Notes under the pieces: model-generated
What the model was told of the DNA's origin: nothing
The model's input: only the letters and a program-made list of their open reading frames with translations
The model's database searches: none
NCBI GenBank assembly: GCA_013368315.1
Contig: JAACJM010000006.1
Location: forward strand, 1,201,836 to 1,265,835
From: Tetrapyrgos nigripes
Lineage: Eukaryota; Basidiomycota; Agaricomycetes; Agaricales; Campanellaceae
Direction of reading: 5' to 3'
DNA length: 64,000 nt
Shown: piece by piece, positions 1-64,000 of the stretch
Numbering within the stretch: position 1 is the first letter of the stretch
Layout: every line of letters begins with the position of its first letter
Position numbers and translations under genes: made by a program

Positions 1-169
1 CTTATCCGGATCATGTGTTCCCTGATATTTCATCCACCTCTGTCCGACAATGGGAAGATTTCCTTATCACCTCGTATTTTTATCTCGTCCGTTATCTCTC
101 CTTGACGCGCAGAACGGCCCTAGTCAACAGCAGAGACGACGAAGACCGTTCTAACGGCCGCCGGGTACG

Positions 170-3100
170 ATGTCGCGAGCAGCGGCAGGAAGGAAGCGCA
201 TGCGTAAGCAGGCGGTGCCGCCTTCTCCAACGCCCAGTACAAGCACAGATGCTCAGGGAGTCTCGCCTGGCTCGTTGAGTATATCCTTCATAGTCGGAAA
301 GCCCCGTGTTAAGAAGGAGGAGAAGGGGAAGGAAAGTGACAGTGCCCAACAACAGCAAGGCCTTGACCAAGACGCGTCTTTCCAATCGAACACGTCGACT
401 ACAGGGTTGTCCACGCACTCTTCTGGCTCTGGCTCAGGTTCAGGTTCCGGCTCCGGTTCTCTTTCACAGCATGGCTCTGGTCCCAGAGCTCCAGAGTCAT
501 TTGTATTCCCTACATCGCGCTCTAGAGCGCGTCCACCTCCTGGCGCTACTCCTAATTCTGTCGGTGTCAAGCTCACGTTGAGGGGAAAGAAGTCAGGAGC
601 CGACCAAAAGGGAAAAGGCAGAGTGCAGGACGATGAACCAGGTCACATCGTGGATGGGAGATTGAGACCGCCAAAGCTCACTGTTGTCACAACACCTTCG
701 TCTCGGGCTGCTTCTCATTCTTCGGGGTCGGGGTCGGTTATTTCCTCCGTCAGTCCATTGTCACCGTCGTCTGCAGTTGTGGAACCATCTACATCCACCA
801 CGCCCACTTCTAATCTCCGCCCACGTTCTGCAGTATCTGCGCCTGTACATATACCAGCACAGCTCGGGACATCCACTCTCGACGATGCACCTTCATCCTC
901 AATCACTGCTCCCACATCCTTACCCACACCTTCTTCCATTTCCCCTCCAACCTCTTCAACCTCCTCATTTCCATCATCCCAATCTCCACGGTCTGCCCCA
1001 GCTCCCTTCGTCTTTCCAACATCACGTTCTCGTGGTCATCCAAATGGACCGTCATTACCTGTTAAATTTCGAGAAGCGCGTCAAGCAGCTAGAGCTAGGC
1101 GAGCTTCTGATACTTCTGGTTCATCTAGTCAGAGAACGGATAACGGTGACCCAGACGCGGCAAATATACCAGGACCTTCTTCTGGTCTTCCAGACCCTCA
1201 CCCTCATCTAAATGCTACATCAGGTACGAGGGAAAGGGCACGACCATGGACGGGGACTGCACCCAAGTGGATGGCTATTCCCTTGAATACGCTCGCTAGA
1301 AGGCGGAAAGGTTCTTTCGGATCCGGGGAGGATAAAGCCAAAAGGAAAGAGAGAGTAAATCCTCCTCCCGTGATTATAGAAGACGATACCAACGGCGGTG
1401 TCGAATCCGTCGTTGTTGACATTAGCCATGACCATGATTATGAAGACGTACACTCACAAAGGTCACCTTCATTCTCATCTCATCCCCATCCTCTCTATGA
1501 CAGTACCCAATCTCTGACCTTACCTTCGGGCTCTCACCAACAAGATCCTTCTCCTTCACCTATTTCTCCTCATGTCTCCTCATCTCATTCTCAAGTGTCG
1601 GAGTGGACACAGCTTTCTAATGGGACGTATACGACACTCTCACCAGAGGATTCATACAGCCAGGTTGGAAGGGATAAAAATAGGGATAGGGATAGAGTTA
1701 GTTTGCAATTGGCTGCGAGAGATTGGTTTTGGGAGAGCACTAGGGCTGGGTTTATCAATGGGTTTGGGTACGAGTATGTGGACGAGGATGCTGACAATGA
1801 TGGTGATGGAGGAATACATCAAGGGCAAGGAGGTCCAAATAGGCACTCGTTCTCTCGTCGTCAGAATCTTCATCAAGGATGCTCTGACGATGATGATCGG
1901 GATGATGGTGACTTTCATGGGACGGATGAGGAGGGCCAAACTGCGCTTGAAAGAGGATTGGCAAGATTCAAGGGTATGGAGAGGATGCTGAAGTTAAAGA
2001 TGGAGGGCGTGGAAGGGCGTAAAGAGTATGGAGAGGATTACAGGGAATGGGATGAGTTTGACTACAACTATGAAGATGTCGATGCGGGCAGAGGCGGCAG
2101 ACAGCTGGTTCATGCTCCAGAGCAATCCCAACGGAGAGTGGGTGCGTACCCTTTCGATGTATATGATGCAACGTTACTAGACAGGTGAGTTATACCCTCT
2201 GTTTCTCTTGTGTATCTCGTGTTTCTGACGCATATATGCGTATCTTCAGCGATCAACACACCCATAACTTGTTCAGAAAACTGATCCAGCACGTTCTCTC
2301 CACCTCTTCTCAATCGCCCTCGACACCTTTATCGCATAACTCTCATACTACACCTACGGCGACTTCTCCAGCAAATTCTTCACCGAAAAAACCATCCCCA
2401 ACAGCACCTTCACTGCCAATGCCTTTATCAACCTCTTCCTCATCCCTTCTCTCTCCTGCGAACACAGTCTCGACGCCATCACCATCAACATTTCACCCTA
2501 CTCCTTCTATCGTCCTCGGTCCACCACTCCCCTCTCCTTCGTTCCAAAATTTCGGTCATCACCCACCTTCATCTGTGCTTGACCTTGGATGTGGCCCCCA
2601 TGGACTGTGGGCACGAGAAGCTGCGACTGCTTGGGGTGGGTTTGGCACGAGGGTTATTGGTATGGATTTGGATTTGGATTTAGAGTCGACGAGCTCCAGT
2701 GATGATGGTGACAATAACGATGAGAAAGGCTCTCCATCGGCTGATCAAGTGGAGAAAGGTATGCCTGAGAAGGTTAAACTGCACTTGACGACTACCATAG
2801 CAGAGAATGCCAGCGATGAGATAGACTCGTCCTTGAGAGTTGTTGGTGGTGTTATACAAGGGTCAAGCGGTGTTAGTCCCATTAGTGGGAACAATGTCGC
2901 CAGTGACACTGGAGATATTAGAGCAGACGGGAAAGGCGAAGCGGATCCCGAGTCACCGACAACTCGTTCAAAGCCGTTGGAATTTGTCAAAGGAAATTTG
3001 TGAGTTTATTTCCTTCTATGCACCTAGGTTTGAGGATCTCAATGCCCATTGTCATGCAGTTTAACATCACCGTTACCTTTCCCATCTGCTTCTTTTGACC

Positions 3101-5032
3101 TGGTTCGCATGGCCAACCTCACATATGCTATTCCTGACTACAAATGGGAGTCACTGCTCAAAGAAGTCTGTCGAGTGTTGACAGTGGGAGGAAGACTTGA
3201 GGTCGTGGATGATCATGTATTCTTTGCCTACGGGGAGCTCAGGCATATCGATGACAACCGTGACGCTGGAGAGGGATCCGGAGATAGACGAACAGCCTCG
3301 ACGTCCCCCGAGATAGACGACCGTAGTTCTTACTATCTTCGTCATTCTTTTGCATCGTCACAATTTTCCAATTTCACCTTGACCGGTACCTCGGCAGATC
3401 CAGGTTCTTCCTCACCGTCCTCGCCTCCTGGCGCCCATGACGGTTCTAAACCTGCCACATCCCCTGACTACGAACAATTTCACCAGCAGCAGCAGCTTGA
3501 AGCCCTCTATCAATTTCGTTACCGTCAGCAGTCATGGAAAAATCGTCAAACGACAGCTCAATCTCTCGAGTCCTTATTCGAGCATTTGATGAATTTCAAA
3601 TATGGAATACATCTCTGTCCAAGCGAGTTTCTCGAAGACTTGATGGAGCGTGTCATGGGCTGTGCGAAAGAGCTAGGGTCCTGGCATTTTCTGCTAACGA
3701 GGCCTGAGGTCGAGAATGACAGGCAAGAGGAGCAGAAGGTTGAGTCGGGTGTTGGAACCTCACAGCATCATCAGCTAAAGAGCAAACGTCAGAAGAAGGA
3801 GAAAGGACCGTCGCCAGCTGCAGCTATCGCATCAGATTTCAGGTCTCGGTCCATGGCAGCATTAATTGCCAGTTTAGGACTGCCAGATCAACAAGTTACG
3901 GATGATAGCAATGGTGCTTCCAGCGAGGATGATGACGACGACTCCAACAACATTTTCAAAAACTCTCCAGGACTAATGCTCTGGCCCAACAAGCTGCTAC
4001 CTATGTCACAGAGCGAACTCGAGGCCAGCGTGCTGAAGCATTGTAGAACCTTACTGGCATGCAGTGAGGAGCTTCAACAGTACGCTGGAGAGTTGGCGGT
4101 GATGACGTCTCGGTTTGAAAGAGAGGAGTTTCGGAAGAGAAACAAGGTCAAGTCTAGAAATGGACAAGACGACGGCAGTGATTTGGACTCTGATGAAGAG
4201 AAGGAATTGGAGCACGATGTGAGGTTGAGAGCGGAGGCAGAAGTGAAGGAAGCTCTAGAAGAGTACCGAAGCTTTTTACACGAACGGTTCAACCCTCCAC
4301 GTCCATCCTTGCTTCTTGCACCAAAGTCCACCTTGCATGATGTCCCTCTTGACAATGACCTTGACAATGATCTACATTCCATTGAAATGCTTCAAGACAA
4401 GACTGAGGATTTACAAGCACCTCCCTACCCAGAACACGCATTTTCTCCAATTACACTAGGACCTTCTGTTGTAACTCCTACACAGGCCGACTTCTCTCAT
4501 CACTCAAGAACAGCCTCCATTGACACTATCACTAGCGTGTCCAGCGACGCCAGGTCTGCCATGTGGGACTACCAGTCGTGAGTTCTTTCTTTTCATTTTC
4601 ATGGCCGTATTCAACTTTACTCATTATGATCATCAATACCCCAACAGCGAACTCCAAGACCACATCTCTTGGTCCTCTGAAGAAGTCAATGAGGACCCGC
4701 CTATATCTCTCGTCTCGCCTGATACTCCTCGAGCTCGTTTTCTGCGAGATCTGGATGCGGACGACCACGCGCAGAGTCCGAACATGCATGTGCATGCTAG
4801 CGCTAGCGCTCGATTTGATTCAGGCTACGTTTCCCCGGATTCGTCTGGACCCCAGACTCGGGCTGCGTCCCCTGATTCGCCTAGGCGTGTGGATTCCGAT
4901 AGGGAGGGTACAAGTAGAGGGTTGTTTGGTGACAGGCAAGAGGACGAACCTGTGTTAGTGAGGACGATACATGTTTATGAAGGTGTAAAGCTGGACGGGA
5001 GTGTTCTGGCGATGGTTTCCAGTGCGATTTGA
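170..5032 (+). CDS. Large SAM-dependent methyltransferase-domain protein
   Basis: Four exons, 170-2184, 2250-2999, 3060-4577 and 4648-5032, join in frame through GT-AG introns of 60-70 nt to give 1,555 aa. The first ~670 residues are Ser/Pro/Thr-rich and probably disordered, with repeated FVFPTSRSR motifs. The class I methyltransferase fold starts near residue 780 with motif I (SVLDLGCGPHG, followed by an acidic GMDLDLD strand). It resumes near residue 925-985 with PFPSASFDLVRMANL and a post-motif segment (LLKEVCRVLTVGGRLEVVDDH). About 120 residues of low-complexity sequence sit between the two halves, an unusual insertion. The C-terminus is acidic and charged. The family is generic small-molecule or protein methyltransferase; the substrate cannot be told. 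The ATG at 170 is the first in frame. The 3' end faces the F-box gene, with 184 bp between stop codons. Confidence 0.85.
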
Positions 5033-5216
5033 TTGACTTATTTTTCATCTATCTAGTATCCCTCGTTCTTTTGTAGTACTTTGATCTAGCTGTCTGTATC
5101 TAGTGACTATTCACATACCATGTACCAGTAATACCCACATGCTTGCTGTATTCTACTAATCGTACTTCCACTCGTTTGACAGTAAACTCTCAGCTTATGG
5201 CTACCCGAGAGATAGG

Positions 5217-6459
5217 TCACCTTTTACATTCTCTACCTCCAACAAAAACCACCAACCAACTGTCCTTCTTTTCCTCTCCAGCATCCGAGTCACCGTTTGA
5301 TAACAAAATGAGCTCTAGGCACCAACGTCCTGTCACTTTAGACCGACTAGACTGAGGCAAAGAACGATCCGATATGGTTATGCTCAGAGCCTGCCATTCC
5401 TCTGGCAGTCTCAAGCTGACCACACCGCGAGGCTGGGACTGCAAGAATGATAGTGCAGACCGTAATGGTGAAGGTAGAAACGCCGCGGCTGTGCTGTCCG
5501 TCAACGTCTGACCAACCCGCGTGTTCGACGGGAAACACACTGTACACTGAAAACGTATCGAGGGGCAGACGTCAACGTCGATAAAATGGACCTTCGTCAC
5601 CAAGGGAAAAGCGGTAGATAGGACATGGAAAGAAGGAAATAGGGTGAGATTGGTGAGATGGAGGGTCAGGGTGGTGATTTGATGCACGAATTGGCCCATA
5701 TCACTCAGTCTCGATGAGCTGGTTGAAGAGGAAAAGAATTGACTCCAAGCTGCAGACCCGATAGTCTGGTCGGTCAGACCTCTCAATTCCAAGGATCTGG
5801 CATTGGGGAAGAACATAGGCGTGAGGAATGGTAAAATTGGTTTCAACCACTCTTTGGTACAACTTGTGGAATAGGTACCGTAAAGACGGAGTAGTGATCT
5901 GGTAAGGCGGCAGTTGAGGCTTTGGTGAAGTGTTATTTGCTTAACGGAATGGGAAAAGGTACACAGAGGATGGGAGAGAAGGGCGAGAAGGGTCTGCGTC
6001 CTTCGGGAGAGGTTTGGAGAAGGAAAATCAATGTCGGTGAAGGTGAGGCTGTAGAAGAGGTGGGAGCGACTTGGGTAGAGGAATGATTCAGAGACCAGGC
6101 TACACGTCAGGAGCGTAGACGGCGAATCGTGTAGGAAGGAGATCGTGTGCGCGACTAGTTCAGCAGGAAGCTGAAGCTGGGCGTAACACTATGTGAATCA
6201 AAAAGTAGACCTTGTAAAAACTCTGTGGACGTACTTGAGTTTTAAGATCAGTTTCCCGTGCTTGCACGCCTATACAGAGCCCATGAGTTGCATTGGCTTT
6301 GACTTTGCGACTTCTACTTTTCCACCAGCCAAGCGGCGGTATTCCATCCTCTGACGATGAGAGTGTCAAAGACTGGTAGTGTCTTCGGGCAATTGCCTCG
6401 CTTTCCGATGCGAGATGCTCGAGTCTTGGTTGATAACCCCTGTTGAGCGCGATAGACAT
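5217..6459 (-). CDS. F-box-like protein
   Basis: Two exons on minus: 6459-6235 and 6176-5217, separated by a 58-nt GTACGT...CAG intron in phase 0, giving about 394 aa. Exon 2 opens with LQLPAELVAHTISFLHDSP and continues CSLVSESFLYPSRSHLFYSL, the typical F-box-like start of agaricomycete proteins (LPxEL..xIxxFLHDxP..LxxCSLVSxxF). It is followed by a leucine-rich region (LRSLxFLQSQP-type strands) that ends in GGRECKR. Proteins with this domain usually act as substrate receptors of SCF ubiquitin ligases; the target is unknown. The first exon (about 75 residues, from MSIALNRGYQ) has no recognisable domain, so the true start could lie at the F-box or in another exon. The gene converges on the methyltransferase gene. 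Confidence 0.7.
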
Positions 6460-6779
6460 GCTGTAAAATGGGAGACAGATGAAACGAGGCGTACCTCGTG
6501 TTATTCTAGATGCAAGGCTCCAAACTTTTTCACATTTGCTGAGTATTATACATGAAACTTTAACGCCATACATGCAGGACTCTGATCGATGTTAGGGTCA
6601 TTGACAAGCTTGAGATATTTGAGGCTTACTGGTATGGTCCCATATTATTACCACTGTGATAAAGCCAAAAGGTCCTGGAGGACGTCGTGCACGTCGAGGT
6701 CACAGGTAAAGGGAGGGATGGTGCACGTGTTCGTCTCTTTGTTTTCATCTTGCTTTCGTCTTCCTGCTCAGTACCGTTG
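6460..6779. other. Intergenic, upstream of the F-box gene
   Basis: No gene is supported here. The reading frame of F-box exon 1 stays open upstream to 6573 with another ATG, so this stretch probably holds its promoter and 5' UTR. Confidence 0.4.
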
Positions 6780-6996
6780 AACCTCTGAGATTTGAGTCGT
6801 CGTCTCGAGCTAGCCGCTGCAGCGAGACTGCGGGATTGGCTACTATCATCTTCTTCCAATCTTCTTCAGAGAATCTTGGCCCGGGTTAGCCCTGGCTGCC
6901 ACGGGGGGACATGTTATGTCGAGTGCAGAGATGAAACCGGCATTTGGGGTTGAAGAAGTGAGGAGGAGTGTTATAAGGAGCTGCTTTCAGACGTAA
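6780..6996. pseudogene. Chimeric fragment: C2H2 exon piece joined to EngB 3' end
   Basis: 6780-6905 closely matches part of the C2H2 exon of NPEPN copy 2 (24150-24262; the SRRRLKS-encoding stretch, in antisense here). 6918-6996 matches the last ~25 codons of the EngB GTPase at 44284, read on plus. The same C2H2-to-EngB junction occurs at 15165-15275. This is therefore a relic of the amplified unit lying 8 kb outside the main array, not a gene. Confidence 0.75.
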
Positions 6997-7783
6997 CTAA
7001 CTGGCTCCTGGTACGAGTTACTACAAGCTATAGTCATTGCACTCAGTACTGTAATCTCGCTGCAGAAAACTTTTTGCTCTTACGCAAAATCCCTGACGCG
7101 CCCAGGCATAGCATGGCCTATTTAAGTGTTGTAGAAGGCAATCCCCTAGCCAAAATCACTTCTACACCCATCGTCTGATGACGTCCCCAACAAACTCCCC
7201 TCTGCCACGTAGACGAAGACGACCGCTACGTTTTACTACCTCTGCCGAAAGATGGATGAGCATACAGCCCATCTTTGTTGAAACAGCCTATGATGCGAGC
7301 CATATAGTCGTGCATCTGACAGAAGGGTTTTTATAGACAGAAACAGTCATTTTTTGATGCAGAAGATGGAGAGAAGGGTTCATGAACTCGACAGTGGAAT
7401 GGGTCGGCAGTGTGAGACTGCTACTAGTAGTAGTGCAGGCTTGACTGTTGGGTGTTAGAATATTGACCAAGAAGAGCGGGGTACATGCGGAACACTTATT
7501 TCAAGTGTTTACAGTTTGAGAGTGATACTGTATACAGTCAGGCAGAACGCGTCGTCGCGACGAAAAGGACGACAAAAATTTTTACAGACCACCTGACTTC
7601 GGCTGCTGATCCGAGTCGGCATCTCAACTGAATAGACCTGTGAGTAATTACAAGTAAATTACAAGAGAGGAATGCATCCTCGGCGACCTGGAAGATTGCT
7701 TCAAGCAGCAAGCATATCTGGACACTGTAAACAAAACGTGTAGCTCTCCCATGAATCTCTAGAACCACCGTACAATCCAGCAA
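6997..7783. other. Intergenic, no gene recognised
   Basis: The first ~100 bp still resembles sequence upstream of the pirin copies (CGCAAAATCCCTGACGCG compared with CGCGAAATCGCTGACGCG near 15300), so the relic unit extends a little further. The rest, up to the P450 stop codon, shows no coding signal. Confidence 0.5.
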
Positions 7784-9785
7784 CTAGCCCCTCGCCTGTG
7801 TCGCCACGACATTCAAATGTTGACACTTCCACAGAGGGATAAAGATTTCTCTGAATTTTATGTAGTCGTCGTCCCTGTTCGCGAGTAATGTCTGAGTCTG
7901 GCGGCAGTTTCCAACGCAAGGAAGACTCTGTACTCACTTTCCACCGATAATATCCATATCGAGCTTCCGGAACATGTTGCCAAGGACTAAGTAGAGCTCA
8001 GCCCATGCAAGGCTGCAGAGGAAAGAAGAAGAAGGAAAAGAAACTGTCAACCCCGAGCCTGCCAATTCTGGATACGATAGCAGATAAACGTACTTCAAGC
8101 CAAGGCTAGCAGCGGAGCATCCGGGTCAATCAGCCGTGAGTTCAGGTACATCCTCACGTCGAAAAAAACTCACCATAACCTTGTCCCCCTCGAAAACGGT
8201 ACCAAATATCGGGACTCTAAGTCCCTAGCACCGGGTTCTAGCCACCGCTCGGGCGAGAACTCCGATGGATTTGGGAATCCGTCTGGATTTTGATGAAGAA
8301 ACACGCAGCTCGTTGCCACAATCGTCTTGAGATGAGGCTTGTATGTAAGTTTGAGCTCGGACTCGTCCAGAACTGAAAACTCACCTCCGACGGAACATCA
8401 CACCCACCGATCTTCGCGTCTCCTGGACCAACTACTCGAGGAAGTGGACTTACGACTCCGAAGGAGCATCGGAGGGACTCTTTGATGAATGCAGTCTAAC
8501 GATGTTCGCGCCCTTGAATCAGCTCATCTTTGGATGATAGGAGTAAAGAGCCCACCAGATATGGTAACTTCTCCAATCTCGCATATCCAAATCCACCGTT
8601 CAGATTCCCATCCGGCCATGCTTCTCTCAGCTCCTCAATAAGTCTCTTCCCAATCTCCGGTTTCGTGAGGGCGGCATTAATACCAACTATACAGGCATTT
8701 GCCACAGTGTCCGACCCAGCACCGATCAAGGTGAATGCCTCCTCCACCAACGACTCGTCCGAGATCCCTTGATGTGCGAGGAGATAATGAAAAACCGTCT
8801 GATGTTCCGGCTCTTGATCTCCTCCATTCGAGTTTGTTCGGCACTTTTCAATCTGCCTTCGAAACTCTGCCTTCTGCTCCTCAGCTACCGCAAACCCAGG
8901 AATAAGTCTGACCATCAGCGACCACGAAATCAGGAAGGGTAGCTGCATGAGGAACGGGAAGTGCTTTTGGATCCATAACGACTCGACGGTGCCTCTTAAG
9001 GCGAGAGGAATCGGGTGCATAAAACCTGGATAGTCGATCGTTTTGATGGACGTCGCGAAGCAGTACGAGGTGATGATATCCATCGTAAGGGAGCGCAGGG
9101 CGAAAGTCATGTTTACGGACTTCTCCGAACTGGACTGGGAGAGTATCTGGAAGAGGAATTGATCTACCTGCTCGTTGGAATGTATTAGAGCCTAGACAGA
9201 ACTGATAGCCTGAAACCCGGAATGAAACGCACCAGATCCTGAATTAGCCCCTCAAGCTTGAGAATCGAGCGTCTAGAAAACAGCGGGTTTATTACCGCGC
9301 GACGTTCCCTGGCTTTCGCAAGGTCCGTAAGAGTAAAAGAGTTCCCTGCGAGTCCAAATGCTCCGTACAGTGCGCTGTGGGATTTGGTGAAGGTCGCTCC
9401 GTGGGTGTAGATGTCGTGGTATGCTTCCGGGGTTGAAAAGTGCAACTAGATACAACCAGGAAATTCGATTTACTCGTGTACCATATGTAAGGTGGATAAG
9501 GGTTACCTTATTGGGGCCGATACGAACGACGGGACCTAGATACGTTGTGACAATGTGTTCGTTGGACAGAGTGGAACAAAGCGTACCATATATATTGTGC
9601 AACCAATGTAAGTGTTCCAGAAACTTCCCGTTCTGGATGATATCGTAGTATGCTTGATAGAATGTAGATACAGCAGCAAGCCTTGGACCAGGAAACTTTC
9701 TGAGGGGGTGAAAGAAGATTCGGTATACGGAAATAGAGAGAGCAGATAGGAACAAGGCTTGGAAGAGAAATGCGAGGAAGGGCAT
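7784..9785 (-). CDS. Cytochrome P450 monooxygenase
   Basis: Nine exons on minus: 9785-9587, 9535-9507, 9445-9233, 9191-8556, 8495-8385, 8325-8174, 8105-8094, 8012-7938 and 7874-7784. They keep frame throughout and give 505 aa, the usual length for a microsomal P450. An N-terminal membrane anchor (FLAFLFQALFLSALSISVY) leads into the proline-rich hinge FFHPLRKFPGPRL. The I-helix oxygen-binding motif is AGSDT, the K-helix ExxR is ESLR, and the PERF-type segment reads FSPERW. The heme loop FSRGTRLCLG is assembled across the 12-nt exon 7, so gene finders may miss the cysteine ligand. It resembles fungal trichodiene-oxygenase-like P450s by its opening (FHPLRKFPGPRLAAVSTFYQ), which is family-level similarity only. 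Substrate and pathway are unknown; no terpene synthase or other biosynthetic core enzyme lies nearby. Confidence 0.92.
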
Positions 9786-10847
9786 CGTGTCTCTTTGTCA
9801 AGTGTGTTGTATAGGTATGCCGTCTCCTTGAGTAGTTATCGTTGAGCTCCTGGCAGGATTTGATGAATTCTACCGATACCAGAGTCGAATCAGATGACAG
9901 GGTTTTATGAATTGCAGGAGTGAGAAGGGGATCGCAGTCTTCCTGGAACTTTAAGTTGAATTGTAGGAGCAAGATAGTGTTCAGCTGATAACCAAGGTAT
10001 CTAAACTTCGAACGGGATGACAGAATCAGACATGATGAGGAGCATGCCTGTCCTTCAATCCAAAATCCACCAAGCGCGGATCAGCCCTATCAAAAAGTTC
10101 CAGACTACATATATACACACGTAGTGTAGAACATGTATATATCGTCAGTCTGGTTAACGAGACTACAAGCTGAGCATGGATACGCATGACTAGATTACGG
10201 ACTCCAACTTCCCGAATGCAGGCTTTCCATTCTCACCTGTAGGTCTGTAATTGGAGGCGCCACATGTAGAAAGACCAGGCGGAATCCATTCTACGTCCTT
10301 GTGATCGGTAGTGCGCGTCATCTCACACAAAGTGAAATAGCAGAATAACTGGAGAGGGCCGGCAATACGGACGGAGGGCTACGAAGCAAGCTCTCGACAT
10401 GAACAATACCAAAACTGCCAATCTCGACACCAAATGGTTGCTATGTCTGAACCAGAAAAGCTGCTGGCCCAGCTCTACCCTTGACATCTGCTTCTACCAG
10501 CCAACAACAGCACCAGTAGGCCGCGATAGTGTCCTCCAAGCAACGAAACGAGACGATATCACGTCTATCACCACCTTTTCTTAGTCCCCCTCTCGTGTCT
10601 AGCAGTCGGTAATTTTTTTCTGACTGTATGTCCACTATCTGTTTTCTATGCTAACAAGCTTGAATCTTAAGATTCATGACATTCAAAAATCAGCTGGAAT
10701 AAGTAAGCTAATCGTGTACAGCGTTTACGCTTCCCTGTAAGACTTTTACGAACATCTAAAATAATCAACGTTGGTCATAGCCTGAACTAAAAAATTAGTC
10801 AGAATAATAGACCATCAGAAGAATTGAAGCCGACTAACCTGCATGTC
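9786..10847. other. Intergenic, no gene recognised
   Basis: This is the upstream region of the P450 and downstream region of the secreted-protein gene. Short open frames here have no recognisable motif or splice pattern. Confidence 0.5.
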
Positions 10848-11369
10848 TCAGTGCGTGCAGAACCAGGCACAAGCAAGCTTGGCCGCTGCCAATACGATAG
10901 TAGAGGGCAAATTGGGCGCTCCTGTCAACCGTCCGAGGTCATCGAAAATCAAACAAGCGCTGCAATCAAATGCCCGGGCTTCCAAGCCCACGTCGGTCGA
11001 GTTTCCACTACCTATGATCTCGGCAAGACGCTGCTCGCGCGCAATGTCAACCACATCTTTATGTGTCATGTCCGTGCCGTTCACAGAGACAAGTGCCGTA
11101 GTGGAAGCAGTGCCAAAATCAGTGTTGCAATCGCTCACACAGTCGGTACCGCCCTCTGAGCCACTATAAGAGTCTTCGCACCAGCGTACGCAGTCATCGT
11201 GCGCTGTACCGGCGATTTTTTGAACAGGAATTGTGACCATTGTGCCGTGGACCATCCAGGTTGTATTGACTAGTGAAGCACTGTCCACCACTGAGTTGTC
11301 GGCCTGGTTAGACATCATGCCCTTGACGGCAGCTGCAAAGGCCAAGATTGAGACCACAGAAAACTTCAT
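10848..11369 (-). CDS. Small secreted cysteine-rich protein
   Basis: A single exon encodes 173 aa. The first ~17 residues (MKFSVVSILAFAAAVKG) are a clear signal peptide, so the mature protein is probably secreted. Eight cysteines are arranged C-x3-C-x12-C-x3-C, then C-x2-C and finally C-x3-C near the C-terminus. This is not the hydrophobin pattern, which has two CC doublets. A possible processing site, LEAR, precedes AFDCSACLIF, and the tail from there is a hydrophobic ~45-residue peptide with four of the cysteines. Two or more N-x-S/T sequons are present (VNTTW, VNGTD, GNSTD). I do not recognise the family. Such small secreted proteins in fungi are often effector-like or involved in defence, but nothing here shows a function. 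Confidence 0.75.
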   Translation of the reverse strand: MKFSVVSILAFAAAVKGMMSNQADNSVVDSASLVNTTWMVHGTMVTIPVQKIAGTAHDDCVRWCEDSYSGSEGGTDCVSDCNTDFGTASTTALVSVNGTDMTHKDVVDIAREQRLAEIIGSGNSTDVGLEARAFDCSACLIFDDLGRLTGAPNLPSTIVLAAAKLACAWFCTH

Positions 11370-11610
11370 TGTTGACTAATTTAAAAGGATGCATTAGAAA
11401 GGTTATGCTTCAAGTTTCTCGAAGAAAAGAGACATGCATACCAAGGGTTGTGATAAGCAAAAGGAATCCCGAATTCGGTTGTCCTAACAAGCTCAAAGAC
11501 GAGACAAGTCGTTCTGGACAAGAGATTCTGGACTCCCAGCCATTTTATATGTATGTTATTGAACAAATAATGCCTCAAAACAACAAAAAAAATCAAAGGT
11601 ATATTCCACG

Positions 11611-11711
11611 AAAAGTACGCATAAGAAATTTCATAAAACAAATACAACAGTTGTTGGAACTGTAACTGGAGCCACTTTGATGATGTTACCTGTAGTTGCA
11701 AAAATGCCGTG
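11611..11711. repeat. Direct repeat A, copy 1
   Basis: About 100 bp, from AAGTACGCATAAGAAATTTC to TTGCAAAAATGCCGTG, recurs almost unchanged at 11798-11898, 187 bp downstream. It lies in non-coding sequence and is probably part of a mobile-element relic. Confidence 0.8.
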
Positions 11712-11795
11712 GAAAGCGGTCAGTTCACTTGTTGGCTCGCGTAGTAGTGCTCTCAGGTTTATTCGGAGCCTTTTAGGCCTGTTTTACGACCACTC
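11709..11795. repeat. Dispersed repeat B, copy 1
   Basis: About 85 bp (GTGGAAAGCGGTCAGTTCAC to CTGTTTTACGACCACT) recurs at 13462-13546 with only a couple of differences. It abuts direct repeat A on both sides, suggesting a composite or nested insertion. Confidence 0.8.
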
Positions 11796-11797
11796 AG

Positions 11798-11898
11798 AAG
11801 TACGCATAAGGAATTTCATAAAACAAATACAACAGTTGTTGGAACTGTAACTGGAACCACTTTGATGATGTTACCTGTAGTTGCAAAAATGCCGTGAA
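11798..11898. repeat. Direct repeat A, copy 2
   Basis: Second copy of the ~100-bp repeat at 11611, with two or three substitutions. Repeat B fills the gap between the two copies. Confidence 0.8.
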
Positions 11899-13461
11899 GG
11901 AGGAGGAGGAGTGTATTACCCGGGCTGGGACCAAGAACTGATACGCTGGGGGTCCGGGAGGCAACCCGATGTAGCTACTGTACATAATACTAATAGGTAC
12001 ATCATTGTCCCGGGATCAACCACTTCCAGGGAGGACGAGCTCATAGTACGTTTAAACTGCTGTAGATCCATCTGGTCATGGCGACCGCCAAGATACCTGA
12101 AAAGGTATGCTATGTAATACAGTAATCGGTGACATCTTTTAGCGGCGATATTCGAGTGGCACAAATAATGTAATTTTCTCAAAGACTAGGGTGAGAGAGC
12201 CAACACGAAGCTATTGCGTGTGTCTCGAGCAGAGGAAGGAGAGATAGGTAACGGGGATAGTAATGGGGAGGCTGTAGTAATGTATATCTTAACACCACGC
12301 AGGGCAGATCGGACGGTACTATTCGTGACCTAGAAGTGATATGGACCCTAGAAATGATAGATTCTGAAGAAATCTGTTCATATCTTCGTTCCTCCCCCAT
12401 CTCCCTTCATAGAACTTATACAGTAGATATCTTGATACATTATCTGGATGTATATGTAACCAGATTTACCAGATCTTCACCGAGACGTTTGCCATGGGCT
12501 GAAAACGACGGAAAAACTGCATTTCCGCGAGCGTGACAGAAGTGAAAAAATTTAGAACGCAGTATTCCTTTGAGGAAAATATTCAAGGCTTGTTCTAGTA
12601 CACTATGGTGGGCATTTGTATCTTTATGACTACTTTTTATGGTCAAATCTAAAGAGTTTTGAGTACCTACTCAGCGAACGAGTCAAAATCTCAAATTTCT
12701 CGGCATGAAGCATTTCAAACTCCGCTCGACGCGTCTCGTTTCTTTTCTTCGCCGCCGTCAACCTGCTGCACCTTCACCCTTCACTGAGGTGGGCAGGGCC
12801 CAGCTCGGCCACAGAAATGACAGTAATTAACTACAGTAGAATGCAATAAGAGTCGTTGTATCAGTCTTTTCATGCATTTGCGACCTCAATTTAGGAGATG
12901 AGAGGCTCAGCACATCGGCAAATCTTTGACGCGGCGATGTGTCACACCTGTGACATATATCACTTCCCCGCCAATACGCCGTCACAAAACGTCCCTCATC
13001 GGCCCTCCACGGCTTGTATCCACATCCTTCGGAAAACCCTCTAAGTTTGATAAACTGAAGGTTTATATCATAGAATCGAGTTGTGTAAATTTTCTCGGAC
13101 AACAGTACAGATTTGCGAAAGTTTTAATTCATTGACATTTTTCCTATCACTTCTAGGTTACGAATAGTATGCGTGTATTGAGAGGGGGGTCTAGCGCAAA
13201 GGTATTCGTGAGAACTGCGTGACAGTCACGCAGTAACTCGCGGAACGAGGAGAAATTTTTGAGCTCGTCGTTGTAGACGGCGTAGAAGTCGTTATTTCGA
13301 CTTTGAGAATACAAGACTCGGTCACAGGGCGAGCTTGAAGTGTATATAGTGTGTTGTCCAACTTTTCTGGAGAATGGACGGTATGAATAGGTTGGATTGG
13401 AGTTTTGCAATTTGGATGATGGTGGTAAGGGCGGCAGGAAAAGGGTTAACTTGGAAGAGCG
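11899..13461. other. Intergenic, no gene recognised
   Basis: No coding signal, splice pattern or protein motif was found. The stretch is bracketed by repeat B and may be the body of a degraded element. Confidence 0.4.
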
Positions 13462-13546
13462 TGGAAAGCGGTCAGTTCACTTGTTGACTCGCGTAGTAGT
13501 GCTCTCAGATTTATTCGGAGCCTTTTAGGCCTGTTTTACGACCACT
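13462..13546. repeat. Dispersed repeat B, copy 2
   Basis: Same strand and nearly same sequence as 11709-11795, 1.75 kb away. If the two are ends of one element, the interval 11.7-13.5 kb would be its interior, but no transposase was recognised there. Confidence 0.75.
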
Positions 13547-14448
13547 TCTCATGTTAAAGTTCTACAAACGCTGTTTTTGACTTGAAACTCATACTAGTTC
13601 CATGCGACCGTGGAGTGGGAGAGTGAATCTACTCCAGTCTTACTTGGTTTTGACACTGAAGGGCACTAAGTATCAGTAAAGAGGAGTTATCGGTACGGAG
13701 CCATGCCCTCTAAGCCTGAAAATTAAAGCCTCATCTCAATTACATATATACATAGATGCTCAACTAACATCAAAAAAGAAAAACGTTAGGCTATTATCAT
13801 GCTTCTCTGGAACTACGCACACCTCATCATGGTCCTCCAGAAACCAGGATTAAGTTCCATGACTGACGGATAGGTGTGATGGGTATTGCCCATTCAAATA
13901 GCCATAATAGCAGAATACGACACTGATTCTGAGGATTATACGTGATGGGAAGGGAAGGGGAAAGCAGAGGAGGAAGAAAGGTCCACATGAATATGAGAGG
14001 CCTTGCAACACCACGCAACGCTACACAACACAACACCTTAAGAAACTCACAGCGTGGTGCACCGTGCTGCATCCGGCCGGCGTCAGTTTAGTGTCATCGG
14101 TGTCGTGCCCTGTCGTTGGTGGGGATGGTGTCGTATCATGGCTCTACGAAGCGCGAAGGAAGAGGGAATGCGACAATGGGACTAGAGAGGGAAGGGGACA
14201 CTGGAAACCATGGAAGATTAAAATTGGTACTGGATCCTAGACTTGCGACCTACCCATACCACCGCACCTCGGCCTCCCCCAACTCCCTTCCCATACTCGT
14301 CCCCACACCCTCTCATGTCCTAGTCTTCGCGTACCCGGCCCATAATAGTCCAGATCCAATTCCAACACAACACCAACGTCAGCACGAAATAACGACCACG
14401 ACACGACCGCGCAACACCAACACCTTTCCCCACTACCCTCCTGTAAAC
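13547..14448. other. Intergenic, no gene recognised
   Basis: No convincing gene. The region 13970-14430 is rich in CACAAC/ACGAC-type simple sequence, which keeps frames open without coding evidence. Confidence 0.4.
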
Positions 14449-14526
14449 ATATAGCTCCGAGGCCTATGCCACTGCACTAAAGGCAGATTTATGAAGTAAT
14501 ACTACTTCATAAACTCGGAGCTATAT
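14449..14526. repeat. Nested inverted repeat
   Basis: Outer arms of 13 bp (ATATAGCTCCGAG at 14449-14461 and its exact complement at 14514-14526) enclose an inner perfect hairpin: TTATGAAGTA at 14489-14498, a 4-nt loop, then TACTTCATAA at 14503-14512. No gene overlaps it. It could be a small foldback element or the two ends of a deleted transposon. Confidence 0.7.
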
Positions 14527-15164
14527 ATAGACACTACAGACACCCTGGGAACTCCACCTTGGAGGCCAGCGGGCCGCAGCGTTGTAAGCAGCATGCTTAC
14601 ACCTCCCTCCTTCAGCACTCTAGTCTTCAGTCTCCTTCCTCCAGCCTCCAGAGGAACACGACACGAACGACACTCGGACAAAGCCTTCAGGTCACCGCGT
14701 CCTCGTGTCTTGTTAAGTATATTTATATCGTCATTGAAGGGAAGGAAGACTTTGACAACCAAGTCTGGTTCTAGGTTCTGAGGAAGAAATCAGGTCGGCG
14801 TCGTTGGGTCGGTGTCAGCATCGTCTCCCGTGTCGTTATATTGGCAGTGTCAAGGAACTAGCAAGGGGATGGGCGAGGAGATGATGGTTGGGACACACGT
14901 CCTATCATATCATATCGTCAACGTATAACGTATAACATATATCCCGACACTAGCATTAGCACTAGAACCAGAACTAAAACTGGAACTAGAAGTGGAACCG
15001 AGGCCGAAGTCGAGGTATAAGCTTGGCTTGCTCATCTTGCTCGTTTGCCTTGCGTATCGGTTAGACCCTGTATGTGGGCGAGTGTGCGTGCCTGTATGTC
15101 TATGCATGCATATACATATTACACGTCGTGTAAGGATGTCGTGTTTGTATAATGGACTGGTTAC
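14527..15164. other. Intergenic, no gene recognised
   Basis: Includes a run of near-repeats of the type AACTAGAA/AACTGGAA at 14950-15000. No coding evidence. Confidence 0.4.
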
Positions 15165-15275
15165 TATCATTATCTTCAAAGAATCTTGGCCCGAGTTACT
15201 CCTGGCTGCCTGACATACTTATATGACGAGTGCAGAGATGAAACCGGCATTTGGGGTTGAAGAAGTGAGAAGGAG
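15165..15275. pseudogene. Left boundary of array: C2H2 fragment joined to EngB 3' fragment
   Basis: 15165-15212 matches the C2H2 exon of NPEPN copy 2 (ATCTTGGCCC...CCTGGCTGCC). 15226-15275 matches codons near the end of the EngB gene (GAGTGCAGAGATGAAACCGG...). The sequence then runs into the upstream region shared by the pirin copies. This is the same fusion as at 6780-6996 and marks a recombination breakpoint reused in the array. Confidence 0.75.
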
Positions 15276-15570
15276 CGATCTGGCCTGCAGATTGCTCTTA
15301 CGCGAAATCGCTGACGCGTTTCGAGATTGGGTCATCCTGATTACGATACCACGTGTTCATTACCAAGCAAGATCCCGATCACTCCTTCCTCTTCGAGTAT
15401 TCTGTTTCCCTCACCATCCAGACGATGACGGGAGTCCTGGGATTTCATGGGTCGGGCGTTTCCTTTTCAAGTAATTTCAGCTGAAGCGTCCTCAAGCCGT
15501 TGATCATAGAGATCACAGGCTTTGCTTGCAAATGCATATAAGTATTAGCCAGAAGTTTTAGGCTTCTGTC

Positions 15571-16753
15571 ATGCCCTCTTCCTCATCATCATCACCTCGA
15601 ACTGTAATAGGTTTTCTGGCTCTCATCGCTTTAGCTCCCGTCTATATAAGCCTCCTTGCTAAGGTCCTTGGCTGGTCATCATTCCCATTCGACAATCTGT
15701 CCTTCAACAACTTGAAGAACCTTACAAGAACTCTACCTAGTCTCAGGACAATTCCCATCTCGCTTCCGAGTATATCTTCCCTATCACCTTTATCGAGACC
15801 ACTCTCCTCTACCACGACTACGATGTCCGACTCGTTCCAAATTACTCCCCGTCGAAGTGAAGAACGTGGCCATGCCGACCATGAATGGTTGAAAACGTTC
15901 CATACTTTCTCTTTCGCTATGTACGTCTTCGGCTTTCTATCTCCTAGTACTCGGCACTAATCTGAACCAACCATCTTTCATAGGTATCAAGAATCCGGAC
16001 ACGACCACTATGGTTGCCTCCGCGTCATCAACGAAGACCGTGTAGCCGCACATAACGGCTTTGGTACACACTCACATAGGGAATTCGAGATCTTTTCATA
16101 CGTTGTTGAGGGTGAATTGGAGCAGTACGTGTTCTTCCCCTTACTTCTTAACCTTTTTCGCTGACTAATTACCCTTTGTCTTCTTCAGCAAAGACTCCAT
16201 GGGCAACGCCGAAATCCTCTCCCGAGGCCACGTCCAACTCACCTCCGCCGGCACCGGTATCTCCCACTCTGAAAAAGCCCACGGCACCAAACCCGTTCAT
16301 TTCCTCCAAATCTGGTCAATACCCTCTACGCCCCGTCTCACACCGAAATACTTTACTCGGTTCTTCTCAGACGAGGAGAAAACGGATAAATGGGCGAGGG
16401 TAGTTGCGGCCGTTAGTGCAGAGGGTGTTAAGAATGATTTAAGAGACGGAAAAGGGTCTGATGGACCTGCACCGGTACAGAGTCCGCTTACGCTTTATGC
16501 GAGTATTGTTGGGGAGGGGAAGAAGGTGACGCAGGAGATGACTGGGACCAAGGGATATTTCCATGTGATTATGACGAGTGGGTATAATGAGGGTAAAGCG
16601 CAAGGGGGTACAGTGAAGATTAGTGGAAGTGGAGGAGAGGTAACGTTGAGGGAAGGCGACGGTGCTTATTTACAAGTGAAGCCTGGAAGCGAGTTTGTGG
16701 TCGAGAATGTGGGTGATAGGAAGGCAGAGGTTTTGTTGTTTGATTTGGCGTAA
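15571..16753 (+). CDS. Pirin-family bicupin, copy 1
   Basis: Exons 15571-15920, 15984-16124 and 16189-16753 give 351 aa. Pirins are metal-binding cupin proteins; members are described as nuclear cofactors or quercetin-degrading enzymes. The core begins near residue 85 ([20 protein letters not shown]) and shows the ligand pair H-x-H in THSHREFE and the H-x-E in ISHSEKA, so the metal site looks intact. The TSAGTG turn and the FLQIW strand are also typical. Ahead of the core is an ~80-residue extension with a hydrophobic segment ([21 protein letters not shown]), which would make a signal anchor. This is unusual for pirins, and translation could instead start at the internal MSDS. The NPEPN copy 1 gene follows 0.9 kb downstream on the same strand. 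Confidence 0.9.
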
Positions 16754-17654
16754 GATGCTGGGCTGACAATGTGTCGAGGTTTTTCTACTTTTTCTGTATC
16801 AATAGCTAAACTTACCGTCGCCTGTTTTCGTTAATAAAAGGTCATCCAGATAATTCGCGATCATTGTGGGCTTCATCAATGTCAGTGAGCAGGCGATGTT
16901 AGGACAAGCGCTCGCATTGCTTGTTGGATCCACATCTGGGGCTTGCTTCATTCTGTCCCTTGACTGCGTCTACGTCACCTTCCCAGCGTCTATGTAGCTT
17001 CAATAGTGGGGGTGATGTTGGGGCAAGCGCTTGCACTGCTTGTTGGAGATCTGGCCGGGGTCCGCTTCATTTTGTCCCTTGACTGCGTCTACGTCACCTT
17101 CCCTGCGTCTAGCTTCAATAGCGGGCGTCCTAAGGCTTTAACGTTTGCACCCGCCGATGACCTTACTGCAGAGGACTGTCGTGCTCTCGGCTTGCCTTCG
17201 TCCCAGACAAGTATGGTTTCCAGATCCTTGGAACTGCAACGATGACTCTTCAGCCTCAAATCGCTCTCGTGTCCAGGTATCTCGAAGGGATAAACGACTT
17301 TGCATTCGCTTTCTTGGCCTTGTCGTTTGACGGGCTGCTACCCGTGTGTCTTTTCCCCCGCAAAGTACTCTCACTGTGAATACTCGTGTGTTTCTGGTAT
17401 GCTTTTGCCCAAATCTAGACGTCTAATTCTGGCCTGCACAGGATTAATAGCATAACCATCATGTGGTGAAAGCTGTTGTTATTTTTTCATAAAACGAGCC
17501 TATACAAAGCTCTATTTTGGTTGCTCGAGATGATTCGTTAAAATGCCTGGTACGCTGCCATTTCCTTCCAAATCCCACCACTCAAGTCCCCCACTATCGA
17601 TCCCCCACTCTCTCGCACTCCTCTGCGCTTACTCAGCCAACCGAAACCCCGGCC
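16754..17654 (+). other. Conserved pirin-to-NPEPN intergenic segment
   Basis: Related segments occur in the other units (22891-23310, and on minus 26890-27500, 35110-35370 and 41870-42660). Here it holds a ~118-bp tandem duplication (16892-17009 and 17011-17125). One frame keeps recognisable peptides between copies (ILSLDCVYVTFPAS; LQPQIAPVSKYLEG), so a short multi-exon gene or its relic is possible, but I could not assemble an intact frame. Confidence 0.35.
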
Positions 17655-20600
17655 ATGGGTAGAATATCTTGTCAAGACACCTATTCCGGTCAATTGTTCC
17701 ATCATGGGCACGGCTGTGCGCTGTGGAACCCGGAGCCCAATAGGAACGGTATCAGCTCGCAAGACCGTTGGAAAGGTATCTATGAAGAGGGGGTTAGAAT
17801 AGGAGATGTAGGCTTGATCAGTGACTCCGGTGACTTTACAACCCTGTTCAATATCTTCAGACCACCCGGCGATCTGGTTAACGAACCACATGGGGTTCCT
17901 CCTGGTTTCGAGCCTTTGGAGTTACGAGAGAATCTTTACCAGTTTTCAAATGGTCTTTATCATTTGGAGAATGCTAGGGTATCCAGCAAATATACGCAGG
18001 AGATTAAACTGGGTGCTGATGGGACCGTTCTGGCTCCGTATGTCCTCGTTCCTCTTTCGAGCTCGATACCGAGACTGACAGATAGTCGATTTTGTGATAC
18101 CCTTAGGGGGATACCAGTAACGCCTGGAATTGGTCTGGAATATCAATCCTCTCGCGAACAAGGCGCTGTCCTCATACTTCCTAAAGGCGCTTGTCGTGTA
18201 GATTATCGTGGTTTACGGCACATCCGCGACTACGCCACAAGGAACGCCGAATCTTGGTACAGGTACCTCAACGACCAAGTCGGGATGGACGCCGACAACG
18301 GTTCTCTCTACGTCATCACAGGTTTCGACAGAACCAGCTGCTACGAAAACTTGTCTTTTAACAGTTCCTCCATAAACACTTCCATATCTTTCAAATTCTC
18401 CTGTCCCCTTCTACCCAACGGAGATTTCGGAAGCCTATCCCTTTCTTATAGCTCCTTACCCGAACATGAGCATTGGAAAAGAAGCTCAAACCCAGACCAC
18501 ACGCTTCATAATCTGTCCCCATTCATTCGAGGGTTTAAAATCATGATAAGGCGGAATTTTAGGTACAAACCCACCATCAAAATTTTGGACTTGGTCAAGG
18601 CAGATCCTAAAGCATTGCTATACAAGGGTTCTATACCGAGTCTATCATCTAGTGGATCTGCTTCGTTATCCAGCAGCTCGAACTCGTTGACAGTCCGTTC
18701 ACCTGCTCCCCCATCTACGTCATCCACTTCTGGTTCAAGTACCAGGTCAAGTCGACACAGCGACTCTCAATCTTCGTCCCAGTCGCCAAGGGCTCTCGAC
18801 CTCTCACCGATCACGTCGTACTCTTCTCTAGCAGGAGATACAGACTCAGCGAGGTCTGGATCATTGAGCCCGAGGGGGTCTAGCATCTTTGACTCTGATT
18901 CCGACTCTGAATCTGGGATGCCAGGTTCTCAGGTATGAAGGTTTATTTATTCCGTAATTCGACATTACATGCTGACAACGGCCGTACAGCTGCATCATCC
19001 ATCCGATGTAATAAACGAGTACGTTCTGTATAAGGTATGTTGAGCATCGTTTTCCAAAGAACCCTTCGTCTTAGGTAGGAAGGGTTTTAGTGCCCAGACA
19101 CCAATGTTGCTATCACTCATGATGACGAATGGGCATCAGTTTTGGAAGAGGTGAGCCTGAATGACTATTGGCTATCGCATCACTCCTTACCTACATCCAC
19201 TTCTAGTCGGACAGCCAGTTCCCAGATAAATCCACTTTAATCAGCCGAATGCTGGATAAATTCCCATCCAAATTCGAGCAAAGTAAATCGATTCATTAGT
19301 TGATTTGTTTCCCCCAGGCTGATCATACGTGAAAGCAGATTCGAAGGATAATTTCGTACTGGGGACGCTTATGTCTCCGACTTTGCGACGCATTGATCCT
19401 TGTCGTGCATCCACTCCCAGCAAAAGGAAATCACCGGAAACCCCTGCAATAACTACTGTGGCTCTTCCGCCAGACGATGAATCGAGTATGTCTCAACTGT
19501 TCAAACATCAATTCTCAGTGTAACCTATTTATCCAGCAGATGGCAAGACAAAAATGTTGTCCGGCCGGCTGGATGAACACCCATATGTCGATGATGCGAA
19601 TGGGTTTGTCTCTTCCAAGAGACGCAAACTCAGCTCAGACAATATTTTGGTCATTGACGACACTCAGTCTTCGAGTAAGGCCATACCCGTCTATATCTAA
19701 ACGTACTACGAGTAAGTGCGTTCGTGACTCAATGGACTTTGAAAACCAACGCCTCTTCTCATTCTAGCCAGACTGACAGTGTGGTTGCTGGAGGGCCTCA
19801 GCATATGAACGGTGCAACGCAGCCAACCCAGTATACCATGGCAGGCGACGCCTCTTCTCATTCTAGCCAGACTGACAGTGTGGTTGCTGGAGGGCCTCAG
19901 CATATGAACGGTGCAACGCAGCCAACCCAGTATACCATGGCAGGCGACGAACTTTCAGTCTCTGGCGATGATCGATACTTGACGGTCCCCTACCATCCCT
20001 CTCAGTATGCTTTCCGACTGTTCAACGACACGACGCGGCTTCCTATGTATCCTCCCCGAAGCCTCCATCCACCCGGCTTCATGGCATACTGTGTGCCACC
20101 CACCATCGAACGCCCCCAACTTCAAGTAAGCGAGGACCAATCTTTTGACTCCCATCCCCATTCCATATACTCTTTATCGCAGCATTGTGCAGTGCACCCG
20201 CCCACCACACCGCCTCTGGGTAGATATCTGCCTCCCCGGCCCTATCGTGAGGACATGCCAGCGCCAATTCCACTCCACTTGTTGACGCCTCCGTACGCAA
20301 TGACCACTCTACATCCGCGTCCTGATATCCTTGACTTCCAAAGCCTTTCCCCCGAATATAATCAGTCCCAATCTTCTTTCAGTCCTCCAGCCTCATCTCC
20401 GGGATATAGTGGCTCTGAAACTGGTATTGGTAACCCAGCATGTGGCGATTTTGTGGGTAAAGGGGGCGTCTATTCGAACCGGGCCTCGAGCTCAGACGGC
20501 ATGCCGTTCGTTTCATGGGCTACCAGAGACGCTGCTCGCCCACACCTGGATGGAGCAAGTTGTACCGGGATTGCGAAAAAGATAGTCGCATCTCCAGCAA

Positions 20601-20868
20601 ACGAAAGGGCCGCGAGAAACCGGCGATTGGGCAAGAATAAGAAGTCATATACCTGTGATCTCTGCTCTAGGAGTTTCACCGCCAAGCACAATTTGACGCG
20701 TAGGTGGACATTACTATAATTCGCAGTTAAATACTGACTGAAAATTTTTTTCTAGACCATACGAATTCACATTTTGGAATACGAAATTTCCAATGTGAGG
20801 ACTGCGAACGTACTTTTGTGACGAAGCATGTCTTGAAGAGGCACTGGATCAGTTGCAAGAAGAAGTGA
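17655..20868 (+). CDS. NPEPN-domain protein with C2H2 fingers, copy 1
   Basis: Exons: 17655-18932, 18990-19034, 19091-19150, 19207-19282, 19339-19485, 19540-19674, a large exon ending at 20699, and one ending at the stop at 20866-20868. The start matches the MGRIxxQDTYSGQLF start of the other copies. Residues 1-330 are the shared domain: HGCALWNPEPN, then EGVRIGDVGLISDSGDF, AESWYRYLNDQ and NGSLYVITGFDRTSCYEN. A Ser-rich acidic linker (SLSPRGSSIFDSDSDSES) follows. The C-terminus has a finger C-x2-C-x12-H-x3-H (CDLCSRSF...) and a second ending in Cys (CEDCERTF...HWISC). This suggests a nuclear DNA-binding regulator. The junction after 19674 is unclear: the frame stops unless an intron ends near 19793, inside a 99-bp tandem repeat, so this copy may be damaged. 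The N-terminal domain resembles uncharacterised agaricomycete proteins. Confidence 0.75.
19749..19946 (+). repeat. 99-bp tandem duplication in C2H2 gene copy 1
   Basis: Two adjacent units, 19749-19847 and 19848-19946, appear identical. At 33 codons the unit preserves frame and encodes SSHSSQTDSVVAGGPQHMNG followed by TQPTQYTMAG. The first unit also contains the only candidate splice acceptors for the preceding intron. Confidence 0.9.
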
Positions 20869-21171
20869 CCGGATTGATACAGACAATTTTTTTGGGTGTT
20901 TTGCGAGCAGATCTTTAAATGATTGGGCCACTTCCGCTTCGTCCATCGTTCAGTGAAGCGTCCATTATTTTCGAGTACTGTGGTAGGGCCATGTGCCTAC
21001 CGGTTTAACTTATGGCCTATAGAAGGACGGCTGTCAATATATTCAGACCCCTTATCTCAGGCGGCGCCAAAGGCGCCTCTTTTTTTGCTAAACTGGATTT
21101 TTAGCTAAACTGGGCCAAGGCCAGCCCAATTTTTTGTAAAATTTTCCAAAAATTTTCTCGGACAGGCCGCC
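20869..21171. other. Intergenic with a short GC palindrome
   Basis: Downstream of the C2H2 gene. GGCGCCAAAGGCGCC followed by seven T residues near 21062-21085 could fold into a hairpin. No gene. Confidence 0.4.
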
Positions 21172-21339
21172 AGTCCAACTGTCGGAAACGGTCAGAAAGG
21201 GTTACTAATACAAGGAGGTGTGAATGCGATTGTTGACGCTATTCTGCTGGAACCTATTATGACGAGTGCAGAGATGAAACCGGCATTTGGGATTGAAGAA
21301 GTTAGGAGAAGTGTTGTAAGGAGCTGCTTTCAGACGTAG
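21172..21339 (+). pseudogene. EngB GTPase 3' fragment
   Basis: Encodes the last ~55 residues of the GTPase at 44284-45582 (SATVGNGQ..., GGVNAIVDAILLEPIMTSAE, ending RSCFQT and TAG), including the same stop codon. The GTPase motifs are absent, so it is a passenger carried with the duplicated unit. Confidence 0.85.
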
Positions 21340-21692
21340 CTAACTGGCTCTTGGTACGATCTACAAGTAGTCATTGCATTCACTGTCACTGCAGAAAACT
21401 TTTTGCTCTTACGCGAAATCGCTGACGCGCTTCAAGATTGCTTCATCCTGATTACGATGCCACGTGTTCATTACCAAGCAAGATCCCGATCACTCCTTCC
21501 TCTTCGAGTATTCTCTTTCCCTCACCATCCCAGACGATGACGGGAGTCCTGGGATTCCATGGGTCGGGCGTTTCCTTTTCAAGTAATTTCAGCTGAAGGC
21601 GGCGTTCCCAAGCGTCCGTTGATTATGGAGGTCACAGGCTTTGCTTGCAAATGCATACATATAAGTATTAGCCAGAAGTTTAGGCTTCTGTC

Positions 21693-22890
21693 ATGCCCTC
21701 TTCCTCATCATCATCATCACCTCGAACTGTAATAGGTTTTCTGGTTCTCATCGCTTTAGCTTCCGTCTATATAAGCCTCCTTGCTAACGTCCTTGGCTGG
21801 TCATCATTCCCATTCGACAATCTGTCCTTCAACAACTTGAAGAACCTTACAAGAACTCTACCTAGTCTCAGGACAATTCCCATCTTGCTTCCGAGTATAT
21901 CTTCCCTATCACCTTTATCGAGACCACTCTCCTCTACCACGACTACGATGTCCGACTCGTTCCAAATTGCTCCCCGTCGAAGTGAAGAACGTGGCCATGC
22001 CGACCATGAATGGTTGAAAACGTTCCATACTTTCTCTTTCGCTATGTACGTCTTCGGCTTTCTATCTCCTAGTACTCGGCACTAATCTGAACCAACCATC
22101 TTTCATAGGTATCAAGAATCCGGACACGACCACTATGGTTGCCTCCGCGTCATCAACGAAGACCGTGTAGCCGCACATAACGGCTTTGGTACACACTCAC
22201 ATAGGGAATTCGAGATCTTTTCATACGTTGTTGAGGGTGAATTGGAGCAGTACGTGTTCTTCCCCTTACTTCTTAACCTTTTTCGCTGACTAATTACCCT
22301 TTGTCTTCTTCAGCAAAGACTCCATGGGCAACACCGAAATCCTCTCCCGAGGCCACGTCCAACTCACCTCTGCCGGTACCGGTATCTCCCACTCTGAAAA
22401 AGCCCACGGCACCAAACCCGTTCATTTCCTCCAAATCTGGTCAATACCCTCTACGCCCCGTCTCACACCGAAATACTTTACTCGGTTCTTTTCAGACGAG
22501 GAGAAAACGGATAAATGGGTGAGGGTAGTTGCGCCTGTTAGTGCAGAGGGTGTTAAGAAGGATTTGAGAGACGGAAAAGGGTCTGATGGGGATGGGGATG
22601 GACCTGCGCCGGTACAGAGTCCGCTTACGCTTTATGCGAGTATTGTTGGAGAGGGGAAGAAGGTGACGCAGGAGATGACTGGGACCAAGGGATATTTCCA
22701 TGTGATTATGACGAGTGGGTATAATGAGGGTAAAGCGCAAGGTGGTACGGTGAAGATTAGCGGAAGTGGAGGAGAGGTAACGTTGAGAGAAGGCGACGGT
22801 GCTTATTTACAAGTGAAGCCTGGAAGCGAGTTTGTGGTCGAGAATGTGGGTGACAGGAAGGCGGAGGTTTTGTTGTTTGATTTGGCGTAA
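21693..22890 (+). CDS. Pirin-family bicupin, copy 2
   Basis: Exons 21693-22045, 22109-22249 and 22314-22890 give 356 aa. The protein is nearly identical to copy 1; it differs by one extra Ser near the start and a short extra DGDG repeat before [11 protein letters not shown]. The metal ligands H-x-H and H-x-E and the N-terminal hydrophobic segment are all present. Unlike the other copies it has no NPEPN gene downstream on its strand: its 3' flank matches the conserved intergenic segment only to about 23310, and then the sequence switches to the tail of the inverted unit. It therefore sits at the inversion point of the array. Confidence 0.9.
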
Positions 22891-23759
22891 GAGGCTAGGC
22901 TGGACAATGTGTCGAGGTTTTTTTTACTTTTTCTGTATCAATAGCCAAACTTACCGTCCCTGTTTTCGTTAATGAAAGGTCATCCAGATAATTCGCGATC
23001 ATTGTGGGCTTCATCAATGTCAGTGAGCAGGCGATGTTAGGACAAGCGCTCGCACTGCTTGTTGGATCCACATCTGGGGCTTGCTTCATTCTGTCCCTTG
23101 ACTGCATCTACGTTACCTTCCCCGCGCCCTAAGGCTTTAACGTCTGCACCCGCGGATGAGCTCACTGCAGAGGATTGTTGTCCTCTTGGCTTGGTCCTAA
23201 ACAGGTATGATTTCCAGGTCCTTGGAACCGCAACAATGACTCTTCAGCCTCAAATTGCTCCCGTGTCCAAGTATCTCGAAGGGGTAAACGACTTTGCTTT
23301 CGCTACATATTTGAGCTTCGGTACAAGGGGTTGGCCCGCGGTACGCGCGTTGAACAACTTCGCGCTCATTATTGACCGCGTGTAACGTTGACGGCAGGAG
23401 GCCAGGAGTCATTTGCCCCAGCAGTCTTTGTGGATATGGTTCGGTCGAGATGGATTCCGGAGGAAGGGTATTCGAAGGAGATAGGATAGTGTTTGCGTTC
23501 GGTGAAGCTCGTTGCTTGGGACGCCGATGGTCCATGGAGCTTTGGTTGCGCTTTAGACAAAGGGTCTTGGTTTTGAACATGTGGTTGCGGGTTCTTCCAA
23601 TGTGTAGAGGATAGAGTGAAGTACATGGTTTGTTATATGTACATGCCAAGTATACAACATTTCTTTCAGATTCGTGTACGTTACAGTAACCCAGGGCAGA
23701 ATCCAAGGAGTAGTGACTTCGACGATTCCGGGTATATCCAGTAGTTACATACACCACAA
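22891..23759. other. Inversion junction of the array
   Basis: 22891-23310 matches the segment downstream of pirin copy 1. Sequence beyond about 23310 is not shared with the other units, and the minus-strand NPEPN copy 2 ends at 23760. The strand of the units changes here. Confidence 0.6.
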
Positions 23760-26730
23760 TCAAGGTGCATAAATACTACTAGGCGTCTGGCTTCTGCGAG
23801 AAACGAAACCAAATTCCGTAGACGGAAGGGACGTTGCACGGTCACTATGACCAGACGAACTGGCCGCCCTCAAGTTCGCGCCATCTGCCGTTGAAGAAGC
23901 CTGCCTCGTGGTCGCCCCTCGCTTGAACTTGCTGCAGGTTCTCATATGTCTGTTCAAGACATGTTTCGTTCCATAACTGCAACCACATTTGTCGCAAGTA
24001 AAGTTCCTAATACCGTAGTGCGAGTTGAGATGATCTGTGTCACAAAAAGAAATTAGTATGATATTCAAACAACGAGTGATAATAGCTAATAAGACGAACT
24101 AGCTAGATTATGTTTGGCCGTGAAAGTCGCTGGGCATAAATCGCAGCGGAACCTTGGAGATTTGAGCCGTCGTCTCGAGCTAGCCGCTGCGGCGACTGCG
24201 GGACTGGCTACTATCATCTTCTTCAGAGAATCTTGGCCCGGGTTAGCCCTGGCTGCCACGAGGGGATATATATTCCAGGGGCTTGAAGAAGAAGAGTTGG
24301 ATGAGCTGGGAGTATGATCTGAGTGAGGATAAGGAGAGCACGCCGAAGTACTGGTGCTGTGAATTGATGGGTATGGCCACGGACTGACCGATCCAGCCCC
24401 GAAAGACAAGATATCACCGCTGATGTCTGGTGGTGGTGGTGACGGGATTGTCGTGAAATGGTCAAACGGGCTGTTGGTGCCAGAGGAACAAGAGACGAGG
24501 CTAGGTGTTGAAGTCCCAACGCTGTTAATATCCCATGTTGAGGATACTATTGAGAAAGGAGAGGACTGAGTACTGATGGCAACCTCCTGCGGTTTATAAG
24601 GGACGAAATATTCGCAGTGATTGCCCGCGTCATAGTTGGTTGTATAGGCCATATAGCCACTAGGAATATACGGGTCCTCAGGGTCTTCCATTTTCACGGA
24701 AATGGTCTCACTCGAAGACTGAGTATCGTCAACTTTGACCAAAGAATTGTCTGAACTGAGTTTGCGCCTCTTGGAAGAGATAAACTCGTTCGTATCATCG
24801 CCGACATATGAGTATTCATCGAGCCAACTGGACAACATTTTTGTCTTGCCATCTGTTGGATAAATAGGTTACACTGAGAATTGATGCTTGAGCTTGAACA
24901 GCGAGGACATACTCGATTCATCGTCTGGCGAAAGAGCCACAGTAGTTATTGCAGGGGTTTCCGGTGATTTCCTTTTGCTGGGAGTGGATGCACGACAAGG
25001 ATCAATGCGTCGCAAAGTGGGAGACGTAAGCATCCCCAGTACGGAATCGTCCTTCGAATCTACTTTCATGTATGATCAGTGTGAAGTGAATAAATTAACT
25101 AATGAATCGATTTACTTTGCTCGAACTTAGACGGGAATTTATCCAGCATTCGGCTGATTAAAGTGGATTTATCTGGGAATTGGCTGTCCGACTGGAAGTG
25201 GATGTAGGTGAGGAGTGATACAATGGCCAATAGTCATTCAGGCTCACCTCTTCCAAAACAGATGCCCATTCGTCATCATGAGTGATGGCAACATTGGTGT
25301 CTGGGCACTAAATAATTTCCTAAGACGAAGGGTTCTTTGGAAAACGATGCTTAACATACCTTGTCCAGAATGTACTCGTTTATTACATCGGATGGATGAT
25401 GTAGCTGCAAAGTCATTATCAGCATGTAATGTCGAGCTATGAAATAAACCCTCGATACCTGAAATGGTATCCCAGATTCAGAGTCTGAATCAGAGTCAAA
25501 GATGCTAGACCCCCTCGGACTCAATGAACCAGACCTCGCCGAGTCTGTATCTCCTGCCAGAGAAGAGTACGACGTTATCGGTGAGAGATCGAGAGCCCCT
25601 GGCGACTGAGATGAAAATTGAGAATCGCTCTGCCGACTTGATCTGGTACTTGAACCAGAAGTTGATGGTGTGGATGGGGGAGCAGGCGAACGGACTGTCG
25701 ATGAGTTCAAGCTGCTGGGTGGCGAAGCGGATCCGCTGGATGACAGACTCGGTATAGAACCCTTGTACAGCAATGCTTTAGGATCCGCCTTGACCAAGTC
25801 CAAAATTTTGATGGCGGGTTTGTACCTAAAATTCTGCCTTATCATGATTTTAAACCCTCGAATGAATGGGGACAGATTATGAAGCGTATGGCCTGGGTTT
25901 GATCCTCCTCTCCAATGCTCATGTTGGGGCAAGGAGCTATAAGACAGGGATAGTCTTCCGAAATCTCCATTGGGTAGAAGAGGACAGGAGAATCTGAAAG
26001 ATAGGGAAGTATCTCTGGAGGAACTGGCAAAAGACAAGTTTTCGTAGCAGCTGGTTCTGTCGAAACCCGTGATGACGTAGAGAGAACCGTTGTGGGCGTC
26101 CATCCTGACTTGGTCATTGAGGTACCTGTACCAAGATTCGGCGTTCTTTGTGGTGTAATCGCGGATGTCCGGTAAACCACGATAATCTACACGACGAGCG
26201 CCTTCAGGAAGTATGAGGACAGCGCCTTGTACGCGAGAGGATCGATATTCCAGACCAATGCCTGGCGTTACTGGTATCCCCCTGGGACCATCAAAAAGTT
26301 GACCATCTGTCAGTCTCGGTATGGAACTCGAAAGAGGTAGGACATACGGAGCCAGAATGGTCCCATCAACACCCAGTTTAATCTCCTGCGTCTCTTTGCT
26401 AAATACCCTAGCATTCTCCAAATGATAAAGACCATTTGAAGAAAAGAGATGATTCTCCCGAAACTCCAAAGGCTCGAAACCAGGAGGAACCCCATATACC
26501 TCGTTCACTGGATCGTCGGGTGGTCTGAAGATATTGAACAGGGTTGTAAAGTCACCGGAGTCACTTATCAAGCCTACATCTCCTAGTCTAACCCCCTCTG
26601 AATAGATATCTCCCCAATGGTGTTGGGACCCGGTGCCGATCCTATTAGGCTCCGGGTTCAACAGCGCACAGCCGTGGCCATGATAGAACAATTGACCGGA
26701 ATAGGTGTCTTGACGAGTTATTCTACCCAT
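23760..26730 (-). CDS. NPEPN-domain protein with C2H2 fingers, copy 2
   Basis: Seven exons on minus: 26730-25459, 25404-25360, 25307-25248, 25191-25116, 25059-24913, 24852-24100 and 24034-23760. All junctions keep frame and give 875 aa. The N-terminal ~330 residues are the shared domain (HGCALLNPEPN, EGVRLGDVGLI, AESWYRYLNDQ, GSLYVITGFDRTSCYEN). A Ser-rich acidic linker follows, then the SPTLRRIDPCRASTPSKRK linker and a basic SSKRRKLSS, a likely nuclear localisation signal. A Ser/Pro-rich stretch precedes finger 1 (CDLCPATF...NHLNSH, C-x2-C-x12-H-x3-H) and finger 2 (CDKCGCSY...RHMRTC, last ligand Cys). This fits a sequence-specific transcription regulator. The N-terminal domain function is unknown. 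Pirin copy 3 lies 0.8 kb upstream on the same strand. Confidence 0.88.
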
Positions 26731-27504
26731 AGCCGGTGGTCTAGTAAGCGCAGAGGAGTGCGAGAGTGGGGGACTGATAGTGGGTGACTTGAGTGGGGGG
26801 ATTTCAAGTTGGAAGGAAATGGCAGCGTACCAGGCATTTTAAGGAGTCATCTCGAGCAAGCAAGCGCCTGCACAAAAATAGAGCTTTATATTAGTTCGCT
26901 TTTGGAAAAAGCAACAGCTTTCGGCGTTCGCCACATGGCTATCCTCTGTTAATCCTGTGCAGGTCTGCACGTTTAGATTTGGGCAAAACACACGAGAAAA
27001 CACGAGAATTCACAATAGTGCCAATACTTTGCGGGAGAAGACACAGGAGTAGCAGGGCGTTGAACGACAGGGCTAAGAAAGCGAAAGCACAGTCGTTTGC
27101 CCCTTCGAGATACTTGGACACGGGAGCGATTTGAGGCTGAAGAGTCATCGTTGCGGTTCCAAGAACCTGGAAATCATACTTGTTTAGGACGAAGGCGACA
27201 GTCCTCTGCAGTGAGGTCATTCGCGGGTGCAGACGTTGAAGCCTTAGGGCGCCCACTATTGAAGCTAGACGCGGGGAAGGTGACGTAGACGCAGTCAAGG
27301 GACAGAATGAAGCAAGCCCCAGGTGTGGGTCCAACAAGCAGTGCGAGCGCTTGTCCCAGCATCGCCTGTTCACTGACATTGATGAAGCCCACAAAGATCA
27401 CGAATTATCTGGATGACCTTTCATTAACGAGAACAGGGACGGTAAGTTTAGCTATTGATACAGAAAAGTAAAAAAAACCTCAACACATTGTCCAGTCCAG
27501 CGTC
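26731..27504 (-). other. Conserved pirin-to-NPEPN intergenic segment
   Basis: Minus-strand counterpart of 16754-17654, without the internal duplication. It encodes the same recognisable peptides (ILSLDCVYVTFPAS; LQPQIAPVSKYLEG) in one broken frame. Confidence 0.35.
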
Positions 27505-28685
27505 TTACGCCAAATCAAACAACAAAACTTCTGCCTTCCTGTCACCTACATTCTCGACCACAAACTCGCTTCCAGGCTTCACTTGTAAATAAGCACCGTC
27601 GCCTTCCCTCAACGTTACCTCTCCTCCACTTCCGCTAATCTTCACCGTACCCCCTTGTGCTTTACCCTCATTATACCCACTCGTCATAATCACATGGAAA
27701 TATCCCTTAGTCCCAGTCATCTCCTGCGTCACCTTCTTCCCCTCTCCAACAATACTCGCATAAAGCGTAAGCGGACTCTGTACCGGTGCAGGTCCATCAG
27801 ACCCTTTTCCGTCTCTCAAATCCTTCTTAACACCCTCAGCACTAATAGGTGCAACTACCCTCACCCATTTATCCGTTTTCTCCTCGTCTGAAAAGAACCG
27901 AGTAAAATATTTCGGTGTGAGACGGGGAGTGGAAGGTATAGACCAGATTTGGAGGAAATGAACGGGTTTGGTGCCATGGGCTTTTTCAGAGTGGGAGATA
28001 CCGGTGCCGGCAGAGGTGAGTTGGACGTGGCCTCGGGAGAGGATTTCGGTGTTGCCCATGGAGTCTTTGCTGAAGAAGACAAAGTGTAATGCGTCAGCGA
28101 AGGACAGGAAGTATGGGGAAGGACACGTACTGCTCCAATTCACCCTCAACAACGTATGAAAAGATCTCGAATTCCCTATGTGAGTGTGTACCAAAGCCAT
28201 TATGTGCCGCTACACGGTCTTCGTTGATGACGCGGAGGCAACCATAATGATCGTGTCCGGATTGTTGGTACCTATGAAAGATGGTGGGTTCAGATCAGTG
28301 CCGAGTAGTGGGAGATAGAAAAGCCGAAGACGTACATAGCGAAAGAGAAAGTATGGAACGTTTTCAACCATTCATGATCGGCATGGCCGCGTTCTTCACT
28401 TCGACGGGGAACGATTTGGATAGAGTCGGACATCTTAGTCGTGGTAGAGGAGAGTGGTCTCGATAAAGGTGATAGGGAAGATATACTCGAAAGCGAGATG
28501 GGAATTGTCCTGAGACTAGGTAGAGTTCTTGTAAGGTTCTTCAAGTTGTTGAAGGACAGATTGTCGAATGGGAATGATGACCAGCCAAGGACGTTAGCAA
28601 GGAGGCTTATATAGACGGGAGCTAAAGCGATGAGAACCAGAAAACCTATTACAGTTCGAGGTGATGATGATGAGGAAGAGGGCAT
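27505..28685 (-). CDS. Pirin-family bicupin, copy 3
   Basis: Exons 28685-28336, 28271-28131 and 28069-27505 give 351 aa. It is almost identical to copies 1 and 2, with the metal-binding H-x-H (THSHREFE) and H-x-E (SHSEKA) kept and the same hydrophobic N-terminal extension. The exon 2 start reads [10 protein letters not shown] instead of YQESGHDHYG. NPEPN copy 2 follows on the same strand. Just upstream is an internally truncated EngB fragment. Confidence 0.9.
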
Positions 28686-28983
28686 GACAGAAGCCTAAAC
28701 TTCTGGCTAATACTTATATGTATGCATTTGCAAGCAAAGTCTGTGATCTCTATGATCAACGGATGCTTGGGAATGCCGCCTTCAGCTGAAATTACTTGAA
28801 AAGGAAACGCCCGACCCATGGAATCCCAGGACTCCCGTCATCGTCTGGATAGTGAGGGAAAGAGAATACTCGAAGAGGAAGGAGTGATCGGGATCTTGCT
28901 TGGTAATGAACACGTGGCATCGTAATCAGGATGAAGCAATCTCGACTGCGTCAGCGATTTCGCGTAACCCGCGTCCCCTTCCT

Positions 28984-29163
28984 GACAGTTGCACTGGCGG
29001 ACTGTCCGATACTAGCATCTATCTCCTCGCTAACAGCCTCGGCCACAGCAGTCCTTATATATGCTTTCAACGTCTGTATCAAATTTCTCGCCTCTGCGAG
29101 GAACAAGTTGACTTTCGTGAATACTGACTGAGTAGCAACCACCTGTCTTCGTTTCAGTGCCTT
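28984..29163 (-). pseudogene. EngB GTPase internal fragment
   Basis: Encodes KRRQVVATQSVFTKVN...EARNLIQTLKAYIRTAVAEA, matching the TKxD (G4) region of the GTPase at 44284 but with the TKID motif changed to TKVN and a short deletion. It is joined directly to pirin upstream sequence, lacking the last ~50 codons. The same truncated fragment is at 36858-37037. Confidence 0.8.
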
Positions 29164-29172
29164 CTGTGTTGC

Positions 29173-29880
29173 ATGTCTCAAAACTTCATCTTCTCCTTTT
29201 CTTCTTTGAAGACCTTGATCTTTTTATCCGAACCTACCAACCCATTCGGGAATGTTGGAGACTCGCACCTCCAATGTCCCGACATTGGGGTGGTCCACGT
29301 TTTAGGAGCCACGTCGGCGATGCTGTATTGTGTGACTACTTTGAAACATCCGCATGCTGCAACTGTTCTTAGCATATGCTCTGAAGAAGTTTCCATATCG
29401 GCGGATAACTGTTTTGATGGCAGTCGCAACCTTCTACAGACTTTGGCACTTCTCTCCAGCAGCTCAGCTTACGAGCCGCAATGGTGTCTGCTGTCTACTG
29501 ATTCGAGAGGCAAAGTGGTGAGAATTTGGTCTCAGCCTAGCTTTTCTCGTTGTAATTTCTCCATACTTCGTCTTTCGATCTTCGTAGTTGCGGTACATGA
29601 ATCCCAACCCCCAACACATCTTCATCGACCTTTCAGATGACTCCAAGTTCTCACCCCTTTCCTTCAGAATCTCGAATCTCGAATATGATATGACCAAAAC
29701 TTCATGGTCTCAAACTCAGCTTAGCCCAGCTATCGCTTAGGCTTGATGTTAATGACACTCCTGCCGATCCAAAGACAGATTGGCCAGTACTGGACCAAGT
29801 CCTCTCAGATGTGAAATGATTTCCAAATCTGACTCGTCTCGCCTTTTATCCGCGTGGGCTGATCATTGGCACACAGGGAA
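29173..29880 (+). pseudogene. Decayed F-box/LRR-like gene fragment, copy 1
   Basis: Frames on plus give FSSLKTLIFLSEPTNPFGNV and, after frame changes, segments such as DWPVLDQVL and FPNLTRLAFYPRG, which resemble the leucine-rich part of agaric F-box proteins. No intact reading frame. It is duplicated at 37047-37740, so it moved as part of the amplified unit. Confidence 0.35.
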
Positions 29881-31120
29881 CCGTATTTGGGAAAGAATGG
29901 AGACACAAATCCTCAGCCGCAGAGCTCGGTTGACTCAAGATACCAGTATGTAAAGAGTTCAGGTTGGGAATGGTATGATATGCTACCGTGATCCCCAAGG
30001 TACCACCTCCTCGAGAAGCAGTGATTGAAACGTTGGAACAGAAGAAGATACTACATGATGCTGAGTGGGCTTAGAAGAACTTAATGATGGACAAAATCAG
30101 GTCGTTGTTACCGCGGATTGAAGGAAGATGGAAGTTGTTTTGAGAGAACCATCGACGACATATGATTAGACGGCAATTAGACGGACTGACAGATTTTAAA
30201 CAAACCAAGCATGTCCACGTTTTTTGTTTGTGGTTACAGTAAGTGCCACTAATCAAATAATTTTGTATTCGGAGACAGCATATGCAGTCCGCTAATCCCA
30301 ATTTTTTCTACTAGAGCTAGCCTCTGAGCATAACGAGTAGTCGACACGAGTCAAAGGAGGAATGACTGGTCAAGATACGATCCCGTGTCGCGTCTTTTTT
30401 TGTGTCGCGTCCACCGGTAGCTGTTCAGATAGCACTTTCGCGCTGGAGGATTACGGAAGGAATCCGTATCATGCAGTTCAACGAAATCCCCGTCCGATGC
30501 TATACCAGTGAATTTGGAGATCAGTGTGAGTAGTACCAGCTTTGATAAATATAACAAGTACAACGGCGAGTTTTTCAGAAGAGAAAGGCAAACTTCGCTG
30601 CCGATCACTTCCGCTTTCCCAAGCGCGGATAGCCCCTATAAGATAGGCCTTACCTAGTCTCTCCTAGACAGACACTCTGACGATCTACTAAAGTAGATGT
30701 ACTGTAGGTGGCCTTACCGAGGGTCGACGTAAGTACTGAGAAGCTATAGTGTAAGTAAGCCCCATCTATAGATAATATAAAACAATACTACAACTGTTTC
30801 GAGAGGTTTCTTGAAGATTCTGGGAGAGGACCGTGCACAGAATGAGCACCGACGTTGTTGAAGTCAATCAACAAACCGCGACGCGCGACGCGGCAAGGTC
30901 ACACAAGGATTTGATAGGGGAGTACTGCCAATCAGGTGCTGGAGAAGTTGTTTACAATGTTTACAAATTGATATTCATCTACGCCTAAAAATAGACTAAG
31001 GTGTGTCGACTTCGATGAACCAGACTGTGGTAAAGGTAAGAGAAAATATATGTACTGAATGCTCCACCCCCCCGTGTGGAGACCAAAAGGTCCTAGCAGT
31101 GTGATTGGCTACTGGTATAG
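29881..31120. other. Intergenic, partly a segmental duplication
   Basis: About 29881-30550 matches 37741-38400 (for example the GATTACGGAAGGAATCCGTATCATGCA area compared with 38270). The match ends near 30550. No gene recognised between there and the stop of the TEA gene. Confidence 0.5.
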
Positions 31121-34100
31121 CTATAACAAGTGGTCGATAGAGTCGGAGCTGTCATCGCGATAACCAGCCTCTCGAAAGCCTCTGAAACGCTCTAGATTGT
31201 CCCTATAGTATGGCGGCGAGGTCCGGTCGTAGTTCTCCTCAGAACCACTGGGGGTAGTGGGGACAGAACCAGACCAGCCATCGTGGTTTCTAAGGTCGTA
31301 TCCAGCGTAGTTCGATAGCATCTGGTCGAAGAAATCAAGGTTCTGCGGGTAAGCCTGATTGACAGTTGGTTGCACGCTGGTTTCTGAGTTGGTCTCCATA
31401 GAATAGAGCATTCCAAGGCCATTCTCCTCCGCCGAAGTTCGTAGGTTTGAATGAGATTGCGGGTAGCTATAGCGAAACTTGTACACCGCTGAGAAGAGGA
31501 CAAATGGAGTCGAGGAATTTGGATTATCACGAAGTATGTTTTGATAAACCGTAAGTTTGGTGGGGTCTGCATCGAGATCACTTCAGACGCAACCTTCTCA
31601 CTTCATGAAAGCGTTACCCACCTTCTGACTGGCAAATAGCATCCCATAAGCCACTGCTAAAGGAGGCTCTGTACATATACGTGCTGTCCGGAACTGCGTA
31701 TGGCATTTGGGAATGATCGAGAGGACTAAGAGCAGAAACGTCACTCTTCCAAGCCTTCTCGGTGTCCTGATCATTTTGGTAGACTCTGAAGATCGAACGA
31801 ATCTCTGATGTAGGTAGTGCGGATCCAGAAGTGAAGGTGAGAGTGGGATCGATGGCGCGTATGGGTACTGGGGACGCAGGGGCTTCGGAGGTCCCCGTGG
31901 AAGTTGAGCTAAAATAATTCGACGCCCCGGATGATCCCATTGCTGTGTGACCTTCGGGTACGATATCGTAGGTATAGATGATAGGCCGTAATGGCCTAGC
32001 AGCACACTCGTTTGCTTGAAAGTTAGGGGACCCGGGAAGTGATGCGTCGCTCAACGATGGGGAGGCATCAGAGAGGCCGTAACGTTTCAAACAACTGCGG
32101 TTTGAGATTGGGGCGTTTTGCTTCCCGACGGGGGACAGTAGGTGTTGGACTGAGTAGAGCCAACCATGTGTTTAAGGTTCAGTAACACGACGTACGGCGC
32201 AGGAGATGACCGGCGACAACTTACGCTCTTTAGCATTGCATGTGTCTCTAAGGTGTTGCAGGCGACTGCCGACTTGTTTAGCAGTGCGATATTTCCCAGT
32301 CGCGCGCAGCATGTATTCGGAGATGAAGCGATTCCTCATGGGGTACCTAAACTGGACGGTTAGCGTCCTGGTCTACAGGGCATTCTTAAGACTTACCGGC
32401 CGAGCAGGACAGTCTCTCGAGAGTTATCTGGTTGGTATTTAGCCAGACCTGCAAATGTAAAACATCGTTTGACAATTTCTACATGGCGGCTGTCAAAAGG
32501 TCGTACCTTCAAGCAGAGCAGCTTCGAGCTCAGGAGGCCATACCATTTCACCGCCCTTCTGGGTTTTCCACCACTGGCGACCGCCGAAAGAATTGTTTGA
32601 ACTGAATTTGCGCCTCTTGGAAGAGAGAAACTTGTTCGCATCATCGAGATATGTGTGTTCATCCGGCCAGCTAGAGAACATTTCTGTCTTGCCATCTGCT
32701 GGATAAATAGGTTACACTGAGAATTGATGCTTGAACAGGTAGGACATACTCGATTCATCGTCTGGTGGAAGAACCACAGTAGTTATTGCAGGGGTTTCTG
32801 GTAAGAACGAGTTTTCGTCTTTCATCGCAGCCATATAGCCATTAGTAATATACAGGTCCACAGGGTCTTCCATGTTCACGAAAATGGCCTCATTTGAAGA
32901 TTGAGCATCGTCAATGCCCAAAGAATTGTCTGAACTAAATTTGTGCCTCTTGGAAGAGAGAAACTCGTTCGCATCATCGAGATATGTGTGTTCATCTGGC
33001 CAGCTGGAGAACATTTTTGTCTCAGTGTCATCTGCTGGATAAACAGGTTACACTGAGAATTGATGCTTGAACAAGTAAGACATACTCGATTCGTCATCTG
33101 GCGGAAGAACCACAGTAGTTATTGCAGGTGTTTCTGGTGATTTCCTTTTGCTGGGCGTGGATGCACGACAAAGATCAACGCGTTACAAAGTGGGAGACAT
33201 GGGCGTCTCTAGTATGGAATCGTCCTTTGAATCTGCTTCCATGTATGATCAGCCTGATAGGAACAAATCAACTGATGAATCGATTTACTTTGCTCGAATT
33301 TGGATGGGAATTTGTCCAGCATTCGGCTGATTAAAGTGGATTTATCTGGGAACTGACTGTCCCACTGAAAGTAGATGTAGGTGAGGAGTGACACGATGGC
33401 CAATAGTCATTCAGGCTCACCTCTTCTAAAACTGACGCCCATTCGTTATCATGAGTAATAGCAACATTGGTGTCTGGGCACTAAAAAAGTTCCTACCTAA
33501 GACGAAGGGTTGTTTGGAAAACGATGCTCAACATACCTTGTGCAGAATGTACTCGTTTATTACATCGGATGGATGATGTAGCTGCAGGGTCATTATCAGC
33601 ATGTAATGTCAAGCTATGGAATAAATAAGCCTCCATACCTGAAAAACTGGCTCCCCAGATTCAGAGTCGAGATCAGAGCTAAAGATGCTAGACCCCCTCG
33701 GGCTCAATGAACCAGACCTTGCCGAGTCTGTATCTCCTGCTAAAGAAGAGTACGACGTTATCGGTGAGAGGTCGAGGGCCCCTGGCGACTGGGATGAAAA
33801 TTGAGAATCGCTGTGTCGACTTGACCTGGTACTTGAACCAGAAGTCGATGGCGTGGATGGGGAGCAGGCGAACGGATTGTCGATGAGTTCAAGCTGCTGG
33901 GTAGCGAAATAGATTCCCTGGATGACAGACTTGGTACAGAACCCTTGTACAGCAATGCTTTAGGATCCGCCTTGACCAAGTCCAAAATTTTGATGGCGGG
34001 TTTGTACCTAAAATTCTGCCTTATCATGATTTTGAACCCCCGAATGAATGGGGACAGATTATGAAGCGTATGGCCTGGGTTTGATCCTCCTCTCCAATGT

Positions 34101-34914
34101 TCATGTTGGGGCAAGGAGCTATAAGACAGGGATAGTCTTCCGAAATCTCCATTGGGTAGAAGAGGACAGGAGAATCTGAAAGATAGGGAAGTATCTCTGG
34201 AGGAACTGGCAAAAGACAAGTTTTCGTAGCAGCTGGTTCTGTCGAAACCCGTGATGACGTACAGAGAACCGTTGTTGGCGTCCATCCTGACTTGGTCATT
34301 GAGGTACCTGTACCAAGATTCGGCGTTCTTTTTGGTATAATTGCGGATGTCCTGTAAACCCTCATAATCTACACGGCGAGCACCTTCAGGAAGTATGAGG
34401 ACAGCGCCTTGTTCGCGAGAGGATCGATATTCCAGACCAATTCCAGGCGCTACTGGTATCCCCCTGGGGCATCAAAAAATTGACCATCTGTCAGTCTCGG
34501 TATCGAACTCGAAATAGGTACTAGGACATACGGAGCCAGAATGGTCCCATCAGCACCCAGTTTAATCTCCTGCGTATGTTTGCTGAATACCCTAGCATTC
34601 TCCAAATGATAAAGACCATTTGAAAACAGGAAAAGATTCTCTCGAAACTCCAAAGGCTTGAAACCAGCGGGGACCCCATATACTTCGTTCACCAGATCGT
34701 CGGGTGGTCTGAAGATATTGAACAGGGCTCTAAAGTCACCGAAGTCACTGATCAAGCCTACATCTCCTATTCTAACTCCCTCCGCATAGATATCTTTCCA
34801 ACGGTCTTGCGAGCTGGTACCGATCCTATTGGGCTCGGGGTTCCACAGCGCACAACCGTGGCCGTGATAGAACAATTGTCCGGAATAGGTGTCTTGACGA
34901 GTTATTCTACCCAT
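31121..34914 (-). pseudogene. NPEPN-domain gene with TEA/ATTS domain, copy 3 (broken)
   Basis: Minus-strand exons: 34914-33639, 33581-33537, 33480-33421, 33364-33289, 33232-33086, 33031-32750, 32695-32507, 32448-32397, 32346-32225, 32149-31622 and 31488-31121. The N-terminal half matches copies 2 and 4 but is broken by one-base losses in C runs at about 34461-34470 and 33855-33865 and by a TAA at 33183-33185. From 32695 on, the exons splice in frame into a TEA domain: VWPPELEAALLEGL, then GRYPMRNRFISEYMLRATGK and RTAKQVGSRLQHLRDTC, the helix-3 signature of the TEAD/AbaA/Tec1 family. An ~300-residue tail follows. The linker and NLS-like exon occurs twice (33031-32750 and 32695-32507). The full fusion cannot be read as it stands, but the TEA half looks preserved and could be made from an internal start. 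Confidence 0.8.
32225..32600 (-). other. TEA/ATTS DNA-binding domain within NPEPN copy 3
   Basis: The domain spans three exons joined by two introns (32449-32506 and 32347-32396) in consistent phase. It begins at WWKTQKGGEMVWPPELE and ends at LQHLRDTCNAKE. The QVGSRLQ recognition-helix segment matches the fungal form of the TEA domain. No frameshift or stop falls within it. Confidence 0.85.
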
Positions 34915-35371
34915 GGCTGGGGTGTCGGTTGGTTGAGTAAGCGTAGAGGAGTACGAGAGAGTGGGGGACTGACAGTGGGGGATTTGAGTGGGGAGATTTG
35001 GAAGGAAATGGCAGCGTGCCAGGCATTTACATCTCGAGCAAGCGCCTGCACCAAAATAGAGCTTTGTATAGGCTCGTTTTATGAAAAGAGCAGTAGCTTT
35101 CACCACATGGTAGTTATGGTGTTAATCCTGTTGGACGTTTAGATTGGAACAAAGAAGGTGACGTAGACGCAGTCAAGGGACTGATCTCAGATGTGGATCC
35201 AACAAGCAGTGCGAGCGCTTGCCCAACATCGCGTGTTCACTGACATTGATGAAACCCACAAAGATCGCGAATTATCTGAATGACCTTTCATTAAGGAAAA
35301 CAGGGACGGTAAGTTTAGCTATTGATACAGAAAAAGTAAAAAAACCTCGACACATTGTCCAGCCCAGCATC
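34915..35371 (-). other. Shortened pirin-to-NPEPN intergenic segment
   Basis: Holds the NPEPN copy 3 5' flank and a shortened version of the conserved segment. No gene. Confidence 0.4.
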
Positions 35372-36569
35372 TTACGCCAAATCAAACAATAAAATCTCCG
35401 CCTTCCTGTCACCCACATTCTCGACCACAAACTCGCTTCCAACCTTCACCTGTAAATAAGCACCGTCGCCTTCCCTCAACGTTACCTCTCCTCCACTTCC
35501 GCTAATCTTCACTGTACTTCCTTGCGCTTTACCCTCATTATACCCACTCGTCATAATTACATGGAAATACCCCTTGGTCCCAGTCATCTCCTGCGTCACC
35601 TTCTTCCCCTCCCCAACAATACTCGCATAAAGCGTAAGCGGACTCTGTACCGGCGCAGGTCCATCCCCATTCTCATCAGACCCTTTTCCGTCTCTCAAAG
35701 CCTTCTTAACACCCTCAGCATCAACAGGCGCAACTACCCTCACCCATTTATCCGTTTTCTCCTCGTCTGAGAAGAACCGAGTAAAATATTTCGGTGTGAG
35801 ACGGGGAGTGGAAGGTATAGACCAGATTTGGAGGAAATGAACAGGTTTGGTGCCGTGGGCTTTTTCCGAGTGGGAGATACCGGTGCCGGCAGAGGTGAGT
35901 TGGACGTGGCCTCGGGAGAGGATTTCGGCGTTGCCCATGGAGTCTTTGCTGAAGAAGACAAAGGGTAATGAGTCAGCGAAAAAGGTTAAGAAGTAAGGGG
36001 AAGAACACGTACTGCTCCAATTCACCCTCAACAATGTATGAAAAGATCTCAAATTCCCTATGTGAGTGTGTACCAAAGCCATTATGTGCCGCTACACGGT
36101 CTTCGTTGATGACGCGGAGGCAACCATAGTGGTCGTGTCCGGATTCTTGATACCTATGAAAGATGGTTGGTTCAGATTAGTGTCAAATACTAGGAGATAG
36201 AAAGCTGAAGACGTACGTAGCGAAAGAGAAAGTATGGAACGTTTTCAACCATTCATGGTCAGCATGGCCACGTTCTTCACTTCGACGGGGAGCAATTTGG
36301 AACGAGTCGGACATCGAAGTCGTGGTAGAGGAGAGTGGTCTCGATAAAGGTGATAGGGAAGATATACTCGGAAGCGAGATGGGAATTGTCCTGAGACTAG
36401 GTAGAGTTCTTGTAAGGTTCTTCAAGTTGTTGAAGGACAGATTGTCGAATGGGAATGATGACCAGCCAAGGACGTTAGCAAGGAGGCTTATATAGACGGG
36501 AGCTAAAGCGATGAGAACCAGAAAACCTATTACAGTTCGAGGTGATGATGATGATGAGGAAGAGGGCAT
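35372..36569 (-). CDS. Pirin-family bicupin, copy 4
   Basis: Exons 36569-36217, 36153-36013 and 35948-35372 give 356 aa. All pirin hallmarks are present ([19 protein letters not shown]), along with the N-terminal hydrophobic segment. Small differences from the other copies include FSFATYQES at the exon 1-2 junction and QVKVGSEF in place of QVKPGSEF near the C-terminus. It is adjacent to the broken TEA-type NPEPN copy. Confidence 0.9.
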
Positions 36570-36857
36570 GACAGAAGCCTAAACTTCTGGCTAATACTTA
36601 TATGTATGCATTTGCAAGCAAAGCCTGTAATCTCCATAATCAACGGACGCTTGGGAACGCCGCCTTCAGCTGAAATTACTTGAAAAGGAAACGCCCGACC
36701 CATGACCCCGTCATCGCCTGGGATGGTGAGGGAAAGAGAACACTCGAAAAGGAAGGAGTGTTCGGGATCTTGCTTGGTAATGAACACGTGGCATCGTAAT
36801 CGGGATGAAGCAATCTCGACTGCGTCAGCGATTTCGCGTAACACGTGTCCCCTTCCT

Positions 36858-37037
36858 GACAGTTGCACTGGCGGACTGTCCGATACTAGCATCTATCTCC
36901 TCGCTAACAGCCTCGGCCACAGCAGTCCTTATATGTGCTTTCAACGTCTGTATCAACTTTCTCGCCTCTGCGAGGAACAAGTTGACTTTCGTGAATACTG
37001 ACTGAGTAGCAACCACCTGTCTTCGTTTCAGTGCCTT
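36858..37037 (-). pseudogene. EngB GTPase internal fragment
   Basis: Same truncated fragment as 28984-29163 (KRRQVVATQSVFTKVN, EARKLIQTLKAHIRTAVAEA), joined at the same point to pirin upstream sequence. The shared breakpoint shows that units 3 and 4 arose from one rearranged ancestor. Confidence 0.8.
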
Positions 37038-37046
37038 CTGTGTTGC

Positions 37047-37740
37047 ATGTCTCAAAACTTCATCTTCTCCTTTTCTTCTTTGAAGACCTTGATCTTTTTA
37101 TCCGAACCTACCAACCCATTCGGGAATGTTGGAGACTCGCACCTCCAATGTCCCGACATTGGGGTGGTCCACGTTTTAGGAGCCACGTTGGCGATGCTGT
37201 ATTGTGTGACTACTTTGAAACATCCGCATGCTCCAACTGTTCTTAGCGTATGCTCTGAAGAAGTTTCCATATCGGCGGATAACTGTGTTGATGCCAGTCG
37301 CAAACTTCTACAGACTTTGGCACTTCACTCCAGTAGCGCAGCTTACGAGCCGCAATGGTGTCTACTGATTCGAGAGGGTCAACGCAAAGTGGTGAGTTGA
37401 CCTTAGTCTAGCTTTTCTCGTCGTAATCTTATTCATACTTCGTCTTTCGATCTTCGTAGCTGCGCTACATGACCTGATGAGGTTTAACATGAATCCCAAC
37501 CTCCAATACATCTTCACATCGATCTTTCGGATGATTCAGAATCTCGAGTCTGATATGACCAAACTTCATAGTCTCAGACTTGGCCCAGCCATCGCTCGGC
37601 GCTCAGGCTTGATGTTAATGACGCTCCTACCGGTCCAAAGACAGATTGGCCAGTACTGGACCAAGTCCTCTCAGACGCGAAACGATTTCCAAATCTGACC
37701 CATCTCGCCTTTTATCCGCGTGGGGCTAATCACACAAAGA
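37047..37740 (+). pseudogene. Decayed F-box/LRR-like gene fragment, copy 2
   Basis: Second copy of the fragment at 29173-29880, with scattered substitutions and small indels. FSSLKTLIFLSEPTNPFGNV is identical. Other frames give TKLHSLRLGPAI and DWPVLDQVLSDAKRFPNL. No intact frame. Confidence 0.35.
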
Positions 37741-38431
37741 ATGGAGACACATACTCAGCAGCAGAGCTCGGCTGACTCTCGCTGAGACCGGCATGCAGAA
37801 AGTCTGATTCAGGTTGGGAATGGATAATTATGCTACCGTGATGCCCAACGCACCACCTCCTCGAGAAGCAGTGATTGAAGCGTTGAAACAGAAGAGGATA
37901 CTACATGATGCTGAGTGGGCCCAGACAAAGCCCAGAAGAAGAGCTTATTGATGGAAAAAATCAGGTCGTTACTGCGGATTGAAAGGAGTCAAGATGGAAG
38001 TTGTTTTGGAAGAAGCATCGACATACGATTAGACTGACAGATTTGAAACATGTCCAAGTTTTTGTTTGTGATTACAGTAAGTATCACCAGTCAAATAATT
38101 TTGTATTCCGAGACAACATATGCAGTCCGCTAATCCCAAAATTTTCTACTAGAGCTAGCCTCTGAGCATAACGAGTAGTCGACACGTGTCAAAGGAGGAG
38201 GAATGACTGGTCAAGATGTCGCGTCCACCGATAGCTACTCAGATAGCGCTTTCGCGCTGGAGGACTACGAGGACCAGGAAGGAATCCGTATCATGCAATT
38301 CAACGAGATCTCCGTCCGATGCTATACTAGTGAATTTGGAGATCAGTCTAAGCTACTTGCTTTGATAAATATAACAGGTACAACAGGAAGCTTTTCAAAA
38401 GCAAAAAATTATTTTCAGGCCAAACGATTCA
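37741..38431. other. Duplicated non-coding stretch
   Basis: Matches 29881-30550. A plus-strand open frame from 38203 (MTGQDVASTDSYSDSAFALE) has no recognised domain and overlaps the 3' end of the minus-strand NPEPN copy 4, so I do not call it as a gene. Confidence 0.4.
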
Positions 38432-41400
38432 CTACTCAGAGTCGCTCTGATCGGCCAAGAAGGCCATGATACTTTGCCTTGCGTTCATCTGGAAAGTTCA
38501 TCTTGATAAGACGCAGATAGTTATTGAGTAGTCACAAACCTCGCGCTTCACAGGCCGCTCGTTAACGTCTTCCTCGCTAGCATTCCCTTCATCAGACTCT
38601 TCAGCTTCTTGAGCCTTCCTTGAAGATCGAGTACCCTGTTTCGAGCCTGCCTTTTCGAAAGCTTGGACATCAGCTGGTTTGGCGCTTCGTGTAAGTTCAA
38701 TGACTAACAAGAAGACGACGGGACTTGCCAAGCTCATTCTCCAAGTCGCTTTTCGCCTTGATTGCCTTGGCTTTCTCCATGCTAGGTCGACCCTCCATAC
38801 CCAGGTCTTCAAGTATCTTTCTGAGCATCTTGATCTGCTTGGAAGGCTGATCCTCGATTCCGTCAAACAGCTGTGACCAGGGTTTCTGAACACCGCAGGC
38901 ATTGATGAAACCCTAAAATAAAATAAAAGTCATAAACAAAAGTTATCTCGGCACAGACAGTGAGGAGAAATAAACACCTTTAGACGCTTAATCGTCTTCT
39001 CGTCTTTACTCGGTTTCTTCTTGTTGGATGGCTTTTCATTTTTCTCGCCTGAAGCCTTGGTTGCCTGGATAGAAATTTGAGTTGAGTTGAAATCAAGTAC
39101 TGAAGAGGATATAGACATACAGTTTTGCTCTTGGACTTTTTCTTTGGTGGCTCGTCGATCAAGTCGGATAATCCAGTATCACTCTGGAGAGGCAGATGTC
39201 AGTTATGGGTGTAATGAGAGGCGTCTCCACTAACGTCGTCACCATTTGTCGATGCATATAGCTTAGAGTTCACTTGTATAGGTTTTGCTGGGGGGTTGGT
39301 CTTGCTTGAGATAGGCTTTGGGGTTCCCTTACCAAAGTAGAAAGGTTAGATACCAAAATCGTATAGGAATATATAGCAGAGAGACCTCGTCTGCGGAGGA
39401 CAAATCTTCTTGATCTTTCCCGGTAGAGTCTCCCTGCATTGATGCATCTTCGTCGATGTCCGATGATGGAGGTACAAACTCCTACAAAACGAACATGCAT
39501 GAGTGCTCGCGTAGTTCGGCTCAATTCTGGAATACGCACTGATTTAAACTTGGTCTCCGCTTTCTTCTTCCCTTTAGCTTTCTCTGAGGTCCTCTTCGAT
39601 GAACCAGCCGCCGACGCGTCCTTGCCATTTTCCTTGCCGGACTTACGCTTTTTTGACGGTCGTTCGGTTTCAGATTCCACGTCCTGCTCATCTTCTTCCT
39701 GGACCATATTTGTTTTTGGTTGGGAGAGTCGCTTTCTTTTGGGCGAGAGTGCTAGTTCAATGCGGCGATGATGAAAATGGTACGTACCGTGTTCATTATC
39801 AGCATCACCGGTAGGGATTTCCGGTGATTTCCTTTTGCTGGGTGTGGATGGCGTGGGTGCACAACAAGGATCAATGCGTCGCAAAGTGGGAGACATAAGC
39901 GTCCCCAGTACAGAATCGTGTTCATCATCAGCGTCATCAGCAGGGGTTTCCGGTGATTTCCTTTTGCTGGGCGTAGATGCACGATAAGGATCAATGCGTC
40001 GCAAAGTGGGAGACATAAGCGTTCCCAGTACGGAATCGTCCTTCGAATCTGCTTTCATGTACGATCAGCCTGACGAGAACAAATCAACTAATGAATCGAT
40101 TTACTTTGCTCAAATTTGGACGGGAATTTATCCAGCATTCGACTGATTAAGGTGGGTTTATCTGGGAACTGGCTGTCTGACTGAAAGTGAATATAGGTGA
40201 GGAGTGATACGATGGCCAATAGTCATTCACTGGGCTCACCTCTTCCAAAACTGATGCCCATTCGTCATCATGAGTGATAGCAACATCCGTGTCTGGGCAC
40301 TAAAGAACTTCCTAAGACGAAGGGTTCTTTGGAAAACGATGCTTAACATACTTTGTCCAAAATATACTCGTTTATTACATCAGACGGATGATGTAGCTGC
40401 ACGGCCATTTTCAGCATGTAATATCGAGCTATAGAATAAATAAACCTCCATACCTGAAATGGCACCCCAGATTCAGAGTCGGAATCAGAGTCAAAGATGC
40501 TAGACCCCCTCGGACTCAATGAACCAGACCTCACCGAGTCTGTATCTCCTGCTAAAGAAGAGTACGACGTTATCGGTGAGAGGTCGAGAGCCCCTGGCGA
40601 CTGGGGCGAAAATTGAGAATCGCTGTGTCGACTTGACCTGGTACTTGAACCGGAAGTCGATGACGTGGATGGAGGAGCAGGCGAACGGATTGTCGACGAG
40701 TTCAAGCTGCTGAGTGGCGAAGTGGATCCGCTAGATGATAGACTCGGTATAGAACCTTTGTACAGCAATGCTTTAGGGTCCGCCTTGACCAAGTCCAAAA
40801 TTTTGATGGCGGGTTTGTACCTAAAACTCTGCCTTATCATGATTTTAAACCCTCGAACGAACGGGGACAGATTATGAAGCGTATGGCCTGGGTTTGATCC
40901 TCCTCTCCAATGCTCATGTTGGGGCAAGGAGCTATAAGAGAGGGATAGTCTTCCGAAATCCCCGTTGGATAGAAGGGGACAGGAGAATCTGAAAGATAGG
41001 GAAGTATCTCTGGAGGAACTGGCAAAAGACAAGTTTTCGTAGCAGCTGGTTCTGTCGAAACCCGTGATGACGTAGAGAGAACCGTTGTCAGCGTCCATCC
41101 CGACTTGGTCGTTGAGGTACCTGTACCAAGATTCGGCATTCTTTTTGGTATAGTTGCGGATGTCCTGTAAACCCTCATAATCTACGCGACGAGCGCCTTC
41201 AGGAAGTATGAGGACAGCGCCTTGTTCGCGAGAGGATCGATATTCCAGACCAATTCCAGGCGCTACTGGTATCCCCCTGGGGGCATCAAAAAATTGACCA
41301 TCTGTCAGTCTCGGTATCGAACTCGAAATAGGTACTAGGACATACGGAGCCAGAATGGTCCCATCAGCACCCAGTTTAATCTCCTGCGTATGTTTGCTGA

Positions 41401-41728
41401 ATACCCTAGCATTCTCCAAATGATAAAGACCATTTGAAAACAGGAAAAGATTCTCTCGAAACTCCAAAGGCTCGAAACCAGCAGGAACCCCATATACTTC
41501 GTTCACCAGATCGTTGGGTGGTCTGAAGATATTGAACAGGGTTCTGAAGTCACCGAAGTCACTTATCAAGCCTACATCTCCTATTCTAACTCCCTCTGCA
41601 TAAATATCTTTCCAACGGTCTTGCGAGCAGGTACCAATCCTATTGGGCTCCGGGTTCCACAGCGCACAACCGTGGCCGTGATAGAACAATTGTCCGGAAT
41701 AGGTGTCTTGACGAGTTATTCTACCCAT
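38432..41728 (-). CDS. NPEPN-domain protein fused to HIRIP3-like domain, copy 4
   Basis: Thirteen minus-strand exons: 41728-40454, 40396-40352, 40299-40240, 40180-40105, 40048-39788, 39751-39540, 39481-39386, 39327-39235, 39183-39121, 39064-38978, 38912-38729, 38673-38540 and 38488-38432. All phases agree, giving 880 aa. The N-terminal half is the shared domain (HGCALWNPEPN, EGVRIGDVGLI, GSLYVITGFDRTSCYEN). The linker LGTLMSPTLRRIDP is present twice. A long Lys-rich acidic region (SPKRKRLSQPK, RPSKKRKSGK) leads to a C-terminal domain, IKRLKGFINACGV, then KMLRKILEDLGMEGRPSMEK and KAIKAKS. This matches the C-terminal conserved region of HIRIP3-type histone H2A/H2B chaperones. The intron after 38729 uses GC-AG. 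It is the most complete family member and lies beside the presumed source locus. Confidence 0.85.
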
Positions 41729-42664
41729 GGCTGGGGTTTCGGTTGGTTCAGTAAGCGCAGAGTAGTGCGAGAGAGTGGGGGACTGATAGTGGGGGACTGA
41801 TAGTGGGGGACGTGAGTGGGTAGATAGAGCTTGGTATTAGCTCGCTTTGGGAAAAGTAGCAACAAATTTCGCCACATGGCTATGCTGTTACTATTTTTAG
41901 GGTGGAACTAAGAAATATCGTTAGAGGTGAACTACCACAAAATATTTATCGACGGCCCTAGAAACTTGTCGGCGTACTCTTGAGACCCTAAACTTTTGTT
42001 CTACCAAGTTTGAAGGGTTTCCGAGGACGATAGTGCAGTGCCAGAGTGCGCCGAACAGACCCTTCGACTTGGCAGGAAAGTGAACACCATGACAGGGTGT
42101 GGGACAAGCTCACCCCTGTGGCCAGAATTGGACGTCAAGATTTGGGCAGGACATGAGAAACACGAGTATTCACAATAGTGACAATACTTTGCGGGAGAAG
42201 ACCGTTGAACGAGAAGACCAAGAAAGCGAAAGCAAAGTTGTTTACCCCTTCGAGATACCTCGACACGTGAGCGATTTGAGGCTGAAGAGTCATCGTTGTG
42301 GTTCCAAGGACCTGGAAACCATACTGAAGGCAAGCCGAGAGGACGACAGTCTTCTGCGGTGAGGTCATCCGCGGGTGCAGACGTTAAAGCTTTAAAGCCT
42401 TAGGGCACCCACTATTCAGAAGCTAGACGCGGGGAAGGTGACGTAGACGCAGTCAAGGGACAGAATGAAGCAAACCCCAGATGTGGATCCGACAAGCAGT
42501 ACGAGCGCTTGTCCCAACATCGCCTGTTCACTGACATTGATGAAGCCCACAATGATCGCGAATTATCTGGATGACCTTTTATTAACGAAAAAAGGGGACG
42601 GTAAGTTTAGCTATTGATACAGAAAAAGTAAAAAAAACCTCGACACATTGTCCAGCCCAGCATC
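41729..42664 (-). other. Conserved pirin-to-NPEPN intergenic segment
   Basis: Contains the minus-strand version of the segment at 16754-17654, ending at the pirin copy 5 stop. It also has a stretch not seen in the other units (about 41900-42130) and a tandem GTGGGGGACTGATA repeat at 41775-41808. Confidence 0.35.
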
Positions 42665-43866
42665 TTACGCCAAATCAAATAATAAAATCTCCGCCTTCCT
42701 GTCACCCACATTCTCGACCACAAACTCGCTTCCAGGCTTCACCTGTAAATAAGCACCGTCGCCTTCCCTCAACATTACCTCTCCTCCACTTCCACTAATC
42801 TTCACTGTACCGCCTTGCGCTTTATCCTCATTATACCCACTAGTCATAATCACATGGAAATATCCTTTGGTTCCAGTCATCTCCTGCGTCACCTTCTTCC
42901 CCTCTCCAACAATACTCGCATAAAGCGTAAGCGGACTCTGTACCGGTGCAGGTCCATCCCCATTCCCATCAGACCCTTTTCCGTCTCTCAAATCCTTCTT
43001 AACACCCTCTGCACTAACAGGCGCAACTACCCTCACCCATTTATCCGTTTTCTCCTCGTCTGAGAAGAACCGAGTGAAATAGTTCGGTGTGAGACGGGGA
43101 GTGGAAGGTATAGACCAGATTTGGAGGAAATGAACGGGTTTAGTGCCATGGGCTTTTTCAGAGTGAGAGATACCGGTGCCGGCGGACGTGAGTTGGACGT
43201 GGCCTCGGGAGAGGATTTCGGTGTTGCCCATGGAGTCTTTGCTGAAGAAGACAAAGGGTAATGCGTCAGCGAAGAAGGACAAGAAGTATGGGGAAGGTCA
43301 CGTACTGCTCCAATTCACCTTCAACGACGTATGAAAAGATCTCAAATTCCCTATGTGAGTGTGTACCAAAGCCATTATGTGCGGCTACACGGTCTTCGTT
43401 GATGACGCGGAGGCAACCATAGTGGTCGTGTCCGGATTGTTGGTACCTATGAAAGATGGTTGGTTCAGATTAGTGCCGAGTATTGGGAGATAGAAAAGCC
43501 GAAGACGTACATAGCGAAAGAGAAAGTATGGAACGTTTTCAACCATCCATGGTCGGCATGGCCACGTTCTTCACTTCGACGGGGAACGATTTGGATAGAG
43601 TCGGACATCTTAGTCGTGGTAGAGGAAAGTAGTCTCGATAAAGGTGATAGGGAAGATAAACTCGAAAGCGAGACGGGAATTGTCCTGAGACTAGGTAGAG
43701 TTCTTGTAAGGTTCTTCAAGCTGTTGAAGGACAGATTGTCGAATGGGAATGATGACCAGCCAAGGACGTTGACAAGCAGGCTTATATAGACGGGAGCTAA
43801 AACGACGAGAACTAGAAAGCCTATTGCAGTTCGAGGTGATAATGAAGATTATGAGGAACAGGGCAT
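42665..43866 (-). CDS. Pirin-family bicupin, copy 5, with damaged N-terminus
   Basis: Exons 43866-43511, 43446-43306 and 43241-42665. The pirin core and metal ligands ([14 protein letters not shown]) are intact. The ATG used by the other copies (43866) is followed after five codons by TAA at 43849-43851. The hydrophobic leader is therefore not translated from that start. Translation could begin at MKNLTRTLP (43719) or at [11 protein letters not shown], which is where ordinary pirins start. The product would then be soluble, unlike the anchored-looking copies. This copy is next to the full EngB gene, so the unit seen here is the likely original arrangement. Confidence 0.8.
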
Positions 43867-44031
43867 GACAGAAACCTAAACTTCTGGCTAATACTTATAC
43901 ATGTGCATTTGCAAGGAAAGCCTGTGATCTCCATGATCAACGGACGCTTGGGAACGCCGCCTCCAGCTGAAATTACTTGAAAAGGAAACGCCCGACCCAT
44001 GGAATCCCAGGACCTCGTCATGGTCTCACGT

Positions 44032-44061
44032 CGAAAAGGGACAAATTTTTGTCCCTTTTCG
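44032..44061. repeat. Perfect foldback upstream of pirin copy 5
   Basis: A 14-bp arm (CGAAAAGGGACAAA) and its exact complement are separated by 2 nt. The other four pirin upstream regions lack it although the flanking sequence is shared, so it is a copy-specific insertion. Confidence 0.8.
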
Positions 44062-44283
44062 GCGTGTCTGGGATGGTGAGGGAAAGAGAACACTCGAAAA
44101 GGAAGGAGTGATCGGGATCTTGCTTGGTAAGGGACATGTGGTATCAGGTGGTATCGTAATCAGGATGAAGCAATCTCGAAGCGCGTCAGCGATTTCGCGT
44201 AAGAGCAAAAAGTTTTCTGCAGCGAGATTACTGACAGTGAGTACAATGACTATAGGTTGTAGATCGTACCAAGAGCCAGTTAG

Positions 44284-45582
44284 CTACGTCTGAAAGCAGC
44301 TCCGTACAACACTCCTCCTAACTTCTTCAATCCCAAATGCCGGTTTCATCTCTGCACTCGTCATAATAGGTTCCAGCAGAATAGCGTCAACAATCGCATT
44401 CACACCTCCTTGTAACCCTTCCTGACCGTTTCCGACAGTTGCACTGGCAGCCTGTCCGATACCAGCATCTATCTCCTCGCTAACAGCCTCGGCCACAGCA
44501 GTCCTTATATCTGCTTTCAACGTCTGTATCAACTTTCTCGCCTCGGCCTGGTCCTTGAGTAACAAGTCGATTTTCGTGAATACCGGCTGAATAGCAACCA
44601 TTTGTCTTCGTTTTTGTCCTTTCTGTGCTGCTTGCGGGGGAGATGACGAGGGGGGAGAATTGGAAAACATCCTTGACCTAAAGTCGGCGAGAAGTGACTT
44701 TGTTAAGTGTTGTAGCATCTGTACGTCGTACACTTTGATTGGATGCCGGGCGGTAAATGTTATGAAGACACGTCTCAATCTGGTCGAGAAAGATAGAAAT
44801 GTCAATAGAAGCGACTCGGTGTAAGGAATAGATGATCCGCACTCTTCTCTGGTCCTCACGTATTCGTCAAACAGCCTTCCCCATTCTGGACGACCACGCT
44901 CACCATACCCTGGTGCATCCACAAGGATAACAGAACGCTCTGGTTTTGATCCTATCCGGAAGAAGTCAAGACGACGCGTACGGCCCTGGCGGAAGGAAAC
45001 GAGTCAGATTGGCCGTAAAAGAGACTGACTCCTCAGAAAGAAAGGGCTCACGGCTTTACTACTCGTTTGGATCAGACTGGTTCTACCGGCGACTGCATTG
45101 AAAAGAGACGACTTTCCAGAGTTGGCGCGTCCTGACGAGGACCTTTAGCTTAGTTGGTCATTGGTTCCGGGTAGAAGGGATTTAGAATGTGCTACCTGTT
45201 ATGATGACCTGAATGAAAATCAGAACGGTCGTCAAGCATATAGGGCAGTCAACATACCTCTGGAACGGGTCCAAGATTCGGAAAAAACGCTTTTCGCTGG
45301 TTTATCCTCTGCATTCTCCTGAGCTGCAGGAACTTGTGAGGGCCTAACGTTTGCCAGTAAGCTAGCTGATTTTGGGTCTCGGAACACTTCTGCAGTGAGT
45401 TGTCTGAGTCTTTTGTCGTCCTTGGGCACAGAGGGTTTTGCTGACTCTGCCGGCCGCGGTGTGGGAATTTCCTGGTGACTTTTGGCTGTAGAGAGTGTAG
45501 TTAACCGAGGTAGTCCAGCATAGGTAGAAGTAGCGAATGTTCTAGAGGATTTTAGGAGACATTGACGCGTATGTGGGTACAT
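44284..45582 (-). CDS. Mitochondrial EngB-type GTPase
   Basis: Minus-strand exons: 45582-45258, 45208-45196 (13 nt), 45131-45052 and 44985-44284. GTPase motifs are visible: G1 GRANSGKSS, a G2-region threonine in AGRTRRLDFF, G3 DAPGYG and G4 TKID. The PEVIITGRANSGKSS opening and DAPGYGERGRPEWG are typical of the EngB/YihA family (mitochondrial members include yeast Mrx8), which helps assemble the large ribosomal subunit. The start MYPHTRQCLLKSSRTFATS looks like a mitochondrial presequence. Reading from that ATG, the frame is wrong for the GTPase domain: one extra T in a six-T run (45282-45287, read as A on plus) would account for it. Either the run is miscounted, the gene is broken, or translation starts at MQRINQRKAF just upstream of the domain. 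A transposon pair sits 10-18 bp upstream of the ATG. Confidence 0.8.
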
Positions 45583-45599
45583 CGTGTACCACGACGACG

Positions 45600-46681
45600 G
45601 GCTCTGATGCCATGCCTGGGAAATTATTTCTTTTTCAAAAATTAGACTCGGTCATTATGAGAGTCAGATGTGGAACCCTTACCAATGTCACGTAGTGTAG
45701 TGGTTTGAGTGCCTCCTTTGCTTACATAACTATTAATCTTGGCTCTTCAAGCGTTCAATCCTTGTCCATTCCTTACTCTTTTTTTGCACTTCTTCAACTT
45801 ACCACTGATCTTTTTCATGTATAAAGATCATATAATCAAATAGTTAATAAGTGATCTATATTCACCAATAGCTCATATTATAGTACACATTTCACAAGTA
45901 AATATTCACAGATCTCTCAAATTCTAATAGGTCAATTATTGCTACCCTAACCTTCATTAGTCTAGAATTGAAATTAAAATAAAGTAAACATACAACTCAA
46001 TAAATCTTAATTTATTAGCTGAATCAAACATACTGGGATTTTCTTGCCACTGAGCACTGTGTTAGAGTCATTCTTGCAGCAATCATATGAGATTACTTAC
46101 TATTGAAGATGGGGAAGACACCTCTAGTGTCTTTTCTGACATTGGGTAAACCTAAGAGTATGCTAATGAGAAGTAATAATATCATAATGAAACAGAACAC
46201 ACTTGTAGGTATTCCTCCACTATTTTTATTAGAACTTGTGGCTGATTGTGATGGTTTACGGCCTGCATTGGGCCTAGCTCCACCTGCAGAATGGCCAGGT
46301 TTGTTTGGAACACCTAGCGGCCTACCCCTTGTATTTTTCTCTGACATTTTTGGGCTCAAAAGACGCAGCGCAGAGGCTCAAAGGACAAAGTGCGCAAAAG
46401 TGTCACTTGCACATGACTTATTGATCAAGTGATCAAGTGCCTGCGCCGGCAAAAAAAGATTATTAATCAGCAGTCTTTGCGGGTATTTACTTATTGTCCT
46501 CTTTTGGGGTTGATGCATAATCACTATTTGTCACAGAACCTTTTTTGGAGCCGATGCATAATCACTATTTGTCACAGAACCTTTTTTGGAGCTAGTGTAA
46601 TCATTATTTGTCTGATTGCCCCATTAGGTTCTGGCCAGAACCAAATCGGGTTCTGGCCCTTCCCAGGCATGGCGTCAGACC
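45600..46681. mobile_element. hAT-like non-autonomous element, copy 1
   Basis: Terminal inverted repeats of about 20 bp (TCTGATGCCATGCCTGGGAA and, at the right, the complement of TCTGACGCCATGCCTGGGAA) are flanked by CGACGACG on both sides (45592-45599 and 46682-46689). An 8-bp target duplication is the hAT hallmark. The interior is AT-rich compared with its surroundings. No full transposase is present, only an 88-aa frame. Confidence 0.75.
46093..46359 (-). CDS. Short ORF in hAT-like element, copy 1
   Basis: Encodes 88 aa starting MSPKMSEKNTRGRPLGVPNK. The Gly/Arg/Pro/Lys-rich N-terminal part (RGRPLGVPNKPGHSAGGARP) looks like the AT-hook-like start of a basidiomycete transposase. The rest is a hydrophobic segment (CFIMILLLLISILLGL) and may be read-through into non-coding sequence. 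It is probably the stub of a deleted transposase and may not be expressed. Confidence 0.4.
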   Translation of the reverse strand: MSPKMSEKNTRGRPLGVPNKPGHSAGGARPNAGRKPSQSATSSNKNSGGIPTSVFCFIMILLLLISILLGLPNVRKDTRGVFPIFNSK

Positions 46682-46689
46682 CGACGACG

Positions 46690-47770
46690 GCTCTGATGCC
46701 ATGCCTGGGAAATTATTTCTTTTTCAAAAATTAGACTCGGTCATTATGAGAGTCAGATGTGGAACCCTTACCAATGTCACGTAGTGTAGTGGTTTGAGTG
46801 CCTCCTTTGCTTACATAACTATTAATCTTGGCTCTTCAAGCGTTCAATCCTTGTCCATTCCTTACTCTTTTTTTGCACTTCTTCAACTTACCACTGATCT
46901 TTTTCATGTATAAAGATCATATAATCAAATAGTTAATAAGTGATCTATATTCACCAATAGCTCATATTATAGTACACATTTCACAAGTAAATATTCACAG
47001 ATCTCTCAAATTCTAATAGGTCAATTATTGCTACCCTAACCTTCATTAGTCTAGAATTGAAATTAAAATAAAGTAAACATACAACTCAATAAATCTTAAT
47101 TTATTAGCTGAATCAAACATACTGGGATTTTCTTGCCACTGAGCACTGTGTTAGAGTCATTCTTGCAGCAATCATATGAGATTACTTACTATTGAAGATG
47201 GGGAAGACACCTCTAGTGTCTTTTCTGACATTGGGTAAACCTAAGAGTATGCTAATGAGAAGTAATAATATCATAATGAAACAGAACACACTTGTAGGTA
47301 TTCCTCCACTATTTTTATTAGAACTTGTGGCTGATTGTGATGGTTTACGGCCTGCATTGGGCCTAGCTCCACCTGCAGAATGGCCAGGTTTGTTTGGAAC
47401 ACCTAGCGGCCTACCCCTTGTATTTTTCTCTGACATTTTTGGGCTCAAAAGACGCAGCGCAGAGGCTCAAAGGACAAAGTGCGCAAAAGTGTCACTTGCA
47501 CATGACTTATTGATCAAGTGATCAAGTGCCTGCGCCGGCAAAAAAAGATTATTAATCAGCAGTCTTTGCGGGTATTTACTTATTGTCCTCTTTTGGGGTT
47601 GATGCATAATCACTATTTGTCACAGAACCTTTTTTGGAGCCGATGCATAATCACTATTTGTCACAGAACCTTTTTTGGAGCTAGTGTAATCATTATTTGT
47701 CTGATTGCCCCATTAGGTTCTGGCCAGAACCAAATCGGGTTCTGGCCCTTCCCAGGCATGGCGTCAGACC
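46690..47770. mobile_element. hAT-like non-autonomous element, copy 2
   Basis: A tandem copy, apparently identical to 45600-46681 over its length and in the same orientation. It shares the middle CGACGACG with copy 1 and has the same 8 bp on its right (47771-47778). Confidence 0.75.
47182..47448 (-). CDS. Short ORF in hAT-like element, copy 2
   Basis: Same 88-residue frame as at 46093-46359, with no differences. The identity suggests very recent duplication of the element. Confidence 0.4.
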   Translation of the reverse strand: MSPKMSEKNTRGRPLGVPNKPGHSAGGARPNAGRKPSQSATSSNKNSGGIPTSVFCFIMILLLLISILLGLPNVRKDTRGVFPIFNSK

Positions 47771-47778
47771 CGACGACG

Positions 47779-48377
47779 ACGATGACAGTCGCGTCTCTGT
47801 GATCGGACTCGTGGGAATTGGTACATGACTACCGAAAAAGACGGAGACGCGACGCGTACTTTGTGCAGGACTCCTTTTTTGCCTCAAATTTGACCTCAGT
47901 ATCCACGGTCTTTCCTAGTCCTAGCAGGGTAGGATTCCCTCAGAAACTTCTAGCAATGCTTCCAGTAAGCTGCATATCCATGCCAATACCCGCCGTTACT
48001 CAGTACTCAGTACTCGCTTCTGTATCATGAATTTGTCATGTCATCAGCTGTACAAGTACGTGCATCCTGAACTAGGGCTCGCCGCTCTATATGCACCATG
48101 TCGGCATCTACTGTTAATTTTTCGCCTTGACCAACCAGACTCACCTTCGACTTCCTCAGGCCGACTCCTCATCGAAAGCCAATCCCAAATTCGGGTTCGG
48201 ATACACGTTTATCTTCCCGACGTCATTGCAATTAGTCCGATCCGCCGGCCGCCTCTTTTCTTTTCCCTCTGCACCATTTCAAATTTACCACCATATCTTT
48301 ACGGTACACCTGACAGTTGTTGAAAGCTTTGTTTCACGACTCCCTACACTCTTTTTAATTTGCGGTCCAGACAGAAC
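47779..48377. other. Upstream region of P450 gene 2
   Basis: No gene. Probably holds the P450 promoter, and on minus possibly the displaced promoter of the EngB gene. Confidence 0.4.
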
Positions 48378-51077
48378 ATGACAACATTGCGCTCTTGCAC
48401 CAATCTGCTTCTTGTCGGCGGCGTCCTCTCTTTTACTTTCCTGTACGCGACTCTCCGCAAGAAGAGAAACAACAGTCTTCCTCTACCTCCCGGCCCCAAA
48501 AAACTCCCATTGATTGGAAACCTACTCGATTTTCCTACTAATTTTGAATGGGAGACGTATGCTAGATGGTCGAAGGAGTATGGTGCGTACACGTATAACC
48601 TCTTGCTGTGTGACGGGCCTATCTTACTCGTTGTATTCTGTCTTACTATAACCAATACCCAATACTCGTGTCTTAGATTCGGACATCATCCACCTTGACG
48701 TCGCAGGCAACTCTATCGTCGTGCTCAACACTATAGAATCCTCCATTGACTTGCTGGATAAACGATCCAGTATCTATTCTTCTCGACCTCGGATGGTTAT
48801 GGTGAAGGAATTGATGGGTTGGGATTGGGTTTTAGGTGCGGTGTATTTGTTGTCTTCGGCTGTCTCAGGTCTGGCTAACCACTGCTCTTGCCACATAGGC
48901 ATGATGGCATACGGCGACGAATGGTATGTATATGCGCCCACAAATGGCCGGCTCTCTGTCCGCTCAGGGCCATGTAATTGTGTACTGACTGATTTTATTT
49001 TCGACCCTGCACCCTTTCCCCTTTCCCCTCTCGCTGTCAATCTCAATTCATTGTCAATCATCATCTATGTATATGTATGTTACTGTAGGCGAGCCATCCG
49101 GAAGTTATTCAACCAAGAGTTCCATCAAGCAGCTGCAGCGCGTTTTCAACCCCGAGAGCTCAAACGCACGCATATCCTCCTCCAGCAACTTCTTGCTCAT
49201 CCTGAAGGCTTTTTGGATCATGTTAGATAGTAAGTATTGCGTATACCCTTACATCCTCCCTTTCAACTTTCGACCATTCATCATTCAATAACTGACTTGC
49301 CCTTCCACCCTCTTATTCGCTTTACCTTCTCCATTTTGTCCATTTATGAATATAGCCTAGTCGGGTCAAGCATCCTCGAAGTAGCCTACGGCCTCAGATC
49401 CACCTCATCAAACGACCCCTATATCACCACGGCGGAAGGCGCATTGGCTGCACTGGCCGTAGCGGCTACTCCAGGTGCTTTTATGGTCGATGCGATTCCG
49501 ATACTGAAGTATGTACCAGAGTGGTTCCCGGGTGCGTTGTTTTTGCTTTCTTACTTTAGTCTTTTAGTCTATTCTAGTGAATGGGTCTGACGCGACGTGA
49601 TCTTTATGTAGGCGCTGGCTTTCAACGTAAAGCTAGGGAATGGAAACAACTAGCTTTGGCGATGCGAGATAAGCCTTTTGAAGAGGCGACGAAGAGGATT
49701 GTGAGTGGAGCTTTTACTCTGGATTGGCTTTACCATGACTGACTAACTGTTTCGGATGCATGATCTTTTAGTCCGAAGGAACAATTCCCTACCCTTCCTT
49801 CCTTTCATACAGTTTAGACAAACTGGACCCCAATTCACCTGAGAAGGACAAGGCCGAGGCACGTAGGTTGATACAGGCTACTACTGCTACGATGTTTGCT
49901 GGTGAGTAGTACTCTAGTAGAGTTTTTGTTATGTTTTTTTTTTTGTTTCTGTTACTTACGAGTCTGCTTCACGTCGACAGGTGGTACCGACACAGTGAGC
50001 AACCCCACCTTCTTGCCCTTCCACCATGTTTCCTCTAGTAACGTCTATCTCCCAACAGACATGGGCCTCCATCTCCACCTTCTTCCTCGCCATGATCGCC
50101 AATCCCGCAGCCCAACAAGCTGCTCAAGCGGAATTAGACGCGTTCCTCGCCCCAGGAGAGCTTCCGTCGTTTAGAGACGAAAAGTCTTTACCGTATGTGA
50201 ATGCGATTGTGAAGGAGGTTTATAGGTGGAAACCGGTTACGCCTTTGGGTACGTATGAGTTTGGGTTTTGAGTTCTTTTTTGACCGTTCAATACGACGTG
50301 CTCGTGCTAACAAGAGTCGGTTTTTTGTTTGTCATCTGATTTGTAGCCATCCCACATCTGAACACAGAAGAAGACGTGTACAAAGGGTATCGGATACCAG
50401 CTGGGTCGATTATTATGCCTAATGTTTGGTGGGTAGTTTGCTTCTCCTCACTTTACACTCGCATCCTCATCGTTCCTTCACCTCTTTACTTATAACATTC
50501 TTACTCATCCCTTCTTCACCTCCAGGGCAATCCTCTACGACGAATCCAAATACCCCAACCCCCACATCTTCGACCCGACTCGATTCCTCCTTAAAGACAC
50601 AGACCCCAACACAGGCGCAGATAAATGGAGCATAAATACCTCCGTCCAAGATCCTGATGTAGCAATATTTGGATTTGGGAGGAGGATTTGCCCTGGTGGG
50701 TTTACTTCGTTTCCTTTTTTTCTTGCAGACACTCACTGGTGATGGTGATGCGGACTCTTTCGAACACTGATGATGCGTACGACTTATCCAGGCAAGTATA
50801 TGGCCCACTCAACCGTCTGGGTCGCCATTGCGTCGATTTTGGCGACGTTTGATATTGGGAAGGCGAGGGATGACCAGGGGAGGGAGGTTGAGCCGAGTTA
50901 TGAGTATGTTTCGGCGTTGGGGTAGTGAGTGTTTTTTTCTCTATTCCGTCCTATACTGTGCTGACTCGTTGCTCGTTGCTCATCTCCAGTCTACCAAAAC
51001 CCTTCAAAGCCACTATCAATCCTAGGAACCAGTATGCAGAGTCGTTGATTATGGCAACGGAAGGTATAGATGACTAG
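48378..51077 (+). CDS. Cytochrome P450 monooxygenase
   Basis: Thirteen exons: 48378-48582, 48677-48835, 48899-48923, 49089-49229, 49356-49531, 49612-49700, 49772-49901, 49981-49994, 50059-50248, 50347-50428, 50526-50695, 50792-50924 and 50990-51077. The sum is in frame and gives 533 aa. It starts with a membrane anchor (NLLLVGGVLSFTFLYATL) and the LPLPPGPKKLPLIGNLLD hinge. The I-helix motif AGGTDTT is built across a 14-nt exon. The K-helix is KEVYRWKP (ExxR as EVYR) and the heme loop is FGFGRRICPG. Its opening and heme region resemble the O-methylsterigmatocystin oxidoreductase-like P450s abundant in mushrooms. This is a different P450 family from the one at 7.8-9.8 kb. Substrate unknown. Confidence 0.93.
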
Positions 51078-52241
51078 TGCCAGTACTAGTGTTTGTTTCT
51101 GCGGACTGCGAGTTGCACTGCGGACACTATATCCTACTAGTACTACTAGAACCTTATATCCTACTATAGCTCGTATCCTATGCCTCACCGTATATTATTA
51201 TATGGTGTTCTATAGAGTACTAGCACTCTGGCTACTGGTACATTCATTTGTGTTATTAAAATTTTGGGCTTTCTTGGGTTAATATGTATTGGTGTTGCTG
51301 TTATGATTGTTCCTACAAAAAGGGGATTAATCGATCTGTGAATCAAAGAGATGAAGTTTTACAACCTATAGAGTCTTTTTCCGATACATGCACAGACTCA
51401 GCGGTGTATCAGTACGAAAGAATAAAAGTATACAAGGAGATAGGAGACTGGTGTATTGTCGACGTCGTAGCTGGATACTTAGGGGTGGCACTCCGACGTG
51501 CCTTGTTGCACTGACAAAAAGATACGATCATACAAAGTTATGTTTTGCTATATCCAGAGTCCCTTGCTATATCTCTCAATGATCATGACCTGCACCATAA
51601 GCTCAGGAAAGATCGACAAGAAAATCAAATGTAGCTGCATTTGTAGCTAATGAATGTGCAAGCGTGTGGACGAATCCGATTGAGGACCACAAACGGAAAT
51701 TCTAGAGTCCGAGAAAATGGTGACATCTCCAAAGGCGCTTTTGTCCTTCTGGAGTTGGGACAACACTTGCCATTTCGAGGGTGAGCGTTTTGGACGGAAG
51801 GGAAAAGCCGACGCGACATGTTCGAGGTACACGTGCTGAGACCTCCTTGAAGTTCCGAAACATTTTGGTCCTCTTTGAAATTCTTCCTCTATTCTTCCGC
51901 TCCATACCATGCTCTCTAGCTATAATACTGTATACAAAATGGCTATACAAAACGAGGAAATTCGACGGGTGACTAGGGTGAGTTCCGCCAATTTCCGGAA
52001 ATATATAGACCTCGGCTCCTTTACTTAACCCCGTTTACACAACAAAGGCCCTTTGTCTCGTTTGCCTCGTTCCCACTTCGACAACTAGGTCAGCCTGGCA
52101 AAAGTTGATGCTCATCAAGCTCTAATACCAATTCGTGCGGTCTCATTTCCACATCTTTGTATAAAGTCGACTTTCTTCCCGTCTGCATCCCTGACCCCCT
52201 TCCAAGTTATTTTTATTCAATTATCTATCAAAGCCACGGTA
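51078..52241. other. Intergenic, no gene recognised
   Basis: Separates the P450 and F-box genes, which are on the same strand. Short frames lack motifs. A TACTAGTACTACTAGAACC-type simple repeat lies near 51135. Confidence 0.5.
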
Positions 52242-54783
52242 ATGGCATTATCACAACTTCCAGCTTCCATGCTAGGAACCTACGGAACGCTTGGGGTGTG
52301 TTTCTCCTTCAATTTCTCTCCCAGAGCTTCACTCATCGTTGCGTTCTGTTTACAGCTTCAGGACGTTGATATCCTACGCCCCAGTCGTTCTCCATCTCCA
52401 TCACAGTTTTCGAAACCCTCCTCTACTATTCCACAACCCCAAACTCAGTCATGTTTCTCGCAACATGTCCTATGGGAGCCAAAATCCTTCCCTCATCTTC
52501 CCCAAGAAGTCCAAGACATCATCATCGACTTCCTGCATGACGACCCTCACTCTCTGCGAAGCTGTTTGCTCGTCTGTAAATCCTGGGGCCCGACTATCAG
52601 ATATCACCTCTACGACTCGTTCAGGCTCAACTGGTATGACGTTGCGGACCAAGATATCGACGACGCCCAGCAGACTTTTAAGCTGGTTCAGCAATGGCAT
52701 CATGACGCTAGCCAAAGGACGCTCTCTCCCGGTACTATCCTTCCATCGACTACTTCGTCGACGTCGTCCTCATCACCTTCATCACCGCCAACCTTACCAG
52801 CACCACCCACCGTCACACCTATCACACCTCATGCCCGTATTCCACGTCGTCTCTCCATAGTCGGTGACCGATGCACTCCACTCTCAGATGAATGGCTTTT
52901 ACCTCTCGCCCTCAGACTACATCATTTCACCACTGTCACCAGTCTCGAATTGGACGACATCGAGTGGGAAGATGTGTTGGCGAGTAAAGGCTGGGCAGTG
53001 TTTACCGGGAGGATCGATTGGAATCACAGCCGTAGAGGCTCCCCGACATTGACGCTGCCTACTAGAGGAGGAGGCTCATCATTGCACCCGTACTTGCACT
53101 CTGGCTCTAGCCCTCCTTTCCCTTCCTCAGCAGCTGCTCAAACCCCAACTGTCCCAGGAACCGGCGGCCGAGCGTTTTGCGAGCAGATTACTAGTCTGTT
53201 CCTTGGGAGCGTGGATATGAGGCCATTCCGTCCGCTGAGAGACGTCATTACGGCGTTCCCGTCATTGCAAAAGTTGGAGTTGTTCCCGACGTATGTGGCT
53301 AATGACTTGGTTGACGACGAATCTGGTGATGAGTTGATGTCAGGGGCGGCGTCGGATTCGGAAGATGATGCTGAGCTGAAAGATATGGATGTGGATGTGG
53401 ATATGGAGGAGGATATGGATATGCCATCAGGTCAAGTCCAACGTCGTCAACGACACTACCCACCTTCTTCCCTGGACACCTTAATCGCAGAAGCTTCACC
53501 TGGAGAGTTTATCCTACGTCCGTTCTTCCGATGGCTGACGACGAGTTCGTTCGCTGGGTTGAGGGTTATCAGGTTAGGTGTTATAGGGAGGAGAGATATG
53601 AAGTCTTTTTCGGAGTATCTTGCAGTGGTTGGGTCTGGGTTGGAGGAGTTGACGATTGGGTTTGGGGTCGAGGAAGAAGGTGAGAGTGATCAGAATGATA
53701 CTGATAGTGGGATTAGTAGTGGGAGTGAGAGTGAAGAGTTGGGTGATTTGGGTGAGTATTTTTTCAAGTTCTAGTATTCTTTCCTGTTGCTGACTACTTT
53801 TTATCTCTCTCTCTTTTCTGTTTATAGAACTCTTCACCTCCTTCGGCGGTCTCTCCAAAAATACCGGCCTCGTAGCTCTAGAAGTCGGTGGCCTATTCGA
53901 AGTCAACCCGAAGAGCGTGGACTCTGACGACAAGGAAAGAAGAGAGTATCCATGTTACCCCACGGAATACGCCTCTGGGTTCTTACGCACGATTCGGAGT
54001 CCTGCTCTAGAGAAGTTGGAGTTCTCCATCAACAGCACTTCTACGGATCCTTTTGCTTTTTATTTGGCTACTACAATGTTTTCGAGTCCTGCTTCGTCGG
54101 CGCCGGTTCCTTCGAGTTCGGTTTTGAGTTCATCCTCCCAGATTGCCCGGGGCAGAATTAGTACCAGCACCTCTACCTCTACCTCTAAACCCCCAATGTT
54201 AGGAGAACGCTGGGAGTATGTCAACTCGATACTTGCGGATAGGAGAGCTTTCCCTGTACTGGGCAAGATCAAGTTTATTGGTCCACGGCCCGAACCTGCC
54301 AACAGTCTGGGTGACTTTAATCCGTTTTCGGGACCCCCTGGAGGATTTGGACTTGGGATACCGGAGTTGATTGGTATACCTGGTTCTGGTCCACCAGCAC
54401 CAAGCATGTTGATGCCTATTCCTGGATCCATTGGACCAGTAGACCAAGATGCCGTACCGCTACCGGTATCGCTATCTGGATCTGGTCCTTCCAACGTCTT
54501 TGGGTTCGCCGTACGATCTCAGTCATGTTCTGAGGTTCACGAGCAAGGTGGTGACCATGGCCACTGTCACGACTACGACTACGACCACGGACACGATCAC
54601 TTTCACGAACAGCAAAGAGAACGAGAACGTGAAAGAGAGAGAGAAAGAGAAAGGGAGAACGCTAGGGATAGGGATAGGAAAACGTTGGATGCAGAGATTA
54701 GTGCGACGATTAGGAGGAATTTACCTGGGTTTGCTAATGCGGAGGGAAGGAAGGTGGTTGTTTATCAGGTTCCTACTTTGTAG
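52242..54783 (+). CDS. F-box-like protein with charged C-terminal repeat
   Basis: Exons 52242-52295, 52356-53751 and 53828-54783 give 801 aa. The first intron is 60 nt and stays open, so retention would insert 20 residues. The F-box-like domain lies near residues 65-115: FPHLPQEVQDIIIDFLHDDP, then SCLLVCKSWGPTIRYHLYDS. Downstream is a leucine-rich region with EQITSLFLGSVDMRPFRPLR and FAGLRVIRLGVIGRRD strands, interrupted by an acidic Asp/Glu/Met-rich insert. The C-terminus has a His/Asp stretch (HGHCHDYDYDHGHDHFHE) followed by an (ER)n run, both unusual. It is likely an SCF ubiquitin-ligase substrate receptor, by family. The target is unknown. Confidence 0.85.
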
Positions 54784-56047
54784 AAGGTGGAGGTGAGGGG
54801 AAAAGGTGAAGATGGATGGAACCTGGGGTTTTGTTAGTAATGCTGTTGACCGTGCTGTTGAAGGTGTTGTCAACACTTGATGGTGCTGTTGATGTTAGTG
54901 ATGTGGATTGGATTGGATTAATAATAAAGGAAAGGAATTCCGTTGGGACGTCGAGGTTCCGTGCGGTACCCTGTAATGGGTACTGGTCACTGACCATGGT
55001 GTGCGACGTAGTTATTCCATCGAGTACACCTTGTAGTTGTAATCCTAATTGTGACGCTGAGAGGCGTTTTATCATCATCATTATTATCATTATTTTTATT
55101 TGTTACTTGCTTTATCTCTTTGTATTTCGTGTTGGAGAGCAACTCTTGCAGTCGGTGTTGAGAATTTGACAAGAAGTTGACGGTACCCGATTACTAAATT
55201 AGGCAGGTAATCATTGTCCAGGCCAGCCTCAGGCTCCTTCCCGGCAGGCGTCAGTGTCCAGGCTTGTTCTGCGACTTTGGAGACAACTCGACCTTTCTCT
55301 CTCCCTCTTAATCAAAAAGGATGAACAAAACCCTTGGATGATGTTTTGCCGAATCCTGCAGTGTATGTTCCTGGTTTCTCTTTTCCTCGACCCGAGATTC
55401 AGACTGACCAGTGACACAGCTTCTCTTGCTCTTCGCTAGGGCTTGCATTTCGACTAAAGTGATCCAAAAAATCCTCATGAAAGCAGACAGTGCAGTGCCT
55501 GGTGTTGATGGGAAGGACTACTTGAGGAGATTGGAGACTTGTGTTTCGCTATTTTGGACTCAAGCATTGCAAGGTGCACACTGCGTCCATTGTCTTTGTT
55601 GTTCATCCTGACACTGACACGTACTTCTTTCAGTTTATGGACCTCTTTTGCAACTATAGACGCTCAAGAAGAACCGGATCTACTTATCATTGGTGTTCCT
55701 TGGGCGTCCTTTTGCTTTCATTTGGCTGGAGAACCCCAGTTATGCGTCAACTGACACCAAGCATCGCTATATATCGTCATCCTAATGGTATTCCAGGGTG
55801 GATAGCGCTGGTTACGGAATCCTTCACATTGCTTTCTACTGCGCGTTATGGAGCTGGAGATTGAAAATGGGAAAGAACATCCTAGTGAGTTCTTCAGCCA
55901 TTAGGGCCTCATTGCCTTGACTGACAGAACCTCTAAAATTAACACCATATGCTTGGTACTCGCAGCGTGTGAACGACCCTTTGCACTGCTAATGGAATGA
56001 GAGAAAGCACATTGTTGACTTTCCCCTCTTCCACCAGTCATACGCAG
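54784..56047. other. Intergenic, possible gene relic
   Basis: No complete gene found. Around 55440-55660 a frame encodes STKVIQKILMKADSAVPGVD and GKDYLRRLETCVSLFW, which could be exons of a small or broken gene, but no start, splice set or family could be settled. Confidence 0.3.
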
Positions 56048-58179
56048 ATGGGCTGGGAGACACTCACTCGCCAAGACGCATATTCTAGTCAACTTTTCTG
56101 CCGTGGACATGGCTGCGCGCTTTTGAACCCCGAACCCAATATGATTGGCATTAATTCAGGACCGGCATCACAGAATAGTATCTGCAACGAAGGTATACGA
56201 GTGGGCGACGTGGGCTTGATCAGGCCCTCTGGGGACTTCTGCTCTCTATTCAATATCTTCAAGTCGAGAGAACATCCCGTAAATACAATCTACGGTGTTC
56301 CCTATGATTTCCAGCCCTTGGAGTTCCGCCCTAATCTCCTTTTTTCAACACCGCACCACTATCACCCACCAAATGCACGGATATACAGCAAGCATACACG
56401 AGAAGTGATACTCGGTGCTGAAGGAACGGTTTTGGCTCCGTGCGTACCGGTGGCCAGGTTGAAAGACAATGGACTGATGAAACTTGTTATTGTTTAGTGG
56501 AATGCCCTTTGGTCCTGGAATCGGTGTCGAAGTGCAATTTTCTCGTTCGCAGGGAGCCGTCCTACTCCTCCCAGCTGGGGCTCGCCGCATAGATTACGAC
56601 GGTCTCCCAGACATGCGCGAATATGCTACGAGAAAGGCCGAATCCTGGTACCGTTTTCTACAAGACCAAGTCAGAATGGATGCAAACAACGGCTCCCTCT
56701 ATTTGATAACAGGCTTCGATAGGACCAATTGCTACGAAAATGTCGCTTTCCAGAGCTCTTCCAAAGCATCTTCCTTCTCTTTCCGGTTTTCCTGTCCTGT
56801 CCTAGCCGACAGCGATCTTGCCAGACTTTCTTTGTCGTATAGTTCACTGCCCGAGCATGAACACTGGAAGGGGGCGTCAAGCCAAGGACACACGCTAGAT
56901 AACTTGTCCCCTTTCATTCGGGGTTCAAGATCATGATAAAACAGGATTTTTGGTACAGGTCCGCTGTCAAGCTCATGGACCTGACCAAGGCAGATCCCAA
57001 AGCGTTAATGTACAGAGGGCCTGCACCGAATTTTCCCAGCGGGTCTACTACATCCCTCACTCCTTCAGGGTCAGGTTCTTCTCCTGTACCATCCTCGGCT
57101 TCATCCTCCTTCGGCTCAACCACCAGTCGGAGTCAAAACAGCACATTTCAGTCTTCGTCACCAGAAGTTGGTGAGCTGTCGCCAGCAACATCTTGTACTT
57201 CGCTAGAGGGTAGCGACTCGTTCTCCGATTCACTGAGCCCGAGAGGATCAAGCGTCTTTGACTCTGATTCGGAATTCGATTCCGGAGTACCCAGCTTTCA
57301 GGTATGAACTTGGCTCGTCGTACTAGTCAAGTTACGCTAATGGTTTTGGATATAGCTATGCCATCCTTCCGATATAGTAAAACGAGTACATACTCGACAA
57401 GGTATATCTTGATCGTCAGTCAAAGGACTCTCGTCTGACGGGTCTTTCAGTGTCCCGATGCCCTCGTTGCTATCACTCATGACAAAGAGTGGACAGCAAT
57501 TTTGGAAGAGGTGTGTCTGAATGGTCTTTGAGTCCATGACAGCATCTCTAACTCGCATCCATTTGCTAGACTGATAGCCAATTTCCTGATAACTTAACCT
57601 TGATCAGCCGAATGCTGAGCAAGTTTCCGTCCAAATTTCAACAATGTGAGTAGTTATCACTGGTTGATATGGGTTTCAGTCTGAGCATGAATTTAGATGA
57701 CAAGTCTGACATCCAAGACACCTCTCACTACCCAATCTATTCGCGGCAGCCCATGAACCAACCTCGCTCTTTCTCCTACCGCGACACCCACTTTGACCAA
57801 TATCCCTACGCCGCCACTATCTCATCTAATGAAGGATGGTCACCCAATGGAAAGCAACCCTCTCCTACCATTTCTGAACCACAGAAACGGAAAACCCGTC
57901 GCGAAAAACCCAAGATTGCGCTAGCGCCAGACCAGCCCTTTACAACTCAAGGAAAGCCACAAGCTCGGGTTTACGTTGCTTGTTTGCGATGGTAAGTAGA
58001 ACCATTTGTCAGTTCTTTTGCATATGTGCTTAACAACCCATAGTCGAACCCGCAAAATTCGTTGTGACGGTGCTAAACCAGTTTGTCATAATTGTGGTCG
58101 ACGAAGCAATGGCACTAACGAATGTACATATGATGCTGTACCACGCCGTCGCTGGAGTAGGGGTACATGCCAGGCTTAG
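56048..58179 (+). pseudogene. NPEPN-domain gene with Zn2Cys6 cluster, copy 5 (two frameshifts)
   Basis: Exons 56048-56439, 56498-57301, 57356-57401, 57451-57510, 57570-57645, 57697-57991 and 58044-58179. The shared domain is clear although diverged (HGCALLNPEPN, EGIRVGDVGLI, AESWYRFLQDQ, GSLYLITGFDRTNCYEN). The small-exon signature recurs, with the 45-nt exon at 46 nt. The C-terminus holds a complete fungal binuclear cluster, C-x2-C-x6-C-x6-C-x2-C-x9-C (ACLRCRTRKIRCDG, PVCHNCGRR, ECTYDAVPRRR), ending 12 residues later. Two single-base changes break the frame: a missing T in GGGGTTCAAG near 56921 and an extra A near 57380. Both are in homopolymers, so this is a recent pseudogene or the bases were miscounted. 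It lies 10 kb outside the array with no pirin beside it, so it is probably an older relative. Confidence 0.8.
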
Positions 58180-58757
58180 TCATTGTTTGGCTTTGTTTGG
58201 CACTAGCTTTAGCTACATAGGACACTTGTACACGGGTAGCTAAGCAACACAACATTATTCCAAGCCACATCTACCTCTAGTTGACACTACTCCATCTTGG
58301 TGACGAGAGCAAGATTCGACACCACACACCGTACGCATAACCACAAAGAACCACCGAAAACAGCAAAATAGCGAAAGAAAGACCTCGCGATAGTAAAGGG
58401 CGTTTCATCGCAACGACTACCGCACCCACAGTATCAGCCACCGCACCTACAGAACCACTCGCATCATCAGCTACAAATCCCACGCTTTCAGGAACACTCA
58501 CCACCATATCCTCACTCACAGAGTCATCCATCACCAATTCGAACCAATCTGGTCCAGAGCCGGAAAGTTTCACACCACCAACTTCACCGCCACAGATACG
58601 AGATACAGAAACTTGGGTAGATCGTATCGCCTGAGAACGCAAAGAACGCGGACTCTTAAACCCATCAGTACCACCATCACACATCCCATCACGCGTAAAC
58701 TCACCAGCTCTAACACCACTGTCACCGAAACCAAAGCCAAAAGTTAATTTCCACACG
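58180..58757. other. Leader region of the Ty3-type element
   Basis: Between the NPEPN copy 5 stop and the gag start. It probably contains the 5' LTR end and leader, but the other LTR is outside the window, so the boundary cannot be set. Confidence 0.35.
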
Positions 58758-59879
58758 ATGGCAGCCCCAGAATTTGCAGGAGGGTCCAAGGAGAAGACAA
58801 ATCCCCTAGACTTCCTGAGGAAGGCCGAGATGTATATGAGGCAGATAAACATAGTCCCAAACGAAATGGGAGGCAGTGTCAACCTGCTTTTCAAAGCGGG
58901 CAGCCGAGTTGACAAATGGTATGAAAATTTGGAGCAAGGAACAAAGGAAGACTGGAAGAAATTCCGAGCTGAATTCCTAAAAGAGTTCCCACCACCCGAT
59001 ATAGCTGAACCAACGGTCGCAGACCATGTGGACGAGCTACTGGCCATGTGGATCACGCTGAAGGAACTAGGAACGAGAGACGAAGACCAGCAATGGACTC
59101 ACCAAAAGTTCGCGCGTAGATTGATGGAGGTTGCAAAGGCCGCCGAAATTGCAGACGGGTCATCAGACATCAGGGCAGTGTGGGAACATCTGCCAAAGGT
59201 ACTCAGAAAGAAGGTTCCAAAGGAAAACAAAACCTGGAAGGACTTTACCGACGCGATCAAGAACGTGGATGCACAGGAGCTGAAGGATGCAAGAGAGGAG
59301 GAAGAGAGGCTGCAAAAGTTAGAGGAAGGACAGAAGAACATGCGGATTCCCCCTATGCCAGAAACACCTAGCAAACCGCTAGCGTGAGCGTTTTCCAATG
59401 CCCAGATCACAAGCCCACCACCAACGCCAATTCGTGGAACCAGGCGACCACCACATGCGAGCAACTTTACAGACGCTCAGAAAGCCACCCTGCAAACCAA
59501 CATTAACAAATATGACCAACAACTGAACACGGACACTGGTATAGTAGAGTGGAAGAACGACGTCGTCAAGTTCCATGACAAACATGGTAGCAACCCTGTC
59601 TTCAACGAGAACACGTCGTTCCCATACCAGCCGGGCACTCTCAAACCAGGGTCAGGCGAATGCTTCACTTGCGGCAAGAGATGGCACGGCAGAGGAGCAG
59701 ATGGTACCCTAAACCCATGCACATCGGAGTCCAAGATAAGGAAGGTGGAAGGCAACTTTAGGGCATTCGTACAAAGAGAGTTGGGACGAGTCAATGCAAT
59801 TGGGGTGAATCTGGTCAGGGAGGAGGAAGATTTGTTTGTCGGGTTCAAGTCGGGAAAAGGGGAAGGGTCAGTGGAGTAA
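58758..59879 (+). pseudogene. Retroelement gag with one internal stop
   Basis: A single frame of 373 codons is interrupted only by TGA at 59385-59387. The first part (NPLDFLRKAEMYMRQINIVP, then WKKFRAEFLKEFPPPDIAEP) is the capsid-like region of fungal Ty3 gag. The later part contains a zinc-knuckle-like motif C-x2-C-x4-H-x10-C (GECFTCGKRWHGRGADG), stretched compared with the usual C-x2-C-x4-H-x4-C. The stop is either inactivating or allows a shorter gag. Confidence 0.75.
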
Positions 59880-59902
59880 ATGGCGACCACGAGACCCGAG
59901 CT

Positions 59903-60970
59903 ATGGACAATTTCATGGATGTAAAACATGATGCCATATCAGAAAATGATATTATTGATGTGCACACCGTCGAAAGCGTTCTAAGCCGTACCTGTAAACC
60001 ATTCAACACAACAGTTGAATTGGTGGACAACGACAACAATGCAGTGCAAATACCGGCACTAGTTGACGACGGAGCAATGGTAGCATGCATGGACATCGAA
60101 GTATACCACAACCTGCAGAACCAAATACGAGGATGGGAAAAGTCAACGAAAGTTATGCACATGGCAGACGGAAGATGCGTAAACTCAGAAGCAACGTGGA
60201 AAGGAAAAGTCAGAGTGAAGGGACTGGATGTAGAAGGATCATTTGAGGTGTTTGACAGCCAGGGAAGTTGGAGCCTATTGTTCGGGAAACCACTATTGAA
60301 GCAATTCAAAGCGACCCATGAATATGACGGCGACACGATAAAAGTCAAAGTTGGAAGCAAATCGAGAACGATCTTCAACGATGGGCTGGGGAAAAAGATT
60401 ACGCCAAGAAAAGTAATGACAGTAACGATGGAGGAAATAGAGGATAAAGACGCGAAAAAGGAAAGAGAGCGAACGACGCTCCAAGGCGATCCCAGACAAA
60501 CACCCGTATTGGAAGAGGTGGCAGATAAAGGAAGTGGAGGAAGAGATGTAATAGAGCAAACACCAGTTGGCAATGCGTGCAATGATATCGGGGTATCTAG
60601 TAACACAGATATCCCGAGAGACAGGGAAGTGGATCAGAAAACTCTCAATGAGGAGGAAACGATACCCACTCACAATAATCCACAGACTGAACCAAAAAGA
60701 GATACAACATACTCATACGTCTTCAAAACACCTCGGGAGCAGAAGACACAACAAAGAAAAGAGTTGTTGGAAAGAATTAGAAGACGAGGCCAAGAAGAAA
60801 GGGAGAAACAACAAAGGAAGAACATCGGGCGCAGTAGAAGCCTAGGAAGGGCCATATACAGGTGGGGAAAAAACGGAAGACCAAGAGAAAGTATGAGGAA
60901 GGAGATTAGCCGCCTAAAGCAGTTGCAAAAGCGTGCAAACTCACTGGGGGGAAGTAACGCACCCCCTTGA
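59903..60970 (+). CDS. Retroelement protease-containing ORF
   Basis: An open frame of 355 aa. Residues 45-140 look like a retropepsin fold: VQIPALVDDGAMVACMDIEV, then MADGRCVNSEATWKGKVRV and WSLLFGKPLLKQFKA. The catalytic triad reads D-D-G instead of the usual D-S/T-G. The remainder is a charged, Glu/Lys/Arg-rich linker. The frame ends before the RT, which begins in another frame at 60967, so a frameshift or loss separates them. Confidence 0.65.
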   Translation: MDNFMDVKHDAISENDIIDVHTVESVLSRTCKPFNTTVELVDNDNNAVQIPALVDDGAMVACMDIEVYHNLQNQIRGWEKSTKVMHMADGRCVNSEATWKGKVRVKGLDVEGSFEVFDSQGSWSLLFGKPLLKQFKATHEYDGDTIKVKVGSKSRTIFNDGLGKKITPRKVMTVTMEEIEDKDAKKERERTTLQGDPRQTPVLEEVADKGSGGRDVIEQTPVGNACNDIGVSSNTDIPRDREVDQKTLNEEETIPTHNNPQTEPKRDTTYSYVFKTPREQKTQQRKELLERIRRRGQEEREKQQRKNIGRSRSLGRAIYRWGKNGRPRESMRKEISRLKQLQKRANSLGGSNAPP

Positions 60971-62110
60971 GGGGAGTCTCCAAAGCCACGAATATCTCCG
61001 ATGTGAACGTTGCTGACAACATCGATTCCACAGATGACATGGTTTGCTTGGTAGAGCCAAACGAACCCGTGGACCAGTCACCAGGTGTCGATGTCATACC
61101 AGATGCTCTGGATGTTGACTCAGCATCAGGGAATATATTCACAAGGAACAATGGTGAAGAAGGCGCATTTGGACGAGAGAGGGTACAAGAGATATTGAAG
61201 CTTGTCAGGATTGGGGACAACCTCTCGCTAGAGGAACAACGCAAAGTGGAAGCATTATTAACGGAGTATGCAGACTGTTTCGCATTGTCAGTCAGTGAAG
61301 TACGGGCAGTAGACGGCGCAATTCACACCCTGAAACTACCGGAGGGCGTGAAAATGGGGACCAAAGTACGCCAAAAGCGTCTAACTCCACCCAAAAGGAG
61401 TTCTTACATGGGAAGCTGGATGAATTACTCGCCACTGGAATCATAGAACACGTACAACCAGATCAAGTCAAATGCGTATCTCCAACAACACTTGCGAAAA
61501 AAGCACACGAACGGGGAGGACTATCATTGGAGGAACTACAATATCGCATAAATGAACAGTGTGTAGCAGCCGGACTACCTTCCCAGTTCCAAGAATTACC
61601 ACCTTGCAATACACCAACAGAAGCCCCAGTACCACCCCGAGATCCCACAAAAACCGCAGAAGTGGAGAATCTGCCAAAACTTTGCAGAAGTCAACAAGTA
61701 TACAGAGATAGCGCCAATGCCCCAAGGAGACCTACGTACCAAACAGCAAGCGCTCAGCGGCCACAAGTACCTTTCCTTCTTCGACTTTGCTTCAGGGTTC
61801 TACGCCGTCGAAGTAGACCCAGAGTCCAGACCATACACAGCATTCTACGTTGAAGGACGAGGATACTTCTGGTACGTAAGAATGCCATTTGGCCTAATGG
61901 GCGCACCATCCACATTTGCAGCACTCACGGCAGACAACTTGCATGATCTGCTAAGAGATGGCACAATTGAGCTCTTCGTTGACGATGGCGGATCTTCAGC
62001 AGATGACTTTGACGAGATGATGGGGAAGTTGAGGAGGATATTCAATCAGGTCAGAAGCAGGAAATTGTCATTATCTGCAGCCAAATCCGAATTCTTCGTA
62101 TCCGAGGGTA
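60967..62110 (+). pseudogene. Retroelement reverse transcriptase, 5' part
   Basis: Starts with a pre-RT segment (LVEPNEPVDQSPGVDVIPDA) and reaches the RT with VKMGTKVRQKRLTPPK. A frame break at about 61390-61400 follows, apparently one A short in an A run, after which the next frame reads GKLDELLATGIIEHVQPDQV. From 61717 the palm core is intact: YLSFFDFASGFYAVEVD, VRMPFGLMGAPSTFA and the catalytic box FVDDGG in place of the usual Y/F-x-D-D. The Tc1 element is inserted right after SEFFVSEG. Confidence 0.75.
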
Positions 62111-62320
62111 CAGTGGGTCAAAAAATTGTCCACATGTTTCGCATTTTTGGAAAGATTGCCAATTTAAGCAATACTGAGTAGAGATATTGAAATGTGGTCA
62201 GTGATGGGCAGAACGCCCTTTATAAGAGCTACAATAATCTGTTTTATTTGTCCTATTTGGCTCAAAACTCATGGAGATATGATTGATTTAAAATGGTATG
62301 TCATTTGGACAATTTTTTGA
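62111..62320 (+). repeat. Left terminal inverted repeat of Tc1 element
   Basis: About 210 bp, complementary to 63525-63736 apart from scattered mismatches and small indels. The tip motif TCAAAAAATTGTCCA is repeated in inverted form at the inner edge. Confidence 0.9.
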
Positions 62321-62480
62321 GTTGCCACTTCAAAATCAGTATTGTAACTATGTGATGTCTCATAGATGACATCATAAGTGGAGTTGTACAATGATGCAAT
62401 GGCTACATCATAATGATATCATAGCTGCCAGCTGGACCATATATAAGGGCATCCAGTTGTTCTATAGCCCTCATCAAATC

Positions 62481-63495
62481 ATGAGACCCATCACATCCAC
62501 CCAGAAAGACAATATCCTCTCTCTCCTCCAAACTTCTGCTTCATCCAGGGAAATCTCTGCTAAAACTGGGGTATCCAAGTCAAAGATTGCTTCTCTGGCC
62601 AAAGAGATGTATCCTGACAAGGAGAACCATCAAGCAGGGCGTCCTAGAAAGCTGTCTACCACTGATGAACGTGCTGCTATCCAACAAATCAACACTGGCA
62701 AAGCTGAAAATGCTACAGAAGTGGCCAGAAACATCAATCCCCTCCTTGACCAACCTGTCTCCACCCAAACCATTCGAAATTCCCTTCTCAGGCATGATGT
62801 GGACACATCTAAAATGAAGAAGAAGCCCAAACTCACTGCAGCTCACAGGAAGGCTCGTTTAAACTTTGCACAGAAGTACAGAAACTGGACTGTGGATGAC
62901 TGGAAAAGGGTTATTTGGTCAGATGAGACTAAAATCAATCGATATGGTCAGATGGACAGCAGTATGTGTGGGGAGGAAGGGTGAATCCTTGGGAGAGAGA
63001 AATGTGGTGGAAACAGTCAAATTTGGAGGAGGAAATATCATGGTGTGGGATGTATGGGGTGGGAAGGAGTTGGAAACATGGCAGAGGTGGAGGGCAGGAT
63101 GAATGCAGAGCAGTATGTGGACATTTTGGAGAACAACCTTCTGGAGAGCATGGATATTTTGGGTGTTGATCCAGAGGTGGCCATTTTTCAGCAAGACAAT
63201 GATCCTAAACACAAGTCAAAACTGGCCACCAAGTGGTTTTGAAGACAACAACATCCATTGCATGAGCTGGCCTGCTCAATCTCCTGACCTGAACCCCATT
63301 GAACACCTCTGGACAACCCTCAAACACAAGCTCAATGGATATGACACAGCACCCTCTGGAGTTTGGGAAATATGGGACAGAGCAGCTGAAAAGTGGGATG
63401 AAATCACAGAAGAAGATTGTCAGAAATTGATCAGGAGCATGCCTAGAAGGATTGAGGCTGTGTTGAAGGCCAAAGGAGGGCATACCAAGTACTGA
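62481..63495 (+). pseudogene. Tc1/mariner transposase, frameshifted
   Basis: Starts MRPITSTQKDNILSLL, with a helix-turn-helix region (SREISAKTGVSKSKIASLAK), the GRPRKLS linker and a second HTH. The catalytic residues are all identifiable: first Asp in IWSDETKI, second Asp in FQQDNDPKH, and Glu in SPDLNPIEHLW 34 residues later, that is DD34E. The frame is broken at least four times, near 62947, 62975, 63046 and 63237, each by one base in a G or T run. The element itself is therefore probably inactive, though its ends look usable. Confidence 0.88.
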
Positions 63496-63524
63496 GCTAG
63501 CACTTTCTGTATTTCACTTGCATG

Positions 63525-63736
63525 TCAAAAAATTGTCCAAATGATCATACCATTTTAAATCAGTCATATCTCCATGAGTTTTAAGCCAAATAAGACAAAA
63601 CAGACAGAATATTGTAGCGTTTATCAAGGGCTTTCTGCCCATCACTGACCACATTTTAATTATCTCTACTCAGTATTGCTTAAATTGGCAATCTTTCCAA
63701 AAATGCGAAACATGTGGACAATTTTTTGACCCACTG
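63525..63736 (-). repeat. Right terminal inverted repeat of Tc1 element
   Basis: About 212 bp, the inverted partner of 62111-62320, ending GACCCACTG and followed by TA. Confidence 0.9.
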
Positions 63737-63738
63737 TA

Positions 63739-64000
63739 TATTCACTGGTGCCAAAGTCAGCGCGACGGGAGTCACAGCAGACCCGGCAAATTGACAGCCA
63801 TAGTCGACTGGCCAATACCGGATGACGCGTTACACTTGCCTCATTCCTGGGACTAACGGGACATTTCTGAGACCTAGTCAAAGACTATGCGATTATAAAG
63901 GACTGCTGAGGGAGCTAGTAAAGGAGGTTGACGTACCCAAAGGCGTGGGTAAAAGCACATGGAGGACGACAATGGCGGCACATAAGCTGAAGGACAGATG
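63739..64000 (+). pseudogene. Retroelement RT, 3' part beyond the Tc1 insertion
   Basis: Encodes FTGAKVSATGVTADPAKLTA, IVDWPIPDD and later SFLGLTGHF-like residues, which follow the RT palm in Ty3 elements (the usual pattern is V-x-x-x-G-I-x-x-D-P-x-K). A frame change is needed within it. The window ends here. Confidence 0.7.

Follow-up and report, generated by a model that had tools for sequence, protein, structure and literature searches.

Conserved N-terminal module of predicted gasdermin-like fold and C-terminal tails copied from resident genes in a mushroom gene family

In this work, we are asking why five related genes within one stretch of Tetrapyrgos nigripes DNA (64,000 nucleotides, hereafter the window) begin with the same N-terminal domain and end in unrelated ones. 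An earlier note had proposed these five copies (c1-c5), and each was found where it had been placed, with a tail of the kind described:

17655-20868, + strand: c1, N-module, linker, C2H2 fingers
23760-26730, - strand: c2, N-module, linker, C2H2 fingers
31121-34914, - strand: c3, N-module, linker, TEA/ATTS domain
38432-41728, - strand: c4, N-module, linker, tail with a suggested HIRIP3-like resemblance
56048-58179, + strand: c5, N-module, Zn2Cys6 cluster

Five pirin-like gene copies are interspersed with c1-c4 over 15292..44208 (about 15.3-17.0, 21.4-23.1, 27.2-29.0, 35.2-36.8 and 42.4-44.2 kb; self-comparison, about 87-96%), in one of which the Pirin domain was checked by Pfam.

The N-module is one conserved exon set. 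The N-terminal domain of ~330 residues described before is shared by c1-c5, but it is not read without interruption, as in the spliced models of c1, c2 and c4 an intron (GTATGT...AG, 66-69 nt) lies inside it. This intron reads through in the three copies and is removed in the spliced models and in the database proteins P0002 and P0003. A single-nucleotide difference of c3 in this domain is intronic, because the spliced models remove that intron; an apparent c3 frameshift near residue 130 was rejected as a difference in intron length. The conserved module had also been thought to end at the Ser-rich linker, while three more small exons, LHHPSDVINEYILDK, CPDTNVAITHDDEWASVLEE and SDSQFPDKSTLISRMLDKFPSKFEQ, follow that linker in all five copies. 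From outside the window 21 loci were fetched, 17 of them full-length and four truncated fragments which were kept out of the tail table; four further N-module loci (C1, C45:20k and two on C51) were left out of the reading. One to three of the small exons were matched at 16 of the 17 full-length loci (matches of at least 26 bits), and the locus on contig C17 had none among the matches listed at that threshold. The Pfam scan covered nine of the 17, as locus or as its protein (C24, C30, C172, C150, C90a, C14, C17, C205, C45), the other eight being C170, C85, C90b, C89, two at C28, C5 and C144. Complete Pfam lists for 28 proteins (E<=0.01 or 0.05) assigned the N-module to no family. The Ka/Ks values indicate purifying selection on the N-modules.

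For c1, c3, c4, c5 and a copy on contig C205, the tail was recently copied at the DNA level from the 3' or inner part of a gene lying elsewhere in this genome, and the join falls within or next to the linker exons. The repeated joining of one domain to unrelated tails, on which the earlier note had built its interpretation, is real at the DNA level. The parts of the five genes are as follows:

17655..19282, + strand: c1 N-module, 5 exons (17655-18037, 18107-18932, 18990-19034, 19091-19150, 19207-19282), spliced model and P0003
19339..19674, + strand: c1 acceptor linker E6-E7 (19339-19485, 19540-19674), gene model, aligned with c2 at the junction
19685..20868, + strand: c1 captured tail with two C2H2 fingers, copied from a contig C182 gene
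23760..26730, - strand: c2 N-module, linker and two C2H2 fingers; gene model of 8 exons encoding 853 aa plus a stop
33289..34914, - strand: c3 N-module
32583..33235, - strand: c3 linker E6, E7 and a second E6-E7 pair
31121..32582, - strand: c3 captured TEA tail, copied from a contig C64 gene
40105..41728, - strand: c4 N-module (41346-41728, 40454-41276, 40352-40396, 40240-40299, 40105-40180), gene model and P0002
39749..40048, - strand: c4 acceptor linker (E6, repeated once)
38432..39748, - strand: c4 captured tail, copy of a gene on contig C71
56048..57645, + strand: c5 N-module
57700..58179, + strand: c5 captured tail with Zn2Cys6 cluster, copied from within a contig C326 gene

Nucleotide identity to the donors is 89.5-90.7% for c1 (L060 on C182, 19685-20978, which extends beyond the c1 stop), 90.8% for c3 (L034 on C64, 32582-31139, introns retained), 88-90% for c4 (L059 on C71, 39748-38364, lacking the 5' part of the donor gene) and 94-95% for c5 (L061 on C326, 57700-58151). 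No close donor of the c2 tail was found. Its fingers, identified by motif, share 50-57% aa identity with those of c1, whereas c1 is nearest to the C182 gene (87-88% aa) and c2 to the free-standing C20 match (62% aa); that these two copies share a native C2H2 tail seems unlikely.

In c2, c4, C205 and C45 a single open frame runs from the linker into the tail, and the TEA exon of c3 is joined in frame to its linker. GT-AG introns are present throughout the c1 N-module model, which has no stop, and the 8-exon model of c2 (854 codons including the stop). Public protein models unite both parts of c1 (P0003, with PF00096) and of c4 (P0002). The TEA domain of c3 is above the Pfam cut-off and strongly conserved. 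The tail of c4 gave no Pfam family and no supporting PDB sequence match, and the CHZ profile PF09649 searched against the genome matched solely C84, not c4, so that its HIRIP3-like assignment found no backing there. Lesions, possibly assembly errors or signs of decay, occur in two copies: c3 lacks one homopolymer nucleotide in the Ser linker (~33860) and has TAA inside exon E6 (33183-33185), and in c5 homopolymers near 56920 and near 57380 are altered by 1 nt. The public model of c5, P0006, in which PF00172 was found, joins both parts through altered exon borders, omitting the damaged FIRGF block and shortening E3. Retrotransposon and Tc3-like sequence lies downstream of c5.

Close sister copies carry different tails. 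The N-module of c5 is sister to that of C45 (self-comparison and quick tree), whose tail has a TEA domain above the Pfam cut-off, and the N-modules of c3 and c4 are 95% identical in amino acids over 327 codons, with Ka/Ks of 0.13. As the N-module tree is quick and has several long branches, conclusions were drawn from shallow sister pairs alone.

Fusions to nuclear domains are also present in protein models of other species, where TEA and bZIP recur and Fungal_trans occurs once, contrary to the possibility that the domain is never so fused elsewhere. The five tails in the window all have a nuclear look, and this agrees equally with the earlier idea of nuclear retargeting. Tails elsewhere include, by Pfam, caspase, kinase with an MLKL-like domain (MLKL_N and kinase in P0044), ankyrin, CAP-Gly and a weak GTPase match, as well as transmembrane tails judged by eye, and UCH, WD40 and caspase sequences lie downstream of N-modules in this genome; caspase is fused in P0017 and lies downstream at C30. 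The putative partner at C24, C30, C172 and C17 is a downstream same-strand neighbour. Zn2Cys6-like tails seen by eye at C150/C170 and C14 had no Pfam support and were not counted. Given the caspase, kinase/MLKL-like, ankyrin, CAP-Gly, UCH and WD40 partners, nuclear retargeting is too narrow as a common theme. What stands of the former interpretation is the repeated joining, and it is plausible that a conserved effector or sensing role of the module is retargeted by its tails. These results suggest a protein family in which the targeting part is exchanged again and again, perhaps in the setting of cell defence. The earlier interpretation had not recognised where the tails came from, how recently they were copied, how far the module really extends or what fold it is predicted to have.

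Structure prediction of the N-terminal domain, proposed earlier as a check, gave a shape that appears to resemble the pore-forming gasdermins, in which the Ser-rich linker would be an insertion before the last elements. TM-scores are low, 0.17-0.26 by query and about 0.3-0.4 by target in the best rows, with high rmsd. Two N-module models were built from largely the same sequences, the second reaching only E 1.7e-3. A PDB sequence-profile search with the N-module returned one chance match and no gasdermin chain. PF04598 was absent from the 28 full Pfam lists, from the 25 of 56 families listed in a 38-member scan, and from the genome at E<=10 (six-frame, introns ignored), a model that may not cover fungal gasdermins. 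The net charge of helix 1, an alignment-based segment, is -2 to +1 in 11 rows and not clearly basic. No protease (S8 or CHAT) beside N-module genes was found in 10 window ORFs scanned, other ORFs being viewed by eye.

Our best explanation, held tentatively and with slightly less than even confidence in all its parts together, is that c1-c5 are members of a family of Agaricomycetes in which the N-terminal module, a gasdermin-like effector, stays constant and the C-terminal parts are exchangeable, being captured by ectopic copying. The N-module would act like a gasdermin or another two-part cell-death protein, its membrane-active effector being silenced or aimed by whichever tail is present. A tail copied from the fungus's own regulator would be a bait, sensor or inhibitor, its disturbance by cleavage, modification, binding or a non-self variant would free the effector, and ectopic copying into phase-compatible linker exons would renew the repertoire. 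A bolder form, which we consider rather unlikely, would make them integrated-decoy gasdermins, a new mushroom class for immunity or allorecognition: executioners of gasdermin fold in which copies of the fungus's own regulators keep replacing the inhibitory C-terminal part, each gene copy being a tripwire for a different cellular protein.

Three other readings were weighed. The module may be a partner-binding or regulatory domain, sent by DNA-binding tails to varied genomic or chromatin sites and having no membrane role, which we find unlikely though worth serious attention; the nuclear look of all five window tails, the recurrence of TEA and bZIP (and single Fungal_trans) in other species and the strong conservation of the captured TEA domain speak for it, but the caspase, ankyrin, CAP-Gly, MLKL_N/kinase, weak GTPase and by-eye transmembrane tails, and the UCH, WD40 and caspase sequences downstream, have no nuclear theme, and the predicted fold is of the pore-former type. 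Purifying selection on the N-modules, similar architecture in several genera, the c2 frame open over 8 exons and the open junctions of c4, C205 and C45 argue against neutral production of chimeras at rearrangement hotspots or by travelling mobile elements, with most fusions functionless or merely interfering with the donor product. The lesions of c3 and c5, the recurrence of truncated N-module fragments at four places, the retrotransposon and Tc3-like sequence downstream of c5 and Helitron gene capture, described in Pleurotus (PMC4289320), are in keeping with it, and we judge it distinctly unlikely. It is highly improbable that annotation simply joined separate neighbouring genes: the lesions would need explaining away and the partners at C24, C30, C172 and C17 are adjacent downstream sequence, but an uninterrupted frame connects linker and tail in c2, c4, C205 and C45, the c4 tail lacks the 5' part of its donor, the c3 TEA exon is in frame, and annotations of several species agree in kind.

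On our best explanation, the family resembles gasdermins, including the fungal RCD-1 and HET-Q1 (fGSDM), in its predicted N-terminal fold and in placing a putative effector at the N-terminus ahead of a distinct C-terminal part, and fungal gasdermins likewise form large families unevenly distributed in fungi. It differs in that no sequence similarity was detected, the Ser-rich region adds an insertion of some 100 residues, and the place of the short inhibitory tail is taken by long C-terminal domains that are unrelated to one another and exchangeable. The 10 neighbouring ORFs scanned included no protease gene; in the two-gene clusters of fungal gasdermins such a gene (S8 or CHAT) lies beside the gasdermin gene. 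Short tails and protease genes adjoining the gasdermin gene are described in the consulted parts of two reviews (PMC12881547, PMC10197012), which mention no fusions of the present kind. Among the literature matches listed, no earlier description of the N-module family and no gasdermin-like executioner family in mushrooms were found.

As in plant NLRs with integrated decoys, regulators belonging to the host itself have been copied onto a constant module, here as presumed baits, but NACHT and NB-ARC are absent from the full Pfam lists of the 28 proteins. Host-transposase fusion genes are transcription factors made by fusion; those lists contain no transposase domain. Polymorphic toxins also combine a constant part with C-terminal parts, swapped by recombination (PMC3482391). 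In contrast to both, the mushroom genes are eukaryotic, contain introns and take tails from resident genes. The fungal NLR effector repertoire (Goodbye-, HeLo- and MLKL-like) shares the Agaricomycete setting and the MLKL_N and kinase partners of P0044; the N-module, however, matches no Pfam family in those lists and is not described in the consulted part of PMC9815663. Because donors of the captured tails can be named for several members of a single gene family, the way in which new domain combinations arise is open to direct testing. Should both the fold and the cell-death reading prove true, a gasdermin-like executioner family would be brought to mushrooms, linked to swappable sensors, a design known in plant NLRs and bacterial conflict systems.

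We found that the family consists of a constant N-terminal module and captured tails, with exchange between sister copies. The window corresponds to bases 1201836-1265835 of contig C6 (1,265,835 bases) of the 98.5 Mb assembly, and the N-terminal module (N-module), which the earlier note had described as common to five paralogues, was confirmed in c1 (+), c2-c4 (-) and c5 (+). Alignment of the five copies revealed an intron (GTATGT...AG) after codon 127, which, as judged also from the spliced models, reads through in three copies and has another length in c3. Three further small exons 3' of the Ser-rich stretch are kept in all five copies; of the 17 full-length loci outside the window, 16 showed matches to between one and three of these exons. 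The c2 model comprises 8 exons and 853 residues plus stop, every intron being GT-AG, and the first seven exons of c1 and first six of c4 behaved in the same way. Module and tail are joined in the public models P0003 for c1 (910 aa, C2H2), P0002 for c4 (871 aa) and P0006 for c5 (596 aa, Zn2Cys6). In the assembled sequence, c3 lacks one nt of a homopolymer in the Ser-rich linker, and its linker exon E6 contains a stop; skipping of E6 would keep the frame because phase is equal at both its ends. The assembled c5 has two homopolymer changes, avoided in P0006 by altered exon borders, and this model is without the conserved FIRGF block.

A whole-genome comparison was run for each window tail and for that of C205, the closest copy outside the window; donor denotes a free-standing gene whose 3' or inner part matches the tail.

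Tails and their donor genes (nt, nucleotide identity; aa, amino acid identity)
c1, 17655-20868 (+): tail 19685-20978, beyond the stop; donor on C182, 89.5-90.7% nt
c2, 23760-26730 (-): the exception, no close donor found; top free-standing C2H2 match (62% aa) on C20
c3, 31121-34914 (-): tail 32582-31139; donor on C64, 90.8% nt, introns included
c4, 38432-41728 (-): tail 39674-38364 (90.1% nt) and 39748-39675 (87.8%); donor on C71
c5, 56048-58179 (+): tail 57700-58151; donor on C326, 94-95% nt, inner stretch missing
C205: donor on C38, 93.6% nt; first ~105 residues 71% aa to another locus, C69

Similarity of c4 to C71 extends beyond the stop, introns included, and the 5' exons of the C71 gene are absent from c4. 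The TEA fusion in C45 is older (76.8% nt to C64), and the C205 tail was found again, by eye, in Marasmius tenuissimus P0025. No donor contig appeared among the N-module matches in a search of the assembly. The captured c1 tail holds a 99-base in-frame repeat (ASSHSSQTDSVVAGGPQHMNGATQPTQYTMAGD twice, window 19750-19949).

Module/tail junctions are sharp and lie within or adjoining the linker exons. A single open frame crosses them in c4, C205 and C45, one c2 exon holds linker and first finger, and in c3 a second linker exon runs uninterrupted and in frame into the TEA exon. Such sharp junctions with little common sequence (by eye), together with retained introns, point at the sequence level to DNA-level copying or end-joining as the probable origin of the tails, not reverse transcription.

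For the N-module, the six pairs among c1-c4 gave Ka/Ks of 0.13-0.59 and Ks of 0.14-0.17; as donor-copy Ks was 0.11 (c4/C71) and 0.12 (c3/C64) in the two pairs measured, capture and array are of about the same age. Between c3 and C64, the TEA-domain exons show 9.0 synonymous changes per 53.0 sites and 2.0 nonsynonymous per 178.0, and the tail past this domain has Ka/Ks of 0.66 (p 0.1). For c4 and C71 Ka/Ks was 0.47 (p 0.022), the core exon by itself being not significant (p 0.12). The donor's constraint by itself can explain such low values, except in the TEA domain, where total changes appear fewer than a free copy alone should accumulate.

Interleaved with c1-c4 are five copies of a pirin-like gene that resemble one another at about 87-96% (window 15.3-17.0, 21.4-23.1, 27.2-29.0, 35.2-36.8 and 42.4-44.2 kb), and a matching copy adjoins the C205 module. 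A 1.1 kb tandem duplication (45592-46689 and 46682-47778, 99.9% identity) is either an assembly artefact or very recent. After c1, positions 21050-21130 hold a GGCGCC-AAA-GGCGCC hairpin and GGGCCAAGGCC-type sequence, possibly the end of a small transposon. Downstream of c5, 58635-62981 contains retrotransposon gag (below cut-off), reverse transcriptase fragments and a Tc3-type transposase helix-turn-helix.

At least 56 N-module pieces were matched genome-wide, grouped into about 30 loci; some contigs are near-identical (e.g. C150/C170 at 99.7%). Besides the window copies, 21 loci were read, four of them fragments. Pfam scanning of nine of the 17 full-length outside tails gave a domain in five: TEA in C45, CCCH in C24, UCH with a sub-threshold ubiquitin-like match in C172, WD40 in C17 and caspase, from joined pieces, in C30. 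Of these five, C45 is the one for which the database gives a joined model (P0005); for the remaining four, the domain sits on the module's strand, immediately 3' of its last exons. At L053 (C89), L055 (C5) and L056 (C144) two diverged N-modules stand in direct succession, as if the second were the tail of the first. Truncated fragments with in-frame TAG (L040, L042, L044 and L045, on C339 twice, C424 and C142) are embedded in a repeat of more than 900 bases, its copies about 97-99.6% similar in the comparisons made; the repeat resembles a mobile or amplified element that acquired the module's 5' part.

Searches of the protein database, with about 8000 candidates scored per search, yielded at least 50 N-module proteins from other species, with genera including Marasmius, Dendrothele, Stygiomarasmius, Mycena, Dentipellis, Lactarius, Neolentinus, Exidia and Botryobasidium. 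Precomputed Pfam domains were present in 10 of 50 (bZIP, TEA, ankyrin in two, caspase, Fungal_trans, CAP-Gly, kinase with MLKL_N, RRM_2 and DUF6699), none being listed for the other 40. A scan of 38 members, at least five from T. nigripes, gave bZIP in three and TEA in two among the matches listed. P0012, scanned separately, has a GTPase match slightly below cut-off. The 'cdc4'-type names of the source annotation had no Pfam support in P0013 and P0020, the two scanned. T. nigripes L054 (C28; GTRVWYWNARGAVQHGTV...) and Mycena P0019 (GTRVCFWSGSGKEMYGTV...) end in a small, alike domain resembling, by eye, a Tudor-type barrel; Pfam gave no match for P0019.

In a quick tree of 48 modules (SH-aLRT; deep branches unsure, long branches in seven rows), sisters carry different tails: c3 (TEA) and c4 (support 95), c5 (Zn2Cys6) and C45 (TEA; 97), C172 (UCH) and C170 (84), P0021 (Fungal_trans) and P0022 (CAP-Gly; 99), and P0008 (transmembrane by eye) and P0009 (bZIP; 100).

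The N-module is predicted by modelling to have a pore-former fold, and the tail of such a two-part protein would silence or aim it. The earlier note had proposed nuclear retargeting of the module by changing tails, which is possible for the TEA, bZIP and zinc-finger fusions; the caspase and MLKL_N-kinase partners and the gasdermin-like fold, however, make us favour a role in cell death or recognition. For this favoured role, tails that are copies of the fungus's own regulators suggest a bait or guard function.

No published description of the N-module was found among the literature matches listed, and the N-termini of Basidiomycota NLRs are described as poorly annotated in PMC9815663. According to PMC12881547 and PMC10197012, one of which gives fungal gasdermins as clearly more abundant in Ascomycota, these proteins have short tails, and protease genes adjoin about 80% of their genes.
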